NCBI GenBank assembly: GCA_947184155.2
Contig: CAMXCT020001082.1
Coordinates: forward strand, 1-64,000
DNA length: 64,000 nt
Reading direction: 5' to 3'
Source: Cladocopium goreaui
Taxonomy: Eukaryota; Sar; Dinophyceae; Suessiales; Symbiodiniaceae
Under the pieces are notes generated by a model. That model did not search any database. It had not been told where the DNA came from and saw nothing but the letters and a program-made list of their open reading frames with translations. Both the position numbers and the translations under genes were made by a program. Positions 1 through 64,000 of the stretch are shown here, piece by piece. The first letter of the stretch is position 1; each line of letters starts with the position of its first letter.

Positions 1-898
1 GTCATCTCAGGATCATCCTCTTTTCCAGGAACAACATGCTATTTTTGCTCATCCAATCATTAGTCTAAGGTTTTTTTTTCTTCGGAAAACCCACCACATC
101 TCAGAAAAAAAATTGCCATGGTTCTCTGTAAATTTTCTCCCTAAAAACAACCCATTGATCCAAGGCATAAAAAAACGTCATTTTACCACGGCACAGCCAT
201 ATCAAAGCATAGCTCGCTGACTGGAGCGAAGTGCCAAGCCGGAACCACTGCTGAATAAAAAACCATAACCACCAATATATAATAAGATCATATATAAGAA
301 TATATATATATAATATATATATATATACATAGATATAAGATGATATAAGAATCCTGGTCATTGAGAAACATCAAACAACTTCTAATATGAACTTATCATC
401 CCTATCAAGACACACAAATAAAAACCATTACTCCTTTACTTTGAGCCGTAGTCGTTCCCATTGGCACTTGCCATTGGCACTTGCCATTGGTTCATCGCCC
501 CTTTAATTTTTTTAAGACGTGGAAGGCATCCCGGCCAATCCACAGGGAAGAAAAGAAAATTGGGCTTGTTCATGGTTGACTTCGAAGATGTTGATCTTCG
601 GGCAATTCATTGGGCATCTAGCAGCGCCAGCTGTTGATCCTTTCACTTCCTGCCGGAATTTGAACTTCTGTTCATCAAATAGGAGCTGTGGGAGTATAGT
701 GAAGTGGTGATGTGTATGTCCCTACCGCTACCAATTCAGAACATGTGAAGTCATTGGATCCGCTAGTGCCCTAGGTCACGGCAGTGCATGCAACGCATCT
801 GCTGGAAAAAGCCTCTGGAACGGATGCAAACTGGGCGGTGGTTGACCCACAGCTTCTGACCTAGTCAACTATACTGCTAGTTTGCAAATCATTGAAAA

Positions 899-1633
899 TC
901 AAAAGTTCATCGCCTGTATGTCACTTCCTTCAACATCTTGGTATTCTCCCTCATCCATGCCTGGAATCTCTAGCTGCTTCTTGCAGGAGGGGCAGGTTGG
1001 AGAGAATGCCTTGACCAACCATTTGGAGATACAACTTCGATGGAAACAATGGCCACAGGGAAGCCGATTCACCGATCCCTGTGAAGCCATGTCATCCAAA
1101 CACACTGGACAAGCGTCAGCAACGCCTTCCATCTGTGGCGCCTCCTGAAGCATCGCTTCCACTTTCGCCACACGGACCCTGAGCTCCTCTGACCTACGAT
1201 GTTGACGGAGCAGGATGTGGTGCTCACGACTCAAACGAAGAGAGATTTCCATCTTCAAAGTTCGGGCGTAGCGGAGCTCATCCAACATGTCCTGGATGCT
1301 GCTGTGGCCATTCACATTCAGAATGGGCCTATCATGAACCACGGGATCGTCAGATTTCTGGTTCCACTTGCCTACAGGAGTGCCGTTCCGGTTGATGCTA
1401 GCAATCACCAAATCATCTTGGCCTTCTGCGTGCAAGGTCTGAATACCCCAGGCTTCCAGGCCTTCGCGGCTCAGCTTCACCTGGTAGGTACCCGACTGGC
1501 GCATGCGTTGGTCGAAGAAAGTCGTTCCGAAGCAACTCATGGCGGGGAGAGGAGCACGCAATCCGCACGGCAAAAAGGCGGTGAACTTTTTGAGAAAAAA
1601 CTGAAAAAGGGACAACATGAGCAGCCCCCCCAT
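899..1633 (-). CDS. PDZ-like plus RING-H2 finger protein, intronless, nested in the PKS gene
   Basis: Single open frame of up to 244 codons. Residues ~48-135 look like a PDZ fold, with YQVKLSREG, an I-x-x-I-x-x-x-G strand, KWN and a DRPILNVNG loop. Residues ~137-165 are charged and helical, probably coiled coil. Residues 175-217 form a RING-H2 finger, with Cys175, Cys178, Cys193, His195, His198, Cys201, Cys214 and Cys217 all in place. RING-H2 proteins are usually E3 ubiquitin ligases that bind an E2 through the finger; that role is inferred from the family. The first Met is at 1633; Met32 (1538-1540) is an equally good start, and the intervening hydrophobic segment has no clear role. It lies on the PKS strand, downstream of the last KR_B exon found (2262). 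The intact RING and lack of stops argue for a functional gene. Confidence 0.78.
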   Translation of the reverse strand: MGGLLMLSLFQFFLKKFTAFLPCGLRAPLPAMSCFGTTFFDQRMRQSGTYQVKLSREGLEAWGIQTLHAEGQDDLVIASINRNGTPVGKWNQKSDDPVVHDRPILNVNGHSSIQDMLDELRYARTLKMEISLRLSREHHILLRQHRRSEELRVRVAKVEAMLQEAPQMEGVADACPVCLDDMASQGSVNRLPCGHCFHRSCISKWLVKAFSPTCPSCKKQLEIPGMDEGEYQDVEGSDIQAMNF

Positions 1634-1744
1634 GTCACCCCTATGTCATGAGGGGTACTGGTGGGTTGAGAACACATTTTCCATCAAAACACCATGGAAA
1701 ACACTGGAAAACCATCGGTCATGCGCGCATGTAGAAATCATCAC

Positions 1745-1799
1745 CAAGCAACAGTCCAGGCAAAAGCTGAAGCCGCTTCAATTGATCTTGTAAACGCTT
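1745..1799 (-). CDS. Possible small exon of KR_B or of the RING gene
   Basis: After the acceptor GGTCAG|AAGCG the minus strand reads KRLQDQLKRLQLLPGLLLG and then a GT donor (G|GTGATG). It is amphipathic, helix-like sequence that would suit the helix after the SRSG strand of a KR. It also lies only about 110 bp upstream of the RING reading frame and could be its 5' exon. There is no motif to decide between these. Confidence 0.3.
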
Positions 1800-2261
1800 C
1801 TGACCTCGAGTGGTGAAACATGGTGAAACTGACGCAGCCCGGACCATCGGCTGGATGATTGTGATTCTAAAAGAGCATGATGGAGCCACCTACTACTCAT
1901 TGTTGGTGGCCAAATCAGAACATAGCACCAACAATAAACCATGGCAAGCTACTGATTTCAACTAAAACTAGGGCCATAAAGAAACACACCCTTTGCTGGA
2001 CTACAGAAGAGTGGCAGTTGGACATTTCTGATTGATTGGAATATTGGTCCATGGGGACCATCATCCGACAAAGACATGTTTGTTTCCGCTCCCCAAATGT
2101 CTACCCTCCAGTAATTTAAGACCTTGCAATGGAACATCACCCATTTATAGATTGATTAGCATCCATATTCACATTGAAAGTTGGGATTTTCCATTTCTAT
2201 GTTAATATAACTAAGATAAAGATATCCCACCCTTAAAAAAAACAGTGACTTCCATCCAAGC

Positions 2262-3570
2262 GCGCCTTCCGCCACGCATCCACTGCGGGAAGTGAGCAAA
2301 AGACCTGCCACGGATTTCTGTGGGTTCCAACTCGCCTTGAATGGGGGTTGTAGCAGGGAACTGGGGTTACAACCGACCTAGATATAATGTGTATATATAT
2401 ATAATATTCGTATATATATATATAATATTCTATAATTATATGTATATATATATACATATAATATTATACACATTATCTTTGAATAATTGAGCTCCTGGAA
2501 GAGAACAGCATGTTCTCTCATCTCTCTGGATGTTCTCTATTTATATGCCAGTGGCCACCCAAGCCCAGCTACAAGCGCAGAGGCAGATAATTCTTTATCT
2601 TCACTGAGGCTCAAGGATCGCAAAGAAGGAAAATCAAACAAGGAATAACCTGTAATAATTATGTATTATAAAACCAACAATAATAGGGGTAATACGATAA
2701 TATGTATTATAACATGGTTCATTATTATATAAGTTTATTCATTGTAATAGAGATACCCAAAGATGTTCCATCTTAACAATCCATCCAATCTAACCATTAA
2801 GACATATTGGAAAAACGGCAAACACATCACATATAAAATGACATTAAATCACCAAGCAATCTCATAGAACATCAGTGAAAATCAGTGAAATTACATATAT
2901 CTATATCAGTGAGAATTATACATCAATACAAATCACTGAATCATAGAACATCACATCTAGCAGTTGCCGTTCTTACCTGCAATCACTGATGTTCCATGAT
3001 TAATCACTGAGTATGGGAGAACTATTGTCTATCTAGATTAGATTATATTTCTAACATAGATATGATATCTATCAATATCTATTAATCAATCACTGATGGT
3101 TTTTATTCGTAATTAAACCGTCAACAATAATCAATAATAATTAGCCATAAACCATTAATAAACCATAAATACTGTTATTATCAAACATAGAGGATCTATT
3201 ACCCGCTGGTAATTTAACATACATAGCTATAGAACATGGCACATAGAACTAGTTGATTTACCGAACTTAAAGATTGTGATTTTCCAGTTCGCAAACTGTT
3301 AGTTTACCAGAGGGCAACTACATGTTTGTTGGGTATATCCCATAAAATCCCATTAAATCACCAGTTCCCCTCATTAAATCAGCATTTTCAGCAGTTAAAT
3401 CAGAATTTTCAGCCGTTAAATCACCATTTTCAGCAGTTAAATCACACTTTTCCTTCATTAAATCACCATTGACCCATGGCGCCTGGTGCCCCCAGGGCCA
3501 CCAACTCCTCTGCCGCTACCAGGCCCAAACCGCCCAGACCACCGGTGACCAGCTGCAGCCCTTGCTTGAC
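2262..3570 (-). CDS. PKS ketoreductase B, start of NADPH-binding subdomain, 2 exons
   Basis: Exon 3483-3570 carries [19 protein letters not shown], the GGxGxxG dinucleotide-binding loop. It ends on a GC donor (CCAG|GCGCCA) in phase 1 and joins exon ~2262-2304, which gives GLLLTSRSG, the next conserved KR strand. The catalytic Lys, Ser and Tyr exons would lie further downstream and are not recognised inside this window; they probably lie beyond its left edge. The 3' end of the second exon is uncertain. Confidence 0.8.
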
Positions 3571-6500
3571 CTGGCTTTCGAAAGGGTGGAATCGTTTTAA
3601 AAATAACCATGGTTAGCTGAGTTAGCTGGTTGGTGGTATAGGTTGTAACTATGGCCAGTTAGTCTATAACTATGGTTAAAAGCTGCTGGGTGATAACTAT
3701 GGTTATTGCAATTCTCACCCAGGTGGATCTATTCAAGATCTACTCAAGATCGACCGAGTCATGGTATACCTACCCCTCTGAAAAATATGACTTCGTCAGT
3801 TGGGATGATGAAATTCCCAATATACGGAGAAATAAAAAATCTTCCAAACCACCAACCAGACAATGGTTAGTAACTGCCCTAAGTGGCTTTTCCTGTTCAT
3901 GACGCTGGGTTATAACTATGGTTAGCGCCTTCGAATCCCTGTAGTATTTCCCCAACCACTTGCTACGGTGCTGGCACGATTCAGCCAAATCTTTGCATAT
4001 CAGCCTCCTCCCATCAACGCCAGAAAGAGTGAGCGAGGCTGAATCTCCCCTTCAAAAGCTCTGTATAAATTTCTGATGAAAGATCCCTGTATCGCTGGTT
4101 CATCATTTCTCATCATTTTTCACGAAAAACAAATCAAAAAACAGCCTGAAACCTCCCATCCCGCCATATCCCGCCTGTGTTGCCATCTTCTCTGCATCTC
4201 TCATAGCATCCTGCCTCTGCAGCTGCAACGCCTCCTGTGGCGCCTCCACCACCCGCGGCACCCGACGTCCAGCGCTACCCGTGATAGCCTCCACGTCGTT
4301 GTCGGCGCCTTGAAGCTCCAGGGCCACGGCCTGAAGGCGAACAGATTCCTTCTGCTTCGGCTGGAAAAAATGGAGCGAATCTTGGGGATTTTCAGAGATT
4401 TTCGTGGATTTTGAACTTGTTTTTTTCCATGGACGGTTGGGATTGAAGGGAAAAACCCATGGATTTTGTGGCTGGATCTTAAGCCGTCTGCTTGTGGGCT
4501 GATGGGATGATGGCGATGAAATCTCCAGTCCATCCACTGCTTGATGGTGGTTTCTGGTGGGCCGTGTGACAAACCCATTTACCCTCTGGTAAACTAACAC
4601 AACTATGTAAAATCACCATTTTTAATGGGACAATTCACATAAATTCACTATAAATGGTGATTTTCCATGATTTTCCATAGTTATGTTAAATTACCAGAGG
4701 GTATATAGAGTGATTCTGACTTCTGCCAGTTTCTCAACACTAGTTTTCTGGAATCGATTTCAAGGGACTTAAAGTTGATGGTAACAAAATCCTACACGTA
4801 CCCTTGTGATTGCCGTCCAGCCCTTCACAACCCATCGTTCGCAAAGCCTTGGCCACGTCCTGATTGGTTGCCTTGGACTGAGCACATCATACAGCCCTAA
4901 CGTCAACAGCTGGATGAACAAACCCTGGTTGATTTTAAGAGGTGATAAGTTGCTACTAAAATGCTATCCCGCCAATGAAACATCCTAGGGGTTTAAGCCA
5001 GGGGTGGCATCTCAATGTATCAACATTTTGCCCATGAATTTCCCCTGAACAAACCGTCGTTTGGGGATCATCATGATCATCCTCGCAGTCTACGAAGACT
5101 CTTCTGGATCTAAACTTAGAAACATCGTCCAAAAAAACATCAGAAAACTCTAACTGAGCAGTGTTCAAAACCCTCATCCCTTCAGATTTCTAGGGGCTCT
5201 CACCCCTACTGTGGATGGAAGAAATCCTGCACCAGTTGATAGATGGTTTATCCCACTATTTATAGGGTTTCAACCATCCTTTTGGTGGTGCAGGATTTCT
5301 CCCAACAGTATCAGGGTTGTTGGATGGTTTTGGTCACTGAATCCAATCCTGGCGGCTTTGAGATCCACATCCAACGCCTTGATGACCAGCCGTGGCATCT
5401 CGATCCGCGCGGAGCGCAGCAGACCCCACAGCGCACAGGCGCCGTCGAAGGAGGCTCCGGCCTCGTGCGCGCCGCGCGTGACGACCAGCAGCAGCTTGGG
5501 ATCTTCGGCCGTGGCGGCAGCTTGCAGGAAGACCAGCAACTGTTCCAAGGCCTTCCATGGAGAAAGGTAGGGGGGGTAGGGGGATGTCATATGAACCATG
5601 AAAATCCATGGGATGGTATGACTGTGATATGATGTAAATTGATGTAATAGGATATGATGTAATTAAATGTAATTAATGACTCGAATCCTGATATTTGCAC
5701 AATACATATCACCGTTTTCAGTGATGAATCACCAAGAACCACTAGTGACACTAGTGAACCACCAACTGATAATGACACACATGGTTTTTCCATTTTCAAG
5801 AAGGATGAACAAAGGAGGAAGACAAACTGTGAATAAAAAGTTGCTTTCCCTGGTATAGTCCCCTCCTGGCTTTCCGTTCCACTCATTTTTTGTCACTGGG
5901 ATAGCCTCTTGGTGCACTCAACTTCTGACTCCATTGCCAAACAAGGAAAGAAAGGGCTGAACCTTGACTATTTAGGTATCTTTGCAACTCATGCTTAGCA
6001 TCATCTTCAAAACGTCAACTGTCCCAACGGCCAGGTCTGTTGCAAAACCACCGCTATGCCATGTAATGCCATGGACGTACACTTCTCAAGCAGGCTGTAC
6101 TCTACGATTTTCAACCAATCTAAAACTGCCTGCTGTACTACTGGGTCCCCAGTTTCTGGGATTTCTTTCCTATCAAACCAACGGTGCCAAACAGGAAATT
6201 TATACAGCATCGCGGGGAAAATATCTGAATCTCCCGCAAGAAAATCAAGAATCCACATTCAGCTAGAAGAAACTTGTAGTAATGGGAATAAGTATGTAGA
6301 ATAATCGGATATGAGTCGCGCATATTCAGCAGCAATCAGCCCCATCCACCCCCTTTTTCTTGACCGTCAACATCTCCACCGGACATGGCTCATCCCTTCC
6401 CAAGCCACCTTCATGGATGGCTCCCCACTGGGGGTTTCCGCGTCAGCACAGAAGATTGCTGCAGGGCGACCCTTCATGGCCTCATGAGTTGTGGATAGAA

Positions 6501-9500
6501 ACAACATGTGCTGCACTTGGATCTGCTTGGTGGTATACCTACCCCTCTGAAAAATATGAGTCAGTTGAGATGATGAAATTCCCAACTGAATGGAAAAAAA
6601 CCTGTTCCAAACCACCAACCAGGGATTCTTGCCAGCATCCATGGCGCCCAAAATGGAGATCTCTACATGTGGGACCAATATTTCAAACATCTTATCGAAG
6701 GAACAAACGTGTCAATGCTGCACTTTCTGAGTATTTTTACACATTTTACATAACACGAAGCTGGTTGGTGGTGCAATAACCATCTTGAATGGGGTTGGGA
6801 TGACATCCCATATATGAAATGGAAAAATAAACAATCTTCCAAACCACCAACCAGACAGTATTGTTTGAATTACCAGTTTTGGCCGAACATTCAAGGACAT
6901 CTATGATCTTACTGCCGTCACATTTGATAGGTGATACTCTGGGCAACAGGTGCCCCGCCGGTGTGAGAACCATGGAAACTGGCACCCAAAGAAGAGGTAC
7001 TCGGTCTGCTTCGCGTTTTGTCGTTTGCTTGGCGCTTTGAATCCATCACAGAGCTATTATAGTTACCAGCTATAATATAGTTGACTATAGCAACTATAAT
7101 AGCTCTAACGATATACCAACTATAACTATGCTATAGTCATTATAGTTGGAAGCTACATGGTCATCCCAAATAGCTATGGTATGCAAGTTGAAGCCACCCA
7201 GCAGGCCCAAGATCAGGACCGGCCTCAGCCATCTTGTTGGGCTCGGAAAGTTGCACGGCCACCTGGGTTGAAATGGGACGATCGCCACCACGGAGAGACA
7301 GTAGGATCTTCTGCAAACACATTAAGGCAAACAAGCACGGAAGGACACATTCATACACATGCATGTGTGCACACCATTGCACATCACTATGTAGATACGA
7401 ATATGAACAGCACAATTTGGAATATCAAACGTGCAATAAGCGGGTCGTGGGGGGTTCTTGGTGGGTACAACAGCGAATTCATGGGTGTATGTGTCCGCCG
7501 TCAATGCTTTTGTCCCAGTTTTTGAGGGGTCATCAGATGCATACCCCAAACAAGTATAAACATGTTGGCTATAACGCCTGGATCACTTGGTTTGTGAAGT
7601 GCTCAAAACACCAATATGAATATGTGTTCCTTGCTAGCCAGTTGCTTTCTGGTTAAGTCCCCAAATTTTAAGGGGTAGGTTGCATCATATTCCACTTTTG
7701 TTGGTGAATTCCACCACTATTGTTGGTATAATCTCCACGTTTGTTGCCCACATTCTCATTTGATATGCCGCAAAAACAAGCAATGCATGGAACCACAGGG
7801 TTGGCAATCTCGATAGACTGTCCAAACATCCCCCAACCCCCTGTGGCAAAAGCAAGAAATACATTGAAATACGCATTTTGCCTTGGTGAACTTGACTCTC
7901 CCATTTTTTGGATATTTTTGGGAACATTCCCCCCATTTTATGTTCCCAAATCCTCAGTTTTCTGCCCCCTTCCTTGTTGTTCCTCCAAGGCACTGCCTTC
8001 GGCAGCGCCTTCAGCAACTCATCGGACAGGCTCTGAGTGGCCAGCACGGCAGTTCCTTCCACCAGGCCGGAGGTCGGAACCACATCGGCAGGCAACCAAT
8101 CCTTGGCTGCACGCTTCAAGGTGGATGTCACATCCCAAACGGGCCTATCAGATCTACCCTCTGGTAATTTAACATAGCTATGGAAAATCACAATTTTTAA
8201 TGGGAAAATCCACTATAAATGGCCATATTCAATAGCTACGTTAAATTACCAGAGGGTATCAGATCTATCCGAAGAAACATGCTGGTGAACTGGGTTCATC
8301 ACATCTGGATGGAAACGGATCTGGAGGCTTGAACCAGTTTGAAACTGCCAATTTTTTCTATCTGTTACCCTCTGGTAAATTAACATAGACCCTGGCAGTC
8401 ATCGGGGTTGGAAGACTAGTTTCCATTAAAAATGGGTGATTTTCAGGGTCTATGTTAATTTACTGGAGGGTAAGTCATCAGGTACCCCACAGACGTCCCG
8501 TAATTCAGAGGTGCTGCCTGCCACCGCACTGTGCAACATGGTGGCAGTTTGTCTGCTGGGACATGGGGGTGTAAACACGTGGACAAAGAAGTAGCTGATT
8601 TGTTCAAGTCATGCCAATTCGTTCATATCAGTTTCACCAAATGCCAAAAACGACTTGTTTCCATGAGATCCAAAATTCATCTGCAGAACATATCAGAACA
8701 TGTTTTCAAATTGCAGATTCTGGAGCAGTCCAAGAGTCTTCCAAGTACAGAACTGTCTTCATCCATTCCCTCCATGGTTTCAACACCTGCCGGCGACCCG
8801 AGCCTTCCTTTCCGTGCTGATCCCAGTTCCAGTTCTGAAAAAGTTTGCAAAGACCAACCATCTTATCTGGGTAAATTATACTATTTCACTATATAACCTG
8901 AATGAAGGCCATAAAAGGGGATGATTTCCCTATAAAAGCCATGATTGCCATGTTGACAAACTCTCATTTTTTCATGACTCGGAGGGTATCTGCATCCTGC
9001 GGCTGGATCAGCCCGGGGAACGGGGCTAGCACTTTTTGATTATCCGAAAAGAGGAACAAAATGGAACAAATATTTTTCCTTTTCCAGGTTCGATTACCTA
9101 AGGGTAACCCAAATTTCAAGTGGTTAAAACCCAGGTTGCGAGTTACATCACGCTATAGTAACCCCAAAGTAGATCGAAAGGTCAAACTAGAGATATTACC
9201 AAATTCAGCATCTTTTTGGGGGGTTGGGGATGGGTTGACCAGCCCCGTGGCACCTTGCGCGCGAACTTCATGGGTGCCCTCTGGGGCGGTGTGGCGTTCG
9301 TCAGCGTGGCTTCCATCAAACCGTGGCCGTTGGTGCCAGAGAAACCGAAGGAGGACACCTAGGTGGAAGACAAACATCCAGGGCAGTTCAGGATTTTTGG
9401 CAATCTGTCTTTGATTCATTGATATTGTTTGAATTTGTTTGATATGTTTCAGAGTCTCAAGCACACAAGGAAAGCCATTATAGGGATAATTTTCTTCATC

Positions 9501-12500
9501 TTTTCTCACTTTGAAGGGTCTAGCAGAGATACAAACACTCATTGCCCATTTTTTATTGTCTTCAGATGCTTCAGGGAAAAACATGCGTTCGGAAACTCCG
9601 GAAACATCCGGAAACCCATGGATTTTTCCCCTGAAAAATCGAAGGGGTTCAACTCGGTTCTACCGTGGTCACCGAAACCTCAGATGAGAGACACCAGAGC
9701 GCAAGCTGGCACTCTTCCATTCCACCAACTTGTCCGGCCTTGGTGTCCCAACGATGAACGAAGACATGGAAGAAATTTAACAAAGCCACAGCGTCTACTA
9801 AAAACAAATAGGGTCTAAACTTTGGGCACTTATTCGCCTGGAAGTTTGATGAACCACCATGAACCCTCATCATTTTTAATATGTTCTTTGTCTTAGGTTG
9901 CAGCATCTCTCTGTTTCATGGGACACTCTGAGTGCCTGTGATGACATGTACTGAATTCTCTGTAAACTCCCATTTTGACAGGGAATTTCCTCTGCACAGA
10001 GTGCGCAAATCTGGAGCCTTGTCAACTTTCGGTAGCTTCACTCATTCCCCGAGTCCGTGACCTTTCGAGTCTTGGTATACCCAAGATCCAATTTTTACCC
10101 TCGGACGGGATCTCACCGAGGCACATCAAGACGTGGAAGCCCGAGAGATCGATGTTTGGATTCAGTTTTTCCAAGTGCAAATTCGGGGTGATCTGAGCCT
10201 CCAAAGTCGCATCTGGTGACATCATCTCGTGACAGCGCCACAACGGACATCTACTGACTTCCGATCGTCCATCAAAAGCCCAGATCTGTTGCTTCACTTC
10301 CAAGTTTTGATACCACGCTGATCAACTGCTGATCAATTTTCCCAACTTTCCCAACAAAAAATCATTGTTTCTGCTAATTCCAATGCCTTCAACCGCCATT
10401 AAAACATGCCATAGTCGCCCATGGAAATCATCCCACCTTGGTGATGGCCAAAATGACCTTCGAGATGCCGGCAACACCGGCGGAGCCTGGCCATTTTAGG
10501 TGGCATAATTTAGGGGATTTAACCATCAAAAACATGGGGATTTAATATGACTTAATATGATGTTTACTGTGATGAAAAATATGATTCAATAGGATGTGAA
10601 AACTGTGATTTTGATTTGTATAATTGTGTTAATATTGTTTAATGTGATGGGGATGTTTTTGGGAATATAACCAACACAACAGTTTCCTCAGTTTCCCATC
10701 CAAACACAAAAACTGACGGTGGATTTCACCGTCATAGGATGACACTGATGACATTTTATGGTGAGTTATGGGGGATAGAATGGGATATAGAACCATAGTG
10801 AACAATATATTGAGATGATATATAGGCGCAATGATTTTAGGTAACCAAACTGGAATTGGACATTGTTAGAAATTCATACAAACCCATTTTTTGTGAGTTT
10901 CAGCGAATCTTTTTGCGATAGACCATGAATTTTGGCCATAGGAGGAGTTGACTGGAATGTTTTCAACACTTCTTGGATTAGTGGCATTTAGATCGTGAAA
11001 CAAACTGGGAGGTGCTTCAACCATCTTCGACGCTGCAGTATCAAACATGAAGTCATGGCTCTGTCTCCTTCTGCTTCGTCATGAAAATAAGAATATTACG
11101 GACACATGAGCAGTGTTCAAAATCCATCAAAATCCCCAATATATTGGGTAGATTTGGGTAGTATAATCCCCTATAATCATCAGCCAACCAGGGTTTAGCA
11201 GCCACTGCTCACATGGCCCCAAAAGCTTGGAACCCATTTTCAGCTGGGAAACGGTTCATGGCTGGGGCAGAAAATGTTTGGACACACTAATATTTATTCT
11301 GACATTTTGGTCATTCATGGTCATTCAATAAATACAGTATAAATACAGTATAAGTACAGTATAAATACAGTATAAATATACTTGTTAAATACAGTATAAA
11401 TACAGTATGTCTGGGCTACTGTTGGTACTGTAGTATCTCTGCTGTATCCCAAGATTGGTAATATTTATTTATTTAGTACGAGCACCGTACTTAAGTCACA
11501 TCAGGCGGGAAAAGTCACATCATCCCCATGGCACGGCGGCGATACACAGGTAAGCAGCAGCAAGCAGCAGCAAGCAGCAGCAAGTAGCAGGCAAGCAGCA
11601 GGCAAGCAGCGCCCCCTTGAAAGAATGATCAAATATATTTTTTAAAATCAACGCAATAAAAAAAAAGAACTTTTTCCAGGCGCACGGCCCCAAAACAATG
11701 AAATTGTTCAATTACTAAAATTGTGGTGATGCCAAACTTGAACTTTTTCCAGGCGCACGGCCTCCCGATACGACTTTTACAAGCTGATACGACTTAACGC
11801 TAGCGCTTGTAGCTGTATCCTCAGGACCATTGTTGGCTCTTTCCTCGTTATATTTGGTCAGCTAGATGATACATCTCATGACTTATACTGTGCTAGATGG
11901 GGGTTTCCATAAATGGGGGTATCCAAAATGGATGGTTTATAATGGAAAATCCATCCATGGATGATTTGGGGGTAGCCCTATTTCAGGAAACCACACGAAA
12001 CCACCATATCCCATTCATCCTCAGATCTATCCCACAAATAACACCATCTTTGTTTATCATCGCGTCCCCTATCGTCCCCCTACGCGAAGTGCTTCAGTTT
12101 ATCAACCCCTCAAGGGATGGTTACGCCTGAACTGTCTGGTTACGCCCTGACTTTTGGTCCCATAAGGCGCACCTTCCAAGTGCCCAATGTTGCTCTTCGT
12201 GGCAGCCAGGATCAATGGCTGCGATTCGCTGCGGCCTCGACAAGCGCCCGGCGGTTTTTCAAAGCACCGAAAAACCAGAAATGACCGGTGGATCGTTTTG
12301 AGACATACCCAACAGCACTGGTACTGAACGTTTTTGAAGTTAGCCGTTAAATTAACATAAATTAACATAATTAAATTAACATAAATTAACTATTAAATAC
12401 AGTTAAGAAACATGCTCGTTGTACCGACGCGAGTTTTTCGATAAGGTGATGATCCACCGAATGCCGCCAGTCGGATGCTCGAAATACTCCACAAAAAAGG

Positions 12501-15500
12501 GTCCGTTCGCAGAGTTGGAACAGGTTTAATCCAAAGCTGAATCGCAGTCACTGAGAAACTAGCTGAACATTAGCCGGTCAATTTGCCATCAACGAACTAG
12601 TTGAACAATGTTGAACATCTACTTCCTCAAGAATCAACCCATCAATCGAATAAATCAAATCAACCCGATCAATCAACTCCATCGCACCTTTGCCATAGAC
12701 TGCCCGCTGCGCACCAACCTCGATGGGGTCACCCAAAGCAGTGCCTGGCAGAGGCTCCCACAGGATCCACCATCCGAAGGGAAATGTCACCATTATGGGT
12801 TGGTTTTTATACCATTAAATTATATTCATCCAAAAAATCACCTTAAATTGTTAGGTGAAATTCGCATTTAACTTTTAACTATTATGAATTTTGTTATTGT
12901 GGCATTAAACCTACATTGAACCCTAATCCCTGTGTTGCTTGGTAAAACCTGTCCCTGACCCTGCTATCTATGTTCGATACATTAACCCCCGTTGACTCCT
13001 TATAATCACAAAAGAAAAGGTAGCCAAAATCCATCAACATCCCCATTTAATCTTCATCTTGTGGCTAGTATCATATCCCATTATAATTACTACAATCATA
13101 TTCTTGATGTTTTCAGAACCACATTACAATAATGAACAATACCACCATTGAATGATTGTGGTTGCAACCCATTGTTCAATTGTAATTACTTGAACCATCT
13201 TGATTACTTTAACATACTATAACCACAGTGTTGATTGTTGGTCAAATCCCCAACCTTTGTGGTTATATCCCAATTATATATCATTATTGATCATTGTGAT
13301 TGTTATCAGTTATCACTATATACCAGTACAAGTAGTGATTTCACATGTTAGTATCAAAGGAAGTTTAGAAGTCTAAACTCTGTTAACTCTGTTATACTGG
13401 AAAATATGGTAACATGTTATAACTTATAACCATTGTTGATTGCTATACCACCACTATTCATGGTGAGTGAACCCAGTGAACCCAATGAACCCGTCGCGCC
13501 TGTTCCGTGGCACTCGATCATCGTCACGTCCTCTCCCTGCGTCTGTCGCTCGGCCAGCGCGCTGCGCAGCACGCGCTGCTGCGCCGTGCCGTTGGGCGCC
13601 GTGATGGTGGCAGCGCGGCCGTCGTGGTTGATGGCCACACCCGTGAGGGAAACCTTGGTGGGGGTTGGGGTTGGAGAATTTATGGGAAAATCGATGGAAC
13701 ATAGCCATTTTTTCATGGAATATGTAACAAGATGCAGTTTCTATGGGAATGAATCATAGTTTCCAATATCGAGATGGCTACAGTACTACAGTACGTGTTT
13801 CGAAAACAATAGGAGCTTGATCATAATCCCTGAGCTGGGAATCCCAGTTACTCAGCGGGTCACAACCACATTATAACCCAGTTATATGTATACATGGAAT
13901 ATGCCCTGGTCATATTTGGGTTACTAGTCGCTCAAAAAGTCGGACCCCCAGGAGATGTATATATGATTATATATGTATATGGGATTTCATATGCACGAAA
14001 ACCAAACTATAGATATCTATAGGAACCAAAATAGATGAGTCCTATGGGTACATTAAGAATTTGGGTCAAACCAATCAAACTTGGGGATTTGAGAAATAAT
14101 GAACATAGGAACGCCTATAAGCCTATCATTTCTAGGTTCCCGCTTTTCAAGCTATAGGTATATCTAAGTAATTCTAAGATATGTTAAGTATATTTCAGGC
14201 ATTTAAGGGATTTTGCTATGCAGCTGCGACAGCTGAAAATCACTGAAGATCGGCAAATACCAAGCCAAACATCCGCAGCAAATGTGCAAAAAAGGGTCTA
14301 CCAACTCCAACTTTCATGTTCCTCTAGACTAGAACATCAATTTGTTCGGGATATATATATATATATATATGTATAATCATATATATATAATAATAATTAT
14401 ATATATATGTATTATAATACACATATATATATATATGTATAGATAAATTCATCCACAAGCTTCTCCACATGTTTACCCAATTTTCACCCACCCCTGTTTT
14501 CGACCTGCTCAAATCCAACGACCTGCACCCAAATCAAGGCTTTGGTGGGTTAGCAATTGTTAGCATTTGATATATATATATGGTCCCGTCCTCCGTCTCT
14601 CCACCCCCCCCCCATGGGTTGGGTCCCCAGGTAGTAGCCCCAATTCCCTTCTATTTGCAAGCTATTGGCAGCATTTCTGAGGTCCAGCGTCGTATTTGCT
14701 AGGTCTTTGCAGCATTTCTGACTACCAGCCTCGCATTTACTAGGTACATGCTACCTTTTAGGCGACCTACGTAGCACGCATACTCCTTCAAAGTACCTAC
14801 GTGCTACCTATAGTCATACATACATGTGCTATGTATCTACTGTATCTACTTCCTGTTTACTACCTGTGTACTCTGACAACACTACCTCTGTTGAACATAT
14901 ACCGTACCTACCATACATGTCAATGATGCCATGCATACCATACCTATCATATCTATCATACATACCATACATACCATACATATGAAATGTAATTACCACA
15001 CCTACCATACATACAATAGCATACATACAATAGCAAGCATACATGCCATACATACCATACCTACCTTAGATAGGACATATTCCATACCCATCATAGTAAC
15101 CATACATACCATACAGACCATACATACTGTCATATCAAACATACCATATCCAACAGACTTACATACCATACCTACCATCCATACAATACCAACCACTCAT
15201 GCCATACATACCATACCTACCATACATACCAAACATACCATACTTTCCAAACATGCCATACCAGACCGACCATACACACCATACATACCCACCATACCAT
15301 ACCACACCCCCACCACACCACAGGGGGGGGAGGGGGACAGTGCCACACCCCCACCACACCACAGGGGGGGGAGGGGGAAGATCTCATATGGGACCAGTAT
15401 ATGGGACCCATCCACCACACCACAGGGGGGGGAGGGGGACAGTGCCACACCCCCACCACACCACAGGGGGGGGAGGGGGAAGATCTCATATGGGACCAGT

Positions 15501-18500
15501 ATATGGGACCCATCCACCACACCACAGGGGGGGGAGGGGGACAGTGCCACACCCCCACCACACCACAGGGGGGGAGGGGGAAGATCTCATATGGGACCAG
15601 TATATGGGACCCATCCCATATGGGGGGGGGAGGGGGGGGGGTGGCAGGGCCTGGTGCATATATATTGATATTCCCGAGTGCTCAAGTATCCAGTTGGTTT
15701 CAAGATATTTTGGATGGTTCAACACCATTTCTGATCCTGAAATCACCATTTCCGCGTAACGGGGGTTTCCCCATGTTTCCCCCAGGTCACCACGGCTGCC
15801 GCGGCTGCCGCGAGACCAGTTCGTTCTCCCCGGTCTTCTCGCCACTTCCGCGGGTGATCCACACTGAACCGATACCTTCGCCACGTGCGAAGCCATCCGC
15901 AGAGGCATCGAAGGTCTTGCAGCGACCATCGAAGGCCAAACCACGCATTTTGGAGAAGCCGACCTGGGGGCAAATTGGGATGAGGAGATTGGGAATTTTC
16001 ATGGCTGTTGTATAATGGATATAATGGATGCTACTTTTTGATGGGTTTTTCATGGGGATCACAGTGATTTCACGGGGGTTTTAGTGACTCTTAAGTCGTT
16101 TTTGGATGTTTTTGGATGTTTGATGGGTCACATGGGGTTTGATGGGACTTTTTTCTAGTGGATGCAGGTATGGGATTGTTGTGCTACACTGGGATTGTAA
16201 TGGTCTAAAAGGCGTTTTTGTTGGTAATTTTCCGGATTCCACCAGGAAACACTTTGGGATTGCATAATTATTGGGTCTGGGATTGAACCGGACAACTGGT
16301 GATATGAACACTGGGAATGTGGCGATGTAAGCAACAAACATGATTGGATACATAATTTTTATGTATATGTCATGGAATCTTCAACTATTTGTTTGGGAGA
16401 ATTTGATCGGGAGAATCATATCAAATTGGAATCAAATTTGGATTGTGGGATTTAATGGGGATCACTGTATACTTTATACTATCTAATGGGAACTTAAGCA
16501 GAGTACATAACTGTACATCTTTAAGCCATAATCGGGCAGCTATGCCACTATGTCAAATTACCAGAGTGCAACAGGCAAATCATTTTTCAAAACTGGTGGA
16601 TTTCCAGCAAGCCATGAACCTAGTATTCTTGGAAATCCGGTGAAACTTGTCCGAGGGACCCAAATGCATCCTGACAGCTGAACATTGGCGCCAGTGGCAA
16701 TCGCACTCTGGCACCTGCGCCGTGTGTCTTCAGACCAATTTCTGGTGTACTGCGTACAGAAACACATACACATTACATGCCGCTGGAGAGTCAGGTCCTC
16801 CTCTTCTTCTTTCACCCAAGAGAACACAGGTTGGACTTGAATGGAACTTTCCCCCCACTCATTTCGAGTCACCTTATCTCCTTCATTGAAGGCTTTGCAT
16901 ACCGATGGGTCAACACTTACTCAGAAGACTTTCTGGGAGGTATTGCAATGAAGTTGTTCTGGTGATGTCAAAGAAGATCAACGACTCAGCAGTGCCAGTT
17001 TCCACACTGGCCATGAATGAAAAACCACCACTTCGATTTGCCAAAAACCACCCGTCCGAGGATGCCAAAAGTGGTCGTCTCCCAATTTTGGGACGTGGGG
17101 GGTTTCTTAAAATGGAGGATCCCCAACATGGTTAATGACAAATCCTATTAAAAATGGAGGATTTCTGGGTACCTCCACATGTCCATTTGGCCGAAAAACG
17201 CCCCATCTGGACACTGCTCAGCTCACCATCATTAAACACAGGAATCCATCCAGAGAAAGCCAGGAAAATTCCTGTTGGAATCAGCCAAAAGGAGACGCAA
17301 TCATGTTTAACATTATGCAACCGTAACTAAAAGACCACATACGAGTAAGATCCTGTCCGGCGAAATTATCACCTCAGCCGAAACTGGCGAAGGGTTCGGG
17401 ATGGGCTTGCCGCCCATCCCATAACCATCGTGAAATCCGTGAAATCACAGTGAGGTCATTCATATTTACCCAAATCCTTGGAGATCCTGTAACATCCTGA
17501 TCCTTATAACATTTATAACTTATAACATCCCTAATTGAAGCATCCTACATCATCCTACAATACCTTTTCCGCAGCAATCAGCCTGTTGAGCTTCACCGCT
17601 TGCGAACTGGAATCTAATGCCACAATGGTGGAGGAGCATGCCGTGTCCACCGTGAAGCACGGTCCACGGAGAGAGAAGACGTGTGAAATGCGGCCTGCGC
17701 AGCGCCCGGGTGATGGGTCCCCAGCTGGAGTTGTTTTGGCAGGGAACCTGAATTACAGGAATTGTTGCTGGAGAATAAGCCATATCTTTCACTAGGCTAT
17801 ATCCTGTTCTATCCTGTTCTTATTGTGATTTGGGTATGGGTCAATTCGCTGAGATACCAGCCACTGGACCCCCAAAATGGGTGATTTTTTGGACCTAAAT
17901 GGGATGGCTCAGATTTCTTGGCCAGCCAAACTGGATGGTTCGTACTCCATACAGCCCCAATTTTTTCCCATGATTTGAGGAAAAATCCTGAGAAATCAAT
18001 ACCCAAAATTGCAAACCGGAATCCCGTGCCTGACAGCCCGGAGTACGCAAAGCCGATGTTGGAGAAAGGACCCAACCTTGTTGAAGTCAACTATTGCCCA
18101 CCAAAAATCCGCGGTCATCATTTCTGGCATGGTCAAAACATGGGATGGTACCATTCCCCATTTCATGGTAATCCTATATGTAATCCTTAGACTAGGGCCA
18201 TAAATCCCTATTGCTGGATAGATGAGCGTTCCCCAATATGGGTATGATATGGGTATATACCCTCCGGCAATCAAACAGGGCCATGAAAGATCCACCATGA
18301 AGGTGAGTCAAACCTGAGGCGCAGGCCCTTCAGGATCCACATCGTTACCACCCAGGTTGCAGCAACCCACAAAGACACCGCAGTCCATACCCTGTAAGGA
18401 GTCCTGGCGCTGTTGTGGTTGACTTTTTGTATATATGAAACAAACATAAACCAACCATTTTTGTGAGGATACAATTGGGATATACCGGATATATACGGGA

Positions 18501-21500
18501 TATAATGTAAATTAGAATTTGAGTTTCTCTGGAAATGGGGAACACATCCAATTCCAACCAGGGGTATACCATATTCTTGAACACCCCTAGGTCCCAAACG
18601 GTATACAACAGAGCTATCTTGTTGTCCCTCAATTCACTCATAGTCAACACCAGGATCATCACATTTCAGGATTGGATGTGAACCTTCACAACCCCCAATT
18701 AGTGGGTTCGGCTGTGATCCAACATAATTGCTTGGCCTAGAGTATAGCATATTATGATGATCATCGATGATAGACGATGATGTCGAACTCTTGGGTATGG
18801 CATGGATCAAACTTGGATCCCCCAAATGGTCCCTTTAAATGTTACCCGAGACCTAAAATGCTAAGCACCCAGCCAGACTGCAGTCCTTGTCCATGCCACC
18901 TGCATGGAATGCCTCATAACCTGGGCCAGGACAATGCCATGAGGCGCCGGCGAGTCATGTGCCGGTTCTTTGAAGGAAGGTGGCTGATGTGTCTAATTCA
19001 TACACAATTCCTCCATAGCCTACCTGCATAAATTCACTGTAAGATGGCTGCTGCGCAATGAAAGACTTCAGCATCTGCTCCGTCCTGATGTTCCAGAGAG
19101 AACATGAGACCTTTAGCATCTTACTTCAGATTTGAGCCGCTGAGCCCTGGACCATTTCCCCACTTCCAATCACAGCATCAAGATGTAGGCAATTGAACAT
19201 AGCATGACAGTTCATGAATTTTCGCTTGTCACTTCCACAAAATCCAAAGCCCACAAGTCCCAGCCCTTCAAAAGCCAAATGGCTGATCTCCAATGCTAAC
19301 CACCTGAGACAATGCGCAGGGTGGAGCTTTTGAGCTATACCCGACTGCGTTTCGATGAAAACAACTGTACCCAGGTGTGATATATCAGGTGTAAACCAGT
19401 GACCTTTGGTTTTCCCATGTTTGAAACACCAATGACGCACGCCAACCACATTGAGATCATTGAGGATTATATGGCCAGTTTTGGAGGCCCTGCGCATCCA
19501 AGTTCCACACACCTCAACGAAGTGGCTGTGATCTGCGGCAGGATATCAACCGTTCCAAAGGGCAACAATTTTCTCAATCACTCATCAAACCACCTACCCA
19601 TTTACCCATCATTTCCCCATCATTTCCCCATCAATTCCATGTCCGTTTCCCAATCTTTCCAGGCCAACAACGTCGCGCCAACTTTCCGTCCCAGCTGCTG
19701 GTGCGGATCCATCGCACGGAGCTCCGCCTCCGAGACGCCAAAGAAGTCGCCGTCGAAGTGCTCGATGCCTGCGACCGGTGGTGCTCCGTTGGGGCGTCGT
19801 TGGGGAAAGAACGATTGAAACACGTTGAAAATTTACAGGAAACCATAGATTTTCCCATGAAGATCATGGGGCTTTCCTGTAGATTTTCCCTTAAACCAAT
19901 CCATTGAACCATAGTTAGATCTAAGGGATTGGGATTGGATGGGATTGGGTGAATGGTTTGGTAATCGGGGTTAGTAGATCAACAAATAAATTAAGCATTG
20001 CTTCGCATCTGGTGTTGATATAGGTAGATATATCTGCAGCCACAGTGGGTTTATAGACCAACACAACTGGGAGGCAGCACCTTCAAGGGGTGAAAGCAAT
20101 GAGAAACCAAGGAAACATGGGGGGGATAAGCAACACAGATTCTGAGATAATTGAGAAGCAACACTTTGAAGTTCTGAGAGTTTTAAAAGGAAGCAATTGC
20201 GCTGTTGTAGTCATGATACCAAGAGTACTGGTTTTATGCAGAGTACTGGTTTTATGTGGTATAACTCGAAATTCTGGGAGTCATATGGTGGGTTGACCGG
20301 AAGATATCCTGGGAGAATTGCATGTCGCTACCAATATGGCTTGACACACAACCAACTGTGATAGGAGAGAAGTAACAAAAAAGGAGAAGGACGGCTTTGT
20401 TCCACTAGCTGCAGACTGCTCGAATGCAGCCATCTTATCATCTTCATATGCCATGACCAAAACTGCTATATAAGGTGCTTGGGTGAAAGCATCGGTGCAG
20501 CCAAAGTGAAACCCTGGAATGAACTTCTCCGTGCCTGGAATAAAGTGACCCAAGCGGACATAGGTCTTGCCTGCGGTTGCAAGCTGAATATTAAGCTTCA
20601 ACCATCTGGACGTGCCTTAAGAAAAAAAACAAAAAGGTGAGAGAATTTGCCCGACCATTCTGATCCTTGGTTTTTTCTCAATGGGATCTAATGGGATTTA
20701 CTGGAATTTCATGAGGATATCATGCCATAAATTGGATCTCACATCCACCTGGTGCATCAACGTCGGCATCGTAGTAGGCGTCCATATCCCAACGCTCCGG
20801 AGGCAGTTCCGTGGTGGTGTCCTGGCGCCACCAGTGTTTTGTTTGTTCGAATGTCGATGTCTGAAATATGTTTCAGGATGTGTCAGGATGAACTACTGTA
20901 TGTAGCAATAATGTCCTAAAATGGTAAAAATAGAGGGGCCGGTGACTGGTTAATCCCATCTATCATCATAGAAACCTGTTGTTAAAGGGGTTTCTTCAAC
21001 CCCCTCTATTAATCAACCAACCAATGGGAATCTCGGACATCCATGGTATGTAGATTATTCCAGTCTTCAACAACAGATAGTTTTTTGATGTTTTTTGGCA
21101 CGCTGGTCTCAAAATCTCTCTAAAGAAATGCATGAAGGTTACCCTCTGGTAAACTAACATAACTATGGAGAATCCCCATTTTCAATGGGTAAATCCACTA
21201 TAAATAGCCATTTTCAATAGCTATGTTAAATTACCAGAGGGTACTCAGCAATTGCACGTTACCACTGGGGCACCGCACCAGTCCCATGCTCATGTTGTGC
21301 CAATATTCTTGCACCTCAGCGGTGTTCAAAAAAATCACCAGACTTTGAAGTTTTGCCATGCCACTGTGCCACTTATTAAAGTCTGGTCTGGGAAATGACC
21401 ATATATATTAAGCATATATTAACCATATATTTATATATATTTCGCATGAACAAACTAATGTACAGAGTTTCAAGATTGTTTAAAGAGCTTTAAAGAGGGG

Positions 21501-21812
21501 ATGTTGGGCTGCCCACAAGAGCCATAATTGGAGTTTGAGTGTATGACTAACACCTGGCTTGGTGCACATCCCATAAACTGCCCAGCAATGGTCATCATCG
21601 TTGAGCGCGGAGATGAGACATAGCATGACATAGCAAATCTGCCTGAAACTGCTTGAGCCCAGTTGCACTTAGCAAAATCTAATGCTCGATTCACAAAATC
21701 CAGTGTTTCTGGATTCTGTACTGATTCTCCCACCTATGTGATTCTGAGTCAACATGAGGTTACCATGGCTTACCCAACTACAAATTAACTCATTGATGTT
21801 GAAAAAGGGTAC

Positions 21813-21858
<46 letters not shown>

Positions 21859-24800
21859 TACATATATATATATATTACATATATATATATATTACATATA
21901 TATATATATATTACATATATATATATTACATATATATATATTACATATATATATATTACATATATATATATATTATATATATATGCTTTTTGTGCTTCCC
22001 AGCACCTGACATAGAATGCATCCATCCCCCATTTCCCCGTGACTCGGATCACATTTCCCCCTGGCAGCCGTGGCAGCCGCGGCACGTTGTTGGTGAAGCA
22101 TCCTGGATATCTTCCGGCGTGACTGGCCTTGGTGGTTGCAACCGGTCACTCCTGGGGACTCCTGGTGCTTCTCGAACGCGAAAAACCTTCGGAACAAACC
22201 AAATATATCCAAATATATCCTAACTCCGAACTACAAATATTGAGAACATTTCGTTTTGCTGTCATGACCCATATCTGGTTCATTGAAGTGACCGACTTTG
22301 GACAGGCCACTATATTGCGATATACGAGGAAACCACACTGGTATTTGGACATTTGACTTTGGTATGTTCAATGAATACATGGCTGGAATACAATGATCGA
22401 CGATCGACTTGTATTGAGACTGGCATGGTGCTGGAATTGAATCCATTGAAGCCTTTGTCATTCCCGCAAACACCTCAACATTGCCAATAGACATACCACG
22501 GGCACATGATTTGCATGGCCCCCATTACCTCAGAACCGTTAGAACATCCGTTTCAATGATGTCATGTCCATTGACAACTCATGGGTTTTATATGGTTTCA
22601 TGATGCTTAAATGTTGAAAATCCGACACTTCATACTTCAACCAATTGCCTTTCCGTGCCGCCCACAATCCCAACTTCTCGCGCCAACTCGGTCAAGTGGC
22701 AATGGCCAACATGGCACCAGCATCCATCACAACACCTGCACCACCGGCTGCGCCCATCTCGTCTTCGGCGGGTCCGACCTGAGACACAAAAAAAGGGCGG
22801 TCGAATTCGTCGCAGCCTGTGACCCCATTCTTCACGGTTGATGCTTGGTTTGATTTACCCGTTGGCAAATTAACATGACCCTGCCAGATAGGGGTTGGAC
22901 GACTAGTTTCCACTATAAATTGGTCCTTTTCAGGGTCTATGTTAATATATGTTAATTTACCAGAGGGTATATGAAATTGAGTTCCTGTTGATTGACTTGT
23001 CAGAAAACCGCCTTAAAAACAATGGACCTTTGTATAACTTCATGCCGCCATGCCGCCTGCTGATAGATGTAGTCCACCAGATCTGGTACCGTGGGGTAGT
23101 CGAACATCAAGGTAGACGACCTGGGAACCAGCTGGCGTAGTGGTTGGTTGGGGGTGGTGACTTTGGATAATCGGACCCTCAACGACGGGTTCAGATCTGA
23201 TCTTGTAGGGTCTAGGATTGGACTTTCAACATGTGGTGGTTCCAAGACTTGTTGAATCACCCCCAAAAATGTCATCAACACTTCTATGGTCGGTTTTCTA
23301 ACAGTGTGGTCCATGAAATTGGGTATAACTTTTTTTTGGGATGATAACCCAATGGAATCCAATGGACTAATGGATATATAAGTATTGGATCTTGATTGTA
23401 TATGATATAAACTCATATTACCGCACCATTATTTTGGGATGACATAATATATATATATAATATAATATATATATATATATATATGTATGCACAATTATTG
23501 ATATATATATATATATATCTAACTATACATATTATATATATATATCTATCTAACTATACATATTATATCTAACTATATATATATACATACAACTATAATA
23601 TATATATATATAACTGTATATATATAACTATATATATAGTTATATGTATATAACTATATATCTAAGTATATATATATAAGGATATATAACGATATATTTT
23701 TCTATACACGTATATATATATATATGGTCACCCCCCACATGCTGTTTGTACGGGTATTTACAGTATAAAGCACAAGCTTTTGTGTTCAGATTTTCAGGGT
23801 TACTTATATACATTTGCTTAAGTAAACATTAATGCTTCTGATATCTTATATAATATATAGATATCTAGAATCACTATCACCAAAACCGCAAAAACCTTGG
23901 AAAAACAAAAGAACAAAGCCAGAAGTCTTGGGGATGCCTGGGAAACCAAAAACCAAAAAAACATATTTTGAGGAGAATGTTTGGTTTTGACTCAAAAGAG
24001 GTTTTTTTTTTGTTTGTTTTCCATCTTTTTTCTGGTTTGAAATGGAACAACCGAAAAAAAAAACACATTGTTTGTTTTTTGTTTTTTTTGAATGGATATG
24101 ATCAATCAAGATATCAAAAGAACAAAAAATCGAATGTTTTTTGTTTTTGAGACTTTTCAATGCAGAAAACCGAACCTAACATGTTGAAAAGCCAAAAAAA
24201 ACCGTGAGTATTGTTTATGTTTTTTGACATTTTGACTGATCATATCCATTCAAAAACCAAAAAACCAAAGTTTTTTTGTTTTGTCCATTTCAAAACCCAA
24301 AAATAAAAACAACAAAAACTAGGGAAAACAAAAAAACATCTTTTGGGTCAAAACCAAGCATTCTCTCAACAATTTTTTCTTGGGTGGTTTTGCTTGAGTT
24401 GTTTTTAAGTTTTCCAGGTTTTGTTTGCTTTTCTCGATGTGGCCCAAGACAAGTATGGTTGTAGGCATTAGCTGCATGAAAGGGTGAAGCAGATGATAGG
24501 GTGAAGCAGACCAGGGGGTTACAGTAAGTGGTCAAACAAAAGTTTCAAATCAGTCATTGCCATTGAACAATAATGCACTAGATATTATAATATATTATAA
24601 TTACAACCCAAATATATTGAACCATCCAAGTGCAGAAACCTGCCCAGCCTAATTCTGTGAGTTATTCTTCTTCCGGCTATGCTTTATATGAAAAAAACAT
24701 GGCAATTCCCATATAAAATGCTTCTTTCGGTAGATGGGGGGTGGTGATCCCCATGAAATGATTGGTTAAAAGCCAATCTTTATTGTCAAGCACACATTCA

Positions 24801-27800
24801 CTAGGATACTGTTGTTGGTTGTATCATTAGATCTCCATTATGTCCCATGATATTCCATTATATATATATATCTACTCATGACATGGTATTATGGTATGAT
24901 ACCTTCCGAATACCCTCCGATTCTTTACCATAGCCATGGAAAATGACAAATTTATAGATACTTTACGATGATTTACCCATCAACAACTGTGATTTTCAGG
25001 ATTTTCCATTTCACAAACTGTGAAATCACCCGTAAATCCCAAGTCTACCCTCTGGTAATTTAACGTAGCTATTGAAAATGGCCATAGAAATAGTGAGTCT
25101 TCCCATTAAATATGGTGATTTTCCATAGTTATGTTAGTTTACCAGAGGATATCACCATCTTTACTGGCTTTTACATCAAGATCTATGAATCTATGGGGAG
25201 CCAAGGCCTGACGGATGGCGCCAAGGCCGCCAAGCTGCAACGTGAGACCCTCGAAGGACGCCTGCAGGCGATTGCGGAACTCCACGCCGGCCAAGGAGTC
25301 AAGGCCTAGCCAGGGACCCTGTGAAACTTACCCTCTGGTAAACTAACAAAACTATGGAAAATCACCATTTTTAATGGGAAAATCCACTATAAATGGTCAT
25401 TTTCAATAGCTATGTTAAATTACCAGAGGGTACTGGTGAGTTTTACGTAGGGTTGCTGGATGGGTTGCTGGGGGTTGCTGTGATGATTATTGATAGCTAT
25501 TGTGGATCATTCCCGAAAATTCCCTGCGTTTAGCACCAGTAAGGAAATCACCACCGAGATCACCCAGATCCCGATTTTTTTCTCCAGGGTGAAAGGAGCA
25601 AATTGGAGGTGGACATATTTGACACGGAATTTCACTTTGTAAAAAAAGGAGATTCGATATGAATTTTGGTGAGAAATTTCGATATTCTATATTCTCACCA
25701 TTTTCTACCATGGTCCAAGAAAAAATGGATGAAGATGGTCCAATTTCTACCCGTTTCGATTTCCCTGGTGAGATCCCCCATCTGTGTGGCAGCGAACCCA
25801 TCTCCATCAAAGGTGTGGAGAGGTCCAGATCGCCAGAACCTTCCAAGACATCCTGGTGCTGGACAAAAATCCAAGAGGACAGGCATACTTTGGTGCTTCA
25901 TCCTACTCAGTGACTATATATATATTATATATATATATATATTAGATGTATATATATATAATAGGTTAGGAGCCCATTCATAACCAGGCCTACAAGCTAC
26001 TGACAAGGTAGGATGAACCACCAAGTGGAGAGATGAATCTTAGCAAGAGTGACAGTGGGGACGTTCCCTAACATAAATGAGGATGAGATTGCCTTGCGCA
26101 CTGCGCTACAAAAAGACAGCTGGACAATTGCTGGAGTGCTCACATTGCTTTGGGGAATATCATACAGGATGCCCCCCAGTTATAAGTTGGTTTATAAACC
26201 CCATTAACCATAGTTATCTACAGTTATATCTACCATAAACCATAGTTAAGCCACTTATAAACCAACTTAGCTATCCCCATTGACTAGTTCGTTATATCTA
26301 CCATACACCATAGAATTCAGCCACTTTTTTCAGCAACACTATCCAACGGGGATCCCATCCTGTACGGCCTTGTGAAGTCCTGAGGGGTTTGTCCAAAGAT
26401 ACCCGGGATACCCTGCCAAAACAGCAAGTTTCATAGGGAAACCGGAGTATCAACCATCAAATTTAGGGGTTTTCCAGAACCATCGACCATTCCATCCTGC
26501 AGAACACCCACAACGATGCCCTTGATGTCGTCTGCGCTCACCTCAAGAGTCGATCTAGTCACAAGGACCTCGGCCCTGAAAAATTGGAGTATGAGAGTAT
26601 GAGAGGGACAACAAAATCTGGTAATTCTATTTTTTCTTGGTTCTTTTCTGTCACTCTTAGTCTTACATCATCCGCAATATTGAACAATCCCAATGTTTGA
26701 GGTAAATGCTGGGTGCATGTTGATGTTGCAAAACCACCCGTGCCCGACAAAAATCTGCACCAAAATTGGTTCAGCTTTTTGAAACACACCTCGAAAAAGT
26801 AAAGAACTTTGATCTCAAAGACAGATGTTTATTCCCCTTTCTTTATTAACTTTGTCAATCTCTGGCTTTCCTACAGTCAAAGAAGTTGCATCAAGTTGCA
26901 TCTAGGGACTGGACATCCCCATGGCTTTCTTCCTTTAGGGCATAGCTATGACAGCTATGAAAACAAAGCTTTCTTAAAGTGTCAGGTCAACCATTGGCAT
27001 CCCAAAGATTGGACAGACATCACCTGTCACCTGTCATGGCCAGGTCGTCAAATCTATCGATTTCTGGATCCCTCAGATCCATCAGATCCCTCCGCCAAGA
27101 AGCAATGGCTCCAGCCGCTGCGGCCGCTTTCTTTCCACCCACGCTGCCACCGAACTTGCTGAGCACCTAAGCAACCGACAAAAGGGATCGAGACCCTCCG
27201 GTCATGGCAATGGGAAATCAACGGTCGATGAATTTCCCTACAAAAAAAAGCGACCGTGTGAAAGCCTTCGGCTTCATTGATTCGGGTTGCAAACGGCTTG
27301 CAAAGCAATGGAATCAATAGAACTCCAAAAAGAAGATCTGACCGAAATGACGCCACTGACTCCTAACTTGCGCCATGCTGTACTTTGGAGAACGCCACTG
27401 AAACACACTGCGCCAATCATGTTCCCAAAAACCACACAGACTCCAATGTTCTGAATCCTTCAAATCCTTCGCTCCACATCCAAGAATCGCCAACCAATCA
27501 CGTAAATTAATTGGAATTGATTTTTCATGATTTTTGTTCCAATATATTCAGTTGGTATGTACTTTTAATAGGATTCAGTAGTACTGGATTCATATCCCAG
27601 GTGCATGAATTTTTAATGGTGATTCACCATCATATCCCCAGCCCAGTATCCCCACAGATGGTGAAGTCCCACCTGCCTCAATGGAAATTCCAGGATCCTA
27701 AAATGGAGGTACGTTAGTACCATATTTCTGGCCATATTTGGTGGGGTTATATCCCCTTAGGCCTGAAAAATAGGCCTAAAATATATGGTATCGGTACCTC

Positions 27801-28311
27801 CAATCAATCGGATCCTGTTGCATGGCCATTGACACTGCCTGACGACTCGCCACTGCCGTGCCGAGGTACCGGAGGGACCTTTGGCATCTGCCCCAGCAGT
27901 GACTTCCACTTGATGCGGGCGATGCCCAGGGTGCCTCGCAGGGTCAGGACGTCCCACAAAAAACCTTGGTCTTCTCGTTGGTTTTAGAATAGTGGGTTAA
28001 CCAGGGGTTATAGTACTCCCCCACATATGTATATACATATATATATATATATACATAATACATATACATATATATATATGTATATATATATATTTTCTTA
28101 TTTATTTTAATATATATATATATGTATATATATATGTATATATATATATGTATATATATATATGTATATGTATGTATTTATTCATGTATATGTATTTATT
28201 TATGTATATGTGTATCAATATATATATATATATACACACGTATATATATATATACATATGTATAGTAATACATACACATATATATATATGTATGTATGTA
28301 TGTTATATATA

Positions 28312-28347
<36 letters not shown>

Positions 28348-28381
28348 TGTATGTATGTATGTATGTATGTATGTATGTATG

Positions 28382-28412
<31 letters not shown>

Positions 28413-31400
28413 TGTATGTATGTATGTATGTAATGTATGTAGTATGTATGTATGTATGTATGTATGTATGTATGTATGTATGTATGTATGTATGTATGTA
28501 TGTATGTATGTATGTATGTATGTATGTATATTATATAAAGGTGGAAACCTGGAAATATGAAGTAAATATCATCGATACCATCCTGGAAACATTTTTCTAC
28601 CTTTTTTGGGGTTGCCGGATAATTAGTACACATAGTTAGATGATGTTAGATGGGATTATAAACCAACTTATCAATGGGGTGGCCGCTTCCTGTGCTTGCT
28701 TTTGGAAATTCCCAGGAGCCGCATCATTTCTGGATTGCATCCCTCTTCCTCCAACTCAAATCTCCTCACTGCCATTGATTTTATATGGGTCAAAAGTCTC
28801 CCCCAAACATGGATGGTTCAGCCATGCCCCAAAATGATCCAAAGCCCTGCTTCTAACGGTTCCAAATGGTCCCTATTCCACAGCCATTTCCTCCACCTCC
28901 CCCGGGTGTCCTGCGGGTCGCAATACCTTCTGTGCACCCAGCACCAAAGCCATGGCTTCCAAGCCGCGCGAGAGATCCAAGCGAGCGATACTACCTGCGG
29001 CGGAGCTAGTGGCATTCTATCCTGGTACAGAAATCTTCATTTTTGCTGGGAAAAAAATTGGTTCCCTAAAACATGGATACCCCAAACCATTGCTTTTCCC
29101 GTTGATAAAGACCAATGATTGGGTTGATTTTTGGGTCCCAGTTTAGGAAACCTCCAAAACTAAGAACATTTGAACTGATTCGCCATGCTTTTCCAATTGC
29201 GTTGAGGTGACCTTTTGGGATCATCCCAGTGGATCCCCATGGGATTCCCAAACCCCCATGGGTTTCCCGTATCGTATATCGTGGGATAAATGCTCCCAGT
29301 CACTGGAAAATGGCAGTTTATAGTGGATTTTCCCATTAAAAATGGTGATTTTCCATAGTTATGTTAGTTATGTTGTTATAATCTATAAATTTATGAATGA
29401 TAAGTATGACTAAGTATGATAGTGAATTTATAATTAAATTTATGAATTATTGACAAGTCCCCCTCCGGCTGTGGCATCAGTGGCATCTAGAAATGGCATG
29501 AAATGGCCACATTCACAGGCCAGACTTCCACGATTTTTGCGGAACTATCCATGCAGTTGGTCGACTCCAACCAAAAGTTGAACCATGTTGAACCGAAACC
29601 AAAACACATGTTCTAGGAATTTTCTCTTCCCCCCAAAACCTCCAAATCTCCCAACCAGTCCTCACCATTCCCAACCATCCAAAACCCAAGTTCCACCCGC
29701 CTTCAGAGGTGCCGGCGCGTGCTGCCATCCCAACCTCTGCCCATGGCCCCCACTGCAGCGAAATGGCTGGCAGATCCTTGGCGCGCCGCCGAGCACCGAA
29801 GGCGTCCATGAAGGCGTTGGCGGCGCAGTAGTTGCCTCCGAGATCGGACCGAAATCAGCCATTTTCTGTAAGGTAGTTTTTGAACAAACTATCCTATAAT
29901 TTAATTGCTCACTTCATTTCCTAGTATCGTAAAGATATAGCTTCCTTGACGTTGCAGTTGGGGTTATGAATGGAGATAATCATGGATAAGTTGGTGATAT
30001 ATGGTGATATAACTGGAACTGCACCTGCAAGTAGATTGCGACAATATTCAGTCATATAAAATTTGGATGTAACATGTTCTAACACGCTTACATACGCTTA
30101 CTATAAATCATTTGAGGCAACACACACACACAAAGGACTTAAGCAAAACAAATTAGTACATTTGAATACATTTCACCAAGAAAGTCGACATTACCAACCA
30201 CACTGGTCTGAAGGAGCAGAACTGGACAAAATTCGCCAGCAAACATGGGGAAAAGGCCAGCTCGAACGGGAACCCCGAGTCGCACATTTCCATGGGATTT
30301 CCAATGGATTTCCTGATTCTTCCCAACTGGGACAGGAGTATTGTAGAGTTCTGGAGCAATCAAATGCTTGGTGATAATGATAGTGCAGCTTAGTATTCAC
30401 AACTGGATACTGCTTCTAGTTACTGGTATATGTTATCATGGGTATTCATGGGCTATGTCCAAGTTGCAAACATTTGCTACTTATTTTCCAACATTCCAAC
30501 ACCATGGGGGCCTTGTGCCACCGAGCCAATCATTGCGGCCACTGATGAGAACAGCCACATCTCCTGCGGTGCAGTTCAAATGGGAAATATGCTTGTAAGG
30601 TACCCCCAAAAAAAGTCATAGAAAACACGTCAAAGTCAGAAAACCAGGGATTCACTCTTAGATCCTTTTGGGGATCCTTGTGCGAAGGAGTGGGGCTATG
30701 ACCTTCAACCGCGACGGTGATGTACAACAAAATTGTGGAGACGACCAATGAACCCGAGGATATAGTATGAGCAAAGATAGAGTTGGGGGCCAATTCATCT
30801 GAAGGGATTGGTTCATCCCCAATAGCATCCATTTCGATCAACCTTCTAATTGGCATGTCCAATCATTTATGACTCAACTCCGAAGCATTTCACTTTGTGG
30901 ATTCAATATATTCAATGTTAGTGATCTTACAACCCGAATTTCACAAGGCCCGCAACATCTGGCGACCGAAGGGTGACGTCCTCCAAGGGGAGGGCCAACT
31001 CCACAGCTGCAGCGTGAAGATTCAAAGATCCGTCCACCTGGCTGCAACAACCATGGGCACCAGTCCCATAAGTAACATAAGGGGATTGCACCCGCCAAGT
31101 TTGGGCATTTTTTGAACTGGGAACAATCTGATTGACAGCTAGATCGAATCGATTTCTCCGAGTTTCTCCCCCCAGTAATTTGTCAGACACATCCACAAGT
31201 AGTCCCCCGAACAATGAAGAACAAGTTCACTTGCCACTATTTTACTTTAGGAGGATTGCGCGCTTTTGTGCGTCTTTTTGGGAGTTGCCAACTGGATATG
31301 GAACATTGCATCCGAATCATTTCTGGAGACATTTCCTATCAACTTGCCAACAGCCAATGAGGGTGGCATCTGAGGCAACACTTCAGCTGTTAACCGAAAT

Positions 31401-34400
31401 GGGGACAGAACCAACGACATTCTGACAGCTAAATGGGTCCAAAATCTAGGATTATTCCAAATCGTTTTTGAACGACATATTAAAACCTTGGATTCTCGGC
31501 TTCCCAATTTGAACGAAACACCCAAGTCAACAAACACATTCATTCGTCAGTCACAGTCCAACCTCCATGATGTTCATTTTAGGAACTTAGAGGGGTCATG
31601 AGGGGTCTAAGTTTGGCGTACAAATAGATTGTAATTTAGTGGGACTATATCAAGATAGATGATATATACTAGCTGCTAGATTATCACCTCACTTACATCA
31701 TACATCATCCCTTCCATATTGCATCGGTTTTCTGGGTCCATCCCCTCAACCCAACATTGTTGCAGGGCAAATCCGCACAACATACCAAGTGAACAGTGTA
31801 TCAAAACCCTCTATCGTCCCCTTACACTGGTCAGTAGGGATTCCCAGTTCATGGATTATGACAAATTATGATAATCCCCAGCAGATAAATGGTACAGTAT
31901 ATATAATCCCCGACCTAAGCATCAACCAAAAGTTTGTGTTTTTCAATTCCCCAAGATTGTTCATGGCTCACCACCCAATTTTAAACATCTCTTAAACCAT
32001 CTTACGCCACCTTGGCGGAGCAGACCAACTGCAGAGTTTCGCGGGTCATGTCCTTGATGAGTCCATCCTGAAACGCCGTGAGGGCTGTGTCCAGGGGAGA
32101 TGGGATCCATTTTACTACAAGAAATTGGGAATATTGGATGGGATATGATGGGAGATGTTCTTTTTTCGAAAACTCATAATTGTAATTTAATCACACTTTT
32201 GGAAATTTGGAATATTTTGGATGTGTCTGAACATGTGGGGAGGTTACCTCAATTTATTTTCTAACAGGGAAACACATGATTAACCAGTCTGTGCCTTTTT
32301 TGCTGCTCCGAACATTTCAATTTCAGACAAACATAATTGGAGTGAACTTCAACACAAGCCATGGGGACATGTGGGAAAACACATCAGCCATTTCGCTTCA
32401 ATCCAGGCATCCGAAAGGGTTCCAGCTGCATGAACAATGCCCTTCACCTGGGCGGGGCCCGGCATCCCAGTGACTGATCCGTTTCCTACTCGTCCGAGGG
32501 TTACCCTCTGGTAAACTAACATAACTATGGAAAATCATCATTTTTAATGGGAAAATCCACTATAAATGGCCATTTTCAATAGCTATGTTAGTTTACCAGA
32601 GGGTAGCCCTGTACTCATCTTAAGTGGAGAGGACCATCCAGGGAATCCAGGGTCACCACCACCAATTTCCTGGGAGTGGATGGAACGACTGTCGGGAATT
32701 TTTCACATCCTGAGTCGTCAAATCTGACTCAGGCAGCGATGCCAACATGGCATCTGCTGGCACTACACCTGTCTAAATTTGTCTTCGAGGATGTCATTTC
32801 GCGCAGCTGATGCTTCGTGGATTTGAAAAAGGGCGGGCTTTGTGAAACGAACTTCGCAAGAACTGCAACCGTTTTCGGTGCAAATCATGCGTCTCAATGC
32901 ATGGGACCGAAGTAGGGAAAGTCATCGTGTCAGCAGTCCCCACGTTGCAAAAACATGCAAAAACTATTGTCCACAGCAGCACTATGTCCGCAGCCCGCCA
33001 CATGATTTCTGCAGCATCCATTGGTGTTTCAATATTCTCTCTGCTTACGTTTGCTGTTGCCTCTCTGAGCCCCAGCCTCTACCAAGGTCCTCGCAACTGC
33101 TGCGTAACCACGCACTTCTGCCAACTCCAAAGGCGTATGGCATGCCGCTGTGAAAATCTCTCTGCTGCGGTTCAAAAACAAGCGCGACTGCTGCACATTA
33201 CCAATTGAGCGCAGGTCGGTCTGGGCCCTAAATGTCAGCAGCAACTGAACCACTTCCAAGTAACCATTTCCAGCCGCAAAATGCAGAGGTGTTTCCCTCG
33301 TGACGTCTGATAAGGTGTTAGCCGAAGTGCCAGCCTGTAGCAAAATGCGGACCACCTCCAGCCAGCCACAGGCAGCTGCTGCGTGGATCGCTGCCTTTCC
33401 TCCGGTAATCTGGTCCCTGTCAGCTCCAAATCCCAGCAGCACCTGAACCAGCTGGGCATGGCCCAGCTCAGCCGCCTTCATCAGAGGCGTTGACGACTGA
33501 TCTGCACCTGTGGGCACACCAGCCTCCAGCAGCAAACGAGCCACCTCCACTTGGCCGTGACCAACTGCTTCATCCAAAGCCTTGAGGCCTGAAGCTGGGT
33601 CCCCCTTGGCTGCAAGCAGCACACGAACCACTTCCAGGTGACCATATTTGGCAGCACGAGCCAGTGGAGGGATTGAGGTTGCTTGATTTCTAGAGGCATT
33701 TTCCAATGAATTTTCCTTTGCCCTCGTATCTGCGCCAGCTTCAAGCAACAATTTGACACACTCCAAGTGGCCAAAACGTGCCGCCGCATGCAACGCTGTC
33801 TCACCAACTCTATTTCTCTGATCTGGATACAAAGGTAAAGATAGAAGTCTCTCAACTTCCATCAAGTTGTTTGCCAAACATGCCATCCTCAGCTCTTTGC
33901 CCAGCTTACCATCATAAGAAAGTGGTAGCAATACAAGCTGGACAGAACCTGGTTCCACGAAATCCTCATCCGAACACACCCTGTGGTCTGAGCCGATGAA
34001 CCGTTGGCGGAAGCGAGAAACGCCAGTGCGTTCGGCCAAGCACTGCTTCAGCATCTTCACTGATTTGTCAAAGTAAAATTCTGCTGGAAATTCTGCAAGG
34101 GTCTCCCCTGTGCCTGCAGAAATAATCCTCAGCATCTGGGAGACTAGAAAACTACAAAGGACCTGGAGATCTTGACCCCATCTGGAACTGAACGAATAAT
34201 GTGGATGCTATGGAAATCTACACGGTTTTGAAGGTTCCTGCATTGAGATATCCAAGTGACAAATATGCGGTTCTCTGAAAATTTGGAAGCCCCAAATCCA
34301 TTGTTGTATGATGGGAGGTATCCCCAACTTTGAAGCGAATGCGTATGTTGCCGCAGCTATCCAAGAAACCAGAACTAATCCCATCTTATTATCAGCTTGC

Positions 34401-37400
34401 TCAATAACACAAATTCATATACGATGGTATTTTGACCCGTGCTTGAGCCGGTGGATCTCGAGCAATGTGTGAGCTATCTGCGACAGTCCGATAGAAGGAT
34501 GGCATGTGCATAGCTGTCTCTCAACATTGAGGAACCCGCCCAAATCAGCGCTCTTGCTTCTAAACTAAAAGAACGTGGTGGATATGGTTGGGTATGCGGC
34601 ATACAGCGTATACATCTATCTATATCTATCTATATCTATCTATCTATCTATCCATCTATCTATCTATCTATCTATCTAACCAGTGGGTTGCTTCCCAGGT
34701 TTGTAGGGTACAATCTGCTGGTCCTGAGGGTTGAAGCCTACAGAAGTGGTACCCAACCTCACAGCCTTCCCACTACAAAACTGGGATCCAGGAAATGTTG
34801 GTCCTATAAAAATGGAACCCAGGGTCAAGAGGGTTCCCATGTTGGCATCTTAATTCCCATCCCATTTTTGGCTACCTTGGATCCCAATTTTTATAGAGCC
34901 AAGATGAAGTGACGGGACACAATGCAAAATGAAGTGACGGCCAAAATGAAAAGACTAGGAAAACTTAGGAAGACATTCCTGGGGACCTCAAGCCCCAACA
35001 TTTTTTTGGAGCACTGACGGAGGATTCTACAGAAATCGTTCAAAACCTCATGAACCCAAAAATAGTTTCTCTACAAAAGATTACAAAAGTACATTGGGTT
35101 TTAACATAGCCCAAAAAGTCTCATCAACATGTCCCTACAAAAGTCTATTCATGCTATCTTCTAGTCCGGGAAATGGTCTATCTACAAGAGTTAGGGGTCT
35201 AAGGTGCCTCTACTTTACAAAATCCAATTCCCATAGCATTTTGTAGAGGCCTCAAGGCAAGCATGTTTGTAGTCGAAATTGGCACGGCGATGCGTATACG
35301 GCAAATGATAACCTTGAAGCCTCCATACACCATGTTCTGGTCTGATGGACATGCGATGATCAAAACTGATTCTGTACACAAAATCATCCTGGATCTTCCT
35401 GCTTTTTGTAGACCCCGATTGTGTTTTTTAGCCCACCACCAGCCGCCCAGGCAGTAGCCAGGGATCCAGTCAGTGACCATCTCTGACCCGCGACCATGTC
35501 ATCTAGTGACAGATGGTGCGCTGGAAATTGGTAACATCATGTTTCAAAGTAGTGGGGACAATCAGTTGTTGACCCCAGAAAACGCGAAGCCCATATTTCC
35601 TAATTTGAAGGTCTTCTGATCTTCGATTGTATGTAAGTCGATTGTATGTAAGTCTTTCATAGGCCTTCTGTGCGTGTATTGTGCGTGTCAGTTCTTAGCA
35701 TTCTTAGCGTCCTATGCGTCTCAATTTGGCATCTCAATTTGGCTAAATGCTGTTGAACCGTAGCCATTTGAGCCCTCTTCAGTTGGATTTGCCCCCATGG
35801 GGCTATGGATCAATACCTATCCATACCATTTTTAGGGAATGACCATCCATGAATCCCAGCTATTTTGATGTTCACCAGGGGTACAAGGTTTTGACACACT
35901 GCCAATGGATCCTCAAGTCAAACCCTATGGCCATGGCTGTCTTGGCCAGTCGTAACCACCAAGTCACTGCATGCTTCTGCTTCAGATCCGTGAAAACACG
36001 GCGCACATCTGCAACAGAGCCTCGGGGAGGTTCCCGGCAAAGTGACTTAAGTCACTGCTACTCACCAAAGCTAACATGGGATGTATGTGGATCATTATGG
36101 ATCTATGAAAAAATTGAAGCGCATCCAAATTAAACGATTAATCATAGTTAAACCATTTCTGACCCCTTCATATTACCAAAACCTGTGCGTGCATTACTGC
36201 AGACATTCTCTGATTGATCCTGGGTGGCACTAGTCTTGAATTAGATAGGCATATCATGCCGGCTCAAACATGGGATAAGAAAGGGAGCATGAAACTGATA
36301 CCAAAACCGTGAATTGGAGGCTGCATTTTTCGGCGACACGATGCTGAGGTCGTCATACAGTCTAACATGGCAATACTCAGGCAATATCCTGGCACCAAGA
36401 GATGTTTGATGGCGCACAGAAAATATATACCATCAATCATAAGATTATGTCATAAATTGTCATAATATTATCCCAAGAAATGTTGATACCCTCGAATTTT
36501 TCGGTTTGTGTTCCCCCGTCTTTTAAACATGTTTTACTACCAGTTTTTCCATGCTTTTCCGGTTTCAAACATGGCTCAAAAGGGCTAAAAAAAACGCGGT
36601 CACCACCGGTCACCGTCGTTTTTGGTGGCTCCGGGGTGCTGATGTCACACTTGGTCGCCGCAAAGGTGGCGTTCTCCATCTTCGACATCTGCCGCTCCAA
36701 CTTGCGGAAGGCCGCCTGAGCCCATGGGTCGAAATGGCTGCCCCGAAGAAACAGGAAGAAACCCCAACAAGTCATTTGATAATTAATATTGGAAGGAATT
36801 ATTCATCAGTTTATTAATCCTGAATCCTAACTATAGTCATTTCTGAGCCCGAATATATGAGTGGTTTAATGCTCAAAATGAGATAAAAAATGACAACATG
36901 ACCGTTTTGTTGGGTGCAAATGATGAGGGTCAGCTCAGCCTGAATCGGTAGCATGACAGCATCATCAGCATCTATTCTTGGGGTATCAGCTTCACTCATT
37001 ACAAGACCTCGATGATCTCGGTGAGATCACTGCTTGGTCACCAGGGATTTCATCCACATGCTACAAGTCTTCGCTTACCAGTCATCCAAGGAAACTGGAC
37101 ATTTCCATTCTCACCACCCTCTGGTAAATTAACATAGACCCTGGCAGTCATCGGGGTTGGAAGATTAGTTTCCATTAAAACTAGGCTACTTTCAGGGTCT
37201 ATGTTAATTTACCAGAGGGTAAATCAAATAACCCAACAATCCAATCTGGGCTGAATTATCTCCTTTACCAATTTGACATAAGGACCAGATGGGGGTAGTT
37301 CCCCTACTAAGCATCATTTACGGTGACGTTAAGGTGCTCATGATTCATCATATTCATCCAGATCCAATGGGAGAGTTTTCTGCACCCCTGACACCCCTAC

Positions 37401-40400
37401 CTTGGAATCTGCGGGTGGTTGTCCGCTTCGTGAGAGCAAGGCAAAGTGCCTCCGCAAGCCACTTTGGGATTTTGGACCATCTTGTGGGGAATGCAACCAG
37501 TCTACAATGCCTATACATGTCTATAGAATCATCGTACATCATTCATAGAACAAGGTAGCTATATATCAGATCTTGGATGAGTTTAAGTGTGTTTGGCGAG
37601 TACCGTGCATATATCTCTTTCAACATGGGTACCTACACCCAGTCGAATTCTTACAGTGAAATATGTTGCTCATGTTTGATCTATATTATTAATATGCTAA
37701 GGCATTTTAAGTAGCTCTGTATCAAGAACAATCATGAATTATCGAGTAGTGTCATTTCATATCATTCCCTTCCAACATCTATTTACCCTCTGGTAATTTA
37801 ACATAATTTAACATAGCTATTGAAAATGACCATTAATAGTTGATTTTCCCATTAAAAATGGTGGATCTTTCCATAGCTATGTTAGTTTACCAGAGGGTAA
37901 AACATGGTAAAACCAAGGGAATCAAACCAACCTGCTCTGCGAAACTGCGGGGTTGGTCGAATTTCACTGAATCCTTGGGATCAACCCCCCAGTGGTGCCA
38001 GTGGCCTGGCACCCAAAGATGCCATCCACTCAGCAAAGACCAAGCCCAGCGCACCGGTGCCGCCGGTCACCTGAGGAGGTCTAGCCATGGTGGTACCCCC
38101 AAGAAAAACATAGAAAAACGACTTGGTTAACCTTTGGGCACCCCCATGACTTAGGAAATCTCCAGTTGAATTGGCGGAAATTTGACATCTTCGGTGATCT
38201 TCATGGATATGGATGTGGGTCAGGTTCACAGCTTTTCCTTTTTGGATTGACATCCCAACTACGGGATTTTTGTAGTAGGATTTTGGCACCGGATCGGATA
38301 CATTAATGTAGCCATCAATCATGGACACGACTTAACGGTTAATGGCCTATTGCAATGTAGAAAGCTTCCCACAGCTTTCTTGAGAAACCCATCCAATTAT
38401 AGATAATAACATGTGGTGTAATTATGATGGGTTTCCCCCATCCAATTATAAAAATCGTATAATCTGCCATCAACCCGAGTTAAGCCCAGTTATAAACCCA
38501 CTTACCCTCTGGTAAACTAACATAACTATGGAAAATCACAATTTTTCATGGGAAAATCCACTATTTCTATGGCCATTTTCAATAGCTATTTTGACATAAC
38601 CAGGGGGTACCTATGGTTTGCCCAGCCCCTTTTGCAGCATCCCATGGCCCTTTTTTTTAGGACCCAGTAACTGCATAGAGCCCATCCGAGTCAAAACCTC
38701 AGGTCAAAAACGAGCAGCTCGGGCAGCCATTGGAAACCTCAAAAAAACCGCCATGAAACCCGTCATATACCGCCATTTATGGGGGGGTATATTCCTCTAT
38801 ATACTGACCATTGGCAGATATTAGTTGCAGTATAAATAAATAAATATATATATATATACTAACCATCGTCTCTATGGGATACTCCTGCGGTATCCAAGAG
38901 AGACCCATAGCCACTTGGCCGCCTAAGTGAGCCAAGTAGCTTGGTGCTTCCTTTTCGGCCTGCTGCAAGCGCTGCGTGCAGTCCACCAAGCGTGGCATCC
39001 ACAGCTTCAGGCTGCCTTCCGGGAGCTAACTGGTCAACGCTGGTGATCATATGTCCCCAAGTCGTGGTGTTCTCCCAGTTATAACTGGATACACTTACTA
39101 TCCCAAACACTCACCTGTTGCCATCTCTGAAATCTCTTGAACAAGTCTTGTTGGCTATCCCTATTCTATTCAAAGTATGGTTGGCTTTTGCACAGCCATT
39201 TCTTGACACATGCCTCTAACCAACTGAGCAGTGTGCAAAGACCCTCTGTCATTCCATTCTAATATATACTGTTTGGCTAAGAATTGAATCCCCATTTCAT
39301 GGATTCTGATAATCCCAATATACAAAGGATAGCATAAACCCCCGACAATCGTCAACCAACCATCATTTATCAATGATTCCGATTGTTTGACGTTTAAAAC
39401 CCAGCTAAGACATCTTGACCCCTTCTTTCAATAGCCTTTATAAATAGTTATATATAAGTTATAAATGATAGAGGTCCCTTGAAAAAAACACCACCGAAAA
39501 TCCGATGGTTCCACCGAAATCCCAATCTCAATGGATTGGTTTCAGGGAATATTTACAGGAACACCCCATATTTCATGGGAAAATCGATGGTTTAACCTGT
39601 AGATTTAAACATATCTAAACCAATCCATTTCCTATCAGCTCCCACCTTCGCTGTGTCGTTGCGCCAGCTCCGGTTCTGAAAGGCCTGCGACTTGCTGCTG
39701 CTGGAGCAACTTCAGCTGCTGCGCCAGCTGCTCGGGTGACCTGGCAGGGACGCCAAAAAACGTGGGGAGATGTGGATTTTAAGAATGGATCTATGGTTGA
39801 TATATGTTGATATGAGTTTATATGCGTTCATATGGATTAATAAGGAACATATTGATATTATATGATATTATCATAGACAAGTTGGGGATTATATCATACC
39901 AAATCCATTGTCTCCAAGAATATATCAATTATATCATAAATAGCTTGATCATATGATATTATATATATAATCATATTATATCTCTTGGATTGTGTTATGG
40001 CAAAGAATTCCCCCCGACACCAAGGTATCTTCCACACCTGCACACGGCATCTTCCAGGTCGAAGGTGGTGGCCGGTGCCAACTCCGGATGCTCGTTGCGG
40101 AAAGCCTGGCGCGGGCCGAGTTGGAATTGGTTGCAGACTCGATGCAGCTGAAGTCGGCTCAAACACATTAAATTATATGTACGGATATGTAGTTATATAT
40201 AGATTAGATTAGATTAAGACTAAGACTAAGACTAAGATTAAGATTAGACTAGAAAAGAAAAGAAAGATAGATAATAGATAGATAGATAGAGATTTCTTTT
40301 GCGGGTTGCAGACTCAAGTCCTGGACTTGGATACTTTGGCGCTGTCGAACATGGTCGACTCAACAAACTGAGCCATCCTGACGATTTTGAGGAGACCAAT

Positions 40401-43400
40401 CCTGACAAATGTCACCAATCCTGACCTATTTTGATCCCATGGTCTGGGTATTCCTCAGAAATCAACCAACTTGGGATACGCTATCCATTGTTATCCATGG
40501 TTGACCATTGCTAACCATTAGTTCAACCCATTATAGTCCCATGTATAGTCTCATGAAAGTCCGAAACAAGGCTCGATGCGGATCAGGTCGCCTTGGCCAA
40601 GCCCCACAGCCCGGCGTGGTTTGAAGGTGACATCGTCGTCCCCAAATCATCTGCCAGCACCGCGTTGGCCAGCGAGGTGACCATCCACAGCGGTGGCGAG
40701 TCGCCCACCTGTGGCAGAGATGGTGACATGTGGTGGTTGATTCGGCTGAAGACTTTTATCTGTGGAATTCTGATGGAATATGTAATATCATGTAATTAAT
40801 ATGTTTATGAATATATATATAATATATGAATATGTAATATATGTTTTTTGGTTGGTTGGTGATTTTTTTGATGTGGAATTGTGCTTGATGGAAGATTTTT
40901 CTCGGATAGTTGCATCTATCTTTTGCTGGAATGGGGTAAAGTTTGGTTCCCCAAACAATGAAATTCAGAAATAGTGTTGGGACTATGACTTGGTAATTGT
41001 TGGAACATTTGCAGTATATAAAGAATCAAGAGCCATGATGGTAGCATATTGCAATTCTCACCCAGGTGGATCTACTCAAGATCTACTCAAGATGGACCGA
41101 GTCTGATATCTATTCACCTGTTGACTCAAAACCAGTTTCTACGTTTCTCGGTTTCGGTGATATGGTGTCCTAAACACACCAGAGCTTCCACAACAACGTG
41201 GCTCGGCCTCTTTCGCTTCATTCGCCAAGATCTGCATCAATCGCATGGTGCCATCTAAGACCTCATCAAAGAGACCAAAGGTGGTAGGTGAATGGTAGGG
41301 TCACAGTAGGTGAATGGCAGTCTTTTGAAGATTGCAGCATAGCAGAAATAGACAGTTGGAAACCTGGAAATCAACGGGGAAAACCATCAGTTACAGCATC
41401 CTAGAACTACATATAGATCAGAGTTGCTTCAAACACCCCAGGTACAGGAAGGGTAAAGTGGGTAAATATAGAGGTAAAAAGAAACATACCTGTCATGTTT
41501 TTTTTGTTATGGCTTGGTGCAACCCCATCCCCAAACCACACCAACTTCTATTATGGCTTGGAGCAACCCCTATAAATCCCATATAATCCCATATAAATCC
41601 CATATAATCCCATATAATCCCTGGAAAAACGCAAGAACTGCCAGGAATTTCCAGGAATTTCCAGGATCCATCAGGATCCATTGCCCATCCAGGTGGCATT
41701 CAACACCTCTGCCGCAGACTTCTCGGCGTCCTCCGGCAGCCCGGCGAGGCCGGCCAGGGAGACGATCCTGGCACCGGAAATGGACCGTTTTTGAAACGTG
41801 GGATTCTGGTGATTCAACTTGTAAAATCTGATACCCTCTGGTTCTTAATGGGATATGAATGGGATATTTATAGATAATGGGATATTAATGGGATATTTTA
41901 TGGTTATTAATGGGATATTAATGGGATATTTTATGGTTATTAATGGGGTATGAATGGGATATTTTATGGTGATTCAATGGGATATTAATGGGATATACCC
42001 TCTGGTTGTGACTAACATAGCCATGGTATAGATGGTCCATAGAAATAGATGGTTTACCTATTAATAGCATGATGATTTTCCATGGCGAACTGTTAGTCAT
42101 AACCAGATGGTAAATACGAGCAACATAAAGAATTGAATCAACAAATCAACTTCAATACTAGCAACATCAATACTAGCAACATCAAGATTTTTTCCGGATT
42201 TCAGCAGCAAATCGACCAATTGAAACCTGGGATTTCACTGACATCAGGATTTTGGCAGCACTGTGCCCTAAGCTGAAGATGCTGGAAGTCACTCATAGAA
42301 ATATCAATTTATACCACATTCATATCTTTTTAAAGGTAAATGATGGTAAATGCTGTTCCCATCAAACATACTCAAAAAAATTGCAGCCTTTTCCGTTGCT
42401 GGCCAGTTTGCCGGCATGTAAACACTCCACAAGCACTACATTTCCCACACTGAAAAAAAGGATCATCAAAGTATCAAAGTCTATGGGCTGGGTCCGTACT
42501 CTGAGCCCGTGCCTGGTTGGGTCCCAGCTGCTAAGAATTTAACTTCTAGTGGTTATGTCCAAATATGTTGGTTTCCTAAAATAGGGGTACCTCCAAATCA
42601 TCCATTTTCATAGGATTTTCCATTATACAAACCATCCATTTTGGGGTACCCCCATTTGTGGAAACCTCCATATGTATAAACATGTATAAACGACATCCCC
42701 CTTCAAAATGTTCAAAATCTGGGGGAATGACACGGAACCGCCATGGTGCCTGTTGTAATCTTGCAGCTTGCCCCAATTCTCTACATCGCTGAGGCCAGCG
42801 TAGCTGTGGTTGCCGCTCAAGTGCTGGCGCAGACCATCCAAAAAGCCTCAGCAATGCGAAGGTCACTTGCCACTGGCAGCCATGGCAATCCACGAAAAGA
42901 TAGAACAGGAGACTCCCTTTAGATTGTAGCAAAATTGTGGATAAAGAGCTGCTCATTGTTTTTCTATCTTTCTTGGGGGTACTATATAGCAAAGGTGGAC
43001 AACCCTTCAACAACTGTTTGCCATAGTTTCTTTTGCACATTTGTGGGTCGAAGAAGCAATCATCGATTTGCCATACTGCATTGCTTTTGGGGGGTCCTCA
43101 ATGTTGAAGTACCCATACCATTGCCACATCTTGACAGCATACTTTGTTTCAACATGCTTCAACCTCTTTAAAAGCAACAAACACTTCGCAGAGAAATCAC
43201 ACATATTCTTCTCCCTGGCTCATTCGTTAATAGAGAGGGGTGCCCATGGTCACAACCCCTTTCAACTCTGGGTCAAGGACTAAAAACGATCCCCCTAAAT
43301 CTGCAAACAGGGGACTCTTGGAGGCCTCCTGATGTAACACCAGCCACTTCTCTTCAGTAGCTTCCTCCTCAACTGCTGCTTCTGCCACTTCCTGCCACTC

Positions 43401-46400
43401 GATCTCGTAGATCTTCTGATCCTTGGTATATAGTCAATGATGCAGCTTGCGAACCATCTGAGCCCAGCCATTTCGTTTGAGATTGTCTAAGTTGAAAACT
43501 TGCAAGTTCAACACTTTCCAGGCGTTTGGCTCCCAAGGCTACGCCAAGATAGGCCGTGTGAACGTTTGACAGTGGTTGAGGTATCCCCTTTTTCAATTCA
43601 AGACAAACCCAAGTAGTACAGCTTCCATCCTAACCACCAGGTCCACGTTTTCGGTTCCATTCCCCACCAAAAAATCCCAAAACTCTCGAGGTCCGAGCAG
43701 CATCCTCCGGTGTGGATTGCGCAGCGATTGCCATCTGGATCTGTTCGGGCAGGACCTTGCGGAAGACCACATTGTCCATGAGCATCAGCACCGTGCCATT
43801 GCTGGACATGACCTCCCCAAGCTCTGGCAGGTGGTTGGTGGTTGGTGGTTGGTTGAGGTCGCCGAAAAAACATCAAGGTCAACTGGGACCATCATTCCAG
43901 GTTGGGCGCCTAATAGATATGATCTTCCTAGTGTGGCTGCGCATGGCTTCGGTGCTTCATGTCCAGGGTATCTCCCACAGCTCCTGAAAAACCCTATCTG
44001 CACAAAAACAGCCAGCAGCCCAGATGGCAGGCCTTCAAGTCAAAGGTCTCCGATGCCTCGAGCTTCTCTTTGATACTGAGCCAAATCCAATATTCTTCCT
44101 TGGTGCCAACATCCCCTGGCCCCCTGGCCCAGCCCTTCCAGTTGGGTCCAGTTGGGTCTCCCAAATTGCTGGACTTCCTGGGCAAAAATGATTGAATAAC
44201 CGTATCATACTGTATCATAGGTCCGTTGAGTGCAGCAGTGAAGTCACCCGAGAAAGAGGACCTCCCAGTGGCAAAACAATGGAAGAAGGGGAAGGAACAT
44301 TTGATGAGGCGGGTTTTGAATGCACATCTGTTCAAGCCATGCTTCATGTTGAGAGAAGTTCTCGGTCTGAATGATCGAAACTCGTCCCACACCACCAAAG
44401 ATCTTCAGATCGTTCACATTCTTGCCAACCGAGGCAGTACCCAAACTGTGAATGGTGCCATCAAAGACGGCTGGATGCAGGACATATCCTAAGCTGCAAG
44501 GGGACTTCTCCGAAATTGCCGAACATCTTTCCGCACCAAGGCACGGATTATAGTCGGGCACTTCCCAAGTCCTTCAAATAGAGAAACTCAACCACTATTA
44601 AGGGTAACAACCAACTGGGATGATAGAGCCAATCACCATTTGGTATTTTCTTGAGAAACTCAACCACTATCTCAACCACAGCAACTGGTTGGTCTGCCAC
44701 TACCACCGCCTGAGGACGAGACCCACATTGGGCACCCCATCATCCAGCTTCAAGCGTCCAAGCACCTCAATGACCTGCGGCTCGAAAACTATTTGAACCA
44801 TGTGGATCTTGAGCGTAGCAGAGAGGCTGATTCTGACAAAAAGCAGCAAAAATGGGGATTACACCAGCAAAATGATGGTATCAAGATGTATCAAGTCTTA
44901 TCAAGTTTTGTAACACTTACATCGGAAGATCCTGATCTTCCATGGCGAGGAAGGCGCCTTGCTTTCACTTCCTTCCTCAGGTTCTTTTCGCCAGAGCTGT
45001 TTGGCCGTCTGGAACATTGGTCCCAAATAGAGCCCCACGCCATCGATCGCAGCGTAGACGTCCTGCAACAACAGTTCACATTCATGGGCCATGGGATCAA
45101 TTTTTTCCTCTCGTAAACTAACAATAGCTATAGAACATGGGCCAATTATAGATGATTTTACCTACTGAAAATACGTGAAACACATGTTTTTTCCACAGCT
45201 ATGTTGAATTGCCAGAGGGTATGTAATTGTATAGATTTGTGCAGTTGTGCAATTCCAAAAGGAAAAGCCGCTCCGCCCTGAACTGCCTGGCATCTCTGTC
45301 TGCTGTTGGGAAACCTGCCTAATTAAATTAGATTCCAAACTACCACAAGGGGGGTTCTTAAAATGGGGGATCCCTAAGTCACCGCGGCTTTCAGTCCTAA
45401 AATGGTCTAATTAATGACTTGGATTTTAGGAAACCTCCATATTGTGTAACCTTCTGGACCCCAAGCAGGTGGCTTGTTGCCAACGCTGCCGTCCTTGGTT
45501 GGCACCACCTCATTGATGCGCGCCCGAAGTTCTTCGACATCCACCGGATTCGCTTTGGCAAAGTTGTCCGTTTCAGCTTCCTGCCGAGGACGGCTGGTCT
45601 TCACTTGGGGGTGTGAAAAAATAGGGATAGCGAAATTCTTGGACTCGAAAATAGCCATTCTAAGGAGGAAGAGATGATACACCATCAACATTTTGCAGAG
45701 ACAAACCCACTTCCAATCCTGGCTTCCATTCGATCTCCGTTGAACATCCAGCATCTGTCTATTCAACAGCGAACCCATGATGCATTTCTAGTATGTATGT
45801 TCCAGAAAACGACTGAAACTTTACCTTCTGAAACAGTTGCATCCTTCAAACATCTTCAAACCATGTCACACAAACCCACCATGGTCAAACATGGAAAAAT
45901 TAACAAGTCAACCGGGGCCTCCCCACGCAGGGGCGAGCGATTGATGCCACCTTCCGCATGGACTGTGACGGTGCCGGTGGCTGAAGTGCTTTCAATCCTG
46001 ACAGTGGGGATAGGCAAAGATGGCAAAATGATGCAACATGATCATGGACGACCTTGCAAACCTGGAGAAATACCATGGGTCACCTTTGCGAAGCCCATTG
46101 AAGCACTTGTCTTTGGATTCTGTCGTGAAACATATCGCATTCGTCCAGATTTATGGATATTTAATCTTGGGCAGGTTCACCTGACGGGGGATGTTCCCAG
46201 TTCGAAAGTTGCCACAGGGATGGGGTAGTTCCCAGCGCCTGAAGGCGCTGGGTCTCTCTTGTGCAAGTGGCTTACAGCCAATATTCTTCTTGACCATTCA
46301 ATCATTTGGTTCTCATGGAGTTAAAATTCTCACCCCACAAAAATGGAGTGGTTGAGCATTGAAAATGACAATTTTTGCTGGCAGCCCCAGGGTCTGGAAC

Positions 46401-49400
46401 CGCGTCTCCGACTTCAACACGAAGCGCATGATTGGAGGCGGCTCAGCACCAGTGACACGCTCAGGGACCACGAAGGGGAACATCATGTTCCTCAGCAGCC
46501 ACATTGACATGGATTGTTCATTGGGATTCAATGGAAATTCGACGATTTTGATGCGATAAACTGGGACTTACAATGAGATTCTAATTCATTTACCCTGCGG
46601 TCATCAAACATGGCTGGGAAATCCCCGAACTAAGTGGAGGTTTTGCATGGGAAAAATCGAACTTCATGGGGGGATTGTCCACGATTTCTGGAGGGTAGGT
46701 CTGTCACATCCAGTGGTTCCCCCGGTCACCAATGGCGCTGGCATGAGGTATCCATATGATATCGTCATATATCCTCCCTTTTCAATGCCGCATTTCCCTG
46801 CTAAACCAGGGCTTTTGAGGTCACAGGCTGTTAGCTGATTCTATCATCTGATCCTGTTTACAGAACCGTCTCCTTGAAAAAACCATGGTTGCTTTCCATA
46901 TCGATCATCTCATGTCAGTACCCTATTACTCTCCAGTAATCTTACCTGGTACCCTCTGGTAAACTAACATAACTATGGAAAATCACCATGTTTAATGGGT
47001 AAATCCGGTAAATCCACTATTTCGACTGGGCCATTTTCAATAGCTACGTTAGTCGTTACCAGAGGGTAATTCAAAATCACTGGCAATTGTAGATGAGAAT
47101 CCCAGTGCTATTTAGACATGTCTGTATTTTCCTATTGCCAGACTGGATTGGATACCTATTAACCTATATCATATCATAAACTCCTGTAAAATCCTACATG
47201 ACATAATTCTCCACAAAGTGACATACTATAAATTCCCATGAAATGCAATAAAATTACATATAACACGACTTGAAGTTCCATAGATTCCTATTAAATCCCT
47301 ATAAAATCCCTATAAAATCCATAGATTTCCATCATCCCCCGGGCCCCCAAAACCCACCAAGGCACACATCCGTGATGCGCACGCCATGTCCGAAGAGTTC
47401 CTTGGTGGCCTCCAGGGCCATCTCCACGAAGACCACCCCGGGCACCACGATGGAACCGAAGACCACGTGGTGCTTCACCACGTCGTAGACGTCCATTCGC
47501 ATGGCCACTTCGAAGATCCCCTCACCTGGTGGTTGTGGAGTGGTGGCCATGGGTGGTGGCCATGGAGTGGTGGTTGTGGAGTGGCCATGGGGATCCAATG
47601 GAAAGATATTTGGTGAAGCGGCCCTGGTAGATATGGTTGGATATATTTGGGCCATGGTTGATACCTGGTGGAGTTTTTCACCAAAAAGGCCCTGGTTGAG
47701 ATTTGGGTAAGAAATGGATTGAAATGGTAAGAAGCTATATCCTTGAGAAAGATTGAGATATTGGAGATGATATGATGTACTACTCACCTGACGGAGAGGT
47801 GGAGTGAAGACAGTGAAAGATACTGAAAGATAGTGAAAGTCAAGCTGCTTGGATTGAGAAAATGGTATCGTGGAAGGACAAGTGCCTAAAAAAATCTAAA
47901 ACATGTGGTTGGGGTTTTGTTTAATGCCTTTGACGTGTTAAAGTGTCAGCTGCATCACTTCAAACAAACTAGAATGTCCGTTGTCCGCCAACAGGATGGA
48001 TGAGATGGAGTATTTGAAAGTGACCACACCCAAAAAAGTGGGCCCTGGCCATGTCCAATAGAGGAATCCTCGTTCAAGTCCATTTTTTAGATGGAACAAT
48101 CTCCTTCCCAACCAAATTATTGCGATACTAAAATCATCTTTGAACCCCTGCTTGGGATACAATCCCTATAAACTATGGTCCATACTATGGTTATATATCC
48201 ACTTAGTTCACTGGAACTGCACTTCCAAAGCCGTTTGAAAGTCGATTCTGGCGTTTCAGATGTGCCCAGGCACCAGGCTTGGCTCGCAAGAAGCGGAAAC
48301 CCACCTGACCACCCAGCGCGGCGGAGAGAACCGTCAAACTGCACATGTTTAAGGGAACATCTGAAGGCAACATGAGGAAACCATGGATTTTACCAGCCAA
48401 GTACGGGGGTAGATGGATTAGTCAATGACATGTCAGTGATTGCTTCAAATCCATCCAAAATGGGAGACATAGAGAATTGCTCCCTCTAAGGACCAGGATA
48501 GTGGTTTTCACCGAAAAATTCCTGGGGTGAACATCCTTCAGCGCTAGGCGCTTCATAGTTGGACTATATCCTGAATTCATGATTTACAGTACTGGTACGA
48601 AATGAGACGGAAGCAAAACGGTGGTTTATGCCCCAACTGCTGGACTTCTCGAAGCCTTGGAAGGAACCAGCAATCAGATTTGTGAAGGATCCGCATCTGT
48701 TACGACAACCATGGTCAAAGCTTCCTACAAAAGCCTGGCTCATCTCAATCTCAACACAGCTTCCGAAAACGATGGTGCCTTTCAACTCCTCATCACATCG
48801 TCAAATTGTTGGGATAGCCAACAAGAAGACAAACAACTCAGGGAAAAATCCAAACTGTGTCGCAGCGAACTTTTTGGCCCGGCGAACTCCCTTTTGATGG
48901 CTCTTTGTGGCTTCAAACAATGCCCAACCTCCATGACGCTCCACCAAACATGGACAATTCACCAACATTTCCAAACATGTCCCAAACAATTCACCATTTA
49001 CACATATTTTAACATAATTAGCCATATCAGTTTGGTGTTTATATCAAAATCCCACCATTTTTGGACCCAATTTTGACACATCCAAAGGTGGCCAACCACC
49101 TCACCTCTCTCCAGGGGAAGCTCTTCTTTTCAAAGACCGCCGGCGCCAAGCGCAGCGGCAACGCCGCCGCCCTTAACGAAGGCGAACGCAGATCCGCCAG
49201 CTGCTGGCGGAAGGCTTCGGCCGCCTGACAGTAACAGTAGTATATTCATATTCATTACTGTAACATGTAGCTAGTAGCAGATGTGTGTGTATATATATAT
49301 TATGTATATATCATATATCATATAACATATATATATATATTTATATACATACACATATTATATATGTATAAATCATATAATAGAGTACATCATCTGAATA

Positions 49401-52400
49401 TCTCCGAATAACCCCCTCTGATTTTTTGGAGGTCTCCATGTTGAGTTCCCACAGATCACTCTGGCCTCGGTGGCACAGGAGACCACGCCGTGCGCGTTGG
49501 TTCCACCGAAGCCGAAGGAGGAGAGACCACCGCCCAGGCGGCTCAAGGACTGGTGCGGCAGTGAGGAACGTGGCGGACTTGGGATTTAATAGGGATTCAA
49601 CGGGATTTTATGTGGATTTAATAGGGATTCAATGGGATTTTATGTGGATTTAATAGGGATTTAGCAATCAACACTGGGGATTCTAATGAATTTACCCTCC
49701 GGTGTCATCAAACGTGACTGGCCAATCCCCCAGCTATAGTTCCATGATCAAATCCCAGCGAACTGAACCTCCATGGCTGGGATCAAAGTCATTCCACCAG
49801 AGTTTCTGGTTGGCAAGCTACTTCCCTCTGACCATCATATCCGATCATATCCGGGCACCCAAAATGGAAGAATTCAATACGCAACACCCCGGGAAGGGTT
49901 TGCACATCCCTGAAAGAATTTCACCAAGAAGCGTCACAAAAGGTGAAGGCTGTTTGCCCACATTTTAGACACAAAACAGGTGATGTTAAACGTTGAACCC
50001 CAAAATGGGGGCCAACTAGGGAATTTCATCCTGAAGTATCTAAGATTCAAACTCTCGCCCAAAAAATGCTAGAGATACAGCGTCCCCAATATAGCATCTC
50101 CCTGCCTTCTTTGACAAAGGCAGCGACTCCGTCGCAAAGAGCGCAGGCAGGTCGTGCAAGGCCGCGATGCTCGGGTTCAAGGCCCGCAGATGGATTGAGG
50201 ACATGGACGACAAATGCCTCAGATGCCCGATGGGGTGGTCCAAAAGTGAGGGCAATTAAAATCAATTATAGTTTATGGGGATGTGAATATATATGAAATA
50301 TATATGTATTATATATATATATATATATGTACACAGTATAAGGATCTCCATGGCAGCCCGTGACATGTTGTTGCTTCTGAAATTGGGGTTCAGGGTGTAT
50401 GATTCCCGGTCAAAATCCAGAAAATCCATTTAGGATTCGATTTTGGCAATTTTTCAATGGCTAAATCTCGCCGGTTCGATCCTTATCAGTTAGCTACATC
50501 CCCACGGTGGGTAGGGTAAAACTGGCATTCTTTCAAGTAAACGACCCACGAGATAGTGAAATTCCACCGTGTCGATCCATGGTTCCACTGCACCAGCTCA
50601 GGCGATGTGGGCCCCTCAAGACGTTCCAAAACGTACGAAACGAATCTGGGTTTGGGCCCAGATTCTCTGGCCATTTGGGGAACCGTACGAGGTGTTTAAC
50701 CCTAGGAATTTCCCAAGCCCTCCACTGCCATGACACTCCATCAGCGCCACGGACTTGATGAGTCCTGTGCCGGGACAACTCCCTGGTGAGTTTGAATGGA
50801 TCCCTGATGGTATGCCTGAAATCTCCAAGAGGGTCGAAGGATTGTTTTCGTGGACATGGCCGTTGGTGGGTTCCATGTAGACCATCCAAGTTATTTTGTG
50901 TTATTTTGTGTTGAAAAACTTGTGTCAAAACCTTGTACCCCTGGTGAATATCAAAATAGCTGGTAAATGGATGTTCATCCCCCTAAAAATGGTATTAATA
51001 TGTATTAATAGGTATTGATCCATACCCATATTTGCAAAAGTACTGCATAGTTTAATGCGGGCAATGCTCAGCACATTGCCAACGCCAACGCCTACCTTCG
51101 GACGGCATAGACCTGTCATGACCTGCCTCTTTTTGAGGATGACATACCACCAGTGATCGAACAGCCTCTTCCATATGAACATAAATAGACCATGATTAAC
51201 AGTGAAACAATGGCTGCTAGGTCCGTTCAACAAGTTCCCTGGTACTGTCCTATCCACTTCAAACTGGCAAACTGATCCCGTCCCTGCTGCCAGATGGTTC
51301 TCCAAACTGCAAAATGACCCAAACTTGTGGTTGTCTGAAAGCATCAGTTTCGACTCATGACCCCATCTCATCATGTTTGACTGTAAAAAAAAATCACATG
51401 TAAAAAGCACTAAAAGGATACATGTTCTCTTTGAATATCTCTATCATATGTTTTTCCTGACATTTTAGACACCCCATACCAGGTATACCACCCTCATCCC
51501 ATGGTTCCAGGATCGTCCACCGGCCACGGTGCCTGTGGAGGCAGCGGGACCTTCCAAGTGGCCACAGTTGGACTTCACCGCAGCCAGGACCAAGGGATTT
51601 TCCAGCGTCCTGGCAACTGACGGGGGGGAGCCAAACCCAACTTATCTGGCTGACTTGAATAATAATTAATAATCTATGATATGTATGTATATATATATGT
51701 ATTTATATTCATTTGTATATGTATTTACATATGTATGTTAGTGTATGTATATTAATATTGTCTTTCTTTACGAGTGCCATCATGCAGCCTTGTACTTGGA
51801 TTCAGATGTCGTATAATGTATAATGATTAAATAAATCTATATATAATATATATATATATGTATGTATGTGTATATATATATTAACAATGAGGTGGGGTTG
51901 CAACTGAGAAGCTGGAGTGCAAATCTAAGATCTATATACTCCTCGTTGATGGGCTTGTGACTGGCCTAGCGATTAGTGTTTTCAACATGGGACCCAACCA
52001 ACAGCTTTTTTGGACACTGAAGCTGAGACAGGTCCCAGTTGAATTCCATCACATTCCAACACATTGCAATCTCAAGATATGGGCGTGTCTGAAAATAGTG
52101 TACCCCTAAACCCAATGGCTAATGATCATTATCCCTACTAAATGGCTATAATTGGGAATATACCCTATTTTCAGACAAACCCATATCTCAAGATGAATTA
52201 TCTGTTTGCAGAGGCTGTGTGCAGAAAACACTTTTAATTCGACATGTTGGAAGGAGCGCAATTTCTTGAAAGCAGATTTAGGTTGCCATCTGAACAAGTA
52301 CATGGGCAAGGATCAACGCCCTGGTAACCTGAACACCTGAAATCATGAACATCATAGACTACATTTAGGTGTTCATTCAACCAGTTTTGAGAGTGTTTGA

Positions 52401-55400
52401 CATGGTGGCATCACTGAATCCTATATAAGTTATCATGAGTCATATTTCAATCATATTTCCATTTCAATGGCCACAAGTTATGGGGCTTTCTCACCACCGA
52501 AATTGGGGCCTCGAAGCGTTGATGGATTTCAAGCCTCCGATCTCAATGGGGTCACCCAAAGGAGTGCCAGTTCCATGGCATTCCATGTGCACCTGGGCTC
52601 TCCAGGACTGGTGGGATGGGATCTGCCTGAACATCCTGAAGCCTCACAGGGTGTTCACCGGGCCAAAAGGGCCATGTGGAAAATTGGCAAAATGGATGAG
52701 AATTTTGCATCGAAGTTGGGGGGGTATACCATGGTATACCCTGTTTTTCCAACAAATCCGTTTTTAGATAATGAAGATCGGCCAACGAGAGGGACCCCAG
52801 TAGTGATGCATGAGTTGAAAACTTATCAAAACATCCAAGGACTCCAAGGACGATGAACGAGCCCTCAAGAAGCGAGTTATTTGTGACTGGGCTACATCCC
52901 CAACATCTGCCGATGGCGGCCATTGCTTTTTCAGGACAGCTATTTCTCGGGGAAAACTATGGGAAAACTATGGCAGGACACCATGGTTTCACGATCCAAA
53001 TCCAAGCTATTCCTACAGACGTTGCCTCAAACCACTTGATGGGAAAGTTCCTCACCATGGATCTGAGTTGTGGTTTCTCTTACATGTTCCAAACCGCTTG
53101 AATTATAATTCAAAACCCCCAGCACAATTGGCTGTAAACATTTGGGTATAGCCATAGCTCAAGACCGGCTGTCAATGAACCAAACTTGACTGTGCTTAGA
53201 GGCTTAGAGTTTAGAGTATAACTTATAAATCCTGTCAATTTCAGAGAGATTGATCAATTAAAACCTAATACCCATTCAAGATCATTCAATCAACATACAA
53301 CCAAAATGCTGGGTCTGTCTGAAAAGATCCATAATTCGAGTGTTTATCATCATTTTGCCGTAAAATTGCCATTTGGATCCATTTGGGGTAAATTCCTCAT
53401 TTTCAGAGAAACCCCTATTAGTGCCGTTGTCAAAACACAAGGGGAATCCCGTTTTCAGCGTAGATCTATCCATTCTATCCACTTTCGGATGACCATCCCC
53501 CTTTTTATGGCAAAATAACCAATTCAATGGATTGGTTTAAGGGAAAATCTACAGGAAACCATGGTTTTTACCATCAAATATAGGGTTTTCCATGGGTTTT
53601 CCTGTAAATTTTCCCCATCATCCAATTCTATGACCAATTTTTTGGACCATGGCTATGGATGCAAACCCGTGGATTCTCCCAGCACCCACCTTTTGCGACG
53701 CGCCAAGGTGCCACTTCCTCTGGCTGCATCCTGGCCTCCGCCAGCGCCACGCGCATCACGCTGCCCTGGGAGGGGCCGTTGGGCGCCGTCAGAGTGGAGC
53801 TGCGACCGTCCTGGCAGCGCGGATTCTGATCCAAGTGACATTCTTCATCATTCTTGTAGGCTTTAAGCCTCTTTAAGCCATATCAGAATTGATATTTTTT
53901 TGGATCTACAATCTATGGAAGCTTCAACACACTTCATGTTTGTTTCAGGGACCAATTGCACAAACGCATGCAGCTCCTCCAAAACAATCCTTCCCCAATA
54001 ACATCACAAACAGATCTCACATCATCCCCCAAGAAAGCAACAAGAACAGCATGTCCTTCCGTGACGCCCCTAAAGAAAAAGTATCCTTAAAACTCAATGC
54101 GGCTGCTTTCCCAACAAAAAATAACCATCCAACCAAACACTTCCCATTCAACCCTCCAACAAAACCATGAACTCACCAAAAAACACAAGGTTTTTTCTTC
54201 CCCCGTGTCCTGGTTGACGGCCACCCCTAGCAATCCACAGCGTTCCAAGGTGGCCTCTGGCTGCTCCGCCGTCCGAGCCGCCTCAATGGCCTCCTCCGGC
54301 AGCCGCAGCAGCACCGCACCGGCGCCCTCGCCGCGGGCGTAGCCGTCCGCGGAGGCGTCGAAGGTGAAGCAACGCCCAAGGGCGGATAACATGCGGGGCT
54401 TGCTGAAGCTGATGTACCTGGACAGTCGGCCTGTAGGGAGCATGTTTTTTCTGGCAGTTTTTTTTTGGCTTAAATGGGAATAATTCAAATAATTCTACAG
54501 TTAATATGGGATGTATAAAATATATGTAGATGTTGTGGGTGTGTCTGAAAGTGGGTGGCTATTACAATTTCAGTGGTAATGACGGGAGGCGAACGCTGAA
54601 ATCATCTGAAATAGGGATGGCGACCTGAAATGAGGTCGAGTACCAATGGACAACTAATGGCCAGCTACTCAAATGGAGTAGATGACAAAACGATAACATT
54701 TGAGGGGTGAGGATTTCAGCCACCGCCAAATAGGAACTGATGACCAGTGAGGACAACCAAAGCCCAGGAAAGATCAAAGCTGAGTAGTTTCCAACAACTT
54801 TTCTGCACACTGTCTTTTCGCTGAGTCTTCCAAGTGGCGTAGCGAATCTCAAGACTTTGAAACTATTGTCAATTGGTTCCACTTTTAGCTCATACCAGTA
54901 CTCGGAGAGAATGCTATAATTAGTCACACTCATGCTAATTACTGGTAGTAAAACCCTTCGAAACCACACACACTTATCATTTCTCACCATCAAAGGTAAG
55001 TCAAGGCTGGCACTACCCTCTACCCACCACAATAGATTATACTATATTATAAATTGTTGCATAATAGATCATAATAGAGCATAAAAGTGAGGATACAGGA
55101 ATCCACGTATTCCATCGTATTCCGGGGTAAAATGAGTCATTGGCATTTTAGGGGCTAGAAACCCTCTGAAAACCCAGAGAAAAGCCTTTCCCCTCCACTC
55201 CATTCACCAAGGAACGTGGTGGGGCTGGCCATGACATTGGCCGCAGTGTTCAGCGCGCTGCTGCAGCGGCCCTTGCGAAGAGCCGTGGCAGAACAGTCCA
55301 AAGCCACCAAAGCCTGGTGGTGCGGAGCAAGATGTTTTTTTGGTTAAAAAAAGGGAATATTAGAGGGGTATACATGTATGTCATGGGATATAGAGCCTTA

Positions 55401-58400
55401 GAATATCATATGTGTGTATACACAGATACATATATCATATGATTATATAATTATAATGTATATATGTAATTATATATATAATGGGATGTAGACCTGAGAA
55501 CACAACAGAAGATCAGGTGGAATATCAGGTACCCGAAAAATGGGAATGTCACTGATGTCACCACCAAAACTGGTAACTTAACCCAAGACCTGCGCACGCT
55601 TTGGTCTGGCTGGGGGGGATTGGGAACAGGGACCAGAGGGGGCAGCATACATTCAGAGGTACGCAGTTGCTTCAGGCTTCTCCCCCCTAGTGTACAAAAA
55701 ACAAACATGAAAATGCTGGTTGCAATGACAAGATCCTATACAAAATCACTTGCCGCTTGCCATGCATTTCCCTATTTTCCAGGTCCCAAACGCTCCATGC
55801 TGCAACAAGGGACCGAAGAACAGGCCGTGTCAACGATGTAGGATGGGCCCTTCAATCCCAGGGCATAGGAGATACGACCCGCGGAGACGGAGAAGGACAT
55901 GCCTACGAAACCGATCAGCACGTCTCAGGAAGATCAAAATGGTGGTATTTTAGGAACAGAAGGGGACACCCTGGGAGTGCGGTCTTTGACTGCATTCTGC
56001 AACCACTGCTCTCTTTAGTAAACCCCCATTTGCCACTCAAGGATGGATAATCTCGACCCAAACGCATACGTGAACGATTTTTTGAATGGCACCTGCTGCA
56101 TTCAAAGACAGATTCAACGATTAATAAGCCAGTCAATCAATTCCAACCAAGAACAACCTGTTGATAATTTGCGATCAACTTTATCATCTATCATCATTTA
56201 TCATGATGTATTATCAATGTCTTATCATTGATCACATCAACATCCAACAAACAATTTAGAGACTTCCCCAGCAGATCCCAGTCCCTGTCCCTGTCCCTGT
56301 CCGGACTCCGGACCTGTAGCGGTGTAGGGGCTGATCTTTTTGAAGTCCCAGGACTGCATCTGGATCCAATCGTTGTTGGCCAAGCCCACATGTACCGAGA
56401 CCTGCCGATGGGATGAGCCGTTGACATTCCGGAAATGGCACATCTTGGCGGAGCCACAATCAATCGGATCCACATCGGAAGGTCCGTTGATGTTGTGTTT
56501 GGGTAAAGGGAATCTGGCAATGAAGTGTATTGAAGTGTTGAATGTCTTATTTTGAAGGCTTCAGATTTTATGGATGACAACAGCGCGACAAACTTTTTCC
56601 TATGGAGGCGAGGACCATTGGCTGCGTGTCGGAAACCGAGCTGCAGGCGCTTCTGAGTACTGCTCTCTGATGGATTCAGAAGGATCATGAAACATCCATA
56701 GCTTCCCAAGCCGATCAAACATGAACCTGGATTTTGAAGGATCTAGCCATTTTCGGAAACGCCAGCAGTGCTATATCGGGCTCCGGCATATCATCTATTT
56801 CTGCGGATATTTGCAGACTGAACATGTGCCACAGAAATCTCGGCTATATAATTGGACATTCCGAATTTCACACACAATTTCACTCAGCATTTCAAAACAA
56901 ATTAGGAGCCTTGACCATTTGGCCTGTCTCCAGCTTCAACTGCATTGCAAACATTGGAATATGGGGATGGGTCAAAACCTTGTACCCCTGGTGAACATCA
57001 AAATAGCTGGTAAATGGATGTTCATCCCCTAAAAATGGTATTATATAATAGGTATTGATCCATACCCATAACATAGACCCGGGCAAGCCGGCGGCGGAAG
57101 TTTCCCAAACATAAATGACCTATAGTTCAAAGACAACCTGTCCCGACCGTGTCCTTCCCTCGACACTCCACACCTCACACTGCACACTGCACTCTTCGCA
57201 CTCCAAACTTCAAACTTCACACTCCACACTTCTCACTTCTCACTGCTTCTTCACACTCCAAACCTCACACTTCACACTTCACACTGCACACTTCACACTT
57301 CACAGTCCACACTTCACACTTCACACTTCACAGTCCACACTTCACACTTCACACTTCACAGTCCACACTTCTCACTTCGCACTTCACACTTCACACTTCA
57401 CACTCCACACTTCACACTTCTCACTTCTCACTGCTCCCTTCACACTCCAAACTTCACACTTCACACTTCTCACTTCGCACTTCACACTCCACACTTCACA
57501 GTCCACACTTCACACTTCTCACTTCACACTTCTCACTTCTCACTGCTTCCTTCACACTCCAAACTTCACACTTCTCACTTTGCACTTCACACTCCACACT
57601 TCACAGTCCACACTTCACACTTCTCACTTCTCACTGCTTCCTTCCCACTCCAAACTTCACACTCCAAACTTCACACTTCACACTGAACTTCACACTTCTC
57701 ACTTCGCACTTCACACTCCACACTTCACTCACACTTCACACTTCACAGTCCACACTTCACACTTCTCACTGCTTCCTTCACACTCCAAACCTCACACTTC
57801 ACACTTCACACTTCACACTGCGCTCTTCGCACTCCACACTTCACAGTCCACACTTCACACTTCTCACTTCACACTTCTCACTTCTCACTGCTTCCTTCAC
57901 ACTCCAAACTTCACAATCACACACTTCACACTTCACACTCACTTCTCACTGCTTCCTTCCCACTCCAAACTTCACACTCCAAACTTCACACTTCACACTC
58001 ACTTCGCACTTCACACTCCACACTTCACTCACACTTCACACTTCACACTTCTCACTTCCTCACTGCTTCCTTTCACACTCCAAACCTCACACTTCACACA
58101 CTCCAAACCTCACACTTCACACTTCACACTGCGCTCTTCGCACTCCAAACTTAAACTTCACACTCCACACTTCACACTTCACTTCCCACTGCTTCCTTCA
58201 CACTGCACACTTCACACTGCACTCTTCACGCCCCACACTTCACACTGCTCTAAACCTACGTGCAACAAAAAAACACTAGCGCCAAAATGGAGAAAATCTG
58301 CTAACAAATCCATTTCGCAGCCTTCATGCAGCCAGTCCAAGACGATGTACGAGATCCAGCTGCAAAAGACATTACGCATGCAGCCAAAGCAAGAAGCAAC

Positions 58401-61400
58401 CTTGACGCAGCCATTCCAATGCGATCTGCGGAGACTGAGTTGCAAAACACAAGAGAACTACGCGCAATGGCATCGGAAATTGTAGCTCAAAAACCGGATC
58501 TCGACGCCTGAGCGAAAAAAAGACGATTTTGAAGCACTTTTTAAAAGGATTTTTAGAAGGAAAATCACTAGCGCCAAAGTGGAGAAAATCTGCTGACAAA
58601 TCACTGTCGCAGCCTTCATGCAGCCACTCCAATACGATTTACGAAGTCCAGCTGCAAAAGACACTAGTATTACGCATGCAGCCACAGCATGAAGCAACCT
58701 TGACGCAGCCATTACAATGCGATCTGCGGAGACTGAGTTGCAAAACACAATAGAACTACGCGCAACGGCGTCGGAAATTGTAGCTCCAAAACCGGATCTC
58801 GACGCCAGAGCGAAAAAAAGACGATTTTGAAGCACTTTTTAAAAGGATTTTTAGAAGGAAAATCACTGGCGCCAAAATGAAGAAAATCTGCTGACAAATC
58901 ACTGTGGCAGCCTTCATGCAGCCACTCCAATACGATTTACGAGATCCAGCTGCAAAAGTCAATAGTATTACCAATGCAGCCACAGCACGAAGCAACCTTG
59001 ACGCAGCCATTACAATGCGATCTGCAGAGACTGAGTTGCAAAACACAATAGAACTACGCGCAACTGGGTCGGAAATTGCAGCTACAAAACCGGATCTCGA
59101 CGCCAAAGCGAAAAAAAAGACGATTTTGAAGCACTTTTTAAAAGGATTTTTTAAAGGAAAATTACTAGCGCCAAAATGGAGAAAATCTGCTGACAAATCA
59201 CTGTCGCAGCCTTCATGCAGCCACTCCAATACGATTTACGAAGTCCAGCTGCAAAAGACAATAGTATTACCAATGCAGCCACAGCACGAAGCAACCTTGA
59301 CGCAACCATTTACACTGCGGGAACGATCCTACAGTTGCAAAGCACCATGGAATTCCATCGGCAACTCATCCACCAGCAACACTTGCAATCCCATTTACAG
59401 TGAGGGAACGATCCTAGAGTTGCAAATCACAATGGAATTCCATCGGCAACTCATCCACCAGCACCACTTGCAATCCCATTTACATTGCGGGAACGATCCT
59501 ACAGTTGCAAATCACAATGGAGTTCTGTCGACCGCAAATGCACGAAACACAGGTGACACCCCATTTACAATGCGGAACCGATCCGAGACCGATCCGACCA
59601 TGATCCGAGCATGATCCGACCACACACGAGACCGTCTCGCACCCGTCGCACCGCAGAGGTATAGATCATCGACGTTCGGGGACGCACTTTGTCCGGAAAA
59701 AACATACGGTTTCGTGCATCTGCTATCTCTCAAAAACGCATTTCGTGCGAGACTTCCTTCAAAACTCCATCGGCAACTCCTCCACCAGCACCACTTGCAA
59801 TCCCATTTACAGTGAGGGAACGATCCTAGAGATGCAAATCACAATGGAATTCCATCGGCAACTCATCCACCAGCACCACTTGCAATCCCATCTACATTGC
59901 GGGAACGATCCTACAGTTGCAAATCACAATGGAATTCCATCGGCAACTCATCCACCAGCACCACTTGCAATCCCATTTACATTGCGGGAACGATCCTACA
60001 GTTGCAAATCACAATGGAATTCTGTCGACCGCAAATGCACGAAACGCAGGTGACACCCCATTTACAATGCGGAACCGATCCGACCATGGTCCGAGACCGA
60101 TCCGACCATGATCCGACCATGATCCGACCACAGTCTCGCACCCGTCGCACCGCAGAGGTAGATCATCGACGTTCGGGGACGCACTTTGTCCGGAAAAACA
60201 TAGGGTTTCGTGCATCTGCTATCTCTCAAAAACGCATTTCGTGCGAGACTTCCTTCAAAACTACATCGGCAACTCATCCACCAGCACCACGTGCAATCCC
60301 ATTTACATTGCGGGAACAATTTCTTTGACTAACTCGTTCCCTAACGAACTCTTTCTTTGCTCTTTCTTTGACTAACTCTTTCTTTGCTAACTCTTTCTTT
60401 GACTACCTCATATTTCCTGACTAACTCTTTCTTTGACTAACTCTTTCCCTCACTAACTCTTTCTTTGACTAACTCTTTCCCTCACTAACTATTTCTTTGA
60501 CTAACTCTTTCCCTCACTAACTCTTTCTTTGACTAACTCTTTCCCTGACTAACTGTTTCTTTGACGAACTCTTTCTTTGACTAACTCTTTCCCTGACTAA
60601 CTGTTTCTTTGACGAACTCTTTCTTTGACTAACTCTTTCCCTGACTAACTGTTTCTTTGCTAACTCTTTCTTTGACTAACTCTTTCCCTGACTAACTCTT
60701 TCTTTGACAAACTCTTCTTTGACTAACTCTTTCTTTGACTAACTCTTTCCCTGACGAACTCTTTCTTTGCTACCTCTTTCTTTGACTAACTCTTTCCCTG
60801 ACATTCTAAAAGTCCGTAACACGGAAGTTTCTCCACCTAAACTTCCTTTGATCATGGAATATCTACAAATCACAGGGAGCGGCGTTGCAATCCTTCGGAA
60901 GGCGAATCTTAGGGAATGGCGTTGCAATCCTGGATATGGAGGGCTGCTTTGATCTCCTGCGTTGCCTTCTGAGCATCGAGGAGGGTGGGGAGTGGCTGAT
61001 CAGTTGCACTGGCTGCATCTTCTTGGTCATTCCAATCACATCCACTCCATCCATGGCCCCCAATCTCACAGTACTCATTCCATTCACCATACTCATTCCA
61101 TTCACCATACTCATTCCATGCGCCAGACTCATTCTGTTCACCATGCTCTTCTGATTCATCCGGCGAATGGCCTTTGTGCTCCCACTCTTGCCATTGTCCT
61201 TCTTCTTGGTGCTGGTACTGGTCACAGCCATTCCAACTGTCATATCCTCCGATTTCACAGTACTCATCCCATTCCCATTCTTCATACTCTTCTTCGCGTT
61301 CTTCCTCAATCTCAGCATTGAACCAAGCACACTCATCGCAGGCATGGCACCCGCAAGCGCAAATGTACTGGAGGACACAAGCAGCCTTGACCTCTTGGCA

Positions 61401-63031
61401 AACGCTGCAATGCCACATATTCTCGCTCTTTTTGATGGTCATAGTCTGTCCACATTCGCACGTAGGGAGATCATCATCGTCACCGCTGACCGACATGTCT
61501 CGATTTTTGATGGGAGAGCAACTGGGCACGAGAGAAGAATTGGACCACAGGCTACAAGAATCCTTCCGTCGCGCTGTCGGAGACGTGAGATGATGTCTCA
61601 TATATGAGCTACAATGCGCCAAACATATCAAAACATACTCAGATACTCTTTCTCTCTTTTTGATGCTGACTTTCAGCACCTACGGTTCTGAATTTCATCG
61701 CTCCGTCCCCTCCTGGCCTCCTTTCCCATGACCGAGGACTTCTCTAATCCTGCATCCAGCAAACCTGGGCCGAAGTTGCTGGAAAACCCAGTTGCAAAGC
61801 CCCAAAAAATTGGGGGAGACTTGGAATGAAAAAGCCTGGCAAATAGCTTAGGTAAATACTTGAAGGTAAATTACACAACATTGAACATGGTAAAAAACAA
61901 ATGTAAAAACCATGTAAAAGTTGCTGCCGATTTTCGTGAGGGGCATCACTATGCGTTAGCCAGATTCGCCTGTGACATCATGCAGGGGAGCTGCAATGAT
62001 CCAATTACCAAAAAATCAAAACGCATCAAACCTCCTTGAAATCCCTGAGAGCTGTTCATGCCCCCATTAAATTCACATTATAAATCTTATTGAAATCCAA
62101 ACTCAAATCTTTGACGAGGAACTGTTCATGGAACACTCGAGCAGCAGCCGTTGCTGTGGATCCATCGCGCGTGCCTGGCAGCAAGGGTATGGTTTCTCTT
62201 TCAACCTCTGAGACATTGATCAGAAAAGGCTGGATCCATCTGATATTTTTTCATTTTTTTCCAGCATTTCAACAAAGAAAAGGTCAGGAGAGGTTGGACC
62301 AAGATGAACTTATGCTGGTCAATCCCAAACTATTGGATTTTACTAAAGTGGGAATTTCAGCATCCAAAAACGGAGGTACTGTACTGTATAAGGCCATATT
62401 CTGTGGGGATATTCCCTTACATAGGCCTTATATATACTTATATATATATATATAGTATATACTAGGTACCTCCAAATTTGGTTCCTGAAATGGCCATTGA
62501 TTTCTAGGATGGCAGGGTTCAGGGTCAAAAAACAGTAGGAAGCCAGGAAGCATCATGGCGCCTCTGGGGGTGAGATGCCAAAGAATTTGGCATCGAAGCA
62601 CTCCACAGCCTCGATGAAGGCGCCATGGCGAGGATACCTTGGTCCCAACCATATGGAATTGTCCTGCAAAACCCATGGTTTCGAAGAGGGTGTTGAAAAT
62701 ATTAGGGGGATAGGATTATATATATAATTATAATTATAATTAATTATATATAACGAAGAAATGGGAATAGGAAAGTGAAATAAAAGGAATCTTTCATGAA
62801 TTTTAAAATCTTGGCACAACTGTGGGGCACTTGAAACAATCCAACAGCTGATGATCTTGATCTTGCCGCATTAACAATGGATTGATGCGTCCAGAGACCA
62901 CCTTTTTTTCGATGAGGTCCCCAGCAAGGTTGCATTCCAAGCGACATCTTGCCCTGGGCGTCTGGGTTTGGATCCCAAACCTCTTCCAGTTCCCAGCGCG
63001 TGAAGGGAACCTCCACTTGGCCATCCACTCC
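2262..63031 (-). CDS. Giant multi-exon modular polyketide synthase gene (partial at both ends)
   Basis: One minus-strand gene explains most coding signal in the window. Its exons, 24-208 bp each and about 70 in number, spell PKS domains in the colinear order KS-DH-KR-ACP-KS-KR. Adjacent exons join in phase across introns of about 0.15-5.3 kb, and motifs split by introns become complete when joined (for example the KS HGTGT motif across 13500/12744). Such enzymes extend and reduce an acyl chain held on a carrier protein by decarboxylative condensation of malonyl units. No acyltransferase sequence lies between KS and DH or between KS and KR, so loading is inferred to be in trans. Neither an initiator codon nor a terminator is visible. 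An upstream exon may lie near 63870-63960 and downstream KR exons lie beyond position 1. Two separate genes would be an alternative, but the ACP-linker-KS_B continuity argues for one. The polyketide product cannot be predicted. Identification as modular PKS is very secure; individual exon ends are less so. Confidence 0.93.
3200..3315. repeat. TACCCTCTGGTAA inverted-repeat element, copy 1 (degenerate)
   Basis: Starts ACCCGCTGGTAATTTAACAT and ends GTTAGTTTACCAGAGGG, with the palindromic AACATGG core in between. It is the most diverged copy seen. It lies in the KR_B intron between exons 2304 and 3483. Confidence 0.7.
3711..3762 (+). repeat. 52 bp dispersed repeat, copy 1
   Basis: CAATTCTCACCCAGGTGGAT followed by two rounds of CTACTCAAGAT and GACCGAGTC. 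It is repeated almost exactly at 41052-41103, 37 kb away. Confidence 0.75.
3764..3864. repeat. GGTATACC/CCACCAACCAG short element, copy 1
   Basis: Begins ATGGTATACCTACCCCTCTG and ends AAACCACCAACCAGACA. Shares long stretches with copies at 6529 and (ends only) 6759. Confidence 0.6.
4244..8101 (-). CDS. PKS ketoreductase B, structural subdomain, 5 exons
   Basis: Follows KS_B directly. Exons: 7997-8101 ([20 protein letters not shown], 35 codons, in phase with KS_B), 7224-7262 ([13 protein letters not shown], end uncertain), 6409-6480 ([15 protein letters not shown]), 5357-5551 ([19 protein letters not shown], then [20 protein letters not shown]), 4244-4330 ([15 protein letters not shown], then GRRVPRVVE). 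VTRGA, ALWGL-RSARIE-P and GRRVPRVV are hallmark strands of the inert KR half, in the expected order. Only about 70 residues lie between the KS C-terminus and this fold, so no dehydratase or acyltransferase fits. Donors at 7997, 5357 and 4244 are GC. Confidence 0.84.
4580..4703. repeat. TACCCTCTGGTAA inverted-repeat element, copy 2
   Basis: Full element with both termini. The interior holds the family's ATTTTTAATGGG and its complement-like arm ATGGTGATTTTCCAT. It lies in the intron between PKS exons 4330 and 5357. Confidence 0.9.
6529..6627. repeat. GGTATACC/CCACCAACCAG short element, copy 2
   Basis: Shares GGTATACCTACCCCTCTGAA and TTCCAAACCACCAACCAG with the copy at 3764. It lies in the KR_B intron next to exon 6480. 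Confidence 0.6.
6759..6858. repeat. CTGGTTGGTGG...CCACCAACCAG short element, copy 3
   Basis: Has true terminal inverted repeats, AGCTGGTTGGTGGTGC and AAACCACCAACCAGACAG, about 75 bp apart, with AATCTTCC inside the right arm as in the other copies. Confidence 0.6.
7048..7107. repeat. AGAGCTATTATAGTT inverted repeat
   Basis: A near-perfect palindrome: AGAGCTATTATAGTT at the left and AACTATAATAGCTCT at the right around a short AT-rich centre. It lies in the KR_B intron below exon 7224. No function visible. Confidence 0.7.
8155..8258. repeat. TACCCTCTGGTAA inverted-repeat element, copy 3
   Basis: 104 bp with complete ends, 54 bp upstream (in PKS sense) of exon 7997-8101. A second, related copy follows 107 bp away. 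Confidence 0.92.
8366..8472. repeat. TACCCTCTGGTAA element, copy 4 (subfamily with CCTGGCAGTCATCGG core)
   Basis: Same ends, but the interior reads AACATAGACCCTGGCAGTC on one side and TCAGGGTCTATGTTAA on the other. This core is shared with copies at 22856 and 37115, defining a second subfamily. Confidence 0.9.
9254..20821 (-). CDS. PKS ketosynthase domain B (KS_B), 15 exons
   Basis: Condensing enzyme of the second module. Exons: 20749-20821 ([20 protein letters not shown]), 19691-19783 ([20 protein letters not shown]), 19509-19532 (24 bp, tentative), 18874-18920 ([15 protein letters not shown]), 18327-18391 ([10 protein letters not shown]), 18003-18076 ([12 protein letters not shown]), 17583-17694 ([20 protein letters not shown]), 16660-16714 ([13 protein letters not shown]), 15817-15963 ([16 protein letters not shown]), 13500-13653 ([21 protein letters not shown]), 12688-12744 ([12 protein letters not shown]), 12173-12235 ([12 protein letters not shown]), 10437-10486 ([17 protein letters not shown]), 10099-10192 ([16 protein letters not shown]), 9254-9358 ([17 protein letters not shown]). 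Cys, His and His of the active site are intact. From 18920 to 9254 every junction is in phase, with exon lengths matching to the base. GC donors follow 18874, 18327, 17583 and 13500. Confidence 0.94.
11326..11408. repeat. AATACAGTATA short tandem repeat
   Basis: Units of AATACAGTATA (11-12 bp) repeated about six times, in the 1.7 kb KS_B intron 10487-12172. The same intron holds an AGCAGCAGCAA run at 11551-11600 and a TTTTTCCAGGCGCACGGCC segment occurring twice (11673 and 11745). Nothing coding is seen in it. Confidence 0.85.
14880..15300. repeat. CATACCATAC minisatellite
   Basis: Degenerate 8-12 bp units of ACATACCATACCTACC over about 420 bp. Its open frames on both strands (rich in His-Thr-Ile or Met-Val-Cys) are repeat by-products. 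Confidence 0.9.
15301..15640. repeat. 102 bp tandem array with G8-A-G5 tracts
   Basis: Three copies start at CAGGGGGGGG positions 15321, 15423 and 15525, an exact 102 bp period. Each has two G-tract boxes, a GACAGTGCC spacer and an AGATCTCATATGGGACCAGT segment. A longer G tract follows at about 15620-15645. It could form G-quadruplexes on the plus strand (non-template for the minus-strand PKS transcript this would be C-rich RNA). Confidence 0.93.
19838..19906. repeat. CAATGGATTGGTTTAAGGG inverted-repeat family, copy 3 (left end lost)
   Basis: Starts AGGAAACCATAGATTTTCC and ends CTTAAACCAATCCATTG. Only the inner left arm remains. It lies next to KS_B exon 19691-19783. Confidence 0.65.
21140..21243. 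repeat. TACCCTCTGGTAA inverted-repeat element, copy 5
   Basis: 104 bp with complete ends and the standard ATTTTCAATGGG interior. It lies in the linker region between the ACP_A and KS_B exons. Confidence 0.92.
21811..21985. repeat. TATATATTACATA microsatellite
   Basis: Some 14-17 bp units of TATATATATTACATA repeated about ten times, in the linker region between ACP_A and KS_B. Confidence 0.92.
22700..22778 (-). CDS. PKS exon: ACP-to-KS_B inter-module linker (3' end uncertain)
   Basis: After the acceptor CTCAG|GTCGG, a reading frame in phase with the ACP_A exon gives [15 protein letters not shown] and then a Gly/Ala/Met-rich stretch, consistent with an unstructured inter-module linker. Where it ends is not clear because several donors are possible. 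A further linker exon may lie near 22040-22120, where the minus strand is GC-rich and open, but I could not fix its frame. The KS N-terminal strand expected between here and 20821 was not found. Confidence 0.5.
22856..22969. repeat. TACCCTCTGGTAA element, copy 6 (CCTGGCAG-type subfamily)
   Basis: The left end is mutated (TACCCGTTGGCAAATTAAC) and the right end intact. A short duplication (GTTAATATATGTTAAT) sits inside the right arm. It lies 78 bp from PKS exon 22778. Confidence 0.85.
23057..26575 (-). CDS. PKS acyl carrier protein domain A (ACP_A), 4 exons
   Basis: Carries the growing chain on a phosphopantetheine arm. Exons: 26497-26575 ([14 protein letters not shown], helix 1), 25798-25852 ([17 protein letters not shown]), 25239-25305 ([14 protein letters not shown]), 23057-23120 ([17 protein letters not shown]). 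The attachment Ser lies in GLDSL, whose Gly codon is completed across the intron at 25798/25305. The FDYPT motif of helix 3 is intact. The intron between 26497 and 25852 is flanked on both sides by CAGGATG and fits as GA-AG; the next two introns start GT and GC. A single complete ACP is seen, with no tandem copy. Confidence 0.93.
23448..23725. repeat. AT-rich microsatellite
   Basis: About 280 bp of TA dinucleotide runs broken by ACTATACATA-like units, in the ACP_A intron next to the fold-back. Confidence 0.9.
23885..24440. repeat. ~0.55 kb imperfect fold-back rich in A and T runs
   Basis: Left-arm pieces recur inverted in the right arm: GAATGTTTGGTTTTGACTCA (23974) against GGGTCAAAACCAAGCATTC (24348), and TTGAATGGATATGATCA (24089) against TGATCATATCCATTCAA (24236). 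The whole is dominated by CAAAAAC and GTTTTTTG runs. It lies in the 1.9 kb... ACP_A intron between exons 25239 and 23120. It resembles a large non-autonomous inverted-repeat element with no coding capacity. Confidence 0.7.
25046..25151. repeat. TACCCTCTGGTAA inverted-repeat element, copy 7
   Basis: In inverted orientation relative to copy 8. It lies in the ACP_A intron, 88 bp from exon 25239. Right end CCAGAGGATA with one substitution. Confidence 0.9.
25329..25432. repeat. TACCCTCTGGTAA inverted-repeat element, copy 8
   Basis: 104 bp with complete ends, only 23 bp upstream of the ACP_A exon that carries the phosphopantetheine Ser (25239-25305). Copies 7 and 8 flank that exon. Confidence 0.93.
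26178..26275. repeat. AAGTTGGTTTATAA inverted repeat
   Basis: Arms AAGTTGGTTTATAA and TTATAAACCAACTTAG with internal direct repeats of AACCATAGTTA. It lies between ACP_A exons 25852 and 26497, a probable small fold-back element. Confidence 0.65.
27096..28994 (-). CDS. PKS exons: KR-to-ACP linker
   Basis: Three in-phase exons. 28920-28994 carries [16 protein letters not shown], the helix that normally closes a PKS KR. 27879-27934 carries [16 protein letters not shown], a typical post-KR helix. 27096-27166 carries [10 protein letters not shown] followed by an Ala/Lys-rich stretch, a flexible linker leading into the carrier protein. The phase between 28920 and 27934 only works if the intron starts GA (C|GACCC). 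The last exon ends on a GC donor and joins 26575 in phase. Confidence 0.75.
28030..28540. repeat. TATA then (TATG)n microsatellite
   Basis: AT dinucleotide run turning into more than 50 copies of the 4 bp unit TGTA/TATG. Open frames on both strands here (Tyr-Val-Cys-Met type or His-Thr-Tyr-Ile type) are products of the repeat. It lies in the intron between linker exons 27934 and 28920. Confidence 0.95.
29701..38070 (-). CDS. PKS ketoreductase A, catalytic NADPH-binding subdomain, 9 exons
   Basis: Reduces the beta-keto group with NADPH. Exons: 38006-38070 ([20 protein letters not shown]), 37401-37449 ([14 protein letters not shown]), 36607-36715 ([11 protein letters not shown]), 35968-36020 ([13 protein letters not shown]), 32412-32447 ([10 protein letters not shown]), 32011-32067 ([19 protein letters not shown]), 30981-31037 ([17 protein letters not shown]), 30512-30563 ([16 protein letters not shown]), 29701-29835 ([15 protein letters not shown], then [12 protein letters not shown]). 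The coenzyme loop GGTGALG is present. The catalytic Lys (CSAK), Ser (FSSV) and Tyr-xxx-Asn (YCAAN) are all intact, so the domain should be active. The GTLSDG loop keeps the second Asp of the LDD position seen in B-type KRs, which gives only a hint about alcohol stereochemistry. Introns after 32412 and 30981 fit best as GA-AG. The 3.5 kb intron between 35968 and 32447 encloses the ankyrin gene. Confidence 0.93.
32502..32605. repeat. TACCCTCTGGTAA inverted-repeat element, copy 9
   Basis: 104 bp with complete ends. It lies in the intron that also contains the ankyrin gene, 55 bp from KR_A exon 32447. Confidence 0.93.
33029..34135 (-). CDS. Ubiquitin-like/ankyrin-repeat protein, intronless, nested in a PKS intron
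   Basis: Open frame of 368 codons with no intron. Residues 1-72 resemble a ubiquitin-like beta-grasp: MLRIISAG start, helix [18 protein letters not shown] turn and QLVLLPL last strand. From residue ~80 to 358 there are about seven ankyrin repeats, recognisable by [95 protein letters not shown] and [11 protein letters not shown]. The C-terminus is basic ([11 protein letters not shown]). Ankyrin arrays bind other proteins; no enzymatic motif is present, so the function is unknown. It lies inside the 3.5 kb intron between PKS exons 35968 and 32447, on the same strand. The intact frame and the contrast with the finely split PKS gene suggest a separately expressed gene, perhaps of retroposed origin (inference). 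Confidence 0.9.
   Translation of the reverse strand: MLRIISAGTGETLAEFPAEFYFDKSVKMLKQCLAERTGVSRFRQRFIGSDHRVCSDEDFVEPGSVQLVLLPLSYDGKLGKELRMACLANNLMEVERLLSLPLYPDQRNRVGETALHAAARFGHLECVKLLLEAGADTRAKENSLENASRNQATSIPPLARAAKYGHLEVVRVLLAAKGDPASGLKALDEAVGHGQVEVARLLLEAGVPTGADQSSTPLMKAAELGHAQLVQVLLGFGADRDQITGGKAAIHAAAACGWLEVVRILLQAGTSANTLSDVTRETPLHFAAGNGYLEVVQLLLTFRAQTDLRSIGNVQQSRLFLNRSREIFTAACHTPLELAEVRGYAAVARTLVEAGAQRGNSKRKQREY
34612..34680. repeat. (TATC)n microsatellite
   Basis: About 15 copies of CTATCTATATCTATC-type units, upstream of the ankyrin gene in its host intron. Confidence 0.92.
35757..35769 (+). other. 13 bp match to the 5' part of the dinoflagellate spliced leader
   Basis: ACCGTAGCCATTT matches the first 13 bases of the dinoflagellate spliced-leader consensus (DCCGTAGCCATTTTGGCTCAAG); the match stops at the next base (GAGCC). 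There is no SL RNA gene here, since the rest of the leader and its donor are absent. It is on the plus strand, opposite to all genes found, so if meaningful it would be a relic. Confidence 0.35.
35806..35906 (-). repeat. GTACCCCTGGTGAACATCAAA element, copy 1 (inverted)
   Basis: Contains TATTTTGATGTTCACCAGGG and ATCAATACCTATCCATACC, the reverse complement of the copies at 50921 and 56955. It lies next to KR_A exon 35968. Confidence 0.75.
37115..37221. repeat. TACCCTCTGGTAA element, copy 10 (CCTGGCAG-type subfamily)
   Basis: Near twin of copy 4 (8366), including the GGGGTTGGAAGA core and TCAGGGTCTATGTTAATTT arm. It lies in the intron between KR_A exons 36715 and 37401. Confidence 0.9.
37784..37899. 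repeat. TACCCTCTGGTAA inverted-repeat element, copy 11
   Basis: Complete ends. The left arm holds a small internal duplication of AATTTAACATA. It lies in the intron between KR_A exons 37449 and 38006. Confidence 0.9.
38503..38609. repeat. TACCCTCTGGTAA inverted-repeat element, copy 12
   Basis: Left end intact, right end mutated (ACATAACCAGGGGGTA). It lies in the intron between KR_A exons 38070 and 38915. Confidence 0.88.
38915..43421 (-). CDS. PKS ketoreductase A, structural (N-terminal) subdomain, 8 exons
   Basis: The catalytically inert half-Rossmann that precedes the active KR fold in modular PKSs. Exons: 43244-43421 ([12 protein letters not shown] and later [11 protein letters not shown]), 42750-42846 ([18 protein letters not shown]), 41707-41767 ([16 protein letters not shown]), 41208-41261 ([11 protein letters not shown]), 40592-40708 ([23 protein letters not shown]), 40038-40105 ([18 protein letters not shown]), 39646-39740 ([16 protein letters not shown]), 38915-39015 (LWMPRLVD). 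The order follows family expectation: strand WLVL, then SLAGL, then [14 protein letters not shown], the EHPEL-FDL strand, and the PRLV strand. Donors mix GC (43244, 42750, 41208, 40592) and GT. The far end of 43244-43421 is the least certain. Confidence 0.85.
39529..39629. repeat. CAATGGATTGGTTTAAGGG inverted-repeat family, copy 2
   Basis: Both ends are present: CAATGGATTGGTTTCAGGG at the left and AAACCAATCCATT at the right, with ATTTACAGGAACACC and CCTGTAGATTTAAAC as inner arms. It lies 17 bp from KR_A exon 39646. Confidence 0.75.
40197..40300. repeat. AGATTAAGACTAAG / AGATAGATAG repeats
   Basis: GATTAGATTAAGACTAAGACTAAG passing into AAAAGAAAAG and ATAGATAGATAG, about 100 bp, in the KR_A intron above exon 40105. 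Confidence 0.85.
41052..41103 (+). repeat. 52 bp dispersed repeat, copy 2
   Basis: Matches 3711-3762 with about two substitutions. It lies in the KR_A intron upstream of exon 41208 on the plus-strand map. Confidence 0.75.
41843..41995. repeat. TAATGGGATAT short tandem repeat
   Basis: ATTAATGGGATATT units with inserted TTATGGTTAT, ending exactly at inverted-repeat element copy 13. It lies in the KR_A intron next to exon 41767. Confidence 0.85.
41996..42112. repeat. TACCCTCTGGTTGTGACTAAC element, copy 13 (variant)
   Basis: A variant whose ends read TACCCTCTGGTTGTGACTAA and TTAGTCATAACCAGATGGTA, so both arms carry the same change and the stem is preserved. It follows directly on a short TAATGGGATAT repeat array (41843-41995). 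Confidence 0.85.
43684..48304 (-). CDS. PKS dehydratase domain A (DH_A), 10 exons
   Basis: A double-hot-dog dehydratase that removes water from the beta-hydroxyacyl chain made by the ketoreductase. Exons: 48274-48304 (GFRFLRAK, tentative), 47345-47507, 46386-46490 ([11 protein letters not shown]), 45927-45997 ([15 protein letters not shown]), 45485-45603 ([17 protein letters not shown]), 44958-45062 ([17 protein letters not shown]), 44710-44774 (LGRLKLDDG), 44382-44493, 44033-44098 ([14 protein letters not shown]), 43684-43821 ([16 protein letters not shown]). The first hot dog carries [10 protein letters not shown], which fits the catalytic HxxxGxxxxP, followed by VFVEMALEA. The second carries [11 protein letters not shown], with Asp in the DxxxH form of the usual DxxxQ/H. 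Both catalytic residues are therefore present and the domain is predicted active. All ten exons join in phase; introns after 47345, 46386, 44710 and 44033 use GC donors. The boundary of the first small exon is the weakest point. Confidence 0.88.
45106..45221. repeat. TACCCTCTGGTAA element, copy 14 (truncated left end)
   Basis: Begins CCTCTCGTAAACTAAC and ends GAATTGCCAGAGGGTA. It lies 44 bp from DH_A exon 45062. Confidence 0.82.
46950..47068. repeat. TACCCTCTGGTAA inverted-repeat element, copy 15
   Basis: Complete ends with a small internal duplication (GGTAAATCC twice). It lies in the DH_A intron between exons 46490 and 47345. Confidence 0.9.
49105..49224 (-). CDS. PKS exon: post-ketosynthase linker
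   Basis: A 120 bp exon of exactly 40 codons that starts [17 protein letters not shown] and ends with the FPWRE motif typical of the short linker after a KS domain. The acceptor is CTGTCAG|GCGG and the donor GAG|GTGAGG. It is in phase with the KS_A C-terminal exon upstream and with the dehydratase exons downstream. Only these 40 codons plus a ten-codon exon separate KS_A from the dehydratase, which leaves no room for an acyltransferase domain of about 300 residues. This is the main evidence that the module is AT-less. Confidence 0.8.
49460..63031 (-). CDS. PKS ketosynthase domain A (KS_A), 14 exons
   Basis: KS_A condenses the growing chain with a malonyl extender. Exons in transcription order: 62946-63031 ([18 protein letters not shown]), 62562-62637 ([14 protein letters not shown]), 62135-62174 ([10 protein letters not shown]), 61733-61764, 56314-56401 (GLANNDW), 55814-55902, 55216-55313 ([17 protein letters not shown]), 54210-54417 ([13 protein letters not shown]), 53715-53810 ([10 protein letters not shown]), 52531-52592 ([14 protein letters not shown]), 51551-51609 (KSNCGHLEG), 50719-50782 ([13 protein letters not shown]), 50106-50217 ([13 protein letters not shown]), 49460-49549 ([12 protein letters not shown]). 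The catalytic triad is complete: Cys in DTACSS, His in CHGTGT and His in KSNCGHLEG. Nearly all junctions keep phase; the intron after 54210 starts GA. Between GDPIE and the KSN motif it is about eight residues shorter than KS_B, so a tiny exon may be missed between 51610 and 52530. The intron between 61733 and 56401 is 5.3 kb and holds satellites and another reading frame. Confidence 0.93.
50921..51030 (+). repeat. GTACCCCTGGTGAACATCAAA element, copy 2
   Basis: Reads TCAAAACCTTGTACCCCTGG, then TAGCTGGTAAATGGATGTTC and GGTATTGATCCATACCCAT. It is almost identical to the copy at 56955. It lies in a KS_A intron. Confidence 0.8.
53525..53627. repeat. CAATGGATTGGTTTAAGGG inverted-repeat family, copy 1
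   Basis: Arms CAATGGATTGGTTTAAGGG, then AAAATCTACAGGAAACC, a short loop, and GGTTTTCCTGTAAATTTTCC. The fold is a near-perfect hairpin. It is in the KS_A intron next to exon 53715. Confidence 0.75.
56955..57070 (+). repeat. GTACCCCTGGTGAACATCAAA element, copy 3
   Basis: Near-identical to 50921-51030 over about 100 bp. It lies at the edge of the satellite block in the 5.3 kb KS_A intron. Confidence 0.8.
57139..58255. repeat. CACACTTCA/CTCACTTCT satellite
   Basis: About 1.1 kb of 8-10 bp units such as CACACTTCACACTTCTCAC, with higher-order blocks spaced by CTGCTTCCTTCACACTCCAA. The plus strand is open in two frames throughout because the unit lacks stop codons, not because it is a gene. Confidence 0.95.
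58270..59300. repeat. ~298 bp tandem repeat, about 3.4 copies
   Basis: The marker GCGCCAAAATGGAGAAAATC recurs at about 58279, 58571, 58869 and 59168 (period 292-299). Units also share GCAGCCTTCATGCAGCC, GATCTGCGGAGACTGAGTTG and GAAGCACTTTTTAAAAGGAT. Copies differ by a few percent. Open frames in it change between copies, so no protein is called. Confidence 0.93.
59300..60325. repeat. ~88 bp repeat in a ~500 bp higher-order satellite
   Basis: Units contain GCGGGAACGATCCTACAGTT, GGAATTCCATCGGCAACTC and CACCAGCACCACTTGCAATC. A longer segment with ATCATCGACGTTCGGGGACG and GCATTTCGTGCGAGACTTCC occurs at about 59528-59765 and 60029-60261, giving a ~500 bp higher-order period. It also contains runs of GATCCGACCAT. 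Confidence 0.93.
60325..60800. repeat. CTAACTCTTTCTTTGA minisatellite
   Basis: Units CTAACTCTTTCTTTGA and CTAACTCTTTCCCTGA alternate over about 470 bp with variants CTAACTGTTTC and CGAACTC. It abuts the 3' side of the cysteine-rich reading frame. Confidence 0.95.
60909..61679 (-). CDS. Cysteine-rich zinc-binding-like protein with acidic repeat tail, nested in a PKS intron
   Basis: Open frame of 256 codons. The best start may be Met62 (61494-61496), which opens [11 protein letters not shown]. Right after it come paired cysteines at 74/76, 91/94, 107/109 and 111/114/117 (motifs [21 protein letters not shown]), a pattern suited to binding two zinc ions in a ribbon- or RING-like fold. Residues ~120-235 are very acidic and aromatic, with repeats of YGEWNE and a twice-used YCEIGG. 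No known family is recognised. It lies between KS_A exons 61733 and 56401 on the same strand, only 53 bp from exon 61733. If the longer start were used, its leader would run almost to the splice donor. The ordered Cys pairs make it more than chance; function is unknown. Confidence 0.65.
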   Translation of the reverse strand: MLKVSIKKRERVSEYVLICLAHCSSYMRHHLTSPTARRKDSCSLWSNSSLVPSCSPIKNRDMSVSGDDDDLPTCECGQTMTIKKSENMWHCSVCQEVKAACVLQYICACGCHACDECAWFNAEIEEEREEEYEEWEWDEYCEIGGYDSWNGCDQYQHQEEGQWQEWEHKGHSPDESEEHGEQNESGAWNEYGEWNEYGEWNEYCEIGGHGWSGCDWNDQEDAASATDQPLPTLLDAQKATQEIKAALHIQDCNAIP

Positions 63032-63879
63032 CTGGCGAGTTGAAGAAAACCGAGGGAAAACCTATCGGAAGATGATTCCCAAACCTCACTATCGAAGATT
63101 GTTCTGAAAATGGGAAATATCGAAGATTGTTCTGAACTTTGAAATCACCAGCAAAACCTTTCGGAAGGGCTTCGATGCAACTATTTCATGTTTCATGGCT
63201 TGGAATCATTGTCATGTCAATGTACGGTATCCAATTTTCAAGGTGCAAGGCTTCAAGAGAGAATCACATGGCATAGGTAGGCAGATTCCACTCGTCTGCC
63301 CAGAAGAGCTACATCTTGCGATTTATACAACCCAGCATGACAAAGGAAGGTGAAGGTTGGCGAGTGGCCAACTAGTTACATAATATATCATAATATCATA
63401 ATGTAATGTAAATTAATCCCTTCACCCTAGTATCAATCATACCCAATCGAACCCTTGTGGAGTGTATTGGAGCTATCATTTTGTGTCGCATTTTGCGGGT
63501 TGGGGCTCCAAACTCCAGGATAGTGGATGAGGGGCGTCGGCCCCAAACTCCGTGTCTATCTCCCAGGATTGGGTTTTGGGTAAATTCACTGAAAGCATTC
63601 CAAACACATTGAACAACTGGATGATCAAATAGATGGTTACCTGATGTTACCTGTAAGTTTGATGCAAACCCTTCTTAAATCATCGTGATTCAACATCGGA
63701 TGGTCAAACCCATGGGGCTTCTGCAATATGGTGACAAATTATTGGGTTCCTAGTTCCTGGTTCTCAAAAATCCTCACCCAACATGTTCCTGGCTCCGGGT
63801 TGTATTTTTGTATTTTCCTTATCACAAAACCCGATGATCGTCTCAACATGTCTCAACCCCCTGGTGTCAATCAAGCACC

Positions 63880-63960
63880 TGCGTAATCGCACACTGGAAG
63901 GATGCTCCGTTGAATGCTGCTGCTGGGAAGTTGGCGGCCTGGGTCATGTCACAATGTCAT
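63880..63960 (-). CDS. Possible upstream PKS exon before KS_A
   Basis: After the acceptor CCCAG|GCC near 63945 the minus strand is open and reads AANFPAAAFNGASFQ, with a possible GT donor just after. It lies about 0.85 kb upstream of the first sure KS_A exon, where the KS N-terminus or an inter-module linker is expected. No catalytic motif is present, so it is listed only as a candidate. Confidence 0.3.
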
Positions 63961-64000
63961 GGAGGCAGGCAACAAACGAAAATGAGGATTTCGCTGGCAA

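Follow-up and report, generated by a model that had tools for sequence, protein, structure and literature searches.

A 64-kb window of dinoflagellate-type DNA very probably holds module 5 and most of module 6 of a seven-module polyketide synthase line encoded by one very long gene

The window, by which we mean the whole 64,000-nt stretch of DNA analysed here (C1082:1-64000), carries on its minus strand, by spliced alignment, KS_A, DH_A, a psi-KR half, KR_A, ACP_A, KS_B, a second psi-KR half and the start of KR_B (Table 1). A preliminary description had proposed the order KS-DH-KR-ACP-KS-KR on one strand, and both spliced alignment and Pfam recover it on the minus strand. The parent contig, C1082 (181,310 bp), was covered in full; the assembly comprises 1.166 Gb in 6202 contigs. 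Because the exons are short, we used a purpose-written spliced protein-to-DNA alignment, which accepts GT, GC and GA donors and AG acceptors, penalises stops heavily, disallows frameshifts, and also penalises GA donors and any base other than G after AG. Templates were bacterial proteins at first and then relatives from three protein searches (the best 120 of thousands of matches in each); 350 relatives' proteins, designated here by P-numbers, were collected from the matches listed.

The window model comprises 79 predicted, non-overlapping exons of 20 nt or more, running from 63938 to 1753, with a median exon length of 70 nt and a median intron length of 526 nt. The preliminary description had counted ~70 tiny exons; their small size stands and their number rises. 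All exon counts given here are model counts, and short exons and linker exons are uncertain. The outer ends proposed earlier are consistent with the model: 63031 corresponds to exon 63031-62946, and 2262 to exon 2304-2266. Beyond these the model adds exons 63938-63879 and 1804-1753. Donors are GC (40), GT (27) or GA (12), and 76 of the 79 acceptors are followed by G, an enrichment that is partly built in because the alignment penalises GA donors and non-G after AG. The difference in G+C content between exons (59.6%) and the rest of the window (42.5%) is independent of these penalties. This difference, together with the interruption of the exons by introns, rules out bacterial contamination of the window. 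By contrast, C1, a bacterial-looking contig in this algal assembly, has long intronless PKS frames with AT domains at ~5.97-6.07 Mb and elsewhere, the frames reaching 16,369 aa.

Table 1. Modelled features of the polyketide synthase line on C1082 and C334. Window positions are in nucleotides; other positions are in kb unless given in full.
Feature	Contig	Position	Strand	Basis and motifs
KR (end of module 3)	C1082	138.4-132.6 kb	-	spliced alignment
ACP (end of module 3)	C1082	125.0-123.7 kb	-	spliced alignment
KS_0 (module 4)	C1082	123.4-115.1 kb	-	spliced alignment; catalytic motifs present
DH_0 (module 4)	C1082	114.8-106.5 kb	-	spliced alignment
psi-KR (module 4)	C1082	97-92 kb	-	spliced alignment
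ER (module 4)	C1082	91.2-84.4 kb	-	spliced alignment
KR (module 4)	C1082	83.5-71.2 kb	-	spliced alignment
Two ACPs (module 4)	C1082	69.8-65.8 kb	-	spliced alignment
KS_A, ketosynthase of module 5	C1082 (window)	49466..63938	-	15 exons; spliced alignment
Linker and DH_A, dehydratase	C1082 (window)	43702..49224	-	Pfam, alignment; active-site motifs including DGTIH
psi-KR half of module 5	C1082 (window)	40079..43421	-	alignment to P0234
KR_A, ketoreductase	C1082 (window)	27870..39684	-	GGTGALG and NYCAAN motifs; middle exons uncertain
ACP_A, carrier domain	C1082 (window)	22740..26541	-	GLDSL motif; PF00550 1.3e-12
KS_B, ketosynthase of module 6	C1082 (window)	9254..22127	-	active-site motifs; alignment
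Linker and psi-KR half of module 6	C1082 (window)	4175..8786	-	alignment to P0129, P0020, P0240
KR_B start	C1082 (window)	1753..3570	-	GGLGGLG; remainder from C334:121706 onward
Stretch common to C1082 and C334	C1082 (window) and C334	window 1..15665 = C334 105672-121353	reversed	sequence identity
KS_C	C334	138.7-150.7 kb		spliced alignment
AT (module 7)	C334	150.9-162.3 kb		GHSVG, HAFH
DH (module 7)	C334	176.8-183.7 kb; psi-KR next		
ER (module 7)	C334	192.9-199.1 kb		
KR (module 7)	C334	199.7-204.6 kb		
ACP (module 7)	C334	206.8-208.5 kb		
TE (module 7)	C334	209.7-217.3 kb		GHSFG, VPGTHF

Pfam analysis of the spliced pieces, leaving aside linkers that fit badly and the uncertain middle of KR_A, recovered the KS, DH, KR and ACP families. 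The matches were PF00109 (2.4e-64 and 9.4e-58) with PF02801 for the KSs, PF21089 (1e-10) and PF14765 (7.5e-10) for the DH, and PF08659 for the KRs (7.8e-35, and 3.8e-07 for the second KR, which runs into the contig end). The four window segments gave spliced-alignment scores of 3034.8, 993.4, 1636.2 and 500.9 half-bits, as compared with 102.0, 100.6, 80.7 and 62.0, in the same order, for the best of seven controls (the other strand, reversed sequence, four column-shuffled profiles and another stretch of the contig), which rules out chance motif matches. The active sites, described earlier as intact, have their motifs in KS, DH, ACP and KR_A; those of KS_A are DTACSS (Cys), ECHGTGT (His) and KSNCGHLE (Lys/His). 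The printed translations of the window model contain zero stops, a property of the model, since the method penalises stops heavily and permits no frameshift. Identity to relatives is 71.5% from KS_A to psi-KR (P0234, 1008 columns) and 90% in KS_B (P0240, 393 columns), and the last window exon of KR_B, GQKRLQDQLKRLQLLPGL, is identical in Breviolum P0122. The weakest stretch in identity is KR_A-ACP_A (46% to P0233, 53% to P0245), and the least certain is the middle of KR_A (~37.4-32.4 kb), where two templates picked partly different exons. Allowing up to 3 mismatches, no copy of the spliced leader was found in the window.

The introns of the window have contents of their own. Within a KR_A intron, on the same strand, lies an intronless 368-aa ankyrin-repeat frame (33029-34135, minus strand; PF12796, 1.1e-39), which is possibly a retrogene, and the intron after the last KR_B exon contains an intronless 244-aa RING-finger frame (899-1633, minus strand; PF13639, 5.1e-13). 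A 5.3-kb intron of KS_A is full of dense tandem repeats (57163-60796), with units of 7, 298, 85 and 16 bp.

Upstream of the window on C1082, the same strand carries a KR-ACP pair and then a fully reducing KS-DH-ER-KR-ACP-ACP module. Distant templates fit DH_0 poorly (187.9); closer ones scored 562.0, and DH_0 to ER scored 2306.4. A KS for the first KR, that of module 3, was not found in C1082 138-181 kb (156.4 vs 107.5 for the decoy), and the C1082 minus strand has no KS motif above 137 kb. At the corresponding place, Durusdinium trenchii P0233 has a KS and Effrenium P0238 has the end of one. A separate contig, C2130, has a module-2-type KS on its minus strand at 42192-35360 (nine matches of 64-88% identity, two with an internal stop); its covered part, 1-9 kb, shows no clear PKS exon (1-9000). 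At 177.4-180.5 kb on the minus strand of C1082, upstream of the gene, are the protein pieces WLLDSGASA and YVDD, which we take to resemble a copia-type retroelement.

With Breviolum P0122 as the query, a search of the assembly led to C334 (267,003 bp; covered at 1-10, 92-95 and 100-225 kb, with N at 95-100 kb). Aligned over 15,697 columns, its overlap with C1082 shows 99.64% identity, 9 mismatches and 10 gap openings. Past the overlap, C334 carries the rest of KR_B, ACP_B and then KS-AT-DH-psiKR-ER-KR-ACP-TE, and its KR_B-KS_C part is 88.9% identical to P0122. Colinearity of the two contigs ends at a 102-bp unit repeated three times (window 15310-15616). To the left of 105672, the arm of C334 loses its colinearity with C1082, which implies either a joining error in one contig or a real difference there. 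We trusted C1082 at this break, as a matter of judgement, because KS_B is whole both on C1082 and in relatives.

Combining the two contigs gives the order KR-ACP / KS-DH-psiKR-ER-KR-ACP-ACP / KS-DH-psiKR-KR-ACP / KS-psiKR-KR-ACP / KS-AT-DH-psiKR-ER-KR-ACP-TE. The modelled gene runs from C1082:138362 to C334:217331, that is ~234 kb, and has 20,020 coding nt. It comprises 279 exons of 20 nt or more, of which 79 lie in the window, 88 farther upstream on C1082 and 112 on C334 beyond the overlap. Its donors are GC (126), GT (102), GA (47) and others (4), with G after AG in 271 of the 279. KS, ACP and reducing domains therein are arranged in repeated modules, as in type I modular PKSs, with their covalent linkage inferred from relatives' proteins. 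Hence, the window very probably represents module 5 and the larger part of module 6 within a single, very long Symbiodiniaceae-type, type I modular PKS gene, belonging to a line of seven modules that is already known. The preliminary description of a two-module synthase fits the part that was seen, and the line has further modules on both sides. The proposal that a dinoflagellate-type, multi-module gene runs off both edges of the window is borne out by upstream C1082, by C334 and by relatives' proteins.

The known line is TB92contig3790 of Gambierdiscus polynesiensis, a transcript of 31,688 nt whose seven modules run FR / DH-KR / KR / FR with two ACPs / DH-KR / KR / FR with AT and TE, with an AT in module 7 only; its modules 1-3 repeat the organization of modules 4-6 (PMC7159223). 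Our line shares with it the module order, the tandem ACP of module 4, the ER inside the KR, the AT in module 7 only and the terminal TE. The likeness is drawn from domain layout, and contig3790 is a transcript, whereas we describe a gene of ~234 kb in another family. Furthermore, contig3790 has modules 1-3 whole, whereas the gene as modelled here begins on C1082 at the KR of module 3. On C1082 and C334 the seven-module order is represented from the last part of module 3 through module 7, with the module 3 KS not found and the module-2-type KS on C2130 not linked. None of the named database matches listed was recognised as contig3790. The predicted product of the seven-module PKS is part of a ladder-polyether backbone. 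This PKS was termed absent from other dinoflagellates, with incomplete assemblies left as a possible cause, and a neighbouring pair of B. minutum gene models was noted to match its domain order (PMC7159223). The literature titles and abstracts listed contained no report of the full line outside Gambierdiscus, subscription papers being mostly beyond reach. Giant modular PKS genes are likewise described from another eukaryote, the haptophyte Prymnesium parvum, whose PKZILLA genes encode 56 modules in two proteins (PMC12300183); we liken them by description. Further background is given in PMC9500876 and PMC4661987.

Are the modules parts of one gene? It is unlikely that they belong to two or three distinct genes lying side by side, with proteins that dock into a line. 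Such an arrangement is suggested by the Breviolum minutum models 008781/008782 and 015788-015790, which have the same domain orders in pieces and were published as separate, split gene models (PMC4647583), by the differing lengths of the fragments that make up the database relatives, and by blot bands below full size for the Amphidinium Triple KS (PMC10455422). P0122 is B. minutum 015788, and P0244 is 008781, whose match lies outside the window modules: it aligns at 87.5%, over 1541 residues of D. trenchii P0233, to modules 1-2 of that protein. However, relatives' proteins cross the junctions at differing places. Among the matches listed, overlapping proteins of Durusdinium, Effrenium, Symbiodinium, Breviolum, Prorocentrum and others bridge them: P0238 (Effrenium voratum) spans KR-ACP-KS_0-DH_0-ER_0-KR_0, P0121 (S. 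necroappetens, 79%) ACP-KS_0, P0234 (label s190_g20.t2) DH_0 to the psi-KR of module 5, P0245 (Prorocentrum cordatum) KR_A-ACP_A-KS_B-KR_B-ACP-KS_C-AT-DH, P0240 (S. microadriaticum; 74.7% over 700 columns in KS_B-KR_B) KS_B to the ER of module 7, and P0268 (D. trenchii; 78.3-88.8% identity) ACP_B to the start of the TE. The ACP/KS_B linker, named earlier as a possible break, is bridged in the single proteins P0245, P0005 (Symbiodinium microadriaticum) and P0008 (Durusdinium trenchii), and the end of ACP_A at this linker is also present in P0235. The last of these, of 3411 aa, extends to the TE and takes up 10,233 nt of an intronless 10,364-bp contig; judging from these lengths, its source sequence looks like cDNA, which also argues against separate genes, as does the single 31,688-nt transcript of G. 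polynesiensis (PMC7159223).

Somewhat less likely again is a three-module Triple KS gene whose first KS would be KS_A, the modules upstream of it being part of a different gene. The layout of Triple KS in Amphidinium carterae (PMC10455422) and Karenia contig10709 (PMC7159223) matches modules 5-7, with three KSs and a last module of DH-ER-KR-TE, as we find for KS_A, KS_B and KS_C with the TE. D. trenchii P0008 and P0241, on one 679,580-bp contig, look like a second, shorter copy that ends in a TE, has no AT family match and lies beside the long line, and this copy would be consistent with a Triple KS gene. Nonetheless, the protein does not appear to start at KS_A: P0234 runs from DH_0 through ER, KR and the ACPs into KS_A and DH_A, P0021 runs from ER to DH_A, both through ER-KR-ACP-ACP into KS_A, and the G. 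polynesiensis transcript has seven modules (PMC7159223). Thus, as compared with Triple KS, the line here has extra modules fused upstream, and an AT is present; a Triple KS AT is reported in Akashiwo and missing in Amphidinium (PMC10455422). Among the 350 proteins, the Triple KS KR2 epitope was best matched by relatives of KR_B (10/14 residues in P0020 and P0256, 9/14 in P0251 and P0235), and window KR_B matches 6/14, counted by eye. The KS1 and TE epitopes had no clear match among these proteins (best 8/13 and 7/14).

We consider it very improbable that the window gene is a decayed copy. Several KR_A exons fit poorly and the KS of module 3 was not found, as might be expected of a pseudogene, and identity to the best template falls to 46% over KR_A-ACP_A. 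On the other hand, catalytic motifs are present in KS_A, KS_B, KS_C, KS_0, the ER, the AT, the ACPs and the TE, and in the DHs of modules 5 and 7, and identity to relatives is 71-89% over long stretches. A single long modular gene remains our preferred reading. PKS pieces elsewhere in the assembly, at ~308-342 kb on the plus strand of C3279 (open frames of 833 and 447 aa; KS 65% identical to P0122), have far fewer introns than the window gene.

The KSs also bear on how the line arose. In a tree of 62 KS domains (four of our own models and 44 proteins chosen from the 350, with pieces of fewer than 250 model positions dropped), KS_B groups with module-3-type KSs (100/100), KS_A with module-2-type KSs (91/88, below star level), and KS_0 and KS_C with a module-1-type KS (91/94, below star level). 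Among the tree sequences, the nearest named relatives are from Durusdinium, Breviolum, Symbiodinium and Effrenium. KS type thus appears to track module type, as would be expected under a block duplication of three modules; Van Dolah and others had seen part of this pattern. The published tree, unlike ours, unites the KSs of ER modules with those of DH-KR modules (PMC7159223).

How might the line work? One mRNA would give one polypeptide, and the chain would be handed from each ACP to the next KS, with colinear use of the modules. Extension would be by malonyl units, as suggested by the malonyl-type HAFH motif of the AT. Full reduction by module 4 would give a saturated unit, module 5 would leave an alkene and module 6 a hydroxyl, and module 7 would again reduce fully to a saturated unit before the TE releases the chain. 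The synthase was initially described as an AT-less, trans-acyltransferase assembly line. The window modules do lack an AT, but the line does not, since its last module, on C334, has an AT (score 1230, GHSVG and HAFH); AT-profile scores in eight tiles of C1082 are 62.3-90.5, as compared with 43.6-95.6 for reversed decoys. A trans-AT PKS has no AT integrated in its line; here, modules 4-6 lack one and module 7 has one. Malonyl for the AT-less modules could come from the module 7 AT, from discrete AT proteins, or from both. That the line is trans-AT in practice, with discrete ATs loading the AT-less modules and the module 7 AT serving its own module only, is in our view about evenly balanced, and concerns mechanism rather than gene structure. 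Candidate AT-like frames on contigs C5912, C2360, C2103, C1128 and C1436 are consistent with it, as is the ratio of discrete trans-ATs to cis-ATs, 26 vs 4, in three Symbiodiniaceae genomes (PMC6361889), whereas the presence of an intact-looking AT within the same line argues against it. A bolder reading, which we hold less likely than not, is that this line, first seen in a ciguatoxin producer, is an old, widely kept dinoflagellate gene with a core function that arose by a three-module duplication, and that its one AT loads all of the AT-less modules, a system between cis-AT and trans-AT.

With the line itself already known from Gambierdiscus polynesiensis, what is new is its genomic structure and its occurrence outside that genus. 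The same order in a Symbiodiniaceae-type genome, that of a coral-symbiont kind of alga, and matching pieces in several other genera, make a role specific to ciguatoxin less likely. The structure also shows in part why the PKS genes of dinoflagellates look short: the ~20 kb that code for protein are spread over 279 modelled exons, ~234 kb and two contigs, and relatives' gene models break at differing places. The locus is now testable in culturable symbionts.
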